DNA from: Tetmemena sp. SeJ-2015
Taxonomy: Eukaryota; Ciliophora; Spirotrichea; Sporadotrichida; Oxytrichidae
Direction of reading: 5' to 3'
Assembly: GCA_027382625.1 (NCBI GenBank)
Contig: JAJKFJ010021585.1
Coordinates: 1-64,000, forward strand
DNA length: 64,000 nucleotides
Both the position numbers and the translations under genes were made by a program. This document shows, piece by piece, positions 1 to 64,000 of the stretch. The notes under the pieces were generated by a model. That model was not told the origin of the DNA, did no database searches, and saw only the letters and a program-made list of their open reading frames with translations. How positions within the stretch are numbered: position 1 is the first letter of the stretch; each line of letters opens with the position of its first letter.

Positions 1-130
<130 letters not shown>

Positions 131-213
131 CTCATTTTAGACAAGCTGATGTCTTGCGTGTATTATGTTAACCTTAGGGAAATCCGAAGATCACTCCCGT
201 GGTAAATAGTTAA

Positions 214-783
214 TCAAACTTAACTCAAACTACTCTTCTCCAGGTCACTCGTTGCACTCGCCTTTAGTAGAGAATTCTGATATGAGTCTACCCATCGGTT
301 TCTGATGTTCTGATCGGTACCTTTTTCTGTTCTGAACTTCCACGTTATTGCCATTGTGTCGATGTCATTATCGATGTCGTATCTTGTCTTGGTTCTAGTC
401 GTAGTTGCCATTTTCCGGAACGTGGGCACAATGAATCTCAAAACCAGCGTTTCTCTTCTGGATTGAAATCCAAGGGAACTCTAGCTTAGTTTGTGAAGGG
501 CTAGAGCTCTGGGTAGAGGTAAAATTAGATACTGGGATTTTGAAGGATTTCTCGCTTCGTTAGTCATCCCTCCATTAAACTCCACAGACAATGGAGGTAA
601 TCCGTCCAAAGCTGTAGTGAATCGAAACACTCTACTACGATAGAGTATCTCTTGGAACTCTCTCATTGGCTTTCCCTCCGCGGAGGTACTTCTCCCTTAC
701 CAAAGAGGTACACTATGATCCCCGGTTGCGGGAAGAGACCATAGGTAATAGGACCCGGCTGAGGCGTCCTATTTAGTAACTTT
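214..783 (-). CDS. unrecognised ORF in a GC-richer block
   Basis: Read with TAA/TAG as Gln, the minus strand stays open for roughly 190 codons from about position 783 down to a TGA at 214-216. Two standard-code ORFs (666-481 and 441-220) lie in the same frame and are separated only by a TAG, which would be Gln. There is an in-frame ATG at 664-666, but the frame is open further upstream, so the start is undecided. Base composition is visibly richer in G and C than the flanks. The product is basic/polar (a segment with MATTTRTKTRYDIDND) and no domain is recognised. It could be a macronuclear-destined gene fragment or a transposon relic; chance openness is not excluded. Confidence 0.35.
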
Positions 784-2834
784 CTAATTTAATAATATTT
801 CGTTTATAATCAGCTTGGGCTTGTTCTAATTTTCGTCTCTTAAATAGTTTATAAGCTTGTCACCTGATATTTCAAATCCACCTTTAATATAATTTGATTA
901 ACAATATATTTTATAAGCAAAAATAATATTGAGCTTGAAATATAAACATCTCCTATTCAATAGATACTTAAGAGAGAGATTTTAAATAAAAAAAACTTAA
1001 CTTCAATTATAAATATTTTTGTTAGTGATTCTAAATTTATAAATTTTGGTTTTTTAAAACCTAAGAAATGGTTTTATAATTGTTATAAAATAATTATATC
1101 TTAAAATAATAAATAATATCTTTATCAGATACTCAAAGTTCGAATGCAAATGAAGGCTTAAGTCTGCTGTAATTAAATTGCTCATTTAATTAATAAATGT
1201 CTATAAAATATAATTTTAGTGAGACATAATTAATAAGAAAGTTTTTTTCCTATAGATTATAATTTTGTAAAGTAGATATATTTAAATTTTCCCTTTGGAT
1301 AATTATATAAATTTGAATGAAGCAATTCAACAAAAAGATTTACTAAACTTTTTATAAAAACTACATTTAATTTTTAATAAATTTCGAGTTTATGAGGAAT
1401 TAAATGATTTTCAAAATAATAATAAATAAATATATATGCAATAGTTAATTATTAAGAGAAGAGAATTACAAATTATTTTAAAAGAATAATATTTTTCTTT
1501 TGCCAAGATACTTTCGTGAAGATTTTGAAAAGAAAACTTCAGAAGTAATTTTCATTGAAGAACAATCTAATTTGATTAAACTGTGAATGAAGAAAAGATT
1601 ATATAAATATTATATTTAATTCTGAACTATTTATGAATAAAAGTTATAAGTCTGATACCATATCTTTGAAAGGCTTACTAAGTATAGTATCTAAACTCTC
1701 CTTCATTTAAAACCAGAGGAACCTAATATAGAGGGTCGTTGTTTGAAAGTAGAATTAAATATCAATTCAATTATATTATTGAAAGGGGAGACAGATGAAA
1801 AAGCTAGCGTCCCTATTTTAAACATTTACTGCAAGGTGCGAGCATGTAATTTTAGATATTCTTATCAGGTGTATGTAGGTTAGAGCTCGTTGTTCATAAT
1901 TTTTAAAGACTCAAGTATATCGAAATTAAAATAAATAAAGAAGAAGTGATACAAATATCGCTCCAGAAGGGTACCATGATAATACTCTAATAGTAAGCGT
2001 TTATTAATATTTAAACGCTATCAAGCAAAGCACAGAGAGGGGTGGAAGGTAGATCTGTTAATTTTACTTCCCAAATTTGCTAATTTATATTTAAACAATC
2101 AGTTATCTAAATTAAATTCTCAACTATAATTTTTGTTCCGAAAGAAAACATCGTGAAAACTCTAAGATCTTGGTTAGGAATGTTAGGTTTAGTCTGCACT
2201 TTAAAAAAATTATATAATCTTTGAGCAAGTGAAGGAGGCATTTGGTAATACTGCATTTTATTGATCAATAAATAAATTATAATCAATTACTTCCAATTCT
2301 AAATTTATGCGAATCTTTTATAATCCAAATCAGTTCAATATCCATTCTTTATTTTATCTAATTATCAAACAGTAGAAGGATATTTAAAATTGATATTTAA
2401 ATGTTAGTGATTTAAGAAATGAATAATAATATAAATTAATATCTGAGGAGAAAGGATTAAGTTTAAGATTGTATAGGCTGTTTACTTAGATTAAGAATAA
2501 GTTAAGCCATATAAAAAAGAATTGACTTTTATTAAGAAATTAAACTCGCGTTAAATAGTTTAATGATTAGCTTTCTATATTAAGAAGGTTTATATCATAT
2601 TTTAAACTCTTAAAAGGTCATTAAAAAATTAAAAAGGATTAAAATAGGTTTAACAAAGATATTTTTTAATGTTTCAAGTTAAATAAGAATTTGATTTAAT
2701 TATTCCGATTTTTATATAAAATTATGATTTTTTAAAAAAAATATGTATATAAGCAATATTACGCTATTTCGACTTAATTTCTGTTTAAACTGATATTTCT
2801 ATAACTAAAATATATCTCTATTAGAACAATTCAC
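784..2834. other. AT-rich noncoding upstream region of gene A
   Basis: About 2 kb of very AT-rich DNA with dense stops in all frames, including TGA, and no family motif found. Presumably the 5' flank of gene A plus germline-only spacer. No promoter element can be named. Confidence 0.5.
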
Positions 2835-5800
2835 ATGAAAAAATAGTAGTGGGATTTTATAAGACAGCTATCTCTCAAAGAAAAGAAGCTTTTCTTTCAA
2901 ATTGTATTAATTTTCTTAGCTACTTAAGTGTTATTATCTTCTTCACAATAAACATGTAAGTGGCTTTTGGAAATAATTTGTAATTTATGGTGTTAGGGAA
3001 TGCATTTATACGCTTTTATAATAATCTTAATAGCAAGTAAGACTCCATTTTTATTTAGGTACTAAATTAGATGAATACTACAACTCAACTTCATCTTCAT
3101 GTTAAAGTAAGTTATTAAGGGGATTTATATTTCTAAATTCATAGATTCTAATTATTCACACCCTGGAACGAGGAGACAGCAGTTAATAAACAGGGAAAAG
3201 CTGGAAGCAGTATAGGAAAAGAAACAGATCCCAGCAATAGTAGGAAAATTTGCATGAGAGTGGTTGCCCACTAAATTGGAAATATCCCTACAAAATATAA
3301 ACTAAAGCCATCTTACATAGGATAATAGTACGGTTTCTTATCTAGTACTGAATAAGTGCTGAGATTTGAAATTGATTATTATTTATATTCCCTAAATTTT
3401 ACTTTATTTTACTTTACTAATTATTCACAAGATAAAATAGACCAGATAAAAAAGAAAAAGTCTTTAGAGTTATAGATTGTTACTTTCATTTATTCTTTTT
3501 TATAAGATTTCATTTACTCATTCTGTTTATAGAATGCTGAGATGCAATATTAGGATGCACCTCTTGCTTTGAGACGAGCAAAGCAATTTATTAATTTAAT
3601 TGGAGGCGTCACTCAATTCTTCGTTTAATGCAAGAGATGTAGCGATGGACTATATCTACTCAAGAACTAAACCTATACTCCTAACTATAATATAATTTAA
3701 CTACCCAACCTTAATGACGTAATGTGTTCAAGATTAATAAAATCATTTTTAAATAAAAGATTGTCAAATTATTCACGGTTCTTATAAACTTAAAGACACT
3801 TTAATTGTATTACACTCGTTTTAAATCTATTTTATCAATGACTACACGAACGGTTCTTGCAAATGTAAGCCTAATTCTGATAGTAGTGTCTAATTGTGGT
3901 AAATTAAACTAACTCTTAAGATAGACTGTGGCGAATACTGCACCGCTTGTAACTTGCAATATGGCTGCACAGCATGTCAGGGGGAATCAGCTGGAGTAGG
4001 GTGGGTATCTGCTCTCACAAATGATCCTAAAATTTCGTTTTCGAGCACTTTCAAAGTCTGCTAGCGTTAGTTAAACTTATTTATCACATTCTCTGTTATA
4101 AATTTAATTTACTAAAATTTAATGTAATTTATCAATTGATAAATCTTTCATCAATAAAATTTAAATGAGAATCTAATATGCATTTATTTATTCTCAAATA
4201 GCTTGCGCTAATAACTAAATATATCTCTTTATGAAATTAATAAAACAAGATTTGCAAAACGTGTTCGAGCACAAACTCTTCACAGTGTTCAGTATGCTAC
4301 GATGTCGATAACACCGGGAATACTTCCTGCAGTAAGTTACTTTAGTAAATTTAAGATGTCATTTTTTCCCATATTTAAACCTAAATAGGATTAATGGATT
4401 AAATAAGTTATGAACATAGAGAAATAATGAAAATTCTATCTTCTTCTTATTATAGGCTGATATGATCTGACAACCTACACTAAATCAAGTGATTCATGCA
4501 AATAATATAAAACACACTCAGCAGGCTACAAATACTGCATACAATTTATTTATGCATTTATCTCATAAGTATACTATTCTTTACAATTTGAATGTGATGA
4601 TGCCTATTTCCTAAAAGCAAATGCAGTTTATGATAGTTCTTACAAAGTCTATCTTCCCTAATTAAAAATTAAGTAATATTTTATTCATAAGTTATGTTAA
4701 TGCACAGCATGTAAGTTTTAAACAAATGAGTGCTAGAAAGGATAATTTAAATTTAGACACTGGATCTGGTAAATGCATGATCCCTTTATCTGAAAATTCT
4801 TGTTCGCTTTGTGCTTATGGATATGGAAGTATCTAAGTTGGATCAAATAGTGTCTGCGGAAGTAAGAAATAAGTATCACATTTTTTACATCTTTAGGCTG
4901 CCAATCAGAGAATTTAAAATTGTAAATTATTGAGTATTATATTATTCACCATATCCAGAGGCTATAAGATGTTAGCTAAGTGATTTAAACACAGTGGTAA
5001 AGATTACAGGATGTAGAGATGGCTACATTATCGTTTAAAATATATTGAATAGAGTACGAAAAACATTTAAAGATGTTTTATAATAACAATGCAACGGGTT
5101 CGTGCGTGAATAAATGCCCTAGTGGTCAGTATGGCTATGCAGTATTTGATTAAAGGGGAGTAATATTAACTAGCTATTGCAGAGCCTGTAGTATCACCAA
5201 CTGCATAGAATGCGCTTCTAATGGTTAATGCATCCAGTGTGCAAAAAATTAGCTTAAATAAAATGATAAAAATTACTATCTAGATACTGGAGTTACTGTG
5301 GGGAGAGCTTCTGGAAATTGTATAGCCAGGGCTATCGGGACCTATACTAATTCTTTCTATGTAAATCCAGTGAATGCTCAGTCTGCAACTCCTGCTCAAC
5401 AGATCATAGGTACATCTGCAACAACAGCATATAACACAATATAAGATGCAATAGCAAAAGGCAAAGAAGTTGCATCTTGGTATGATAATTTAACAGTCAA
5501 ATCATAAACATTTCATCTATATTTTTATGATGATTTTTTAATTCCTGTAAATAAGAAAGCAAACTTTTTCACTTAAAACTCATTAATTAAATTATGGGTT
5601 TGAGTGATCGTTTATTTGCTGCCTGGCCCGCATGCTTTAATAGCAGAGCCTTAGAGACTTTACTACTAGCCTAGATATTATGATGGAAGCAATAATTATT
5701 TTTAATTGATTGCTAATAAAATAGTATAATGTAGGGACTTAATTCACAATAACAGCATAATATATATCATTAATTCTATTTTTATCTGGAGTGACTGTCT

Positions 5801-8800
5801 AGTATAAACTGCGAGATAAATGGTTCTTCCCAGTTGGCCCAAAGTTGACTCTTCAATATATTACTTTCGACGCCTCTGACTCTATTGTAACCCCAGATAC
5901 AGATTCTTCTAACTGCCTTACAAGTGTATCCTAATGCTGCTCCATAAATACATTAACAAAGAATAAATATCTTATTAATTTTTAAGGCTATGAGTCCAGG
6001 AGCAAATTGCTATCTTAGAGAAGAGGCGTAAGCTAAAAGTGATAATTGTAAATACTCTTTTTAGGACTGAAGATTGCAGCTAAATGGCTGCAGGTGGCAG
6101 CTTCATAAAATTTGACATGAATACTTAAAGTCTATTAACTAATCCCTAGACTTTAATTATCTCTGTAAGATTTAATTAATTTTCCTATTTATTAGTATGT
6201 AACCTTTCAAAATTTCATGTATGAATTCAGCTCCTTCTTTATTTAAAATTGTAGTTTTTTAATTCATTGAGATGAACGACTACGGAGCTATTATAAAGAT
6301 ATCCAATACTAAATTCATTAACTTAACACTTGCGGCTCTATTCTGATATAATTTTAATTTCTTAGAAATAGAACACTCAATCTTAATCGCACTAGCTCAG
6401 GCTTGACGAGCAGCTCCTCATTTTCTCAGATCTACTCAGTAAGAGTAAATTAAATAAGTTCATGATTTAATTCTGTGGCCTCTTAGATTCAAGCCTCTTA
6501 AAAGCAAGCTTTGGCATCAATGAGCAGTACTCCTTTCTCAAAAGTATGCAACTCTGTGCTTAATGGAGGAAGTTTACCTTCTTGCTTCGATCTCCAAATC
6601 AATCAAACTAAAATTTGTGTATTTTAAGACTTTATATTTCTAAATAACTTCCTTTACCTACTTTGGTGCATTCAAGAGTTAAATTATACAAATATTTATA
6701 GTTCACTAGATAGAGCTGTTTGGGTAAATCCAAGCTACGGAATGTCATATCATGGCTCTGTGGTTGATCTAGATAGCTTCCGAGGAAATATAATGCTATA
6801 CAACAACACATTCTCAAGTTGTCTTAAAAAATTAAAGTAAAGAAAAATTTATGGAATATAAATAATAATCAATTTAAAAACCAGCACTTATTACAGTACT
6901 AGTTAGTAAATCGTATAACTATCCTATGTAAGCTTAAAAAAATAATTTAAAGTATGATCCTGCAGTTTACAAACTGTCAATTCGCTTCCAAAATGAGAAA
7001 CTCAGATACGACAAATTCTATTGATGTATATCCCTCATTAGGAACAAAGACAGTCCTGCAAATGAAGAGTCTGGTCAGAATCACTTCTCACGAAAGGTCT
7101 TTATACATTTCTCATAATATGTAAGTATCAAATAACTTCATAAATTCTTGATTATTTTTCACAACTTACTGTTTTAGAGTGCAGAATTGTTCTTCTATTA
7201 AAGGATTATTCTACTTAGGAATGAGAGATAGACTGAACTTTGGTTAAAACTTCGTCTTTGGCTAAAACAATATACAAAAGAATTTCGGCTACTTCGATAC
7301 TACTATTGTTTACCTTAGCTTTGAATATAATTTTATTTGAATTTACCTGAGAATGAGAGGTAAAAGTGATCGATCAGTTTATACCACTGTACCTAACACA
7401 GTTGATGCAAATTTATTCTGCACTGGCTACCTTTTCGAAAAGAATCAGATTAACTAGAATACAGGTTGCCCTCTCTATTCAGGCGCAATAATTCAAACTG
7501 AGTGTATTGACTACAATTAGCAGAATGGTTTTATATTAATATTAGCAGCCTATAATTAATAGTAAAATGCTAAATCCGATTTAATTATTTAGCCAGATTA
7601 TGCGAACGACTCAGTGAAGTTTTAAAGTCTAGTCAATATGAAAAGCAATTATATGAGCACAAGTTACTTCTCTCCCACTCTGTCACTATCAACAATCAAA
7701 GTTTTATTTGGAACTTACACTTACTCAATAGACTTAAGGATGAATTATATTATTTTAAATATGATTAAAATTATTTCAACCAGAACAGCTTGAAGGACTT
7801 CACATCGTCCGGAGGTTTTGCAGCTATAGATTTAATAGGCATGCCCAGAGTATTTTTGCAGCACGAGTATTATGATGGAGGCGGAGATTCTATCTATATT
7901 AAATAAAGACAAAATTTAATTTTCATTTTAAACTTGATTGATTCTATGTCAGATTTAGTCTAGGCTTTTGGAAGTTCAGCTTTCACTGATTACTCTTCGC
8001 TGCCTGGCTTTAAAGACATCATGAATCTTTAGCATTTTATAAATTAGTGAATCCCTAAAATAAAAACCTATTCCCGACTTCATAAATTAGGATGATGTTG
8101 ATACTATTTTTGTAATTTCTAAATAAGTATTAGCTGGCTTGCTCAACCATAAGAATTAGAAGAACTAATTGGGTATTCATCAGGAATGTAACTGACAGCA
8201 ATACTTTTAAATTAGAGCCATAGTATGATTCGACAAGAACTAACAACTTTCTCTTCAATGATTTTTATGGCTTTCTCTACATAGATTACTTTAAGATTGT
8301 TAATTAAGATATTTATTATCACAAATTTTTAATCTCTAAGGAGTAAAAACTGATTATCTGAAGTAGATGGGAGTTCTTGTATCTATTTCGGGCTTAAATA
8401 ATTAAAAATTTTATGGCTTGTAAAACTTCGGAAGCCAGCTGGGTATCATGAAATTTTATTTATTACTAAATTCTTGGATAGTGATAGAGTAGATGTGTAT
8501 TTTAATTCTACGACTGCCACCTCTATCTGGTCTTTGCAGCTGCTGCAGATACAATTTTATCCTACAAATAACGAGCAGCTATTTCCTAATTTTTCAAACC
8601 CTTCTAATATTATACATTTATCGCGTGATTTTGTAAAATTGCAAAAATACAATCAAATTCTTTTGAGTTTAATCAAAATTAACTTTGAATCTTAATACCC
8701 TGCATTTCTTAATTTTCGTGATAAAGTCGAGAAAAATAAAATTAAAAGTATTTAGGGGAAAAGAAGGAAGGGGTACCACAAGTTCGAATAAAAAATTGGA

Positions 8801-11800
8801 AAAATTTGGAATTCTTGCTTTGCTATTTTTAGATTTAGTACACCTTTAGGGCAGTAGGTAGGACTGATAATTATTAAAATAAAAATTAAATAAGTTTGCG
8901 AAAGGGTATATAAGAAGGAAATTATCCATTACTAAAATGTGTACTGCTATGTTTATTTGGCTAATTAATCTCTTATTGGTATTAAGACTTACAGTTATAT
9001 TTCTTATAGTTGAGTTTCCTAATTTCCTGATTTATTATTTTAAATATCCCCATTACTTCAATAAAAACATTCTTAATAGATTCTTACTCTTTGAAAATGA
9101 TAGGTAAATGCATAATATCATGGTAAAGTATGTCTTTGTTAAATGAATGAATGAATATTTTATATTTTGTGTACTACTTTTAGCTGACTTAGAGCAGCTG
9201 CTACGAATGTAAAGTGCCTTGGTTTGAGTTCAACGTTGACTATGCCAATCTCTAATTATCTCTATTAGAATAAGTTAAAATAATTAGATTGATTATTCTA
9301 ATACCCCTCAATTACAAATTTCAATACGGATAGCTCAACTGGTTTACAGTAGAGCTAGTTCTTTAAATTCTGGATCTAAAAACCATATATAAATAACTTA
9401 AGAATAACTGCCACTCCATATATCATCATTTAGTTTGCCTAAATTAATAAATTATTATTATTTATATCAATTAATTAATACCTCTATCAACTAAGTAACC
9501 TTGGGGGAGCCTGATGGACGAATATTTGACTTTTAATATTTAAAGGTCGCTACCGAGAAAGAACCTGACTCATGGATTAAATTACTATATATATTGAAGG
9601 ATAAACTAGATATAAATTTACAATGTATAAAATTCTAATTATCTCACAGGCCCAAGCGATGGACTACTTGTAAAAGCTAATATTGATACCATCAATCTTA
9701 AAAAAAGCATTATATTTTAATAATTACATAATCAACTAAGGACTAAATTTAAATTATCTTGTTCATTAAAAATATAGAGCTCTGAAATTTTAGCTTTATC
9801 TTAGCACTTTTAGAGATAAATAAAGTGCTGATAAAACAGCCTCAGATTTTTCTGACCATAAAAAAAAAGTTGAATATGTGGCAGTCGAATTGACACACCG
9901 ACTACGATGGCCTCAGCCAGCAATAAATTGGAGGAGAGAGCTAAGGAAGAAGACAACAGGACAATGCAGCAGCCGCCACAGAGCACCTCTATGAGGTACC
10001 CCTAAATCAGACACCAGAAGCAGAGTGATTTTGGAACTTGAATATTCTTTTATATACTCGATTCTTTTAAATTCAAAAAATCAACCTTAAAATATAAGTA
10101 GGATCCATTTACTAGGTTTATTTAAAACAATAAAATAATAATTTAAATTTATTTAGGATAAGTTAAAGATATAATTCAAAAAATTAATTACTGTAAGACT
10201 TCTTTATAGATATAAAAAATAGGATTTCTTATTAAATCAAGTTTAAATAAAAAATTATTTATATAAATTAATAAATAAATAAATAATAAATTAATCAAGA
10301 TACTAATTTTTAAACTAACTAGGCTTTAATGTGTGCTCTAAAGTATGATAATTCTAAAGCTCTTATATATAAGTTTAAAGATCTATGAATTAATTGTTAC
10401 ATTAGAAACCATAAACTTATTAAGGTATGTAATTTTCTTAAATTATAATCTAGTTACAATTCAATTATTTAACAAATAAAATTTCTTTATAATTTCTCCC
10501 AAATTCTCTATATTGGAGAATATAATTGGTTATACCTTTTGGATTTGAATTTGACAAGATGCAAGAACTCTTGAGTTAGGCTGAATACGTTATTTTCATA
10601 TTTTCATGAAAAAAAGTGGATGACGAGGTAAAGCCAAACAACCTAAAGTAGGATCCATTTACTAGGTTTATTTAAAACAATAAAACAATAATTTAAATTT
10701 ATTTAGGATAAGTTAAAAATATAATTAAAAAAAATAATTACTTAACAAATATAATAATAAATTGTTTTCGCTTTTAATTAATATATATTTATACATTAAT
10801 TATTTTTAAGGTTTTCGCAAAACCAAGCTTAAAAGGATTCAATCGTGGAGCTGTATTAAATCCCCATAATATGTATGATAAGAAAGTGAGAATTAGACGT
10901 GTTAAATTAAATTATTATTTACAACAAAGATCAATATCACGAATTTAGAGAAAATTTTAAAGATGAAAGCTATATAATCTAATACTCAAAAAATGTTATC
11001 TATGAGAGTTCAAAGTAATAGTTGGCAAGAACACCTAAGAATGTAGATAATAAGCATAATAAAGAAGATGATATTCAATAAGGATTTAAAATAGTCAACT
11101 TCCGGCCTCCATTTTAACTAGTTATTTTAAGACTGTGTTTAAAGTTCTCTCTAAATTCTCTATATTCATCTTTGCTAGTAAAGTATTAACACAACTAATT
11201 TTCACTTTCTTATAATTCTATAGGGTTTTCGGTTTTTATTCTATGTTGAATTAATATAAATTATTTAACTTTTCCTACTAATTTTAAAAATTGAATCAGT
11301 GGGGAATCTTGAAATATCTAGCTTTACAGTGCGAGAAATGCGAACATGGGTGACTCAAAATGAGCCAGGAGGAGGCAGCTTCTTTTACTATAATTAAAAC
11401 AGAAGTTTAAAATATGGTTATAGTATTTAGTTTGAATGCAACGCTGAACAACAATAACATTTGGTGCTCACTTGCAGCAGATATGGTATCAAATGCTTCC
11501 TTTATCTATGAGGCAGTTGCCTTAATATAAAATTTTATGCAGCAAAGAAATTCTACTACGGATCAGGAGTTTATATTAATACACATGGCTAGGAACTAAA
11601 TTACATCCCAATATAATTTTTGTTATTTAAATGCTACTCTGATAGGCAACTTATTCTAGGTATGCATTCTTTCTGAAAAAGGAGCAGGACTAAGAATTGA
11701 ATTTGATAACCCTCAGGTTAAGAACAATATAACTTTTCAAAAAAATTACTTAGTAAATATGGTGAAACGCTTTTCATAATATTTTTTTTATATAAAAAAT

Positions 11801-14800
11801 TAAATAGAATCATCAAGGCTTAGTCATTTAAAATTATTTATAAGTCAATACTTTATACTCCTTTTTGCATTCTTTATATAAATTATAAAATGAAGTATTT
11901 TTTGTCAGAAAAAATTATTGAGGCTAAATTAATAAATCAAAAATTGTATTTTTTGCAATTTTAGGGAGAAAATTATTGCTAAATATTTCAAACAAAAGAA
12001 AATATCGAGAAAAAAAGCCCGCCAAAATAATGCTGCAATTTATGGTGGAGCTATCTATTGCAAATACTGCAATATTACATCGTTTATTAGTAAAATAAAT
12101 TCTCTCGAATTTTAAACTTATAAAAATAAATTGGTGATACTCTTAACTAAGTAGTGGGATCTATGCTGCTAATTATAAATTATGATTTTTTAAAAATTTA
12201 ATTTAAATGGATCGTTATATATTTAGAAAATCCAATAAACAGAGCATTCTTATCTGACTTAGTGCCATTAATTTAGAATTATTTCTTTCAATTGATATAA
12301 TAAATATTATAGAAAATTTTTAAAAAACTACTTTCAACTTTGAAACTACATTTTTTATTACTTTCGTATCTTCATAATTATTTATGAGCACCAAAGTTTT
12401 ATTAATTTGCTTTTTTACAATATAATTGAAAAATTAATAACTTTATGTTTATTTAATAAAACTTTTCTGACTCTTCATCTTATGATTTTTCTCTTGGGTT
12501 CGTTTAAATTTAAATTATTAAATTTGGCAATCGGCAGGAGGAATTATATCATAGGCAATTTAATTAAAATCTGCGATTGGTTAAAATAAAAAATGGAGAG
12601 TTTGAAATTTGAGGAAGTTGAAATAATTCAAGCATCCCCTAATCTGTAGCTTATTCGATAGCAAAAAAAATTAATATTAGTTTCTTCTCTAATGATCCCT
12701 CTGGAGCGAGATATGTTGTGCTCAATCTTCATCATCGTTTTCATTTTCATTAAAATTTGTGACTCTTATATATTTTGACTGAGCACTCCTACTAAAAAAT
12801 TTCAAGGATGAAAAATTCTTAGAATTTGATGCTGAATCAAATGGCCTAGTAATTATTCAAATTGGACAGACTTGCCACTCATTCAGGCCATTTTAATTTA
12901 ATAACTAATCTAATTCTATTTTTCAATTAAATTCTCAACAATATTTATCAAAGACAATATCAGTTCAGACCCGCAGTCTATCTTTACCTTATCTTTTACA
13001 TAAAAACAGACTCCAGTCACTGTTATTAATAGAGCTGCAGGTTCATAAGTACCCTACGCGGGTTTTATTTACTTGGAGACACTTACCTCAGTTAACCTTA
13101 GCATTGACACTTTCCAAATTTATAGCTTTGGAACTCTAGATTCTACAAAAATTGGTGGCTTAATTCAAATAGTTAACCCACTGAGAGAGATAAATAATAT
13201 TTAATGCTTATTAATTTTTACTTTATCAGATTGACAGAGCTTAAACATCTTCGCTCTATATTTTATCTTTGTATGTCTCAGTGTCCATCATTAATTCACT
13301 CTTTAAAGCTATAGACTTAAAATCTGCAGGAGGCATAATTTATATCCCTGAGTATTATGCCTTCAGTAATATCTCTATTCAGAGTAGCAACTTTATATCT
13401 TTCAATACTGGCACTTAAATCAAGCAAGGTGGTCTCTTCCTACAAGCAACGAGAAATAACAGCTTTGGAATATTTTATTATTTTATGTCAGCTTATATGT
13501 GTAAACATCAATAGTTTAAAATGTCTCAATATATGGTGAGGGAGGCCTGTTAATAGTTAAATTAAATATATTAATGATGGTCTGTTCACTTAAATCGGAG
13601 ATGCAAATCAAATTACAATAGATTAATCTTGCCAACTTACTCAAATAAAGACTTTAGGCCTTGGAGGAATTATTTACTCTGTTGCTTAAATCAATCATAA
13701 GATTCTTTTGAAATCTTTGACTATAGATACTTTACAAAGTTCTGCAGCGGCAGGATTCTTATATGTGGAAGGCGGAGACAGTTTAGATTTGCGCACAAAT
13801 AATTTAACAGTAAAGAACTTGTAGTGTCAAGGAGATGGCTGTTTCATGTATGCAGAATCTGTCTAGTCTGTCACTATGGACATCGAAGTCACTTCTGTAA
13901 AATATTTAAACTCAGTTTAAGGAAGTTTAAAAAAGTGGTATTAATTTATTAAAAGTAATATCTAAATTTAAACTGGTCAAACATGTAGTATTTGTTTATA
14001 TTTTAAAAGCTAAAATGAATTTCTTAATTATCTATATTAAGTGGGGCTATGCTTTTCATTTCTAATGCGATCTAAGCTAAATTAGACATTAACTTGAAAA
14101 TATAATTAATTAAAGGAATAAATTACATGAATCAGTATTACTAAGTTAATCATTATTTATAGTCTAGATGATTGAGGCAATTTTTTCTAAGAAATGTATA
14201 CAGATTTTAATTTTTAAGTAATGAATTTTGAAATTTGACAAATATACTACCTGAAAATATGGTAGATTTACAATAAAAGCAAGAGTTAAGATTTTAATTT
14301 GATGTCTGTAGTTATGAAATGATCATATTTTGTCTATTTAAAGCATTAAATATCATCGATATTAAATGATTTAGCCTTTTAAAATTTCCATATTTATGAT
14401 ACTGAACCCTAAATTCTGGTAACTTAATTTAAACAAGAAAATTTAATATATTTAAATTATTTTTTTTATAAAGCATTAACAAAGCAGAGATGTAAATAAT
14501 TTAAATGATAAAATTGATTTATTATGTCTTATATTACAGCTGGCAATGACGGAGGTGTATTTAAAATAGAAGCTATTAGACTTATAGAAATGGATATAGA
14601 CAACTAAAGCTTTTTTAGCAATATTTATTCTGGAAATTCAGGAGGGCTAATGTATTTAACTTTTAATGATAAATTAAAAAAATAATTGACTTCTCCTCAG
14701 GTAGATGTCTTTTTGAATACTCCACTTTTACAAAATATAAGCTCTGGCTAAGAGGGAGGAATGCTTTATTTGAATCTTTTGTCTTCTAATAAACAGTCCT

Positions 14801-17800
14801 CAGTCAGAATAGAATCTTGCTCTATCTTTTATTCTTTTATTAAAATCTAAGAGGTCTCATCAATTCTAGATGGATAAGTATTGAAATTGCAATTCTCTCC
14901 AGATTAAAATGACTCAACTACTTTTTTTACTCTGGAGCTTGATTCAAACTAGATTTAGTAGAGCGATTCAACTAAATCATATGTAGGATTTTTAAACTCT
15001 TAGTAAATTAAAGAGTTTTTATATGGGACGATTTCCCTGTCACCTATAGTTATCTGACTGCTAATTTATCTCAAGTTTAAGATCCAGAATTGATGCCACT
15101 TCGGACATTATTTGCTTTTGATGAGAGAGTTACTGTTGAAATAAATTCACAAAATAACTAATTTAATAATATTTATGGTCTCTCACAAAAAGGTTCAATA
15201 TTTAGACTCTATGATCAAATGATCTTAAACGATTAGTTCTCTTTCTTTAGTAATACTGCTGCAATTTTTAGGAGGCATTATTTATTGTGATGGGTGCTAA
15301 ATTAATCTTAACTAGACAACTTTTGAGAATAAATAGAAACATATTTTTGAGAATTCATTTGCTCTTGATGGAGGAGCCTTTTACTTGTTGAACTAATTCT
15401 CAGCTGATTTGATAAATGTGCATTTCTCAAATATATAGGCTTTAAATAATGGAGGATCAATTTACGCTCTATAATAACAAGATAAAGAGACACTCATTAG
15501 TTATCTAAATATCTCAGACAGCCCATAATTGATTAAGTACTATTTTTAATATTTAAGTTTTAATTATATAAATAACTCGCAAAGCCTAAATAATGGAGGC
15601 TTTATCTTTTCAAATCATCAAGCTTTAGAAATATCTATAGTAAACTCCTAAATTGATTCTTTGTGGGCAGGTTAATCTGGTGGGTCCATTTATTCTCTCT
15701 ATTTATAATTTCATATAATGTTTTAATCTAGCTGAAATCTTTGACTCTTGAGGATATTTAAATCAAGAATACCTCATCTTTTAATGGTTCTCTCGTTTAT
15801 TCAGTTTCTGAAGGATTAACATTAACAACTAAGAATGTTTATATTGACTGCTCAACAACTCTAGAAACCTACACTCAAGATTAGTTGATTGAATTGTTTA
15901 TGCTTTAAAGTCAGGAGTATTTTCTAATTTATGGAGCTTTTTTCGAAATTTATAGAGCGGATTAAATAACTTTCACCAATAAAAAAATTCTTCCTTAAAT
16001 TAATTATTCCAATAATTAAGTATCTAAGTGCTAGCAGTTTAGAGACGGCTCTGTATTCAAACTTGAAAATGTGAATAAATTTGTAGATTCTTAATCTATC
16101 TATACGCTAAACTCTGCTATATAAGGAGGAGAAAAAATATATTAAAGGAGTTGGAAGCCTTTAACAAGTCTAAAATGCGCTTTTTCTAGAAACCACATTT
16201 AAAGGTAATTTAGCTTATTCAGGAGGGAGCATACTAGTGAATGGAAACACGTCCTTGACCTTAGACTAAGTTTAGGTTTTGAGTTCTGTAGCTTATCATG
16301 ATGGTGGATTTGTTTGGTTCTCTTCTCAAGACTAATTATAAAATTAATATTAGAATATAACATTTTTTAGACTATGATGATGAGTGGTCTATTGATGATA
16401 TACAAATAAAGGGAGCAACAAGGCTTAGCGGATGCGAAACAATAGCGGGCAGCGGAGGATGCTTTTATTTGAATTCTCCAAATCTCCAATTTTATTTTTA
16501 ACTAGAACTCAATGAAGATGTTTAAGTTCAGAATTTGAAGGTGGGATCCGCAGGAGGGTTAGTCTACTCTAAGAAATCAAGCTCCATTTATTTGCATGAC
16601 ATGGCTCTAATAAGCAGCATTGTAGCTTCTCCAATGGGCGGCAGACTTATATATTCGTAATATCAAGAAACGAAAATCAAGTTACTTAATTTGAAAATTA
16701 GGTGCAGTGATTTCAATTCTAAAGATAGAGACAAGTCAGGCAGTTAAGAATAATTTGTTTCTTAATTTTTCCTTCAAAGATATTATAAAGTTATAATTAT
16801 TTTATAAATCTCAGTTTATATTTTATGAAATAAAAACAGTTACAATTAAAATATAAAATAATTAAATCAAAATTATTATATTTATTTAATTAGAAAATTC
16901 TGTAAATCTGATAGCCTTTTTAAAATAATGAAGAAATTTAGTTTATAATATAAATATAAAAAAATGAATTTTTTAGTATTTTATTTGATAAGCAGTGATT
17001 TTGATTTTAATGAAGGGGCAGTTTTCCATTTAATTGGTATGAGCTAAAATGCTTTAGTAAAAAGCTTAGATGTTTAGAATTAAATATTTATTATGTTTTT
17101 AATTGCCAAGATTCAGTACAAGGTGCTGTATTTTACTTGGAAAACACAGCTCTGGATGAATAAGGAGAGTCAATTTATGATTACTTAAACAAAATAATTT
17201 AGAAAAAAGTAAAATCGTGATTACAACGATGCTTAGTATGGAGGGTTTGTCTTTTGTAAGAATTGTCAAATATAGCTTAGTGTATTTTTGTAAAAAATTT
17301 ATAGCTATAAGACTTGAAAGCTAACTTTAATGCAGCTGTGAGTGGTGGACTATTCTATCTAGAGGATGACTTTTAAATCATAATTCAATAATATCCAAAG
17401 GCTACTAAGAATTTCGCTTTTTATAAATTCATTTTAATTAAGTATTGCTTTTGAAAGAGGGTCAATTTATTGCAACTGAGTAGAATAGGTAACTAGGCGG
17501 CTGAGTAGATAATTTAAATCCAGATATATTTTTTAATAATAAAGACAATTACTATTTCAGGTGTGATGGAGCTAGATACAAATTATAAATTATCTTAATA
17601 ATTATGCATAAAAAGAGGGAGGGCTCTTTTATATTGACTCCTAACTTGCTTAGATAAGCATTTAACTTGAAGAAATTAACATTTTTAAAAGCATATTTAA
17701 AGAGATAATTCTAAATGATTTTAAATAGTAAATAATTACAAATTTTCAATATGATTTATGCAACCAATAAGTGAATAGTGTAAATTTTAAATTTTGTATA

Positions 17801-20800
17801 TATGACGAAATTGGAAGCATTTCTAACTCAAGATCTGAGAATTTATCAGGAGGAGTTTTCTATATCAATAGAGGCTTAAGCTTAGAGCTTAAAAACATCA
17901 AAGTTTCAAACATATTCACCTCATATCTAAATAAAAAATTAATATATTTTAGCCTCAACTCTCCAAAATGGGTCATTTATCTATACTAAGGCTCAATAGA
18001 TTACTCTTTCACTTCAATCTGTCGATATTGTATGTGATCAAAATTAAGATTTATTCCTTCCAACCTAAGGTATTTCAGGGGGTGCAATATACTTTGCTAA
18101 TTCAAATTCTTAAAACTCAATTATCAGCAATAAACTTTATAATTTTTAATAGAGATTATTTAAGAATATTAATGTTCAATTTTTAGATTACCAAAGTATC
18201 ATATTGTTAAAATGCTTAATTTGGAGGAGCTATCTCTATTGTTAATACCTAAATCCAAATCCTCTAATCAATTAAGATATATATTTTAATCATCATTCCT
18301 TTATAACGATGCTAATAATTGGAGGAGCAATATTTTGTGAAAATTGTGCCTCTTACTTTTCATGATTTATTTTTTTATATTGAATACTTTAAGCAGCATA
18401 TAGTTTCAGAAAAACTAAGCCACGCAAGGGGGCTCAATAGCTTTATTTTTACTTTTGTAAACGGAATATAATCAGTATCCTTTGAGGATATTCTAATCGA
18501 GGACACTTAATTTCTTAAAAATTATTATGAACACTTTGGCTTATGGAAATGACGCAAAGGGAGGTGCGATATTTATTCAAAGTTCTCCTTTGAATCAGTA
18601 GTATCCTATTACTCTCAACAATCTTATTATAACAAAGTCCATGTCTTAAAACTAAGGAGGAGGAATCTATATAGATGCGACTAATCTTGTAATGAAAATG
18701 AAGAATATTTCAATATCCTAATCAAGTGCTTCAGAGGGTGGAGTTTATTACATTAACGCTATATAATTTCTTCAAATAGAAAGTCCAGCTACATTCTAAA
18801 ATTTCCACTCTTATACCTCTGGAGCTTTTATGACCTAAGAGGGATAAAAATCTGGCAAAATTATTATAAATGATTGAAATTCTTTTAAGCGAGCTAGATT
18901 TGATGTGCGATCCATCAGCATAATAAGCTCAACTTTTCAGCTTAAAATAACTTTCAGAGCTTTCTCTCTATTCTCTTAATGTTTAGAACTGCCAATCTAC
19001 CCTTGATGGAGGTATTTATCTTGTTCAAGATGTAGACATAATCAATGATCAGAACTCAAGATACCTCAATATATTCTCATATTCAGATGGAGGGCTTTTT
19101 ATATAAGGATTTTTTTTAATTAGAGTATTATTACTTTTACACTCATCTAATTCAAGTGCATACTTTTAAAATATTACAGTTTAGAATATAACGGCTTCCA
19201 AGGGCGCGGTCTTTTATCTAAGTGACATTAGCCCATTGAGAGTATAAGACAGTTCTTTTTTAAATCTCCATTCTACTACTTCAGGAGCATTCATTCATGC
19301 TTCTTAAAGCTACAACTTGGCATATGAAATAGGAAACTATCAAACCTACTAAATACAAGTCCAAAATATTAAAATTCAAAATTCAAAATCTGAAGGCTCA
19401 GCTGCTGGTGCTTATATGATAGCTACTATTTAAAGAGCATTTCTTTCTCAGATATTGATTTTCAAGACTTTTAAGCCCAATCTAATGGGGGATATTTTAT
19501 TTAAACAAAATTTTAAAGAATATTTTACGTCAACAAAATTAGCGATAGTGTCTTGCTTTCAACGTTGGATAAAAGTTCTAGAAATTAGATAAAGAACTTT
19601 ACTATTATCAATTCATCAACAAGCTAAGGTTCATTTCTTTATTCTGAGTCACTTTAAATGACTTTCAAATTATAAAATTCAGAAATATAATGCATTACAA
19701 ACAAATCAATGATGTCCTAATTTGGCTTGGAAAGATTGTACAAAATTGATCAACCCAATACTTTTGGAATCTACAGTATAAAACTATTAGAGTCAAGAAA
19801 TAATCAATATTCTTATTGCTTTGGATCAGGGAGTGGCGGTTTATTTAACGTTCAATATGGTGAAATAAAAATAAATTTCATGTAATAAATCTCTGACTTC
19901 AATTCTAAGATTCATCATATTTCGGCTTTCAAAGGAGGCGTTTTCTTTGGTTTTTCAGCAGTGATCAGTCTTTTTGGGACTCAGATATTTTAAGTTTATG
20001 CGTATCAAGGAGCAATTTTTTCGTTTACTGATAATGTGACTCTGACAGTTAATAGTGCATCAATTTTTGAAAATGTGGCAATTCAAGATAGTGTCATTTT
20101 ACATTCTGAAAACATTTATTTATTTTATAATTTACCTCTCTGTTAAGGAAAAGTCATCTTAAAAAATATTATTTAATTTTTTTATCCTATTCATTTGAAA
20201 ATACTCGATTTAAAAACAACTATATAACGCAAGGCGAAGCAAGTTTCTCTTTTATAGATATTATTTTCATTCAATTAAATTTGAATATTTTATCCTCTTG
20301 AGTTAAAATTAGCCTTAAGCTAAAATATTTTCCAATACGGATTAAAGAGAAATAAATCATTATAAACTAAGAAGTAAAATAATTTTTAGCATTTTAAGAC
20401 ATAATTCTTCACTGATTATATGAGAAATAAACAAAATAATAATTGATTTAGACTATAATCCATTAGCCTCTCTCAAGATATCTAATTCTTAAATCTAAAA
20501 TTTCTCATGCTCAGAAGCTCAAACCGGATAAGTTGGGCTTTTCTTCACCCCAGATATCCAAAATCTGAACATAACTAAGACTACAATTGAGAATATATTT
20601 TCTAAAGGAGTATTGCTTCTTTATTCTAACTCTCCCAATCTAATTCTAACCTTAGATTAAGTTACTCTTGTCTGTGATGAAAATTAAAATTTCTACCAAG
20701 GAAGTTTATAGGACTATCTATAGGGGCCTACTAGTTCAGAGTCATCGTCATACACTTAAAATTCAATAAGCGTCTGTTATAGGAGCATAGAAAATATATG

Positions 20801-23800
20801 TATCAAAAAGTTCCTTTTCTTAGTGCGGGATATCATAATTCAATATTCTTTTATATTTTATAATGCTATTTATCTATACAATTAGGAAAATACAAAAATT
20901 ATTTCTTTCAGCTTAAAAATATCGATCTTAGAATTTTTTTACTTCTCATACTTTAATAATTCAGTACTTTTATTAAAAATTTTAATTGTAAATAATTCGG
21001 AGGGGCATTTATGTTGAGGTAAACAAGTTTTTCTGATTCAGGTTCAACTTATTTCTAAAATGCTGCAGTTTACGGAGGAGTGATAAGTGATTCATTTTTT
21101 TAAAATATTTTATTTTATTGCTATTAACTCATAAATCCGAATAAAAAATACTAATTTCTATAGCAATTTTGCAAGAGAAGGAGGAGTTTTTCATCTAGCT
21201 ACAAACTCATTTCTTAATATCGAATCCTCAAATCTTTACAAGAACTATGCTTTCCTATAAGCAGGAGTTTTCAATATAATCACAGGTTCATATACAAACA
21301 TTTAGAAATATTTTTTAAAAACATTTTAGCTTGCGAAGTCTACTAAAACTAGGCTACTGAGAATTCTGTTCTCAACGTACTCGAATCATCCTCATCTTAA
21401 AATATTACCATTCAAAATTCTTAATTCTCCAGTATAATAATATTTAATAGGAAAATTTATTCTCTAAAGGAATATTTTTCCCTATAACTAAGCCACTATT
21501 AATACGTTCTCAATCGTTAAAGTTATTTTTAAGGAAATGTGCTAATTGAAAATAGTTAATTCAGACTAAACTTGGCAACTCAAAGAAGCAAAACCATTTT
21601 CGTTGGACTTTCTTACTTGAAAATATACAAATCAATTTTTGTGGGAGATTCGAGTTACATTGACTCTTAGGCTTAATAAATTAGTTCTGAAGACAAGACT
21701 CAAGGAACTTTCATCTATGCTATTATAAATGTTAAACTTCAAATTTATGAATCTGAATTCAGATATGGATAAGCTTAATATGGAGGAGCAATTTATAATT
21801 CATTTTGCATTTATGTGAATGGTGATTCCTCAATAGACATCTATTCTTCAAATTTCATTTAAAACTTAGCCTCTTTCCAAGGAGGTGCAATATATGCTCT
21901 AGGCTTCAAAAGTTTTGAAATTAGGGAAAAATCAAAATTTGTATCAAATCAAGCTTCAAATGAAGAAGAAAATTTTAAATGATATACTTTAAATGGAGGA
22001 GATGACATATATGTGTCTAATACTTTTTAAAGAGAATATTATTTTTACTGAAAATCAATTTAACCTTACAAAAGTGTAATTCTAAAATCCTTAAGCCTTT
22101 CTCTCTATATATGTGAGTAAAGCAGCAGTAATATTTTAAGATGTGACAATGAGGTAAATTGGGACTAAATCAAGATATCAACAATTTTAAGGATCAGCTC
22201 TCAAGTGTTTAGATTGTAAAAGCCTATAAATCAATAGATCAACCTTTGAAAATTGCAAAGGAGTTCAAGGGGGAATTATTTACATAGAAGAGACTTACTC
22301 AAATAGAGATAGCAACTATATATCGTTAATTCAGGGCTAAAATTTAGATTACAAATACTAACTAACTCTATCGGTCTTTTCTAATTCTAGAGGATAAGAA
22401 GGAGGAGCTTTGCATTTAAATAATCCTTAGAGTATCCTAATCAGTAACTGTACTTTTTCAAACAACTCAGCATAAAATTAACATGTTTAATTTATTAAGA
22501 AGGAACAGGTGGAGCTATTTATTTGGACTGTGACCCAACAGTATTAGATTGCTTAGTCTATATATCCAATTATACAAAGTTCATTGGGAATTTTGCCTCT
22601 TCAAAAGGAGGAGCAATTCATTGGGAAGAATTGGAGCCTGTGATCGACATGAAGACTGTAAAATTTGAAAATAATCAGGCCCTGTTCTACGGGAATGACA
22701 TATCTTGCTTTGTCTAAAAGATTTCAAGAATAGATGCTAATCAGTATTCTTAAGTCATGGAATCTTTCAACTTAAGAATCCTCATAAAATCTATTTTAAG
22801 ATATTAATCTTAGCTGAGATTAATTAAACAGAAAATTCAGTATCAAACCTTTAGAGTGGTGGAATTTTACCAGATTTTTACTTAAGTCTAGTGGATAAGT
22901 ACGGACAAATTGTAAAAACAGAATCTGCAAGCAAAATTGTTGTAACTATAGAAGTTGATAATCCTTTAAATATCTCCTAATATATCTACCCAGCGACGAT
23001 AGATGGAAAAAATCAATTTGAAGTTGAGTTTGGTTTAGCAGCTATAAAGCAAATGCAATTTACTGGTACCCCTGGCATGAAATATAGATTGAAACTTACT
23101 TCAACTGCCATTGACTATTCAAAGCCATCTAATAAGGAATACCTCGATTCTTTAGAAGGAAATGAAAAAGATATTGCTCTTGATATAGAAATCTAACTAA
23201 GATTATGCTAGATAGGAGAATATTTTACTCTGTCTGGATAATGCTTAACCTGCACGAGTGGGTCTAGTTATTTTTTGGAATAAATGCTATCCCCAGGTAA
23301 TTGCAAATAATGCCCTTCAGATAAAGCAGTTTGCTATGGAGGAGCATAAATTGGTCCAAAGCCTGGCTATTGGAGAAGTAGTAACATTTCTGTTAACTTT
23401 ATTAAGTGTAATTATTACTATGCATGCTTAGGAATGATAGAGCCAGATTTTAATCCTATTGGAACTTGCATGGAAGGATTTTAAGGAGTTATATGTGCAG
23501 ACTGCAAAGTTGGTTTCTCAAAATAAGGTGACTACAAATGTGCAAGATGTCCTGAGAAAAATACTTTTTTATTTACGAATTCAGTGAGGATCCTCTTTAT
23601 TTTCATAGTCATAATGCTTTTGGTCATTTTTATAGTTAGATAGACTATTCTAGGAGCAAAATAGAGCAAAGAGATATCTAATATTTTTGTGAAAATAATG
23701 ATGAATCATCTATAACTTGTCATGTTAACAGCTTCTTTCAATCTGAGTTGGCCAATATCTGTCATAAATTTCTTTCAAGGAATTTAACCAGTTTCACAAA

Positions 23801-26334
23801 TTGCCAACTAGATTTTCTCTTTTGATTGCTTTGTAGATTTTAGAGATGAAAATCAAAATGCTTAGCAATAAATGCAATTTTCAAATAGCGATAGTCCATT
23901 AAGAATATTTTACCTTAAACTTTTCTTATTCGCTATCTTACCTTTAATAATTGCACTTTTGAGTTGCTTGTTTTGGAAGATTTATTACAAAGTTAGGAAA
24001 ATTTAAACTCAAATTAGAAGCAAAATTATGGCAACTTGCGTTGTGCTTTTATTCCTGGTGCACCCTAGTATCGTGTAATATATGTTTGACGGGTTCTCAT
24101 GTGATAGAATAGATGGAGTCTAGAGATTGACAAAAGATCTATAGGTCGTCTGTTGGGGATATGTTCATTATATAATAAGTTTCTTCATTGCTTTGCCAAG
24201 TCTTATAACATGGGGATTGGGTATACCTAAAATAAATCTTAGAAAATACTATTTTAAACCACTTTTTGGGCTTTTTCTTTTAAGAAGAAATCAAAAGTAG
24301 CTCGAGAGTTTTGAAGTAAGAGAAAAATTAGGCTTTTTATATCGAGGATATAAGCCATAATTTTACTATTGGGAAATATTAGAAGGATTATTCTAATTAC
24401 CAGAGTTAAATTAAAAGCTTAAAATTTAAAGATGATATGAAGTATGTTTAATTACCATTCTACTATAGTTCTTACTCTTTAATCTATTGCTTATAAGTGT
24501 TTAGAAATTAAAATTTTAATTATAAATGATTAATAGAAAATGTAATAAAGATAATCTATCCAAATATTTTTTAGTATATGTGGGAATTTAATAAAATAAG
24601 TATTAAATTAGTATTTATATTAAAATCGATTTAATGAAAAAATTCGAAGTTTGTCTTATTTAAATAATTATAAAACCATCGGATTGAAAAGTTTAAAAGA
24701 GTTTTTTGTATCTTAAATATTTTCTTGCGCTCAGTTCAGTGTTTTAAACGACTTAATTTAAGACAGTCAGATATTTATTAAATAGTGAACACTGCTCGAC
24801 CTCGTTTGAATAAAGTACTAAAGGGATAATTACAGAAGTAATTCATATTTATTGATTGGCTATCGATCAAGCTGCATATAGTGGATGAATCTATAAATTA
24901 TCCGTTATCATTATTAAACTCTTAGTATTTTAATAAAAATCTCATCATTACTAATACAAAAAAAATACAAGTTAAAATCCAAATTAACCTTATTAAATTT
25001 GATTAAAATCTTTATTCAATTAAGTACAGTGATAGTCATCATAATGAGAAAGATTTGCATTATTATTATCAGAGTTTTCATCAGTAATTATGGAGTCACC
25101 GCATAAGCCCTGATCGTTTTTGTTGTTCTCACGCTTTTGCTTGCTTTGAACATAAAAGTTCTACCTTTTTGTACTTAAACTAAAATATTAAATGCAACTT
25201 TAAGCAATCCAAATTCTCAATTAATTATATTAAAACTAAAATATATAATACTCTTATATTTCTTCTATAAGATTTGAATAACCTTGAAAACGTATTTTTA
25301 AGATATGATAATTTTAAGTATCATTAATTACATCCTTGGTTACGATATATTGTGGAATCTTTTTCCTGAACAATTTCTCCTCTGACGTTTTAGAGATAGA
25401 CCCTGAGCTAAAATCTAGAGCATTAAATTTATCTCATAGCTCTTAGCTGTTTCTTTTTTGTCTAATTGTCTTATCAAATGTGCTCTTCTTTTTTAATATT
25501 TCTTTTTCTATTTGTAATAATTTCTTTGTATTCTGGGTTTACAAAATGTTTTGCGAAATATAGATGAAGCTAATTAGCAAGTACCCTCGGCTCTATACTC
25601 TTTTATTTCTGTGCAATAACTAGGAGGCTTTCAGGAAACATCGCTATGAACTCAAAATAAAGGAAAGCAATGAAACTCAGAGAATTAAATTCAGAGGCAG
25701 TAAGATTACTCCTTCTCTTTTGTTTAAACTTATTTTATAGTAATTTCAAATATCAAGAGGCAGTATGATATCGGAGAGATTATTCTCAGCTAAACAAATA
25801 TCGCTAAAATAAAATTAGATGTTGTAAAACTATCTAAAGCATTTTTAGCCAATAAATTATAAGTTCAAGTTAAGTGAGATAAAATACGTGAGAATGTATT
25901 AATATTGAGAAAGTTGAGATATATATGAGGAAAGAAAAAATTAAGACTATTTTATAAGCTGATCCATTAGAGATAACAAAAATATATTATCTTTATGCTC
26001 TATATAGATTGAGGATTCTATTTCAATTAAGAAAAAAGAAAAAAGAAAGAAAAGAGCTCTAAAACTATAGGAATTGAACAAGAAAACAAATAAAGTTGTC
26101 ATGGAAAATTTAAAACCAAACTCTAAGATTAGCTTTTAACAAATTAATTTATAACAAGAGGAGGCCTTCATTTATGACTACTTGAATACTGAAGAATTGT
26201 CTTCTCAAAACAGAGAATTCTTAAACACATAAGTTATTACTTAACCAAGTGTCAAATTTATTGACGCTGACTCTGATTATGAATCTTTAAACTATACGCC
26301 AAATAGTTCCACCTCGAATTTGACGGGTAGATGA
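2835..26334 (+). CDS. gene A: giant Pmp-like beta-helix transmembrane protein (germline copy with IESs)
   Basis: A giant surface-protein gene in the ciliate code. The chosen ATG opens MKKQQWDF followed by a hydrophobic run (FFQIVLIFLATQVLL), a signal peptide; gene B starts the same way. Domain order: cysteine-rich N-terminus (about 3059-5494), middle region (5603-9400), beta-helix region with repeated GG-x-[IF]-Y turns (11290-22720), beta-sandwich-like stretch and Cys-rich stalk (22850-23580), multiple membrane helices (23590-25600), charged tail ending at TGA 26332-26334. The span is broken by many pointer-flanked IESs and a few introns, listed separately, so the mature protein is several thousand residues but cannot be sized exactly. 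Gene D has the same order, which argues that this is one gene rather than several. The join between 9400 and 11290 is not resolved. A homopolymer difference from B near 5780 is an unexplained frame break. Function is inferred as adhesion or surface display. Confidence 0.75.
2956..3058 (+). other. gene A intron 1 (or GTA-pointer IES), 103 bp
   Basis: Begins GTAAGT and ends TTTAG, and also has GTA at both edges (2956-2958, 3059-3061). Either removal gives the same junction, Q-T-C-T-K-L-D-E. B has the equivalent 101-bp insert. Confidence 0.75.
3103..3529 (+). other. gene A IES, pointer TA(A/G)A, 427 bp, carries repeat R1
   Basis: Left edge TAAA 3103-3106, right edge TAGA 3530-3533. Joining reads SSSC-QNAEMQYQDAPLA. 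A GT-AG reading would place TGA in frame, so the pointer reading is preferred. The matching B IES has a full TAGA at both ends. Confidence 0.8.
3195..3391 (-). repeat. R1 repeat copy 1
   Basis: About 200 bp whose reverse complement matches 47461-47657 over nearly its whole length, including the blocks AGCACTTATT, CCTATGTAAGATGGCTTTA, GGGCAACCACT and TGCTTCCAGCTTTT. Lies inside the first large IES of gene A. Short, non-coding, MITE-like. Confidence 0.85.
3682..3697 (+). other. gene A micro-IES, pointer TAACTA, 16 bp
   Basis: TAACTA at 3682-3687 and 3698-3703. Removing 16 bp turns a frame break into TYTPN-YPTLMTQCVQD, matching B (TYSPN-YPTLMTYCVQD) after its own 18-bp removal. Confidence 0.8.
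4069..4247 (+). other. gene A IES, pointer AG, 179 bp
   Basis: AG at 4069-4070 and 4248-4249. Removal joins VCQRQ to ICKTCSS in frame and skips an in-frame TGA. B has a 181-bp IES at the same codon with pointer AAG. Confidence 0.7.
4343..4460 (+). other. gene A IES (TA pointer) or intron, 118 bp
   Basis: TA at 4343-4344 and 4461-4462; removal reads SCSKLLYDLTTY. A GT-AG intron 4332-4455 is also possible but leaves TGA in frame directly after the join, in both A and B. Gene D reads through or has a 33-bp GT-AG insert here. Exact edges are uncertain. Confidence 0.55.
4541..4582 (+). other. gene A IES, pointer ACAATTT, 42 bp
   Basis: ACAATTT at 4541-4547 and 4583-4589. Removal joins YCIQF to ECDDAYFLKAN. 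B has a 44-bp IES here with pointer AATT. Confidence 0.88.
4659..4697 (+). other. gene A IES, pointer TAAT, 39 bp
   Basis: TAAT at 4659-4662 and 4698-4701. Removal joins VYLP to QCTACK. Gene D reads straight through as TYVPSCAKC, which supports the boundaries. Confidence 0.8.
4713..4737 (+). other. gene A IES, pointer AAG, 25 bp
   Basis: AAG at 4713-4715 and 4738-4740. Removal corrects the frame to give TACK-DNLNLDTGSGKC. B has the same 25-bp length and pointer. Confidence 0.82.
4862..4896 (+). other. gene A short GT-AG intron, 35 bp
   Basis: GTAAGA...CTTTAG; splicing reads C-G-S-C-Q-S-E. B has a 35-bp counterpart. D lacks it and reads G-S-C-K-S-K directly. Confidence 0.75.
5029..5080 (+). 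other. gene A probable IES, pointer TA, 52 bp
   Basis: TA at 5029-5030 and 5081-5082. Removal reads CRDGYI-NNNATGSC, comparable to D (CRDGFVDNSTGSC). The two-base pointer makes the exact edges uncertain. Confidence 0.6.
5495..5602 (+). other. gene A IES, pointer AGT, 108 bp
   Basis: AGT at 5495-5497 and 5603-5605. Removal joins WYDNLT to VIVYLLPGPHA in frame. GT-AG splicing of the same segment gives the wrong frame. B has an IES of equal length at the same codon; D has none. Confidence 0.9.
5959..5983 (+). other. gene A IES, pointer AAG, 25 bp
   Basis: AAG at 5959-5961 and 5984-5986. Removal reads CCSINTLTK-AMSPGANCY, matching uninterrupted D (CCSVDASLKAITPQANCY). Confidence 0.9.
6041..6071 (+). 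other. gene A possible IES, pointer GAT, 31 bp
   Basis: GAT at 6041-6043 and 6072-6074; removal reads EEAQAKS-DCSQMAAGGS. B is also interrupted here but its pointer was not resolved, so the edges are tentative. Confidence 0.5.
6611..6641 (+). other. gene A IES, pointer AAAT, 31 bp
   Basis: AAAT at 6611-6614 and 6642-6645. Removal joins INQTK to ITSFTYFGAF. B has pointer AAATA and 35 bp. Confidence 0.85.
6677..6699 (+). other. gene A IES, pointer AGTT, 23 bp
   Basis: AGTT at 6677-6680 and 6700-6703. Removal joins GAFKS to SLDRAVWVNPSY. B has pointer AGTTA and 25 bp. Confidence 0.85.
6816..6949 (+). other. gene A IES, pointer AAGT, 134 bp, invaded by R1
   Basis: AAGT at 6816-6819 and 6950-6953. 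Removal joins YNNTFS to SMILQFTNCQF. B has only a 25-bp IES at this codon; the extra length in A is mostly a piece of repeat R1. Confidence 0.85.
6853..6933 (+). repeat. R1 repeat copy 2 (partial)
   Basis: About 80 bp matching the start of the 47461-47657 copy (GGAATA..., AGCACTTATTACAGT, CTATCCTATGTAAG) in the same orientation, then truncated. Absent from gene B. Confidence 0.85.
7121..7177 (+). other. gene A GT-AG intron, 57 bp
   Basis: GTAAGT...TTTTAG; splicing gives SHNI-VQNCSSIKG. The B counterpart is 29 bp. A GT-pointer IES reading also keeps frame, so intron is preferred but not proven. Confidence 0.65.
7309..7341 (+). other. gene A IES, pointer TTTACCT, 33 bp
   Basis: TTTACCT at 7309-7315 and 7342-7348. 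Removal joins VYL to RMRGKSD. B has the 8-bp pointer GTTTACCT. Truncated gene C reads through this point without an insert. Confidence 0.92.
7743..7768 (+). other. gene A IES, pointer AATTAT, 26 bp
   Basis: AATTAT at 7743-7748 and 7769-7774. Removal joins DLRMNY to FNQNSLKDFTSSGG and avoids an in-frame TGA. Confidence 0.9.
7886..7939 (+). other. gene A IES, pointer GATTCTAT, 54 bp
   Basis: An 8-bp repeat at 7886-7893 and 7940-7947. Removal joins GGGDSM to SDLVQAFGSSAF. B uses GATTCT with 49 bp. Confidence 0.92.
8022..8047 (+). other. gene A IES, pointer TGAATC, 26 bp
   Basis: TGAATC at 8022-8027 and 8048-8053. Removal joins FKDIMN to PQNKNLFPTSQI and removes an in-frame TGA. B uses ATGAA. 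Confidence 0.9.
8451..8467 (+). other. gene A micro-IES, pointer AAATT, 17 bp
   Basis: AAATT at 8451-8455 and 8468-8472. Removal joins GIMKF to LDSDRVDVYFNS. B has a 22-bp IES with the same pointer. Confidence 0.85.
8606..9113 (+). other. gene A-specific IES, pointer AATAT, 508 bp
   Basis: AATAT at 8606-8610 and 9114-9118. Removal reads NPSNI-MVKYVFV, equal to uninterrupted B (NPSNIFAKYVFV, around 63765-63800). No gene recognised inside; AT-rich. Confidence 0.9.
9138..9183 (+). other. gene A GT-AG intron, 46 bp
   Basis: Starts GT after VF codons and ends TTTTAG; splicing gives V-F-L-T-Q-S-S-C-Y-E-C. The B counterpart is 47 bp and gives V-F-V-T-K-S-S-C-Y-E-C. Confidence 0.65.
10096..10191 (+). 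repeat. 96-bp direct repeat, left copy
   Basis: Begins AAGTAGGATCCATTTACTAG and is almost identical to 10646-10741, about 550 bp downstream, with only a few substitutions. Confidence 0.92.
10646..10741 (+). repeat. 96-bp direct repeat, right copy
   Basis: Second copy of the 10096 repeat in the same orientation. The 450-bp interior carries no recognised gene. A short retro-element-like or large-duplication origin are both possible. Confidence 0.92.
11290..22720 (+). other. gene A Pmp-like parallel beta-helix region
   Basis: Many short repeats of the polymorphic-membrane-protein type are visible: GGGSFFYYN, GGLIQIV, GGIIYSV, NSGGLMYLTF, EGGMLYLNLL, GGAFYLLNQ, NNGGSIYAL, GGGIYIDATN, EGGVYYINA, KGGAIHWEE, typically preceded by F-x-N-x-[AST]. 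This pattern stacks as a right-handed beta-helix in known Pmp/adhesin families. TAA/TAG read as Gln throughout. Interruptions with dense stops (for example 11730-12050, 12100-12950, 16750-17000) are probably IESs, though pointers were not resolved there. A one-base slip is visible near 15271 within an otherwise clean N-T-A-A-I-[YF]-G-G motif. Confidence 0.8.
12550..12945 (+). repeat. R2 repeat copy 1 (inside gene A)
   Basis: About 390 bp resembling 46570-46985 and 26780-27185. Shared landmarks are an AAATGGAG-like start, a Gly/Ser-free AT body with GTAGCTTATTCGATAGC and AGTTTCTTCT, and an end CATTTTAATTTAATAA ... AAATTCTCA. Start and end look weakly inverted (AATTTAATTAAAA). Non-coding. Confidence 0.75.
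22850..26334 (+). other. gene A C-terminal stalk, membrane helices and cytoplasmic tail
   Basis: Starts with a sheet-like stretch (YLSLVDKYGQIV ... GTPGMKYRLKL), then a Cys stalk (GEYFTLSGQCLTC, CKQCPSDKAVCYGG, GPKPGYWRSS, CLGMIEPDFNPIGTC, CADCKVGF). Hydrophobic helices follow, including RILFIFIVIMLLVIFIV, LKLFLFAILPLIIALLSCLF, CVVLLFLVHPSIVQYMF, IISFFIALPSLITWGLGIP, GVTAQALIVFVVLTLLLAL and LFLFCLIVLSNVLFFF. A 665-bp IES splits YYWEI from the next helix. The tail is lysine-rich, then acidic (EEAFIYDYLNTEEL), with TGA at 26332-26334. Gene D aligns segment by segment. This is a known ciliate architecture of unknown biochemical role. Confidence 0.85.
24376..25040 (+). other. gene A large IES in the membrane domain, pointer ATA, 665 bp
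   Basis: ATA at 24376-24378 and 25041-25043. Removal joins QFYYWEI to MRKICIIIIRVFI, rebuilding a helix pair that gene D keeps together (EFYYWEI then IMLRKIILVYIQVF, with only about 4 nt extra). No GT at the left edge, so not an intron. An AT pointer three bases earlier at the right edge is an alternative. Confidence 0.85.
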
Positions 26335-26456
26335 AACTCTGGCTACTCCCTCCCATATAAAACTTCTCGCTTTGGAACCATAGTTCCTTACTCTTTTTCA
26401 ATCCCAACACCGAGAGACAGAGAAGAAAAAAAAAATTCAAGGAAAATAGTCTGTGT

Positions 26457-26603
26457 TTAAATATACTTCATGACGGTGGGCTTTCGCGGTGACGTGGCAC
26501 AACTGATCAAGGAGTTACGCCTGTGAATTACTTTAAATCGATTAAGTATTGTATGCCAGTTGGGGGTTCTTAATTCCTAACTATTATTATTAAATATACT
26601 TCA
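26457..26603 (+). repeat. 14-bp direct repeats around a GC-richer insert
   Basis: TTAAATATACTTCA at 26457-26470 and again at 26590-26603. The ~120 bp between is clearly richer in G and C than the flanks. Fits a pointer- or target-duplication-flanked insertion, but lies outside any recognised reading frame. Confidence 0.7.
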
Positions 26604-26779
26604 GGTTATTTGTTTCGCTTTTTTCCATTTATTATTCTTTCTATACTTTTTTGGGGCTATAAATAGGTAGGGAGCCAGGGAGGAACAGCGATTCAATGGA
26701 TATAGGCAAGGTTCCATCTACCCGAATCTGCTTATAAATTATTATAATCGGGATATTCATAATCGTCACCGCACTCCAA

Positions 26780-27185
26780 ATATAATTGATAATTAACCTA
26801 AAATCGAAAATTGATTAAATTTCTAAATGAGGAGTTTCAAATTCACATCCGTTAAAATGGTGTGCCTATTCCTCACCTGCAGCTTAATCGATAGCCAATC
26901 AAAATATGAATTCCTTATATAATCATACGCTTAGCACCCTTCAACAGTGAGTGCAAACTGCAAATTACCCTATATCAACTTCATAAAATTTATTTCGTTT
27001 CTAACTTATAGTTGAGTACTTAAAAAAGATGTTGCAAATGTTTTAATTCTTAAATATTTTACTTATTCAAATAGTGCAACTATTATTCAAATTGCCACAT
27101 TTTTGCTTCAAGTTGTTTACTTCATTTTAATTTAATAACGAGCTTAATTTAATTTTCCATTAAATCTCAGTAATAAAAATAATAA
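26780..27185 (+). repeat. R2 repeat copy 2 (intergenic)
   Basis: Third, more diverged member of the R2 family, with CTGCAGCTTAATCGATAGCC near its start and CATTTTAATTTAATAACGAG ... TTAAATCTCA near its end. Same orientation as the copies at 12550 and 46570. Confidence 0.65.
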
Positions 27186-28306
27186 ACTCTATAAATAGAA
27201 AATTTAAAGCATGAATTTTAATTAATAATTAAATATGAAATAATTAAAATTTTCCTTTATTATTTTAAGATAATCCTTTTTATTTTTTCATCAGTGGCTA
27301 AAATTATATTTTAAATTATTTTTTAGTGAAATTATTTATGGAAAAGATATAATTATAGATGATATTAAAATTAAAATAAGAGATTGATTAAAATAATAAA
27401 TCTTGGGTTGAAATATGTTAGCATTTAAACCCCTACCCCTTTATCTGTAGAGTTTTCAGTAATAATTATTATTAATTTAAATTTCTTCTAAAATCATCTT
27501 CATAGAATCCTACTTGATATTATTCGCGTTCTTTATCACATTTTTATATTATTGCCAAAATTATTTATTTTGCTTCAAGAAAATCTTTTTTCTTCTGACC
27601 AAAATTACAATTTAAAAATTTAAAATAATGTTAAAATATATTATATTTTTAAAGATAGAAAGTTTAAATCCAAACCGTTCAAACCTGACTTAAAATTGAA
27701 TAGGCGCAAAAGTATTCAATTAAAAATATATAAGGATGTTTAAATAAATATACATTCATATATTAAACAATTAACTATATTCATATATTATTTTTTCAAA
27801 TTTTTATATCTAATAAAATTCTTCCTATATAACTTAAATTGGAAAAAGAAGAGTTAATTTTTCAAGGGTGAGGACCAAAAAATAGGAAAATTATAGAAAA
27901 AGTAAACAATATCCAATATTGACGAACTTCAAAAGGGTATTGAATCATAAAATTATAAAAAACTAAGAGATTAAAGTCTAAGAAATTTATATATAAAAAA
28001 GTTTTTAATTATAATTCTTTGAGCTAAAAATCTTTTAATCTTAAATATAAGTGCAGTCCAAAATTGAACAATGAAAATTATTTTTTATTGTTTTTAATTA
28101 AATTATTAATTTTTTAATACATTTTTACTTTTTGACTTAAGAATTTTATAATGAAGAGAATAGTCCTGATCTATCTTCTCTATAATTTTTATCTTAGGAG
28201 CAAACAACCAAAGATAACGTTACAACTTAGATGAATCGCTAGGCTCAAACATCAAATAATAAATTTATTTTTCAGTTTATCAAAACCCTAACGATTTAGA
28301 AAGAAT

Positions 28307-28334
28307 GGGGGGGGGACGGAAGTGCACACCCCCC
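28307..28334 (+). repeat. left terminal inverted repeat
   Basis: 28-bp G9...C6 end; contains the self-complementary core GTGCAC. Confidence 0.92.
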
Positions 28335-29088
28335 TAAATATGAACAAAATGCCAATAAAAGTGCCCATATAGTGTCAAATTAGCTAAAAATGCCAAAAAA
28401 TTAAAGTAATTCTGGCTTTTAAATTTTTCCCAAAAGGTCATTTTTACGAATTTCACTTTTTTATTTGTATGATCATAAAATTATTTATTGAATTTAATAT
28501 TGATGACGATTGATGTTATGATTATGCTTTATTCCCCTAAAATAACTAAGTTCATTTCATTACTTTATATTAAGCTATTTTTAAAGAGGTTATCTGCTAT
28601 ATAGTAATCCCCTGATACTGGATTATTTTATAACTTATTTGGGCTATGAATTTTATGATTATTCTTAAAAATTGTACATATAATTGTAAGATCCTCTAAA
28701 GTATGTTATAGAGTTTATCATTTTGCAGCAGTAATTTTATGTAATTGGAGATAAAGTGATCTTGGCTATTATATCTAAACTTGTCAGATTCTTCTTTAAA
28801 TAATATTCAAGTTAAGATTGCAAAAATTTTGATAAAACAGCTAAATCACATTTAAAAACTGAAGGGCGAATCATAATTAATATGTATATTAACTCTAGTA
28901 TCTTCATAAGACTTTATATTTATGAGTAAAACAGAGCTCGAAATAATTTTAAGGTCATTTGATAAAATTTTAAATCATAAATTTTGACCCTCATGGAAAT
29001 TTTAAAGCTAAAAATTCTTAAATTTTTGGCAATTTTTAGCGATTTTAGCCTAAATGATGTTTTTTCATAAATTTTGATCATAAAAAGT

Positions 29089-29116
29089 GGGGGGTGTGCA
29101 CTTCCGTCCCCCCCCC
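29089..29116 (-). repeat. right terminal inverted repeat
   Basis: Exact reverse complement of 28307-28334. Confidence 0.92.
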
Positions 29117-29149
29117 GACAGAATTTTATCAAGGGCTTTAAAGTAGATT

Positions 29150-29477
29150 CTCATAGTCTTCATTCTATATAATTATATTCAATCTGAAGAAAAGATAGAG
29201 AAAGATAGCGAGTATAGCTTTTCTTCTATGTTAAAATCCACATATAAAAGTCCCAACTTGCAAATGGAATAAACTTAAAATCCCTTCAATAATTCATAAG
29301 AATCTTTTCTTATCAGGAATGAGAGTTCATCTCAGACAAAAAAATTCAGTTCATATATTCATACTAAGGAGGGAATTCTAGAGCGTTAATATTCTGATGG
29401 CAGTGATGAAGAATCTTACAGTTATGGATGGGGAGATAATCTTAATATTGTAAGTAAAGTCAAATTAAATTCGTGAG
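29150..29477 (+). CDS. orphan acidic/serine-rich C-terminal fragment
   Basis: Open in the ciliate code for about 100 codons up to TGA near 29475-29477, with natural-looking polar protein (SEEKIEKDSEYSFSS, KSPNLQMEQTQNPF, YSDGSDEESYSYGW). No upstream partner was found, and the mobile element lies immediately before it. Its style resembles the cytoplasmic tails of genes A and D. It may be the last MDS of a further paralogue or of an unrelated gene. Confidence 0.4.
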
Positions 29478-30179
29478 GAGGGATGTGTGCTTTGAGAATA
29501 TAAAAAAAAACCTTTACTAAATTTCTCAAAAAATCTACAAGAATAACATTTGAAACCCATAATATGATAAGAAAGTGAAAATAAGTTGTGTATAATTAAT
29601 TTCTTTATTAATACTTATAATCATGCGAGTCAAACGCGAAATTACTCAAAAATAACTACATGATCCATCCTATCTCAGTTTCATTTTGACTCTAAGGTAT
29701 GGATGTAGTCACCCTTATCAGTAGTAATAGCCAGTTCTCAACATCAACTCCATCGCAAAAATGTTGAGAGTGCCACACTATACTCTCGCATTTGAAAGTT
29801 GCTTTGCAGATGAGAAAGTTAGGAGTTGCAGCTGTTCCTCATCGCACTTCTAAGTTTCGTGCACATCAATTATTTGATTTATATTTTTCTTTAAGGAGAA
29901 CCAGACTCAATTGTCAGTTAAATTAGTGGATGAAATAGAGTTTGTTTTTTATTAATAAGTCAGCAAGAAGTTAATAACTAAATTAACGAGACGAAGAAGT
30001 TAATATTAATTCAATTTATATTAAGTTAAAATAATCAGAAAATAAGCTAAAAGGAAGAATTTAATCTCTCTTAAAAATTAAAGTTATTATTTATGTAAGA
30101 ACAAAAGAAAGCTGTAAGATAATGAGAATATCGCAAAGTAATTGTAATAAAACATAAGCAAAATTTAAAATGAGAAGAT

Positions 30180-30737
30180 TTAGATATTCAAGAAAAATAA
30201 GACACGGAAGCTGATCAAGCTAAAAACTTTGAGTGCTGAATTTGAAAAACATAGGTTTAATAAAATATTTTTTGTAAGTAATTTATAAGGTAGGATAATG
30301 GAACACAAAATGCTTAGAATTTAAAAACAAGGAATATCTATAGGAACAACATTATCAATCAATTTTCATTATTGAATTTTTTCTTGGAATCAAGCTTCAA
30401 AGGAAAAGATGATAAAAAGGATCAAAATATTTTGCTTCTTTTATAATTATCTTGAGCGAAGATGAGAACGATCAAATTGAATTTCAAGATTCTATTGTGT
30501 CATCTCCCAAAATGCTAAATGAATCTCATCAATTGTCTTCTTTTAACTCGCCTTTGATAAAATAATTTCCTTCTTTCTTTTATTATATTTGTAGCAGTTT
30601 GAATCATTCACTAGCTTATAGCATGATACCTCGAAAGGAATAGACGAAATTTAAATAATTAAGAGTGCAAATTAGAATAAAAAATATTATTAATGATTTC
30701 AGTAATTATAACATTCAATATTCCTAATATCTAATTT
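30180..30737 (+). CDS. second orphan C-terminal-tail-like fragment
   Basis: Two open pieces in the ciliate code: a basic stretch (KTRKLIKLKTLSAEFEKHRF) near 30190-30275 and an acidic one (LSEDENDQIEFQDSIVSSPK) from about 30452 to a TGA near 30735. Both recall the juxtamembrane and tail parts of this family. Stops between them suggest an IES. It ends just before the convergent stop of gene D. Confidence 0.35.
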
Positions 30738-30805
30738 GAACGTTATTTTTTAAGTTGAATTATTTTGTCAACTAATTAATAGTTAAAATAAAAGAATAAT
30801 TATAG

Positions 30806-33800
30806 TCATTATTTTTGCTCCCTATTATATAAAGAATTTACTACTGATTATTCTTCAAGTTCATCTTCCTCCTCTTGATCCAGGAATGTAAAATAAATAT
30901 TTTCTGTAACTAGTTAAGGCTTAAAAAGTACTTAATTTTCAGGTTTTTAATCGAAGCTTCCGTACAATGAAGCCTCAAATGATTTTATTGATTCTTCTAA
31001 GGATTAATCTTGACCTTATTTATGAAGCATTTTATCTATTATAAATGTAGTCTGATTTGCTTTAGCTTATCTTCTCTTTGCTTTCTTATAAGAAGTCTTC
31101 TTTTAAGTGGTTAATTTTAAAGGACCTCTGAACGTGGAACTTTTAGGGTAAATTTATTTTTCGAGGGCAACCTAATTGCAATCAAGTTAAAGATTTTAAA
31201 TAAGAATAATATAGTTAGTTTGAAATTAAACTTATTTTCCTTCCTTAAAGGCTTGACTAAGCCATTAATCTTTTTTCATGTTAGTAATTAAGTTCATTTA
31301 TTTGGTTAGGGCTATTACTTAAGGGCTCTTTTAAAGATTTTTTCAAAGGTGATATTGAAATAGAGCTTAGAATTTAAAGTAAAATATAAATATATTAAAC
31401 ATCTAATTAAAATGTAGCAGATCAGTGACTATTGAATTGTCTCAGATTTAATAATCATAGCCCCAGTGGAGTAGATTCTAAGAATTTGTTAAACTGTAAA
31501 TTTTTATGTGAGAAAGCTCCGTCCAGAATTGAAATCGACACTAGCTTTAAGGTGAAGAAGAATAATGCACGTCACAAGATTTACTGAGAAGAAGGTTAAA
31601 GAAGAAAACAGGATATTTTAGTTGTCTATCGAAAAACTTAAGATAAAAAGTTGTTTAAACTAATTAATAGCCATAAATTAGCTGCTTCCTTTGAATTATT
31701 TTAGACAATAATCAATTATAATTGAATACTTAATTATAATTTTTGCATGGAGTGGCATACTTGTAGAAGATTTATTTGATTTAAAAAAATAGTAGTTAAG
31801 GATTTTTCATTTATAAGTTTTTAATAGTTTTCCTCTTCATCTGTTTCGAATGAGAATTCCCATTGACTTGAGTCAATTTCAAGCTAATCCTTCTTATCCT
31901 TTTGATGCACCTTCCTTTACATATCTTCTTCGTTTATTGCCAGAAATTCTTAATTTTTGTTGTACATTTAAAGATTTCAACTCACTCTATTGCATTTATT
32001 TACAATAAAAATAATTACTTATGATATGTTTAGCTATTGATTTTGAGCCTCTCAAGTTAATTTTGTTAGTTTTATCCAAAGATTTTAATGTGTTAAGTGT
32101 TTTCTAGCCATTAAAGATGCATTACAATTTATTCTTATGCAAATACACTTCCAGTTTTTCCAACTTTTTGTCATTTAGAATAACAGATTAGTCTTTCTCA
32201 AGAAGCAATAAATTTCTTATGACTATATAATAATTTAGTTAAAGACAAACAATAAATAAATTACCTCTTTCAAAGCGATCTTTAAGGTACTAGTTCTCAT
32301 CTTTTATATGTATTTCAAGTTTAAAGAAAATTCAAATAAAAATCTAATACATCGTTTCGTATTCTTGAACTTTTAAAGGTTGTTGCAGCTAAAAAGGCAT
32401 AAGTAAACTTTGGGAAGTTTTTCAATAAGGCGGTAACGTAATTCCAAGAGCATTTTGAAAATCCAGTACCCAAAAAATATGGCATTAACTAGTATAATCA
32501 CAAATTAAAATACATAGAAAAGTCAGAATTTATAAAAAAGAAAATGTATTTTTATCACAAAGAATAGAAACAACATAGTATTTTGAGATAATATCAAAGC
32601 TTAAGACTCTAAATAGGGTAACTCTTCCACGATTTTAGATGAAATATTTGTGAGATAAAACAAGCCGCAATATATAGTAATCAAAGAACACATTAGTGAT
32701 AGACTTTCCAAGTTATTTTATTATAAAATATTTTATTCAAATCAGGAGTAGCAAATGGTTTTGTGTACAAATTTAAAGTTAAGTTGAAAGCTAATAGAAG
32801 CAAAACAGTAAGAGCTTGCGAGGTGGTTCCTTATGAAGAAAGGAATACTTGAATATATACTAGAATAATTTTCCTAAGCATGATATAGAATTTCCCAGTA
32901 ATAAAACTCTGGCCTGTATCCTCGATACAAAAAGCCTAGAAAAATAATTAAATATATTTGCAGGTACCTAATTGTTATCTGATGTTTAGAGTTTTAAGCT
33001 ATTTACGATGCTTAAACAATAAAGATAGCCCAAAACCTGGAATTCCGAAACCCCAAGCTATTAAAGAGGGAACTGCACAAAACAAATGTGTAACAAATTT
33101 TGTATACTTATTTTTTGCATGTGATCCTTTACGGTTTAGCAAATAATTCTTTTAAGTCATAGCTCAAATAGCCCTTTAGGAATTGTCTATTTGCATGCAA
33201 TCAAAATTAGAAAGCATATATTAAGTCAAAGTGGGATGGATTAAAAATAGAAGAATAACCAAAGTGGAAGTTATTTTGTTCTTTACTATTAAAAAGAAGA
33301 TTTTATTTTCTTTGGGGAGGTATATATTCTTCTTATAGCGTGAAAAGCTTTCCAAAACAAAATAGAAAATCCCATAAAAGCTATTGGGGCTGAAGCAAAT
33401 AGTATGAGCTTAATGAAATATATTCTGAAATAATCGTTTTCTTTCTCAATTGAATTCTGGGATAAATTTAAATTTAAAGGATCCATTTTTAACAAAGCAA
33501 TCAAATGAAAATATTTGAGTAGTTGCTGTTGCAACTGGCTTCATAGAATTAAAAAAGTCAACAACCATAGTTGGCCAACTCAAATTAAAGGAAGAAGTAA
33601 TTAAGATCAGCTAGAAATGATTCATTAGTATCTTCATAAAAATGTTAGTAACATTTTTTTGCTACTTTGCGCCATTTAAAGTACTATAAACTAAGATGAA
33701 AATTAGAACAATGATAGCTATTCCTATGAATACGAGGCGAACAATGTTTTAAGTTGAGTCAGGACACTTTGAGCATTTGAAATCAGAAGTGCGAGAATAG

Positions 33801-36800
33801 CCGATTTAACAATCTGAGCATAAAATATCTTGATAGCCTTCTAAACAAGTTCCAATTGGATCATAGTCTGGTTCTATCATTCCTAAGCATGCCGGATAGT
33901 ATCATTAAATTAATCTACAAGCTATAAGGTTTGATGATTAATTTGAGCTTCTCCAGTATCCAGGCTTTGGACCAATTTTACTCCCTCCATTTTTAATCTT
34001 TATTTTATCATAATGTTTTAAGTATAAATTTTTTGATTACATATCGCCTTCTCGGTAGGACACGTCTCGCAAATTCCAGGATCTTTCATTTAAACAAGTG
34101 AAAAGGTAGTCCCAGCAGGGCAAATTTAGCATTAGCCTGAATTAGTGTATTATTCTCCAATTAAGCAATCTCTGAGATTTATAGTCAGTTGAAAAGATCC
34201 ATCCCCAGTTTATGAGCTACTTTGAGAATAAAGTAAGTTGGAAGGTTTAGTATAATCAATTCCATCTGATGAAAAGAAAATTGAGTAAGAAATGCCTGGG
34301 GTGGCAGTAAATGTTATCTCTGATGTTTAAACCACTCCATTTTCTAGAACAAATTAGGTAGTTCCATCAAGAACTGGGAAGAAGGGACTTTTTTTATACT
34401 CTAAAGCATTTTTAAAATATACATATCGCGTATCTATTCCTACTCTAATTTTGCTATTTGAATCAGTTTAGATGATTTGTCCATATTTGTCTACTAAGGA
34501 TAAATATATCTAAGGGATACTTCCACCACTTCTCTGGTCTTATAGGATGTCTGAAAAAATAATGAAAATACAGACAGTTGCCTACTATATTCTTTTGTTA
34601 ATAATCCAAATTTTTATAGCACTTAAATTTGTATTGGGTCTCATTTAGTTAGGCAACATTTTGAGCAAAACAAGAGATATCATCCCCATATATTAAGGCT
34701 TTATTTCTTTAAAATGATGCTTATTGTTTATTATTGGTTCCACCTATTACCAGTGTATTGCACCTCCTTACAATATATAATAATTCAGCCCTTGCTTTTC
34801 TGCAAAGTTTTGAATAAAGGAACTAGTCCCTTTTATTTATAACTCGCAATTATTGTTACTACTTTCGCAATCATAAAAGATTAAAAATTATACTTATAGA
34901 TTGCCCCTCCTGAGGCTTGAAATTTTGGTTTTAAGGAAGTCCATTAATAAAATATTTATTTAAATAGATGAAAGGCTTGCTGTGTTGTTAAAAAATAGAC
35001 AATCTTGAATTAAGACTTTCTATTTTAAATTAAATCTATATGTTATTGAAGTAAATAGCCCCGCCAACAATTGCTTTTGAATAGTTGAAAGTACTGTTTC
35101 TGAAAATGTAGCGATAGGTTTCCTCACTACTTTAAACTTTGTCTTATTCATTTTCTGTAATATAAAATGCTCCTCCATAGACACTCAAGGCATTACTAAT
35201 CGTTACTTAGTTTACTATTTTACTGTTTAAAAATTATTATTAAGGGCTAATTAAACAAATTAAAAAGCAATAAAATTGTAAAGCAAGAACTACAATAAAC
35301 TGCAGATCCGTAGAGCTGTTTCTTACTCTAAGTGCCTATTTTCTTAAATTCGACATTGTTATATTAAATAATTTATTATATAATAATAGTTGAGAATAAG
35401 GGATACGTATTCGGCCTATAGAGAAATTTTGGCCTTAGGATTTTAAATTTTCACTCCGTCAAGAGTTAGAGCTTGCTCCGAATTCGAGACAAATATATCA
35501 TCTCCTCCATTATTGGCTTCATTGTCAGCAATATTACTATTCTGGTCAATTAGGATATAGATGAATCCTGTTGCATAAATAGCCCCTCCTTGCTAAGCTG
35601 CCTTATTTCCAGTAAAAATTGAATTATGTATTTTAACTGTCGTCTTACCAGAGACTGAAATTGAAAAACTGTTTCTATTTTAAAAATTAAAATAAATTGC
35701 TCCACCATATTAGGAATATCCATTGAAAAAATAGCTGCTTTCGATTTCTAGGTCTACATCTAAAATAGCATATATGTAGCTCCCTTATGTCTAATCTTTT
35801 TTCTCAACTAACTTCCGATTGTTCCATCTGAATGTAGACTTTACTATCTGCACTTAAGCGAATCCAGCAAATATGTTCTTGCTGTTTTCGTATGCAAGAT
35901 TCTGTATGAATTGGCATCCTGATATCGTAATTGAACCTTTGATGACTTGAATTGTGTTAGAGTTTGCCGTATTGCTGTATATCTCTGAGTTAGTAAGAGT
36001 GATTATTAATAAATAAAAGATGTTTTTTGAGGTAGAGGAGGATAGGATGGACATAAATGAGTTTTAATTAGCCTGATTTTCGTAAACTTCCACCCCTTAA
36101 AGATCTGCATAGGATCCACTTTCAATATAAATCACTCCATTTTCATCTGTAGCTAAAATATAAATAAAGCAGTGTTAGAGTAAAATTGAGTACTGACAAC
36201 CTTTAAAAATGTTTCCGATGTAAGATAAATTACCCCAGCATTAAAAGCAAAATTATCATGAAACTTGCAATTTCTTATAGTGCAAGTGGATGATGAAGCT
36301 ATGATAAATAATTTTAAATTGATTACACCTCCCTTAAATGCAGAGTTCAAATATAAACTATTAAATATAAAAGGAGGACTTTTCTTCATAAAAACTATTC
36401 GGTGTATAGAGTTACAAATTTATATCATATTGAATATATTTACTATAAGCAAACAAAAATTAGCTAAAAATTGTTCATTAGAGTATAAATATTTTATAAA
36501 AGCATAAATAAGAATAATTGAAATGAAGATATAACATTTATTTCTAATATTAATTAGATTTATCCTATAGTATTCGGAACCATCATCATAAAACGGAGTG
36601 ACTTGCAAGGAAAATACTCCTCCTTCTTATAGCACACCACAGTTAGAAAATTAGCTTTTAGAAATGTTGACATTCTAACCTTAAATTATTGTAAATGAGC
36701 CACTTTAGCTTTCAAATGTTTAGAATTCGCTGTTTAGAGTATTTAAGTAACTTTCTTTCAAAATAATTTCATCCCCTTATAAGCACTTAAATTTAGATTT

Positions 36801-39800
36801 GCTTATAGATAGCTAGAGAAAATAAGATTGCGAATAAAGTAAAGGTGACTTTTGAGCTTTAAAATCTTACAATTAGCTTGATATGATTTCTAATTTTTAC
36901 ATCCTCAGAATATATGCAAACCCTCCTATTAGAAATGTTGTGTGATTTTGAAGCTAGCTTTCTTCTAATTTTAAATTTGCGAGAGAATTATCAATAAATG
37001 CAAAGCCTCCTTCGCCATTTGCAGCGAAGTTATTGGAAATTTTCGATTATAGAAAATTGAAAAAGCTTTAGTCGAAGTTAGAGGTCTCTATATTTGTAGA
37101 GTATAAGACTCCTCCTTGGTCATATGCATTATTGCTTGTTATCTAAATATTAAAGGTATTAATCGTTGAATTATCCAAAGAAAATTAATATAAAGCATAG
37201 AAAACTCCTCCTTTTAATGCTTAGTTGGAATAGATTTAACTATGGTTCAAGTTTAACACTGAATTTTCAAGATAAAAAACTCCTCCATTTTCGGCTGAAT
37301 TTGAATTAAAAACAGAGTTTATATCTTCCATTTTAGTTCTCAATAGACTGAATAAAAATTAAATATATTTCTTTATATTATAGGAAGAATATTATTCAAA
37401 TATAGAAATTGCAAAGAGATAAATATAAATGATCTGTTCGTTAAATTTAAAAGGAAATCTTTTTATAAATAGCTTCCATAATATTTAAAATCATACTTTT
37501 TAATTTCGCAGTACTTAATTTTAATTTTTTTAACATCTCTCATAATTTATTTAATTTTTCATTTATTAAAATTCTTCTTTCGCTAACTATTTTTCTTTAT
37601 CTTCATCGCGATTATTTCTTCTATGACTTTTCTTTTGGTTAAGCAAAAAGAATAAAGCAAAAAAGATTTCGGACTAGAAAATTGAGGGAAATTTTTAAAG
37701 TTCAGCTCATGAAGGTTAGAGAAACTTTAAATTTTACCAACCTCATCCTATCCCCCTTGCAAAACTACTTTAAAATTCCATTTAAATTATATATTCTAAC
37801 CTTAATTTAATAAATATAAGATATGAATACTCCTCCCTTTCGACCAAATTAGCAGTTTTTAAAAACGTTTTGTTCTCGAAATTATCATTTTCGCATTTTA
37901 AATTTGAAATGCTCCTGCTTATCTTTCAAGAAATTAGGTAAATTTTGTTGATTCGCGCTTTAGCTTTGTAATTGACAGACGACTAATTATAAAAATAAAA
38001 GAACTAAGGTATTCTCTATCTAAAGATTGAGAGTTGGTGAAATAGAATAGAAAACTGATCCTTGGGTAGTGATGTCATTATTCTGTGAATTAATTCCCTG
38101 GATTAGGTTGACATTGCTTGATAATTTTGTAGTGAATTTTATAACATCTCTTATATTCCTAATATAAAATAGTCCACCTGAGTCTTGGCTCTAAATTTTT
38201 TAGAAAATCACATCAGACAAAATAAAGTTTTACAAATAAGTGCTATCAATTAGAAATCCAGCAGCATAAGAAAGTGATAAAAGTCCTGTAAAATTACAAT
38301 TCTCAATATTTATGTCATAGACTCTTATTTAATTGTATTTTGGATCATCATAGGTTATTAAGATATTATGCTCGGAATTAAGGAGTAACTCCATACATAA
38401 TTTTAGTCATCATGATGAAGGTAAGAATAGAGATTAATTTTGTTGCAAGAGGTTTGGTATCTGTTTTTTTTATTAAAGTGATACATAAATGTACGATAAA
38501 TTTTAAATTAATAATGGCTGGTGGAGTCAAGACTTTAATCAAATCGGCAAGAGCATCAACAACGAGACACCAAGAAATAAATTTAGTTCCTCTACCACTG
38601 CGCTTAATAACTTCTTATGGGCCATATTATACGAAGATAGGAGCAAACTTTGGAGGAAGTGATCTTTCAGATGAGCTTCAGGAATCACCATAATCCACGC
38701 ACCTTTAATGTCTTATTCACCGATTATGAAATCTGATCACATCTGATGATAGAAGTGAAGACCAGGGATTTTGAGTGATGATGATAGATTTCATACAACG
38801 AATTTAAGGAAAGTTAGGGTCTTGGATTTGAACTTTCTTATTTGATAATGAAGAGATTATTAAAATGTGATTTAAATTAGCAATATCCTATAATTAAAAA
38901 ATAAAAGTTATCGATATAGAATTTTAGGCGTAGATGATTCCTCCGCCTAGAGTGGTTTAAATTGTGTCAAATGTTGAATTCTAAATTAATGTTTCTGCAA
39001 AATCTTAAAGATAAAGTATCCCTCCATTTTGCCCTAGAGAGTTAGAAAACTTTGAGTTTAGAAGTTAGATTGAAGTATTTTTAAAATAACCGAATGCCCC
39101 TCCTATTTAAGACTCTAAATTATAGAAAATTGAATCTATAATAGAAACTTGCTTTGAATCAGACACTCTAAATACTCCTCCTAATGTATTAGATTTTATA
39201 TCTTAGAAAGTAACATTTTAAAGCAAAATCAAATTTGCATAAGTTGCATCGATACAAGAACTAATAATTTAAAATTATTTTCATGTGAAGAGATCATTTA
39301 TTAAAAACTTTAATTACGAATAATGAGACAAATTTTAGTAATTAATGGGCTTTTCGAATTTATTTACTCTTATATCAATGTATTTAAAATCCACCACATC
39401 TTGCTAATTCTGAGTTCTAGAACTGCTCCCTCATTTTAACTCTTTCAAGATATTCTAAATGTTTTCCTTGCCGGACTAATAATTTAAAATATACAACAAA
39501 ATAGTTTTTCCTAGAATGCTAAATAGAAAATTTAATTTGAGAAATTAAATTAAAATAAAGTTTAGTAAATATTATGAATCAGTAAGAATATAAAATAAAT
39601 TATTCAATCTTTTAGGATACTGTAATTTAAAAATGAGATATTGCTTCAGAATTAAAAAAATAAGCTTCTAATTCTGAGAATACTTTATATCAATAATTTC
39701 CAAATTTTACTCTTAGATTTTGTATATTTCTAAAACTGTTTGGCTTTAAATATGACTAAATTATTTTTTTCTGAGCTAAATGAGTAAAATATTGAATATA

Positions 39801-42800
39801 AGAAGCTTAATAACTTTCGCCTTCTTAAATTTGTGAGAAGCTCAAGTTAATTATAGAAATAGTTAAGCTATTTACCTCAGAATACAACAATGAGCCAGCA
39901 TTAGTTGCTATAAAATAATTGAAACTCGCTTACTAAATTAGAGATATTTATGAAAGTTATTCCAGGAAGAATACACCTCCAAACAAGGCACTCGAATATT
40001 CTATGTCTACATTTTATACTTAGAGATCTAAATCTTAGCAATCAACATAAATGGAGCCTCCTTAATTAAAATTTTTTAAATTTTCTGAAAAGCTGTTAGT
40101 TATTCTTAGATTTTGCAGCAAGTAAAAGTTTGAAGTAACCTGCTTACCACTTTAAATGTAGATTGAGCCGCCCTTAGCTTTCGATCCATAAGCTGTAGAG
40201 CTTTATATTACAGTAATATCAAGAAACTAAATGGACTGCAAATCATCAGATACTATTGCCATTGATCCCCCAATTTAGGCTGAGTTATTTATCATTTTTG
40301 TAGATTGTAATGACAGTTCGCAGTTAAAGCAATAGATTGCCCCTCCGTACTCAGCGTCATTGTTTATAAAGGATGAGTTTTACAACTAAAGCTGAGTGTT
40401 TATGAGTGTGAATGCAGAACCTACATATGAATTAAAGCAATTTTAGACTGTTATATTTACTGCTTGTACTATTTTTTATTCTCCTACCAATTCTTGGCTA
40501 TTTAGCTCTCTTCCGATGAAGAATGCACCTCCTTAAGATAAACTAAATTTTTATCTCGCGGCTAGTGAAGAATTACAATTAATAGATAAGTTTTTCAGTG
40601 ACAGGTTAGCATTTAAAATAATTTTAACTCTTCGAGTAAAAGAAAGAACCATTTCTCATCCCAGAAACAGATATATTTTCTGCTTGTATATTCTAAAAAA
40701 TAAATGAAGTTTTAATTTGAAATTAGAATACTTTAATTACGAAGGATAAACTAATTCTAATTTAATTGTACCGTAAATTTGATTTAAAGACGCTCTAAAT
40801 AATATATAAGGCAAATATAATAAAAATATGCTAAAATTTAGACTCCAATTAAGAAACTTTATTTATTCATTACTGTCGATTGAAATTATCTTTGCATCTT
40901 CAACATATATTACACCTCCTGATGAAAAAAATTATGAAAGCTTTGAGCCTGAATTTATTATTCTAACTTCATGACTCTCATCTGAGTCTTTATTCTAATC
41001 ATTAGGATTAATTGTAAACTCAAGATTTGAATCATTAAGAAAAAATAGTCCTCCCTCATTTAAACTGTAACTCTGATTTATTAAAATGTTTCCAGAAATT
41101 CGGATATAAGAATCTTAAGAGTTTGATGATTCTTTCTAGTAAGCAATTATGGAACCTTTGTTGTATGAAAATTGATTTTGAGACTCGAGGTTTATGAGAC
41201 TCATGTTTCCAAAAGCAGGAATATAAATGAACCCTCCAGATATAGCAGAATTGTTATTCAATTATACATTCTGCAATAATAAAGAGCAGTTCTTGCAAAA
41301 TATTACACCTCCTTATTTAGCCTCATTATTACGATATGATGAAACACTATCTTGAAGATTTGAGTTTTCCAAATAAAAAACAGATCCATTCAACGCTTAC
41401 TAGCAATTCACTATGTCCAACTAATCAGATGTAATTTCCTTGTCATGATTGAGAAAATTGAATACAGAACCCTTGCTAAAGTAGTTGTCACTTATTCCAA
41501 CTAAGTTTTTTTGTGAGGACTAATCTTAGCAGTCTATTTATATTTGTGACAATACAACTTCAGTTTATGAGCCAGATGAGAATAAAAATTTTCCTCCATT
41601 TTTAGAAGCTTAGAGTTTTTAACATTGAATGGTTTCTAGTTGCAAAATTTTAGAGTTCTTTGAATAAATAATCCTCCTTCTCCTGCAGCTATAGAGTTTT
41701 GGACACTTACTTAAGATTTTATTATAAGGCTAAACTATGGAGAATCTATATAAAAGCAACCTCCATTTCCTTGAATAGCTTAACAATTGAAAAGCAAGGT
41801 TAATTATCCAGTTACCTGTACATCCTACTTAGAATATAGATCAGTGGCTAAAGTGTAAATAAGTCCACCAGAATTTTAAGCTACAGAGCTTTTAACATTG
41901 ATTTACTTTAAGATAATAGATGTGTTTTAGCCTTGGTTTATAGAACCGCCATTGATAGCAAAATCTTTAGAGAAAATTGACTACTCAAATAGAACATACA
42001 AATTATGTGTTTAAAAAATAAGACATTGTTACATTTTTCTAGATCAGCTACTCCACCTGAGGAGGCTGAATTTTATTCAAAAAGTGATTAATAGTCACTA
42101 AATAAAGCAACTGAGTTGAGTTTGAATACGAAAATAAAAATATACTGCTCCTCTTTCAGCTCCTTGGCAAAGCCTAAACTTATTAGAATCAGAAATTAGA
42201 GTCTATGCATTTGAAGATACTTATCAGAGATCCATTATACTTTGGAGATGATTTACATTTTAATAAATAATGATGACCCTTAATAGAAATTGAAAAGACT
42301 TTCCTGAGATTATGGTAAGAAGGAACACTAAATATCTGAATTAGATATTTTGTAGTTCATGTTTTTAAGTGTTGAAAAAAGAAGAGCTCCATCTGGGGCT
42401 GAAATGTTATTTATCTTAATTGAATCTAAGTTTAGTTCTTTGATGTTTTAAAATTATAAAACATTATTTACGATATCTATAAACGCTCCTCTTATTGGAG
42501 AAAACAATCCATAAGCCTAAATGTGGTCAATTGATAAAGTGAGTTGAGAGTGGTTGCAAAAAATGAAACCCCCGCTATTTGCAGACCCCGGAAAACAAAA
42601 CAGTATTAGATATCCCAGTTATAGTTAGTGTCGCTAAGTTTTATGATTATGAATTTTTCACTATGTAAAATACACCACCTTGTGTGAGGGACTTAGAATT
42701 TGATATTTGTACATTATTATAACAAATATATAATGCATCCTTTAAGGTTACATTAAATTCATCTTGCAAATAGAAAATTCCTCCGTTAGTGCTAAAAATA

Positions 42801-45800
42801 ATTTGCTTAGAGTATCGACGAAAGAAGTTGAGCCAAAAATGGCCGTACATGAGTACAATAAAGAATACCTCCATAAAAAGCAGCGTTGTTAGAAAATGTT
42901 GAACCAGTATCCTTAAAATTAGTTTGTGGATATAGGAGCAAGTAACTTCCATTCAGCTTTAATTTAAAAAAAATGCTTTGGATAAAAGTTTTCAAAAGAA
43001 TTCCCTTAAGAAATGAATTATATTGTAAGATCGTTTGAAAACCCAAAAGCAGTGGATTTAATTACTTAAGAAATGTCATTCAACTAAGAAACAACTAAGT
43101 TGTAAATAAGTTTAATTGATAGAGTATGCAAATAATGATATATTAATCGATAAATATTTATTTTAAGCATAATTTTTTTAATGAGATTTCTAAATTAAAT
43201 AGTTTAAATTTAGAACACGTGAAGGAGAGAGAATTGCAGGTTATTATTGAATGCCTCTTTCACTTGTTTTATCCCTTGTAAATTATAGTTCTTTTCTTAT
43301 TCGTGCTTGTGAAAAGTATTTAATTGAATGGGTAGGTAAATGTTAGTCCTGGAGCGGTGCTAGAAAAATAATACTCTCCAAAAAGGATTTCCTGACCCAA
43401 TTTTCATGATTTCCCTCTTTTCAGATTGAAGAATCTAGAAAATGTAAAGATGATTGGTTAAATTGGTAGAAGAAACTTTGGGCAGATATAAAAGCATGCT
43501 ATTTTGTACTTATTTGGTGTCTACTTTGGAGATATTATTTCAAGCTAGACCACATTAATTATTCTTAATTATATCACCTAAAACTGAACCTCACCGTGAT
43601 GTATGTTTCCTAAATTTACCAAGAGGCGAGGTCATTTTTTATCGCACCTAAGATAAACCAACGAAAACAGAAGTTTTTTTGACATAATGTCGTCTAACAG
43701 AATCAAGGAGCTTAGACTAATTGCAAGCTAGTTTTTTTGTGATTAATTTGTCCTGATAGATGTGTCGGGTCTCAGCAACAGGTGAAATCATGGGCATCTC
43801 CATATTCTCAGATATGGAGATTCTTTAAAGAATGTGCTTTTAAACATTTTAGGGATAGTTACTTCTTAATTCAGTAAAAATATTTTAATTCTTGTCTATT
43901 TTTATATCATTAAATAATAATTTTACTAAATTTTAGTTGTAGCTAGATGTAGAATCCTGATATCTGTATTATTAAGCTTAAAAAACAGAGTTAAATTTTA
44001 AAATTATAAAGAGTTAGTAAGTTAGAATTGCACATTCTTTTCACTGCTAGCAGAAGGAGATGATATGCTCTCAATAAAGAAAAATGTCCCATTTATATTC
44101 GCATTAACATCGATAAATTTTGAGTCCTCTACTTTGAAATTTATGACTCCAGTATTTTATATATAAAATGCCCCTCCAAATAGATTAGAGAAAGATTGTT
44201 TCACAGAAGCAGACTTTATGGAAATATTTTGCTATCCCAGAGATTTTGAGAAAAGTATGCCTCCACTTTGAAGAGAAGTCATATCTTCAAAATAGCAATC
44301 TTGGAATTGAATATTTGAAGAAACCGCTGAAGATAGATAAATAAGTCCCCCAGACTACACAGAAATCGAATTAGAAAATGAAGAACTCATGAAGTATATT
44401 TTATAACTAGAGAGCGACAAGGATAGAACATTTTAACTAGTTGCATTTTAATTTTATTTATATTTCATTTAGGAGAGATCCTGAATATGAGCTGTACGTA
44501 TTTTGAACTTCTAATTAGTTTATTAAAATTAATTTTAATCTTAAATTTTTTGCAGTAGTTTGAAATGATTGAAACATTTTACTATCCTGAAATGTAAATC
44601 AATCCTAAGCCAGCATTAGAGAGTGAATTTAAATAACTTATTTCTCTATAATTTATGGTTGTGCCACTCAAGAAGTTTACGTTTACATTTGCACCCTCAA
44701 TGTATGAAAATATTGCTTGTCCCCAGGTTAATTATAAAAATATTCCTTGTTTGTTTTATTGGGTTACAGCTGAAGTGTCAAAAATATTAAGTATCAATTG
44801 AGGTATCATTTATTGAGAGAAATTAGTCGCCGCTGCCTTTAAGATACGCAAATCCTCCATATTGAATTGCAGAGCATTCGGAAATCTTGCATCCATTCTT
44901 TAAGATTAGGCTGTTAGACTTTCCAGTCATAAGAAAAACTGAGCCATTAAAGTAAAAATTATATATTATTTTAGTTGGTGCTTTAGGCGCTGATAGTTGT
45001 TGCGCTCACTTAAACAGAATTTATTTCTCTCGCATTAAGACTGAAAACTCCCTATAAGCTATAGGTTGGCAAATTTCCTTTAGTAAAAGAACAAGACTCT
45101 ATGCTTAAATATTTTTATTTGTTTATGAAGAGGTAGCTTCAAAAATAAATGAATAAAAACAAGAGCTTGAATGGAAGATTTAAGACACAGTGACGATACT
45201 TGGACTAAAACCTTATTTTGTAGAATCTACACTTGTGTTTATCATAGTCAAATTAAACTGTTAAGTCAGAGCATTTGCTTAAGTTTGAGTTAGAGGATTT
45301 TAAATCTGAAAAAGTAAAAAATTGCTTCTCAGTAAAATTGATAATGTTAATAAATAAAGAATAGAGATTCAAAATATTATCTTTATTTTTATTAAGAAAC
45401 TTCTCAATAAAATACATATGATTTAGTTAATAAATTGCTAAAATTTTGCTTTTTTTACATTCTTGAATTATTAAAAAGTGACCCTAAAGTATTTATGAAA
45501 CTGTAATTGTAAATTTGGATTGAAAGCTATGCAATTGATTTTATTTTTAAATCGTGGAAATATAAATAACCCCAGACGTATAAGATATATTAAAAATAAG
45601 ATTGCGAGCCTATAATCAAAGTCTATTGTCCTTCGGGATATTTATCACAATTCATGGTCAATTTAAATACATCACTTGTTTTTACAGATGTGTCATTTGC
45701 ACCCACATATATGTAATTACCTGGGCCACTTTATATTTAAGGTTTTTTTTTTCATTAAAAGATTATTACTTTTAAACTTATTTTTCTTCAAATTTTAAGC

Positions 45801-48800
45801 TTATAAGGCATTCTCTAATTTTATTACAATATTTTCAATCTTAATTTGAAAGGAAAAAAGTTTGTTTTAAATAGTGGCCATTATTATAGGTTTTTGAGCA
45901 AAAATAAATTAAAAGCGAGAATGCATACTACAAGTAAAGGTTATTTTATTGCCTTGCGGATTCAAAATGTAAACCTCTCCTCCGTTGAACGCATAGCCAT
46001 AATCAAATCTGTTGTTTACAAAACTAGTGATGTTGCAAAATATTATATATCTTTAATAAAATTCACAGTAAAAACCCGCGGCAAAGACTGCTAAGTTATA
46101 TCTGAACATGTTTCCAATTAAATTATAATTATCTAGATGTCGTTGGGAACTTAAGGCCCATTAGTTTGTATTCTTATCACTCCACCCTTCTCGGCAAGAG
46201 AGCAGACAAAATAAAAAGCAGTACAAAAACTAATTAGAGCTAATATTTATACACAATTTTTAGTTTATTTTTAGAGATAGCTTTGAAAATGAGACTTGAG
46301 TTTTGGGCTTAGAGGAATATGGCTGAGGCATGCGTCCAATTCTTAGTACTTACTCCCGTATACTATGTATCATTGTAAAGGATAAAGTTTATTTAAAATC
46401 AAGAAAGTTTGAGCTAGAGTTGCATTAGACAATTGAGTTTTAAATTGTGAAATTCAGAGGAAAATTAAAAATACATTATTTTTCCTTGCTCAACTTAAAT
46501 TGTTGTTGTAGTAAACTATTCTTCCATTGCAAGTAGTTAAGCAAGCCGTAATTTGACCGTTATAATAATAGTATAAATTTTAATTAAAAATCAATGATCG
46601 GTTAAATTAATAAATGGAGGGTTACAAATGATGTCAGTTTAAATCGCAATTCCCCTGAGCTGCAGCTTGTTCGATAGAAATTTAAAAATTAATGTGAGTT
46701 TCTTCTTTAATCATCTTCATAGCACCTCTCAGCATCGAGATTTGACTCACGCATTCTTCATAATCATTTTTATCTTCTTCACTATAACTTGTGTCGATTA
46801 TAACTCTTTACTAAGCGCTCCCACACAAAAGTTGTAAGGATAAAAAGTTCTTAAAATTTAATGCTGAATAGAATGGTGTAATAATTATTTAAATCTGACA
46901 CACTTCAACTGAAACTGATTTATTCCATTTTAATTTAATAATTAATTTAATTCTCTTTTTTATTAAATTCTCAGCTATATTAGAAATTATGGATAAATTA
47001 TATTTTAGAAAATAATTTAAAGAATAAGGAAAGTTGATATTAAACCGTCAATCAGCATTTCTTAATTAAATTAAAATATTCTCCTGCTTGATCTATGTAG
47101 AAAAGAGAACCTTATAAATTTAAATGCTAATAGTACCAGATGTATCAAAATATATAATAAAAATGTATTCTGGTACTGTGATGGATTATTGACATTCTGA
47201 ATTTATAGGTCAGTTAGAGTAATTTAATTAAAATAATAATAAATTTTCAAGGTACTAATGTTCAATCTCATGAAGGCTCCGTGTGAACCCGAGCTCAAAT
47301 AGTTTGAGTCTCGAATCTTGTTTATTTGAATCTGAGTTACCCCTATTTCTGCAGGCTCTAACTCTTTGAAGCCATTAGAAACTGTAGCTGCTGACTAGTA
47401 GAGTAAAGTGAATAGTCTCCCACTCCCATATTATTTAAATGCAATTAAAGTAAAATTTGAGGAATAAATATAATAATCAATTTCAAAACCAGCACTTATT
47501 ACAGTCTAGTTAAGAAACCGAAATTACTATCCTATGTAAGATGGCTTTATATTAAGTTTTGTAGGGATATTTCATTTCAAGTGGGCAACCACTAGAGTTA
47601 AAATTTCCTACATTTGCTGGGACCTTTTTCCTTTCATCATTCTGCTTCCAGCTTTTCTAAATGCAATTAATATGAGAAGGAGATTGAGTTGAAAGTGAAA
47701 TTTGTGATATTGATTGTGGGAACGATTATTTAGGAATCACTCCTTTGATAAGGCTTGCAAGTATAGATTCATTATGTATACTTATATTTTTATAAAAATA
47801 GATTTGGAAAATGCTACTTGGCTGGAGAGTCATGATTGCACCTGTTGACCCTCCAACTGAGAGTATTTGAAATTGTTCGATGTTAATGATAGGTGAAGAT
47901 GCGCTGGAAAATTAGAAAATTGGGTAGTTACACCACTGGCACATAAATTATTATATTTTCAAATCAATCAGAAATCCGTTTTGGATATAATAAAATTAAA
48001 ATATAAATATTTTTCAATTAAACACTTAAAACCATTGATGATGAATCGTTTTAAATTAACGTAATTTGCCTCAACGTTTTATGGATTATTGAATGTGGGA
48101 AGAGGCTGTGAGTTGAATTTATTTTCTTGGTCTACGAAGTTGAATGAGTTTAGCGTTGAGTAGCTCCAAAGAGATCCATCTTCATCCATTTAAAACATAA
48201 CTAAATATTAGAAATTTCAAATAATTTACACTTTTATTGTGTTGTTAAACTGAAAATTAACTCTATCTAAAGCCTGAAACCATATAAGCGTGAGAGTTGT
48301 CCCGTAATAAATATATTTTAAACTTAATATCTTTTATCCACAGTTTGGACTTATCCCAAGATTAATTTGGTTTTATATTTGCTTTAATAAATTTAAGATC
48401 GTGCTGATGACATAAGGCTGGTTTGCACCCATGATATTTGTCCAGTTGAATCTCAACAAGTTAATTTATATTTTAGCATTTTAAATCTGTCTAGTGTAAA
48501 TGTTCCATAGAAGTCTTTGAAGTTCATAATGTTTGATCTTGCATAGTCTATGCCAAAACTGATATTGGTGAACTCTATCAAGTAGAATTCTGAGACAGTC
48601 TAATTTTTAACGTATATAAAATAAAAGTATACCCAATTTGATCTCTTTATCTTATATGCTCCTTATTTGGAAAATATTTACTTAAAATTTGATTTATACA
48701 ATCCTAAGTTTGAAATAGCATAAGTTTTAACTATAGCCACTATTCAGAGACATCATATAAATAAAATATTCGCTATAGAAAGTAGTGAGCTGCTTTAAGA

Positions 48801-51800
48801 GAAAGCAAGGGACTTTTGATAGTCAATCAACTCTTTTGAGGAATCTCCCCCGCGGCTTAGATACTCATTCTACACAAGTAGTCTTAATAATTTAAAATGC
48901 TATCTTGGCAAACCATTTGAGTTTATAGCACCATGTCCTCCTGAGCATGAGAAGTCAGAATATTGGTTTAGATTTAAAAGATTCAATCGGAAATCTTACA
49001 AGAAACTAATGCCATCATATGATATCTAAGACTAAGGAAAGAATTAGAAGGACGAATACGAAATTTAAAATTATGGGAAGAATAGGATTAGATAGTTGAT
49101 TTGGAGCAAGATATATTTTAGATAGATTTTATAATAGATCGTTATTTTAGACCTAATAGTCAGATAATCATTCATTCGATCAATTATACTTTTTACTAAG
49201 GTTAGAAACAAATTTTTGATAAAATTTTTTTTGTCGCAGTAAGAGTAGTAAAAAATAAAAATAAATAATTTAATTAGGACAAAAATTAATAATTTTTAAA
49301 TATAGAAAAAGTTGGGATTTAATAATAAATAATTTTAAATAAAATAAATATGATTGGTTCGTTATAAAATTATTCAATTGCTGGTTAGGACATTTCTCTA
49401 TTCTTACTCTGCTCATAATACTATATTTATAGAGATGAATAAAATCGCCATGTAGCTATCTTTGAAATCATAGGTTGATATTTGTGTGTAGCTATCGTTA
49501 CTTGTTAATAATTGTAAATCAACGCACTTAAACTATCCTGAAGTGAAGTTCTAAGATTGTTTTATTTGTTTCTCTCTATAGAGTAGCCAGTGCAGAATAT
49601 TTATTATTTGCATCACTTGATGTGTCTGGAATTGTGCTGTATACTGATTTGCATTTATGTTAAATTATCTTGTTAAAAAGCCAAGCCTTTATGAAATAGA
49701 GAAATTAAGAGAATATAATTAGTTTATAAAATCATAAATCTTTAGATTTTGAAGTTAAAGTAATTTTAGAGAGGTATCATAATTTGAATACTCCGAAGTT
49801 GCTGAAATATTTATCTTATAAACAAAGATGGCAGAGGGGAATAAATGATTTAATTTTTAAGTTAAATTAATAAATCCTTAAGGGTATATAGCCCTCCTCC
49901 ATATGTCATACTTAACCCTTTTCGCCATAAATTAAGTATGTGACGCTCTAGTTACCAGCCTCTTTGGAATCTATAATCCTCATTCATCTTAAAAGGCCAC
50001 CTTCTTCAACCAACGGATTATTAAAATCTATCTCCCTATAGGAGAGATAAAGCAACGAACAGAGGAATTCAGTGATATCCCTTCTCCTCCAAGTAGACTT
50101 TTCTGTAACGTTCGACCTTATAATTAACTTTATAATTTATTAATGGAATAAAATAAATAAACTGAATCTAAACTTTCTGAGCACTATTAATTTTGAAATT
50201 GATCTGAAAACCCTTTTGCCCAACTCTACTTTTTCAATAGCTAACTTTGAATTATCTTTTATGCTCTTAAAATACTCCGCAGCATAGCTTGAACTTTAGA
50301 TTTGCAAATTTCTTTAAAAATTTTACTGTTTATATCTCACTATAAAATAGAGATTAAACAAAAAAAGGCACTTTACCTATTGACCCGCAAGTTTAAAAGT
50401 TATTGAATTAAGAGTTAGAAATAGAAATTTGTGCAGAAATTCAATTAAAATTAATATATTTGTGCACCGTGATTCTACCCTATCTCAATGAAAGAGTCTT
50501 CTTATTTCAAGAATTAGCAGCCCTAAAAATCATAAAATATGTAAATATATGCTTACTTCTATGATTAAAGAAGGAGTTTTATTTAAACTATTTGATATAG
50601 CCAATCATATCATGAACTTAAAAAATCCACCCCCTGCTTTTTAAGTGTTGCAGTAAATGTTTTCAAATTAAAATCAAAATTATTCTTTTTCAATTCAAGT
50701 TTATTCATCTCTAAAATATTACTCTAAAATATTATTCTTACGGCTTCTCTCTAAAATAGCAATTAGCTTAAGGAGTTATTGCCTTCAAACTTGCGTCTAC
50801 AGAGCAGCAGTTACTTTAACCTTAGGATAAGCATCCAGAAGTATCAGTGTCTGGAGTTATTATAGAATCTGATGCATCGAATATTATATTCCTTAGTGTC
50901 AAGCTTCCAAAAATTTCAAAACTGTACTTATCTCTCAACTTGTGAAGTAGTGTCAACTTCACTGCATTTTCGGTTTCAATTATTAGATTCATAGTTAAGC
51001 TCTATGTATCCGTATAGCGAGGCTAGTAAAACTTCTGCTAGGGAAGATATAGAAAAGCATGCTACCCTGATTTTAAGGTCACAGTTGCCTAGCAAGACAA
51101 ATAAGGAGCACAAACTTCTTTAGACTTTTCTATTGCATCTTTGATTGTGTCAAATTTGATTATCAATTCACTTTTTAGTGAAATATTTTATCGAATATAC
51201 TTTCCCTTGGAATTCCTATTCTAATTGTGAGCATGTAATGCAGTAAGATGACTCAATCGTGCCTATTTTATTAAAGATAGCAAGCCCGTATAAAATGATT
51301 TAGTTTGTATTGCCCTTCGGGACATTGGTTTGTACAGGAGCCTGTAGAATTATCAACAAAGCCATCTCTGCAGCCTACAATATTAATATCTGACTGCCTC
51401 AGGATATAGAGAGTCCTTGGATTTGCAACTTCCTAATTATGATATATCATGCTTCATGTCACAAATCTCACAGCTTGTTTCAGATGATGGAATTGTGCAT
51501 TCTCCCCCTCCGATATCTAAATGAGTAACTTAGTTTTAAAGATGGTATACATTTAGCGCATGAGGGAACGTATGTATTGTACTATGAGATAAATTTACTA
51601 GAGACTTATATATCAGATATTCAGCGCACTATGTACAATATACCTAAGAATTTAATGCAGAATCGAAGGTTTTTTCTAGAAATACACTATCTTACTCTAG
51701 CAGCAGAAGGCGAGTGCAAGCTCGAACTAGGAGACATCAGATTTAAAGTGATAAATTAAAACAACCTATATATATGAACTTTAATAATTTTTTAATGTCG

Positions 51801-53500
51801 TTATTCTTGCCATCTCCACATATTTCAACGCAAACACACTTAGAGCTCTCTCTTTCTTGTCTTCTTCATCTTCATCATCATCGTTATCTTAGTGCTCAGG
51901 CTCTCCCTCTCAAGAGGAGCGAAAAAGCTTTGCTTTTTCTGAAAGCTCTTAACTCAACTTTACTTTTACTTCCTCATCATCAAACATTTCTGCGTATCTC
52001 TGCAATGCAAACTAATCGCTTTGTCAAAAGTGTTCAAACACTCAAAAGACAACTCCAGTTGTCAAAGCTCCTCTTGAGAGGGAGAGCCTGAGCACTAAGA
52101 TAACGATGATGATGAAGATGAAGAAGACAAGAAAGAGAGAGCTCTAAGTGTGTTTGCGTTGAAATATGTGGAGATGGCAAGAATAACGACATTAAAAAAT
52201 TATTAAAGTTCATATATATAGGTTGTTTTAATTTATCACATTTAAATCTGAGTCTCCTAGTTCGAGCTTGCACTCCCTTCTGCTCTAGAGTAAGATAGTG
52301 TATTTCTAGAAAAAACCTTCGATTCTGCATTAAATTCTTAGGTATAATCATATCCAAATACTGAGTTAATATTAATTAAAAAGCCTTTAATTTTAGTTGG
52401 TGGACTTTTATTTGCAGATCGCAGATGAATCAGCATAAGTGGACATATTGTATTTACCTAATATAGTTAAGCTCCTTAGGCTAATCTTACTGCAAGAATT
52501 ATCTCCACTCTAATCTAGATCTTTGCAAGCCACGCAATTAGAAGGATCAGAGGAAGAACATGTGTTGCAAATACTTGGATTGGAGCAGCCTGTAATGATT
52601 TAGATTAGGATTCTCGAAAAGATAATATTTTGAATTCATTATTTAATTAAACTGATGCATGTAATAATAGAAGTAAATAAAAAAGAGTGAATTTAAAGTT
52701 CAAATGCGACAGCTTAGCAAAGCTAATTTAATAAATATTAAATTATGGAGATTCTATAAAATTCGATAACATAACACTGGCTAAATTATATTTAGTGCTC
52801 ACTACTCTTTTTGTGATCAAATTAAATGCTGCAGCTTGTAAGTAATTCTTTTGCTAATCAATTTGAATTTAAACATTTTAATAAAACTTATAAAGAATAG
52901 ATTTATGAAGTTATTATAAGTACCAAAGTTAAAATTGTTAGTTTTTTATGTTAATTCAATTATTTTTAAGAAATTAAGTTAAATTAATCAGTTTTAAATG
53001 ATGAATACCATTTAGAAATTATTTAAAGTTAAAAATTCAGCATACTACATACTTGATGCTCATTAATTATTTAAACTCCTTCATGACTTTAAATGAGACT
53101 TCTAAGGTAGATGTGTCGTTAAATTTTGCGCTCTTAAATAAAATTTCCAAATATAAATATTTTTAATATTTGAAGCTGAATAAATGATTTAAATATGCTC
53201 TTAATAACTGCCACTTTTCAGATCTTTAATACTTTAATTTATAAACTTAATTGGCTTAATGCTTGAATTCTTAGCTATAATTTAGGCAGTGGATTTGACC
53301 AATTTTATAATTCTTCATCATAAAACTGTGAGAGTAAGTAATATGATGGTTTATGCATAAACCTATTTAGAATGTGAAAATGCTATTTTTGGCTGTTCAT
53401 CTTGTACAGAAATCAAATTTATATTCTTAAATTAATCAAAGTAGCCATATATAAGTAGGATATCAATAGAAAAAATAAGAAAATTCTTTTTCATATTCAT
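30806..53500 (-). CDS. gene D: giant Pmp-like beta-helix transmembrane protein, paralogue of A
   Basis: Same domain order as A on the opposite strand. The start is at the ATG at 53500-53498 (a second ATG sits two codons on), giving MNMKKNFLIFSIDILLIYGY, a signal peptide. Cysteine-rich blocks run 52600-51300 (CNTCSSSDPSNCVACKD, GECTIPSSETSCEIC, GCRDGFVDNSTGSCTNQC). The middle region runs 51200-47250 (HKLRDKYSFEIFG, FDASDSIITPDTDTSGC). Beta-helix repeats run about 46100-34650. The sheet/stalk (SLVDKYGQII, GPKPGYWRSS, CLGMIEPDYDPIGTC) and helices run 34560-32300. A long charged tail (FLDQEEEDELEEQS) ends at TGA 30808-30806. Interrupted by many inserts; those with clear pointers are listed. The protein is diverged from A/B but clearly homologous over its length. 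Intactness after IES removal is not proven. Confidence 0.75.
33164..33172 (-). other. gene D micro-IES, pointer GCTAT, 9 bp
   Basis: On the minus strand GCTAT occurs at 33172-33168 and again at 33163-33159. The 9 bp between contain TTGA, placing TGA in frame. Removal reads DNSQRAMTQKNYLLNRKG, in step with A after the helix ending in QYM. Confidence 0.65.
33278..33309 (-). other. gene D IES, pointer AAAATAA, 32 bp
   Basis: AAAATAA on the minus strand at 33309-33303 and 33277-33271. Removal joins SPKKI to TSTLVILLFLIHP, matching A (IRSKIMATCVVLLFLVHP), and corrects the frame. Confidence 0.88.
33442..33457 (-). other. gene D micro-IES, pointer GAA, 16 bp
   Basis: GAA on the minus strand at 33457-33455 and 33441-33439. 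The insert contains an in-frame TGA. Removal restores the frame into NDYFRIYFIKLILFA. A GA pointer with a 10-bp insert also fits. Confidence 0.6.
33904..33915 (-). other. gene D micro-IES, pointer GAT, 12 bp
   Basis: GAT on the minus strand at 33915-33913 and 33903-33901. The 12-bp insert carries an in-frame TGA. Removal gives ACRYYPACLGMIEP, matching A (KCNYYYACLGMIEP). Confidence 0.8.
33992..34038 (-). other. gene D IES, pointer AAT, 47 bp
   Basis: AAT on the minus strand at 34038-34036 and 33991-33989. Removal gives EKAICN-GGSKIGPKPGYW, matching uninterrupted A (DKAVCYGGAQIGPKPGYW). Confidence 0.88.
38412..38729 (+). CDS. unrecognised ORF antisense to gene D
   Basis: A 105-codon plus-strand frame in the ciliate code (ATG 38412, TGA 38727-38729) in a GC-richer patch of about 480 bp. 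The product includes RASTTRHQEINLVPLPLRL and SYGPYYTKIGANFGG, which look protein-like but match nothing I recognise. The minus strand here shows no gene D repeat. Best guess is an element or foreign fragment lying inside an IES of gene D. Confidence 0.35.
43150..43950. other. non-coding interruption of gene D, partly GC-richer
   Basis: No beta-helix repeats on the minus strand. About 43330-43870 is less AT-rich than the flanks and has no recognisable frame. Contains a short hairpin near 43800 (CATCTCCATATTCTC / GATATGGAGATTC). Probably a large IES or decayed insertion. Confidence 0.4.
46570..46985 (+). repeat. R2 repeat copy 3 (inside gene D)
   Basis: Similar over about 400 bp to 12550-12945 in the same plus orientation, although gene D reads on the minus strand. 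Landmarks: AAATGGAGG, CTGCAGCTTGTTCGATAG, GAGTTTCTTCT, and the CATTTTAATTTAATAATTAA end. Confidence 0.75.
47449..47670 (-). other. gene D IES, 12-bp pointer AAATGCAATTAA, 222 bp, made largely of R1
   Basis: AAATGCAATTAA occurs at 47437-47448 and 47659-47670. The DNA between is almost entirely the R1 repeat and has stops including TGA on the minus strand. Removal keeps an open frame (INITNFTFNSISFS-YQLHLNNMGVG). A 12-bp target-site duplication around an R1 insertion would look the same. Confidence 0.8.
47461..47657 (+). repeat. R1 repeat copy 3 (most complete)
   Basis: Reference copy of R1, matching 3195-3391 in reverse complement and 6853-6933 directly. Confidence 0.88.
49870..50120. other. 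GC-richer non-coding insert in gene D
   Basis: About 250 bp less AT-rich than its flanks. No domain motif on the minus strand, and no pointer pair recognised. Likely germline-limited. Confidence 0.35.
51639..52346. repeat. large foldback palindrome inside gene D
   Basis: Left arm 51639-51920 and right arm 52067-52346 are near-perfect reverse complements (about 280 bp each, a few mismatches and indels) around a 146-bp loop. The loop holds smaller hairpins (GAAAAAGC/GCTTTTTC, GTGTTCAAACAC, GACAAC/GTTGTC). Arms are GC-richer than the surroundings and carry antiparallel short frames by symmetry. It lies between gene D codons for SSAICKQ and CAKC, where A and B have a 42-44 bp IES. Foldback transposon or inverted duplication inside an IES. 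Confidence 0.9.
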
Positions 53501-53939
53501 ACTCTATTAAATTAATGTTTTGGTCTTTTTTTTAAAAGAAGGACACCAAATCGTCTCTCCTTTTAATCAGATTTCATATTTTTATCTTGACCCTGATGTG
53601 TTCAGTAAATCGAAGCTTTAGATATATTTGGATGATAAATATGTTATTATTTAAATCCATCGAGTAAGTTAGAAAAATATAAGTCTAAAAGTAAGATTTA
53701 ATTCAAAGTAAATTTTACATAGATCAAGAGTAATCACAAAATTAATGAAAAATAATAAAGCAATCCCATATAAATAAAAAATTAAATGCATCAAAGAAAA
53801 TGAAAGATTCTATATAAAGAGGATGGAAAACAAAAACTAATTTTTGCAAACTTTTTATCAAAATATTTTTTATAATGTCACAATTTGGATTTTCTTTAAA
53901 TTGTATTTCTTCGATTTATTCATATCCTTTCTATATTAT

Positions 53940-56120
53940 AATTTAGCCAATTAAAACTTCGTTTAATGTAACTGATGCAGTGATGGTCTCTATTTGCTAA
54001 AAAATGACTCTCTTTCAGAAAATTATCCCACAAAATTAAGCTTTTGCGTTAAAGATTGTTAGAGTGTGCATAATTCCTTCATTAATGACCCATTCAATGG
54101 GATTTGCAAATGTAAAGTTTATTTGAGATGTTAGCATTTATAGACTGTGGAGAGTTCTGCTCTGCTTGTAATCTATAATATGGTTGCACTGACTGTCAAG
54201 GAGAAGCAAAATCAATTGGTTGGGTTTCAGCTTTAACGAATGACTCTAAGTTTTCCTTCAATGAACACATTCAAAGTGTGCTAGCGTAAATTCGAGAATC
54301 CTTTTGGCTATTTAGATTATATAGCGCTGAAGGCTATTTCCTCAAGCCGAGCTCTCTCTTTCTCTCATAATATCTACTTGGCAATATATAATAAAAATTT
54401 AATGCTTCAAGAAAATTTGTGCGTATGGCTATGATGAAGTGACAATCTAGGGCAATTAAGTGTGCGGAAGTTTAATAATTTAAAGTCAGATGTTAACTTA
54501 GTGACTTGAATACGGTACTCAAGATCACAGGCTGCAGATTAATAAAAATTCAATAAATGCTAACAAAACTGCAAAGAGTGCTCCTCTAATGGAGAAAATT
54601 AAACTTAATTTATTTTAAGAATGCAAGAGCTGCCAGCAAAATTAAAAGTAAATAAAGTTAATTGAAAATTTTTACCTTGACACTGGAATAAATATAGGCT
54701 CATCAACTGGATAATGTCTCGTCAAAACTAATGATTTCATAGAAGTTGCCTTTTACGTTTCCACAGTCACTAATTAAAGCTAAAAAGACCCTCAAACTAT
54801 TTTAGGAACGTATAATGATCCCTTTGACACAATCAAATAAATAAATCAACACAAAATAAATTAATTTATACTTTTTATATTTAAGTTCATGATCAGCTCT
54901 ACAAGCAACTAAGCGAGCCCTCCTTCATTAACTGAAAATAATTAGCTAATTCTTGAATTTCTTGTATGAGTTTGACTCTTATTTTTAATTTTTCGCTTTA
55001 TTATATGGTATTTCTATTTAATAATTTAAGAGGACTAATATTCTTCTCCAAAGTTACATAAATTTAACCCTTTTTTATTTCTTTGTCATCTTGCTTTAGC
55101 CTGAAAATTGTGGACTCTTCTTTCAGCATTTTATTAGAAAATTCAAATAAGCTTTGAATTCTCCAGTTTGGGTTAATTCAGCTCTAGGAATGAGATACTT
55201 TGGGTAAATCTTGGACTTAGACTCATACCCAGGTGATAAAATTTTTTTTTTGGTGATTAAATATGTTTTGACATTTTATTGCAAAGAAACCAGTTTATTG
55301 GGAATATGGTGAATCTTGCAGACTGCTCAGTGCCTTGGTTTATCAAGAATAATGACTAAAGCACTTTTGTAGATAACTTTCCAAACTAAGGGAGCAAAGA
55401 TGTACTCTAAATGAAGTCACTTAATTAAATTAAACTTTATCACTGATTAGTATCACTAACCACAAAAGACAGATCGATATCATATCAAATTCGTAAGATC
55501 CTTACAAATAATCTGCATCTATAGGTTCGCAAATAACTCTGCTATTAAAGGTTTGATATACTTGGATGTCCAAGATAGACTCTAGTACAAGCAAAGATTC
55601 CTTGTTGCCATGAACACCTTCTCATAAAACTTCAACTACTTCCATTCTAATCTCATCTTTGTGAGGGCAAGAGGCAGAGAAAATAAATCAGTTTCCTAAA
55701 TCTATAGTAATGACTCTAACTTATTCTGCTCAAAATAAAAGCAAAGAAACACATTCCAAAAGAATATTATATTATTTTTAATGGTGGCTGTCCCTTCAAT
55801 TCAGGAGCTTAGTTTGCTATAGAGTGCTTTGACTATAGCTGTAAAATTAATAAAGAAGAATTATTTTATCAATTAAAAAAATTGATTTAACTAGTACCAT
55901 TCGATTCAGCATTAAATTCTGAGATCTTTATTTCCTTTCAATTCTTTACGTGGGAGTTCTCAGTAAAGAGGTGGGAAGGCTTTGATTAAATAAGAAGCTC
56001 AATTTTTTCTATTAATCAATTATCGATCTTAATTTAATTATATACTATATTAAGAAAAGCCTGCATTCGCTAACGATAGCTACAAATTTAATCTTGATTT
56101 AATCATGAAAATATTTATTA
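53940..56120 (+). pseudogene. gene C: truncated paralogue of A/B
   Basis: Matches the N-terminal half of A: CGEFCSACNLQYGCTDCQGEA, RCQLSDLNTVLKITGC, ASSTGQCLVKTND-type block, FVAMNTFSQNFNYFHSN, GGCPFNSGAQFAIECFDY. There is no signal-peptide start. One base is missing before the VC(Q)R motif near 54285 relative to A/B, shifting frame. Homology stops near 56120, with no beta-helix or membrane part following. It reads through at the position of the GTTTACCT IES of A/B. Divergent head-to-head with gene D (start 53500). Could be a dead germline copy or a set of MDSs whose remainder lies elsewhere. Confidence 0.65.
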
Positions 56121-56639
56121 GATATATTGTTTTTATTTCACTTAAAAAATTTTCAGATCCACTTTTCTTGAAATTTATCTTTGAATAATTTTTTTTAAGT
56201 TGCTATCACTTTATTTTGACTGACTGATGAATTCCTCTTCTAGTATTTAATATAATAATCGACTATGAATTGTTGTTGTGAATTTAGATTATCTTAATTT
56301 TGTCCAATTTAAAATAACTGTAATCCAATTAAACTTTACTCTTGAAGTTTTATGTATGAGAAATAACTCCAATTGCTTTTCCATCAAATATAAAAAATAA
56401 TTTCTCCATACATTTTTATTAGATAATTTATTTTGACTTGAGAAAATAATTCGAATGCGAATAGCTATAATTTGAAAATATAAGGACTCTTTTAAAAACT
56501 AATAATTTATATCCTCAAACTCTCATGTTTGAATAATAATTAAATATAACAAATGCTAAAGATAAAAAGCATTAAGACTCATAAATAAATTTAAATGGAA
56601 AACTGTTCTTCATACTGATCTAGCTGAATCTTCGTAGGT

Positions 56640-56990
56640 AAACAACTGGAGGGCATATAAGGAGGACAAGAAATTAAAATAAAGAGCATCCATTTGTCAG
56701 ATGCCTTGAAGATCAAATAAAGTAAGTAAAGATTATAATACAGTCAAGGAACTTGGCTTATCTTGTATTAGCACATTCTGAATTCCAATACCAGATGCAG
56801 TGAGCAAGTTGTAAGACCGTCCAGATAATATTTCTTAATCGATTTTCGAAAAAGAAAGCTAGCTTGTAAAGCTATAAATCCACATTTTGTTCATCTAGCA
56901 AATAAAGGATTTCAATAAATATGACTTCTATATTTAATGTTCTAAAGCAAGCTCTGAGAAAGATTGAATTGACTGGGAGGGAGATTTGAT
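56640..56990 (+). CDS. possible short coding fragment
   Basis: Two neighbouring open pieces in the ciliate code with protein-like content: KEHPFVRCLEDQIKQVK ... AHSEFQYQMQ, then after a frame shift FEKESQLVKLQIHILFIQQ ... KYDFYIQCSKASSEKD. Not recognised, not obviously part of the A/B/D family. May be an isolated MDS. Confidence 0.3.
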
Positions 56991-57620
56991 TTGATTTGCC
57001 ATTTTTTTATTAAAAAAGATCTCTTAGCAGAGAAGTAGGCATTTGGTACTGTATTTATCTAATAATAAATACATAATTATAAATTTCTTAAAAACTACTT
57101 TTTTATCCTAAATAGTTGTAAATTTATTTAAATTCTATGTATCTTTTCATTTGTAAACATCAGTAAGATATTTAAGATGGATATTTAAAGCACAATCATA
57201 AGCGAATAGATTTTTAGAACTTGAATTAATCTCTAAAAAGAAGAGATCAAATTTAAGATGTGATAGTTTATATACTTTGATTTAGAGCAAGTAAGCCATA
57301 GATGGCAGAGAAGTTATTTTATTTAGCGTTTAATCACGTATTCTTTATTAACTAGTATTACATATACAGAAGGAGGATGAAATTTTAAATTATAGAGATT
57401 TCATTAATAAATTCCTTACCTTATAAAAACGTTTAAAAAAATTGAGCAAATCTATCCTTTTAATCTTGATATGATAATTATAGTTAAAGCAGTGGGCTCA
57501 TTATATATAGAAACTTTTATATTTGTTATACTAGTTAAATGAAAATATTTAAGTGTTAACCTTAACCTAATTTAATTGATATTTCTTTAACTATAATAAA
57601 CTTCAAAAAGATTAATATAC
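56991..57620. other. AT-rich 5' flank of gene B
   Basis: No open frame or motif seen. The last ~40 bp before the ATG (ATAACTAA..., ...ACATG) resemble the equivalent bases before gene A, so the duplicated block includes some upstream DNA. Confidence 0.45.
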
Positions 57621-60600
57621 ATGAAAAAATAGTAGTGTATTTTGAGAGGGAGCATGCTCCTCAAAAATAGGAAGATTTTCTTTGCAACATTTATAATTTA
57701 CTTAGCTACATTAATGCAACTATCTTCTGCACAATAAATTTGTAAGTGGCTTTGATGAATGATCTTTTATTTTGTGGTGCCAAGAAATCAATTTTAACAA
57801 TTATAAAATGCCCATTATCCTGAAAGACTCCATTTTATTTAGGTACGAAAATAGATGAGTACTACAATTCCACCTCATCATCTTGTTAGAGTAAGTACCA
57901 AAAGGAGAATTTGGAAGTGATTTGCAAATTCTTTTAAGATAATAGGCTGGATTTTTTTTGAGATCTTTTTTGAAAATTCCATTGTCTAATATAATTAAGT
58001 TAATAATCTAACGTTAACTTTAAGAGATGCACAATAAAGAAATAGGGCATAAATATTCTAACGAAAATCGATTGATTATGTTTTGCCTCATCTTTATTGG
58101 GATATTTACTCGTTATGACTTAATGTCCTTGCTCTTTGTGTTACCCCCTTAGAGGTGACCTTGTTTACTAATCTTTTGGTGAATAGTGTAGAGTGTCTAA
58201 TTGAAGGAAGCGAGGGTAATGAAGAGCCCTGTAGTTTTGCGAGAAGAATATTACTATCTTGGTACTGAATCTGCATTTTCTGCGGAGATAGTATTTCGGC
58301 TCGACTGAGGCATTATTCTGCATGATATCATCTGAAGATGACACCGAACATCGTGAACTTTCCTTGATCAAACAGGAGGCCTAGGTCATTATTTCCTGCC
58401 CCTAAGTCTAGCCATTTACAACTGAGATCCTTTTTGGTTTTGCTTTGTCCTGTAAGAGTCAATGATATCAAAGTGGGTGCTAGTGAGTGGGTTCTAGTTT
58501 ATTCGAGAGGTCATGATTCCTCCAGCCAGATGAAGTAACAGCCACAGGTGATGTATTGTGTTGATACATGCTCCCAGAGGTGGATATTCTAGGAACAAAC
58601 TTGCTTTTTCAATTCTTTGGTGTTTACTTCTAAATTCTGTCTTAAAATATATTACTTAAATTTTATTGACTTCTTTTTGCATTAAATTCTGCCCTATACT
58701 GGCAAAGATAAATTTCATAAGAAAAGACAAATTCTTAAAAGCTATAGATAACTTTATGCTCTTAAACTTATCATAAGATTTTATTTACTCATTCTGTTTA
58801 TAGAATGCTGAGATGCAATATTAGGATGCTCTTCTTGCTTTGAGACAAGCAAAGCAATTAATTAATTAAATTGGAGGCATCACTCAATTCTTCGTTTAAT
58901 GCAAAAGGTGTAGCGATGGACTATACCTACTCAAAAATCAAACCTACTCTCCTAACTTAAAATATAAATCTAACTACCCTACCCTAATGACGTATTGCGT
59001 TCAAGATTAATAAAACTATTTCAATTAATTTGAAGATTGCTAAACTATTCACGGTTCTTATAAACTTAAAGACGCTTAAGTATTTTACACTCGCTATATA
59101 TCTAATTTTATCAATGACTACACAAACGGTTCGTGTAAATGTAAGCCTTACTCTGATAATAGAGCCAGTCATTGTTGAATAAAACTAACTCTTAAGATAG
59201 ACTGTGGCGAATACTGCACCGCTTGTAACTTGCAATATGGTTGCACAGCTTGTCAAGGGGAAGCAGCTGGAGTAGGGTGGGTCTCAGCTCTCACAAATGA
59301 TCCCACTATTTCGTTTTCGAGGACTTTTAAAGTCTGCCAGCGTAAGTTAAGCTTATTTATCACCTTCTCTGTTATAAATTTAACTTAAGAAAATTAAATG
59401 CTTATTATCTATAGATAAATTTTTCATCAATGAATTTTAAATGAGATTCATTTATGCATTCATTTATTCTCAAATAGCGTGCGCTAATAACTAAAATTAG
59501 ATCTTTTTATGAAATAAATATAACAAGATTTGCAAAACATGCTCCAGCTCAAATTCTTCACAGTGTTCAGTATGCTATGATGTAGATAACACCGGGAATA
59601 CTTCCTGCAGTAAGTAACTATAGTAAATTAAAATAGTCAACTTTTTTATCCATAGTTAAACTTAATTATTCTAAGCGGATAAATATGTTATAATCCTGGA
59701 GGTATAGCTTTATCTCTTATTTTATTATAGGCTGATATGACCAGACAACCTACACTAAATCAAGTGATCCATGCAAATAATACAAAACAGACTCAGCAGG
59801 CTACAAATACTGCATACAATTGATTTATGCATTTATCTCATAAGTATATTATTCTTTAGCAAATTAAATGTGATGATGGCTATTTCCTAAAAGCAAATGC
59901 AGTTTATGATAGTATTTACAAAGTCTTTCTTCCCTAATTAAACATAAAGTAATATTTTATTCATAAGTTATGTTAATGCACAGCATGTAAGATTTAAACA
60001 AATGAGGGCTAGAAAGGATAATTTCAATTTAGACACTGGACCTGGTAAATGTATGATCCCTTTATCTGAGAATTCTTGCTCTCTTTGTGCTTATGGATAT
60101 GGACTTATATAAGTTGGATCAAATAGTGTGTGCGGAAGTAAGAAATAAGTATCATATTTGTTACATCTTTAGGCTGTCAATCAGAGAATTTAAATTGTTA
60201 AATTAAGTAAGAATTATATAATTCACCATATCCAGAGGCTATAAGATGTTAACTTAGTGATCTAAACACGGTGGTAAAGATTACAGGATGTAGAGATGGC
60301 TACGTTATCATATAAGTTATATTTAATAGAGAATGAAACACATATAAAGGAATTTATAATAACAATGCAACGGGTTTGTGCGTGAATAAATGTCCAAGTG
60401 GTCAGTATGGCTATGCAGTATTTGATTAAAGGGGAGTCAATATAAACAAGCTATTGCTTAGCCTGTAGCATCACTAATTGCGTAGAATGCGCTTCTAATG
60501 GTTAATGCATCCAGTGTGCAAAAAATTAGCATAAATATAAGTTAATTAAATTACTATCTGGATACTGGAGCAGCTGTCGGTAAAGCATCAGGAAATTGTC

Positions 60601-63600
60601 TTGCAAAGGGTATTGGAACCTACAATACTACTTACTATGTAAATCCAGTGAATGGCCAGACTGCAACTCCTGCTCAACAGCTTGTTGGCACAACTATTGC
60701 CACTTCATTTAACACGATATAAGATGCTCTTGCAAGAGGAAAAGAGATTGCATCTTGGTATGATAACATGACAGTAAATATAATATATATATAGCTATTT
60801 TTGGTATCAGGAAATATTGGTGTTTATAAAATTAATTAAAGCTTACCATTAAAGCTATTTTCATTTATTTAATGGTTTTGAGTAGTCATTTTATTGTTAC
60901 CGGGCCCGCATGCTCTTATAGCTGAGCCTTAAAGACTCTACTACTAACCGAGATTCTACGATGGAAGCAATAATTAATTTGATTATAACTCCAAATTTAT
61001 ACATATAATGTGGGAACCTAATTCTCAATAGCGGCTTCATAAGCATTTCAAATTCTATTTTATCTGGAGTAACAGTGTAGTATAAACTGCGTGATAAATG
61101 GTTCTTCACAGTGGGTGCAAAGTTGACTCTCCAAAATATTATCTTCGAAGCCTCTGACTCAATTATAACCCCAGATACTGATCCAAGTAAATGCCTCTCT
61201 AGTACCTCCTAATGCTGCTCAATCAATCTACTATCAAAGAATTATTACTTTTTTATTAAATTTTGAGAATATTAGTCCAGAGGCGACTTGCTATCTAAGA
61301 GAAGAGGCGTAAGCTTTCCTGCTTTTTATGAATATATATAGGACGGAAGATTGCAGCCAAATGGTTGCAGGAGGCAGCTTCATTAAATTTGACATGAATT
61401 CTCAAAGTCAAATGACTTCTCCCTAAACTCTAATTATCCAGGTAAGACTACAGTAATATTGAAATTCATCTTGAGTTTTTAGTCTGTTACCTTTCAAAAT
61501 TTCATGTATGAATTCAACTCCTTCAAAAATGTAAATCCTTGTTTTTTAAATTCATTGAGATGAACGACTACGGAGCTATTATCAAGATAAGCAACTCTAA
61601 ATTCATTAACTTCAACACTTGCGGCTCAATTCTTTTACGTTTTTATTTTCTTCTTAGAAATAGAACTCTCAACCTTAATCGCTCAATCTCAGGTATGACT
61701 ATCAGTTCTACATTTTCTCAGATCTACTCAGCGAGAGTAAATTAAATAAGTTTATGATTTAATTCTGTGGCTTCTTAGATTCAAGCCTCTTAAAAGCAAG
61801 CATTGGCAAAACTGAACAGCACTCCTTTCTAAAAAATCTGCAACTCTGTGCTTGATGGAGGGAGTTTACCTTCTTGCTTCGATCTCCAAATCAATCAAAC
61901 TCAAATATATGAATATGTATATAGACTTTGACTTTTGAAATAACTACTTTTACCTACTTTGGTGCATTTAAGAGTTAACTGAATTTTTTTTAAAAAAAGT
62001 TAGTTGTCTAGAGCTATTTGGGTAAATCCAAGCTACAGAATGACTTATCATGGCTCTGTGGTTGATCTAGATAGCTTTCGAGGAAATATAATGCTATACA
62101 ACAACACATTCTAAAGTAAACTTAGACAATAAATTTTAAAGTATGATCCTGCAGTTCACAAACTGTCAATTCGCTTCCAAAATGAGAAACTCTGATACGA
62201 CAAATTCTATCGATATGTATCCCTCATTAGGAACAAAGACAGTCCTACAAATGAAGAGCTTGGTCAGAATTACTACCCACGAGAGGTCTTTATACATTTC
62301 TCATAACACGTAAGTATATCTACAAATTACTGTTTTAGAGTGCAGAGCTCTTCTTCCATAAAAGGATTATTCTATCTGGGAATGAGAGACAGACTGAACT
62401 TTGCTTAAAACTTTGTCTTTGGCTAAAACATTATACAAAAGAATTTCGGTTACTTCGATGCTACAGTCGTTTACCTTTAGCATTGATTATGATATTGATT
62501 AAGTTTACCTGAGAATGAGAGGTAAAAGTGATAGATCAGTTTATACCACTGTGCCTAACTCAGTTGTTGCAAATTTATTCTGTACTGGCTATCTTTTCGA
62601 AAAGAACCAAATCAACTAGAATACAGGATGCCCTCTATATTCAGGTGCGATCATTCAAACTGAGTGCCTAGACTACAATTAGAAGAATAGTTTTATCTTT
62701 AAATCAGCAGTCTTTAATAAACTTAAAATGCTTAATTTCGACTTATTTATTTAGCCAGATTTTGCGAATGACTCATTAAAGTTTTAAAGTGTAGCCAATA
62801 TGAAAAGTGATTACTTAAGCGTTAGCTACTTCTCTCCCGATCTATCAGCCTCTCAGACTAAGGTTTTATTTGGAACTTACACTTACTCTGTCGACCTAAG
62901 GATGAATTAAATGATTATTAAAATGATTAGAATTATTTCAACCAGAACAGCATGACGGACTTCACATCGTCCGGAGGCTTTGCAGCTATAGACTTAAATG
63001 GCATGCCCAGAGTATTTTTGCAGCATGAGTATTATAATGGCGGTGGAGATTCTCTATATTAAATATAAGATAAAAACTCTTTTCCATTTTAAACTTGATT
63101 CTATAAAAGAGCTAGTGTATTCTTTTGGAAGCTCGGCATTTTCTGATTATGCATCACTTCCAGGCTTTAAGGACATAATGAATACTTTAAGTTTTAATAA
63201 ATTTCTTATATGAACTCCTAAAATAGAGACTTATACCCCACTTCTTAAATTTAATATTTCAAAGAATTACTTTGAAATCTATAAATATGGATTATCTAGC
63301 GTGCTCTACCATAAGAATTAGAAGAACTAATTGGGTATTTATTAGGAATGTTACTGACAGCAATACATTTAAAGTAGAGCCATATTACGATTCCTCAAGA
63401 ACTAATAACTTCCTCTTCAATGATTTCTATGGCAATCTTTACATAGACTACTTTAAGATTGTTAATTAAGACATTAATTATCATATATTTTAATCTCTTA
63501 GGAGCAAAATCAGATTATATGAGGCAGATGGGGGTTTTAGTTTCGATATCTGGCTCAAAATAAATATCTTTTATGGCTTGTAAAACTTCGGAAGCCAGCT

Positions 63601-64000
63601 GGGTATCATGAAATTTACGGTATTAAATTTATAAATTCTTGGATAGTGATAGAGTAGATGTGTATTTTAATTCTACGACTGCCACCTCTACCTGGTCTTT
63701 GCAGCTGCTGTAGATCCAATTCTATCCTACGAATAACGAGTAGCTATTTCCTAATTTTTCAAACCCTTCTAATATCTTTGCAAAGTATGTCTTTGTCATA
63801 TATAAAGTTACTGTTGTTTAATTTTTGTGAATTACCTTTAGGTGACTAAGAGTAGCTGCTACGAGTGCAAGGCCCCTTGGTTTGAGTTCAATTGCGACTA
63901 CATCTTTCTCTAATAATTAATTCCACGTTTCAATATATAAATAATAAGTGATTATTCTAATACCCCACAATTACCTATTTCAACGTAGATAGCCCAGTGG
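57621..64000 (+). CDS. gene B: close paralogue of gene A, 5' part only
   Basis: Starts MKKQQCILRGS, then a hydrophobic leader (IFFATFIIYLATLMQLSSA), and follows gene A block by block: NAEMQYQDALLALRQAKQ, CGEYCTACNLQYGCTAC, ICKTCSSSNSSQC, CSLCAYGYG, LLPGPHALIAEPQRLYYQP, RMRGKSDRSVYTTVP, GGFAAIDL, FGSQLGIMKF, SCYECKAPWFEFN. Exons are much more similar to A than IESs are. Two odd points: an in-frame TGA at 59176-59178 and a +1 slip near 60437 relative to A. Both could be unrecognised micro-IESs or could mark decay. Runs off the window before the beta-helix region. Confidence 0.8.
57742..57842 (+). other. gene B intron 1 (or GTA-pointer IES), 101 bp
   Basis: GTAAGT...TTTAG with GTA at both edges; junction Q-I-C-T-K-I-D-E. 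Counterpart of 2956-3058. Confidence 0.75.
57887..58800 (+). other. gene B IES, pointer TAGA, 914 bp
   Basis: TAGA at 57887-57890 and 58801-58804; removal reads SSSC-QNAEMQYQDALLA. Twice as long as the A counterpart because of a GC-richer ~550-bp insert (about 58080-58640) without a recognisable gene. Confidence 0.85.
58953..58970 (+). other. gene B micro-IES, pointer TAACT, 18 bp
   Basis: TAACT at 58953-58957 and 58971-58975. Removal gives TYSPN-YPTLMTY, equal to A after its 16-bp removal. Confidence 0.75.
59344..59524 (+). other. gene B IES, pointer AAG, 181 bp
   Basis: AAG at 59344-59346 and 59525-59527; removal reads VCQRK-ICKTCSSS. Confidence 0.75.
59621..59735 (+). other. gene B IES (TA pointer) or intron, 115 bp
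   Basis: TA at 59621-59622 and 59736-59737; removal reads SCSKQLYDQTTY. The alternative GT-AG intron 59610-59730 leaves TGA in frame. Confidence 0.55.
59818..59861 (+). other. gene B IES, pointer AATT, 44 bp
   Basis: AATT at 59818-59821 and 59862-59865; removal joins YCIQL to KCDDGYFLKAN. Confidence 0.8.
59935..59973 (+). other. gene B IES, pointer TAAT, 39 bp
   Basis: TAAT at 59935-59938 and 59974-59977; removal joins VFLP to QCTACK. Same pointer and length as in A. Confidence 0.8.
59989..60013 (+). other. gene B IES, pointer AAG, 25 bp
   Basis: AAG at 59989-59991 and 60014-60016; removal joins TACK to DNFNLDTG. Confidence 0.82.
60138..60172 (+). other. gene B GT-AG intron, 35 bp
   Basis: GTAAGA...CTTTAG; splicing reads C-G-S-C-Q-S-E, as in A. 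Confidence 0.75.
60306..60356 (+). other. gene B probable IES, pointer TA, 51 bp
   Basis: TA at 60306-60307 and 60357-60358; removal reads CRDGYV-NNNATGLC and removes an in-frame TGA. Confidence 0.6.
60773..60880 (+). other. gene B IES, pointer AGT, 108 bp
   Basis: AGT at 60773-60775 and 60881-60883; removal joins WYDNMT to VVILLLPGPHA. Same length as in A although the interiors have diverged. Confidence 0.9.
61238..61265 (+). other. gene B IES, pointer AGAAT, 28 bp
   Basis: AGAAT at 61238-61242 and 61266-61270; removal reads CCSINLLSK-NISPEATCY. Confidence 0.9.
61903..61937 (+). other. gene B IES, pointer AAATA, 35 bp
   Basis: AAATA at 61903-61907 and 61938-61942; removal joins INQTQ to ITTFTYFGAF and avoids an in-frame TGA. 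Confidence 0.88.
61973..61997 (+). other. gene B IES, pointer AGTTA, 25 bp
   Basis: AGTTA at 61973-61977 and 61998-62002; removal joins GAFKS to QLSRAIWVNPSY. Confidence 0.88.
62112..62136 (+). other. gene B IES, pointer TAAAGTA, 25 bp
   Basis: TAAAGTA at 62112-62118 and 62137-62143; removal joins YNNTFQ to SMILQFTNCQF. Confidence 0.92.
62310..62338 (+). other. gene B GT-AG intron, 29 bp
   Basis: GTAAGT...TTTTAG; splicing reads SHNT-VQSSSSIKG. Unusually short. Confidence 0.65.
62469..62502 (+). other. gene B IES, pointer GTTTACCT, 34 bp
   Basis: The 8-bp repeat at 62469-62476 and 62503-62510; removal joins VVYL to RMRGKSD. Confidence 0.93.
62905..62930 (+). other. gene B IES, pointer AATTA, 26 bp
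   Basis: AATTA at 62905-62909 and 62931-62935; removal joins DLRMNY to FNQNSMTDFTSSGG. Confidence 0.9.
63048..63096 (+). other. gene B IES, pointer GATTCT, 49 bp
   Basis: GATTCT at 63048-63053 and 63097-63102; removal joins GGGDSI to KELVYSFGSSAF and removes an in-frame TGA. Confidence 0.92.
63178..63209 (+). other. gene B IES, pointer ATGAA, 32 bp
   Basis: ATGAA at 63178-63182 and 63210-63214; removal joins FKDIMN to SQNRDLYPTSQI and removes an in-frame TGA. Confidence 0.9.
63611..63632 (+). other. gene B IES, pointer AAATT, 22 bp
   Basis: AAATT at 63611-63615 and 63633-63637; removal joins GIMKF to LDSDRVDVYFNS. Confidence 0.85.
63795..63841 (+). other. gene B GT-AG intron, 47 bp
   Basis: Starts GTCATA and ends CTTTAG; splicing reads V-F-V-T-K-S-S-C-Y-E-C. 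Counterpart of 9138-9183. Confidence 0.65.

Follow-up and report, generated by a model that had tools for sequence, protein, structure and literature searches.

The window, as the whole stretch of 64,000 nucleotides is called here, is very probably unprocessed germline (micronuclear) DNA of a hypotrich-like spirotrich ciliate, with genes broken by pointer-flanked IESs. Hypotrich-type micronuclear DNA of this kind is the best reading and is supported. The micronuclear origin proposed by the sequence-only reading was upheld by exact pointers without GT-AG in genes for tubulin and EF-1alpha from this assembly, and by the agreement of genetic code, C4A4 telomere motif and contig size (84 kb) with a hypotrich micronuclear genome. 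Each short AT-rich IES would be cut from the DNA between two direct-repeat (pointer) copies, one of which would stay behind as the macronucleus develops, while the rarer GT-AG inserts would remain in the DNA and be spliced out of RNA. Systems of this kind, with germline inserts between small repeats plus RNA introns, are already well known.

Alignments of genes A and B showed that the two are paralogous and interrupted at matching codons, as had been claimed. Twenty-four inserts were resolved per copy, comprising 17 AT-rich inserts with direct repeats of 3–8 bp (insert sizes in A, 5–134 bp) and seven GT-AG introns with boundary repeats of 0–2 bp only; the earlier statement that each insert is bounded by a 2–8 bp repeat was not confirmed as worded. 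When the 24 inserts were excised from each copy, colinear A and B proteins were restored, again as predicted, with block lengths of 73/73, 221/221, 23/23, 96/96, 37/37, 367/368 and 115/115 aa. The restored A protein comprised 932 aa in these seven blocks and was open apart from one in-frame TGA. Linear order was kept throughout the seven resolved blocks, with no scrambling or inversion in A/B. The parse omitted seven internal intervals and the 5' and 3' ends, and the mature protein was inferred from paralogues and homologues; genes C and D and a third copy, which aligned poorly and was unused, stood outside it. Of the dozens of IESs said to lie over 2835–64000, those in A (3.5–8.0 kb) with its B counterpart and the site at 24066 were resolved, the extent of the parse. 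Boundaries were not placed by pairwise A/B dynamic programming, which was rejected because the inserts themselves are conserved between A and B, leaving the boundaries unfixed. A search with 1.4 kb of A found no insert-free copy in the assembly. The protein search gave 3695 candidates, all of them short of E 0.001, and Pfam gave two matches for 20 window ORFs, both under the curated cut-off (Glyco_transf_7N and DUF7630).

Features placed in the window. Repeats are given for A and then for B; IES boundaries in A/B were chosen using the repeats, and repeats of 4–5 bp are at chance.
Feature	Position	Strand	Length	Description
Gene A	2788..9324	+		Large Cys-rich protein gene, interrupted; resolved 3533 to 8024 only (A/B alignment and exon parse)
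Gene B	57574..64000	+		Paralogue of A, insert positions identical; runs off window
Gene C exon	22699..24435	+	578 codons	Open across empty site
Empty site	24066..24071	+		Single TAGTAT; contig C851 has repeat-flanked 38 bp insert there
Intron a	4066..4201	+		GTTAGT..AAATAG
Intron b	4332..4455	+		GTAAGT..TTATAG; then in-frame TGA 4458–4460; found only when stop allowed
Intron c	4711..4756	+		GTAAGT..ATTTAG
Intron d	4862..4896	+		GTAAGA..CTTTAG
Intron e	6028..6064	+		GTAAGC..TTTTAG
Intron f	6165..6195	+		GTAAGA..TATTAG
Intron g	7121..7177	+	57 nt; B 29 nt	GTAAGT..TTTTAG
IES1	3682..3697	+	16 bp	TAACTA; B (58952–58969) CTAACT
IES2	3730..3756	+	27 bp	AAGATT; B (59003–59032) AAGATT
IES3	4213..4243	+	31 bp	AAC; B ATAAC
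IES4	4540..4581	+	42 bp	TACAATTT; B CAA
IES5	4912..4943	+	32 bp	ATT; B AATT
IES6	5244..5267	+	24 bp	AAAAATTA; B AAATTA; no internal GT
IES7	5692..5725	+	34 bp	ATAAT; B ATAAT
IES8	6226..6262	+	37 bp	AATTCA; B AATTCA
IES9	6341..6358	+	18 bp	TTCT; B TTCTT
IES10	6611..6641	+	31 bp	AAAT; B AAATA
IES11	6677..6699	+	23 bp	AGTT; B AGTTA
IES12	6816..6949	+	134 bp; B 25 bp	AAGT; B TAAAGTA
IES13	7309..7341	+	33 bp	TTTACCT; B GTTTACCT
IES14	7743..7768	+	26 bp	AATTAT; B GAATTA; no internal GT
IES15	7886..7939	+	54 bp	GATTCTAT; B GATTCT
IES16 (candidate)	6318..6322	+	5 bp; B 6 bp	TTAAC in A; B repeat AAC
IES17	6448..6468	+	21 bp	AATT; B AATT

The seven introns have the form GTAAG/GTTAG..TAG and a phase common to A and B. 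The intron search over 39 gaps recovered six with the strict signal and seven when a stop was allowed, compared with 0/39 for each of three strict control signals and 1, 0 and 3 for three loose ones. GT-AG was found at the place of intron a in all seven aligned family copies, of which C263 and C1937 look like alleles. At IES3 other paralogues have TCT or AAATCT nearby, and both IES3 and IES4 are absent from the paralogues on C3362 and C1928. IES12 in A contains part of a dispersed repeat, and IES16 was chosen because the frame requires a 5 bp insert there. Two further candidates were dropped, a 22 bp GGAT-flanked one (4740–4761) in favour of intron c and a CAGAG repeat (4906–4955) because paralogues keep residues that its excision would remove.

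Short repeats at the A/B gaps showed no excess over four control relations. At k=4, repeats at matching places were present in 27/39 gaps (controls 20, 27, 28 and 20), at k=5 in 11/39 (8, 5, 10 and 9) and at k=6 in 6/39 (2, 2, 6 and 3), or in 6/35 when gaps were limited to 80 bp (1, 0, 4 and 2). Since the short repeats occur at control frequency, the bounding 2–8 bp repeats are not by themselves evidence, and A/B taken alone give the pointer argument little statistical weight. Comparison of pointers with pseudo-pointers over the 39 gaps gave P 0.064. An alignment guided by distant proteins yielded 68 inserts, of which 16 had a GT-AG placement against one in a CA-TC control; among the remaining 52 the repeat averaged 2.37, against 2.10 in the control (P 0.20).

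Proof of pointer-type inserts comes from the tubulin and EF-1alpha genes, not from A/B alone. Eight of 11 well-aligned inserts in these genes had exact pointers of 3–6 bp (ATT, GTCGAT, ACT, CACAAT, GTT, ACT, ACT and ACT; shuffle P 0.0012–0.049 each) and, wherever the pointer was placed, no GT-AG. Excluded before this count were a terminal misalignment of 269 bp in L047, locus L052, and six inserts from the 5' part of L050, which is noisy. The other three of the 11, all in L047, were one of 36 bp, equally readable as an intron or as bounded by a GGTA pointer; a GT-AG intron of 56 bp; and one of 51 bp whose repeat at the computed place is only 1 bp. Excision of the inserts restored the tubulin and EF-1alpha genes as well. 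The actin gene on C2293 was uninterrupted over 368 codons, and IESs are therefore unevenly distributed. For A and B, sequence comparison leads us to infer that excision would occur at the DNA level during development.

At position 24066 the window has an empty site, and a paralogue on C2662 (about 80.5 kb) carries an AGTAT-flanked insert at the equivalent place, by alignment read by eye. It is very unlikely that all inserts are RNA introns, in part non-canonical, and that the ciliate has long somatic chromosomes of the ordinary kind. Seven of the 24 A/B inserts are indeed GT-AG introns, and the C851 insert at 24066 can, by eye, also be read as a 35-nt GT-AG intron; however, the window at this site matches the pointer-excision product HPSIV and differs from the splice product HPNSIV (both by eye). 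IES6 and IES14 contain no GT, the eight conserved-gene inserts lack GT-AG wherever the pointer is placed, and several inserts are just 5–18 bp.

TAA and TAG were found inside the tubulin and actin frames, and an in-frame TGA follows tubulin, both EF-1alpha copies and actin. TAA and TAG would accordingly be read as Gln and TGA as stop, with the in-frame TGA of the A/B family as the exception. That TGA, together with noise in other parts of the assembly (a run of poly-G on C2662 at about 79.3–79.55 kb and homopolymer-rich sequence on C3322), could suggest that decayed pseudogene copies or assembly noise create the inserts. This is extremely improbable, as dN/dS between A and B was 0.155 over 948 codons lying after the TGA and 0.104 over 158 codons (exon cores picked partly for similarity), and as the sequence recurs on contig C4683 at 98.7% identity, free of gaps of at least 6 bp up to position 10,000. 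Both haplotype contigs open with an identical 127 bp of (ATA)n.

The C4A4 motif, which we take to be of the spirotrich type, gave 67 exact, partly overlapping matches in the assembly, nine of them forming the opening 20 bases of a contig. In the first 6 kb of two of these nine (C298 and C586) no IES-free version of the matches was found; the largest gaps were 9 and 6 bp, a 6.5 kb insert aside. This insert begins with the motif and a shared ATT, and the element has the motif at its left end only, within the sequence covered. The 84 kb contig carries several genes, an arrangement that would not be expected if it were a gene-sized macronuclear chromosome (compare Table 1 of PMC9797194). In Paramecium and Tetrahymena, IESs are likewise germline inserts eliminated in development; the boundaries here differ in being varied 3–8 bp repeats inside codons. 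Paramecium-like TA-bounded IESs, favoured by short, AT-rich, intragenic inserts, have a negligible probability given pointers such as ACT, GTCGAT, GTT, AAGATT and CACAAT and the presumed spirotrich motif; the earlier exclusion of IESs with 5'-TA-3' at both boundaries is sustained.

Like the non-scrambled IESs of the hypotrichs Oxytricha trifallax and Tetmemena sp., the inserts are short, AT-rich, intragenic and placed between short direct repeats. Unlike the hypotrich set, resolved A/B lacks scrambling and inversion, one actin gene is uninterrupted, and the inserts are known here from germline sequence. In hypotrichs, relatives share IES positions although the majority of their pointer sequences are different (PMC9797194), and paralogues hold most of the conserved IESs (PMC10901763). 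The Tetmemena sp. micronuclear assembly of PMC9797194 was made by SPAdes with k up to 127, which compares with the 127 bp contig starts noted above, and its 48 complete TBEs can be set beside the few C4A4 motifs here. It was published with 28,446 contigs and 237 Mb, whereas the present assembly has 5,213 contigs and 146 Mb.

At the place of intron d, C1928 and C3362 carry inserts of 18 and 20 bp with GAGTT and GAG repeats, and A, B, C1509, C263 and C1937 share a conserved in-frame TGA. A joint reading, that intron/IES interchange is live in the family and that TGA does not invariably act as a stop in this organism, is unlikely. Under interchange, the codon at intron d would be cleared by splicing in the same five copies and by pointer-type DNA excision in C1928 and C3362, and the polymorphic 24066 insert would bear in-frame signals for both processes; the second part of the reading would follow from the conserved in-frame TGA and the coding constraint downstream of it. 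As in the intron/IES interconversion of spirotrichs presented in PMC1805493 and PMC9797194, introns and pointer inserts share one codon, an insert (24066) is removable in frame either way, and chance direct repeats are common; there the alternation is between species, whereas the present one concerns paralogues within a single assembly.

The case shows that paralogues together with conserved genes are enough to recognise a raw germline contig, no macronuclear reads being needed, and largely to separate IESs from introns; short pointer repeats alone are no proof of IESs. The alternation of intron and pointer insert among paralogues offers a concrete place for testing intron/IES interchange.

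Contig C2662, which carries the window, is 83,963 bp long in an assembly of 146.2 Mb and 5,213 contigs; its features are listed with inserts of conserved genes in the table. A and B, the interrupted paralogues, were 78–95% identical across their longest ungapped repeats. ORFs of at least 100 aa in the window numbered 5 under the standard code versus 372 with TAA/TAG read as Gln, the latter figure being inflated because a single stop codon remains. Pfam searches with 20 window ORFs gave two matches, each under the curated cut-off, and no match to the joined A protein emerged from a protein search. The dispersed repeat had 1103 first-look candidates assembly-wide, of which 40 were scored, at 81–100% identity (query itself counted).

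Features of the window and inserts of conserved genes in the same assembly
Feature	Location	Strand	Details
Gene A	about 2.8–9.3 kb	+	window self-comparison
Intron b of A (seventh intron)	4332–4455		same donor/acceptor signals as the other six, then in-frame TGA
Gene C, paired with D	15.2–25.6 kb	+	window self-comparison
Gene D, paired with C	32.3–42.4 kb	-	window self-comparison
Related sequence	48.8–51.5 kb	-	window self-comparison
Third copy	53–56 kb	+	window self-comparison
Gene B	57.5–64 kb	+	window self-comparison
Large inverted repeat	51639–51920, 52067–52346		arms of 209 nt (96% complementary) and of 62 nt (100%)
Dispersed repeat, about 230 bp	3195–3424, 6824–6949, 47428–47657
Alpha-tubulin inserts	C1854, L048		50, 69, 50 bp; pointers ATT, GTCGAT, ACT
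Tubulin-like gene insert	C3185, L047		37 bp; CACAAT; gene also with one GT-AG intron and two ambiguous inserts
EF-1alpha inserts	C2370, L049		109, 49 bp; GTT, ACT
Second EF-1alpha inserts	C3322, L050		51, 65 bp; ACT, ACT

Direct repeats were sought at matching in-frame places of A and B in 39 gaps between trusted exon cores, with complement, reverse, reverse complement and A/T swap as control relations. Repeats of 4 bp occurred in 27 gaps (controls 20, 27, 28 and 20), of 5 bp in 11 (8, 5, 10 and 9) and of 6 bp in 6 (2, 2, 6 and 3); with gaps of up to 80 bp, 6 bp repeats occurred in 6/35 (1, 0, 4 and 2). Two further tests were non-significant (P 0.20 and P 0.064). Insert boundaries can slide in A and B because these are recent duplicates with partly conserved inserts, and chance repeats are described as abundant in spirotrich genes (PMC1805493). 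The A/B comparison alone is insufficient to establish pointers.

Boundaries were fixed by proteins conserved across eukaryotes in tubulin and EF-1alpha genes, and these inserts are independent proof of pointer inserts in the assembly. A pointer without GT-AG was found in 8 of 11 well-aligned inserts; no GT-AG was present at any pointer placement of the eight. The sequence-only reading as germline DNA with pointer-flanked IESs was right in substance. Insert shuffling gave P 0.0012–0.049 for each, with a product of 7e-15 assuming independence, although two EF-1alpha inserts (the 51 bp insert of C3322 and one in C2370) share a codon and are not independent. The actin gene of C2293 was uninterrupted across 368 codons, which counts against a picture of dense IESs. 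The 5' part of C3322 was homopolymer-rich and noisy, probably an assembly artefact.

Introns were sought as a GTAAG, GTTAG or GTATG donor with a YAG acceptor, occupying identical codons and phases in A and B. Such signals occurred in 6 of the 39 gaps and in none for three strict control signals (0, 0, 0); with looser signals the count was still 6 and the controls 1, 0 and 3. Some of the inserts previously read as IESs are therefore spliceosomal introns. The intron at 4066–4201 had a GT-AG placement in all seven aligned family copies (A, B, C1509, C263, C1937, C3362 and C1928); C263 and C1937 appear allelic to each other. At the codon of intron d, five copies had a GT-AG intron, whereas C1928 and C3362 had pointer-type inserts of 18 and 20 bp with GAGTT and GAG repeats, in which GT-AG removal would break the frame (by reading).

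The non-intron inserts were settled by combining repeats, frame and paralogue proteins, the A parse covering 3533–8024 except for 3797–3911, 5021–5081, 5151–5177, 5491–5609, 5755–5787, 5959–5992 and 7521–7598. The claim of about 19 A/B inserts, each bounded by a direct repeat, is narrowed: 17 inserts per copy are pointer-type (5–134 bp in A) and seven are GT-AG introns; the 17 are bounded in both copies by repeats of 3–8 bp, whose lengths are not independent evidence because repeats helped choose the boundaries, and the 4–5 bp counts lie near controls. IES12 measured 134 bp in A, part of the dispersed repeat lying within it, against 25 bp in B. Removal did restore paralogous protein, as had been proposed, with A/B blocks of 73/73, 221/221, 23/23, 96/96, 37/37, 367/368 and 115/115 aa; equal lengths and matching junction residues are a more independent check on the excisions.

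The sole stop within the seven blocks was the TGA directly after intron b (4458–4460 in A), in frame in both copies. By reading, it was also in frame in C4683, C1509, C263 and C1937, with CAA in C3362 and C1928; in C1937 and C1928, additional TGAs occupied positions of Q or R. Coding constraint persists downstream: over trusted cores, selected in part by similarity, A and B had a dN/dS of 0.155 across the 948 codons after the TGA, compared with 0.104 across the 158 codons before it.

Contig C851 matched the window at 98.4% identity over 18188–24071 and at 92.0% over 24066–25000, the match ending after 25000. At 24066, within a 578-codon frame of gene C, it carried 38 additional bp with TAGTAT on either side; a paralogue at about 80.5 kb of C2662 had an insert at the equivalent site, AGTAT-flanked as judged by eye. 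For either insert, read by eye, pointer excision gave HPSIV, as in the window, whereas GT-AG splicing gave HPNSIV; the window's version of the site is thus the exact pointer product. The empty site is an insert-free germline allele or else a macronuclear junction that the assembly has incorporated. The identity drop at 24071 fits a template switch, possibly between haplotypes. The first 10 kb of the window matched haplotype contig C4683 at 98.7% identity, with no gaps of at least 6 bp before position 10,000. At about 79.3–79.55 kb of C2662 (L043) a long poly-G run adjoined a duplicated stretch and is probably an assembly artefact.

The motif C4A4C4A4C4 had 67 exact, partly overlapping matches in the assembly, nine of them occupying bases 1–20 of a contig. 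C298 begins with the C4A4 motif, and its match to C1815 was broken by a 6.5 kb stretch that opens with C4A4 repeats and has a shared ATT. We take this insert to resemble telomere-bearing elements in the repeats at its left end; none were seen at the right end in the portion examined. No IES-free versions of their matches were found for C298 and C586, each searched over its first 6 kb. The window and C4683 both begin with an identical 127 bp (ATA)n (1–127), probably an assembly k-mer edge, which suggests SPAdes assembly with k 127, as used for Tetmemena sp. (PMC9797194).

The observed pattern is real, though mixed. Systems of this type are already well known, since genome-wide studies report conserved IES positions: they are described as conserved in paralogues (PMC10901763) and, between species, as conserved while pointers changed (PMC9797194).
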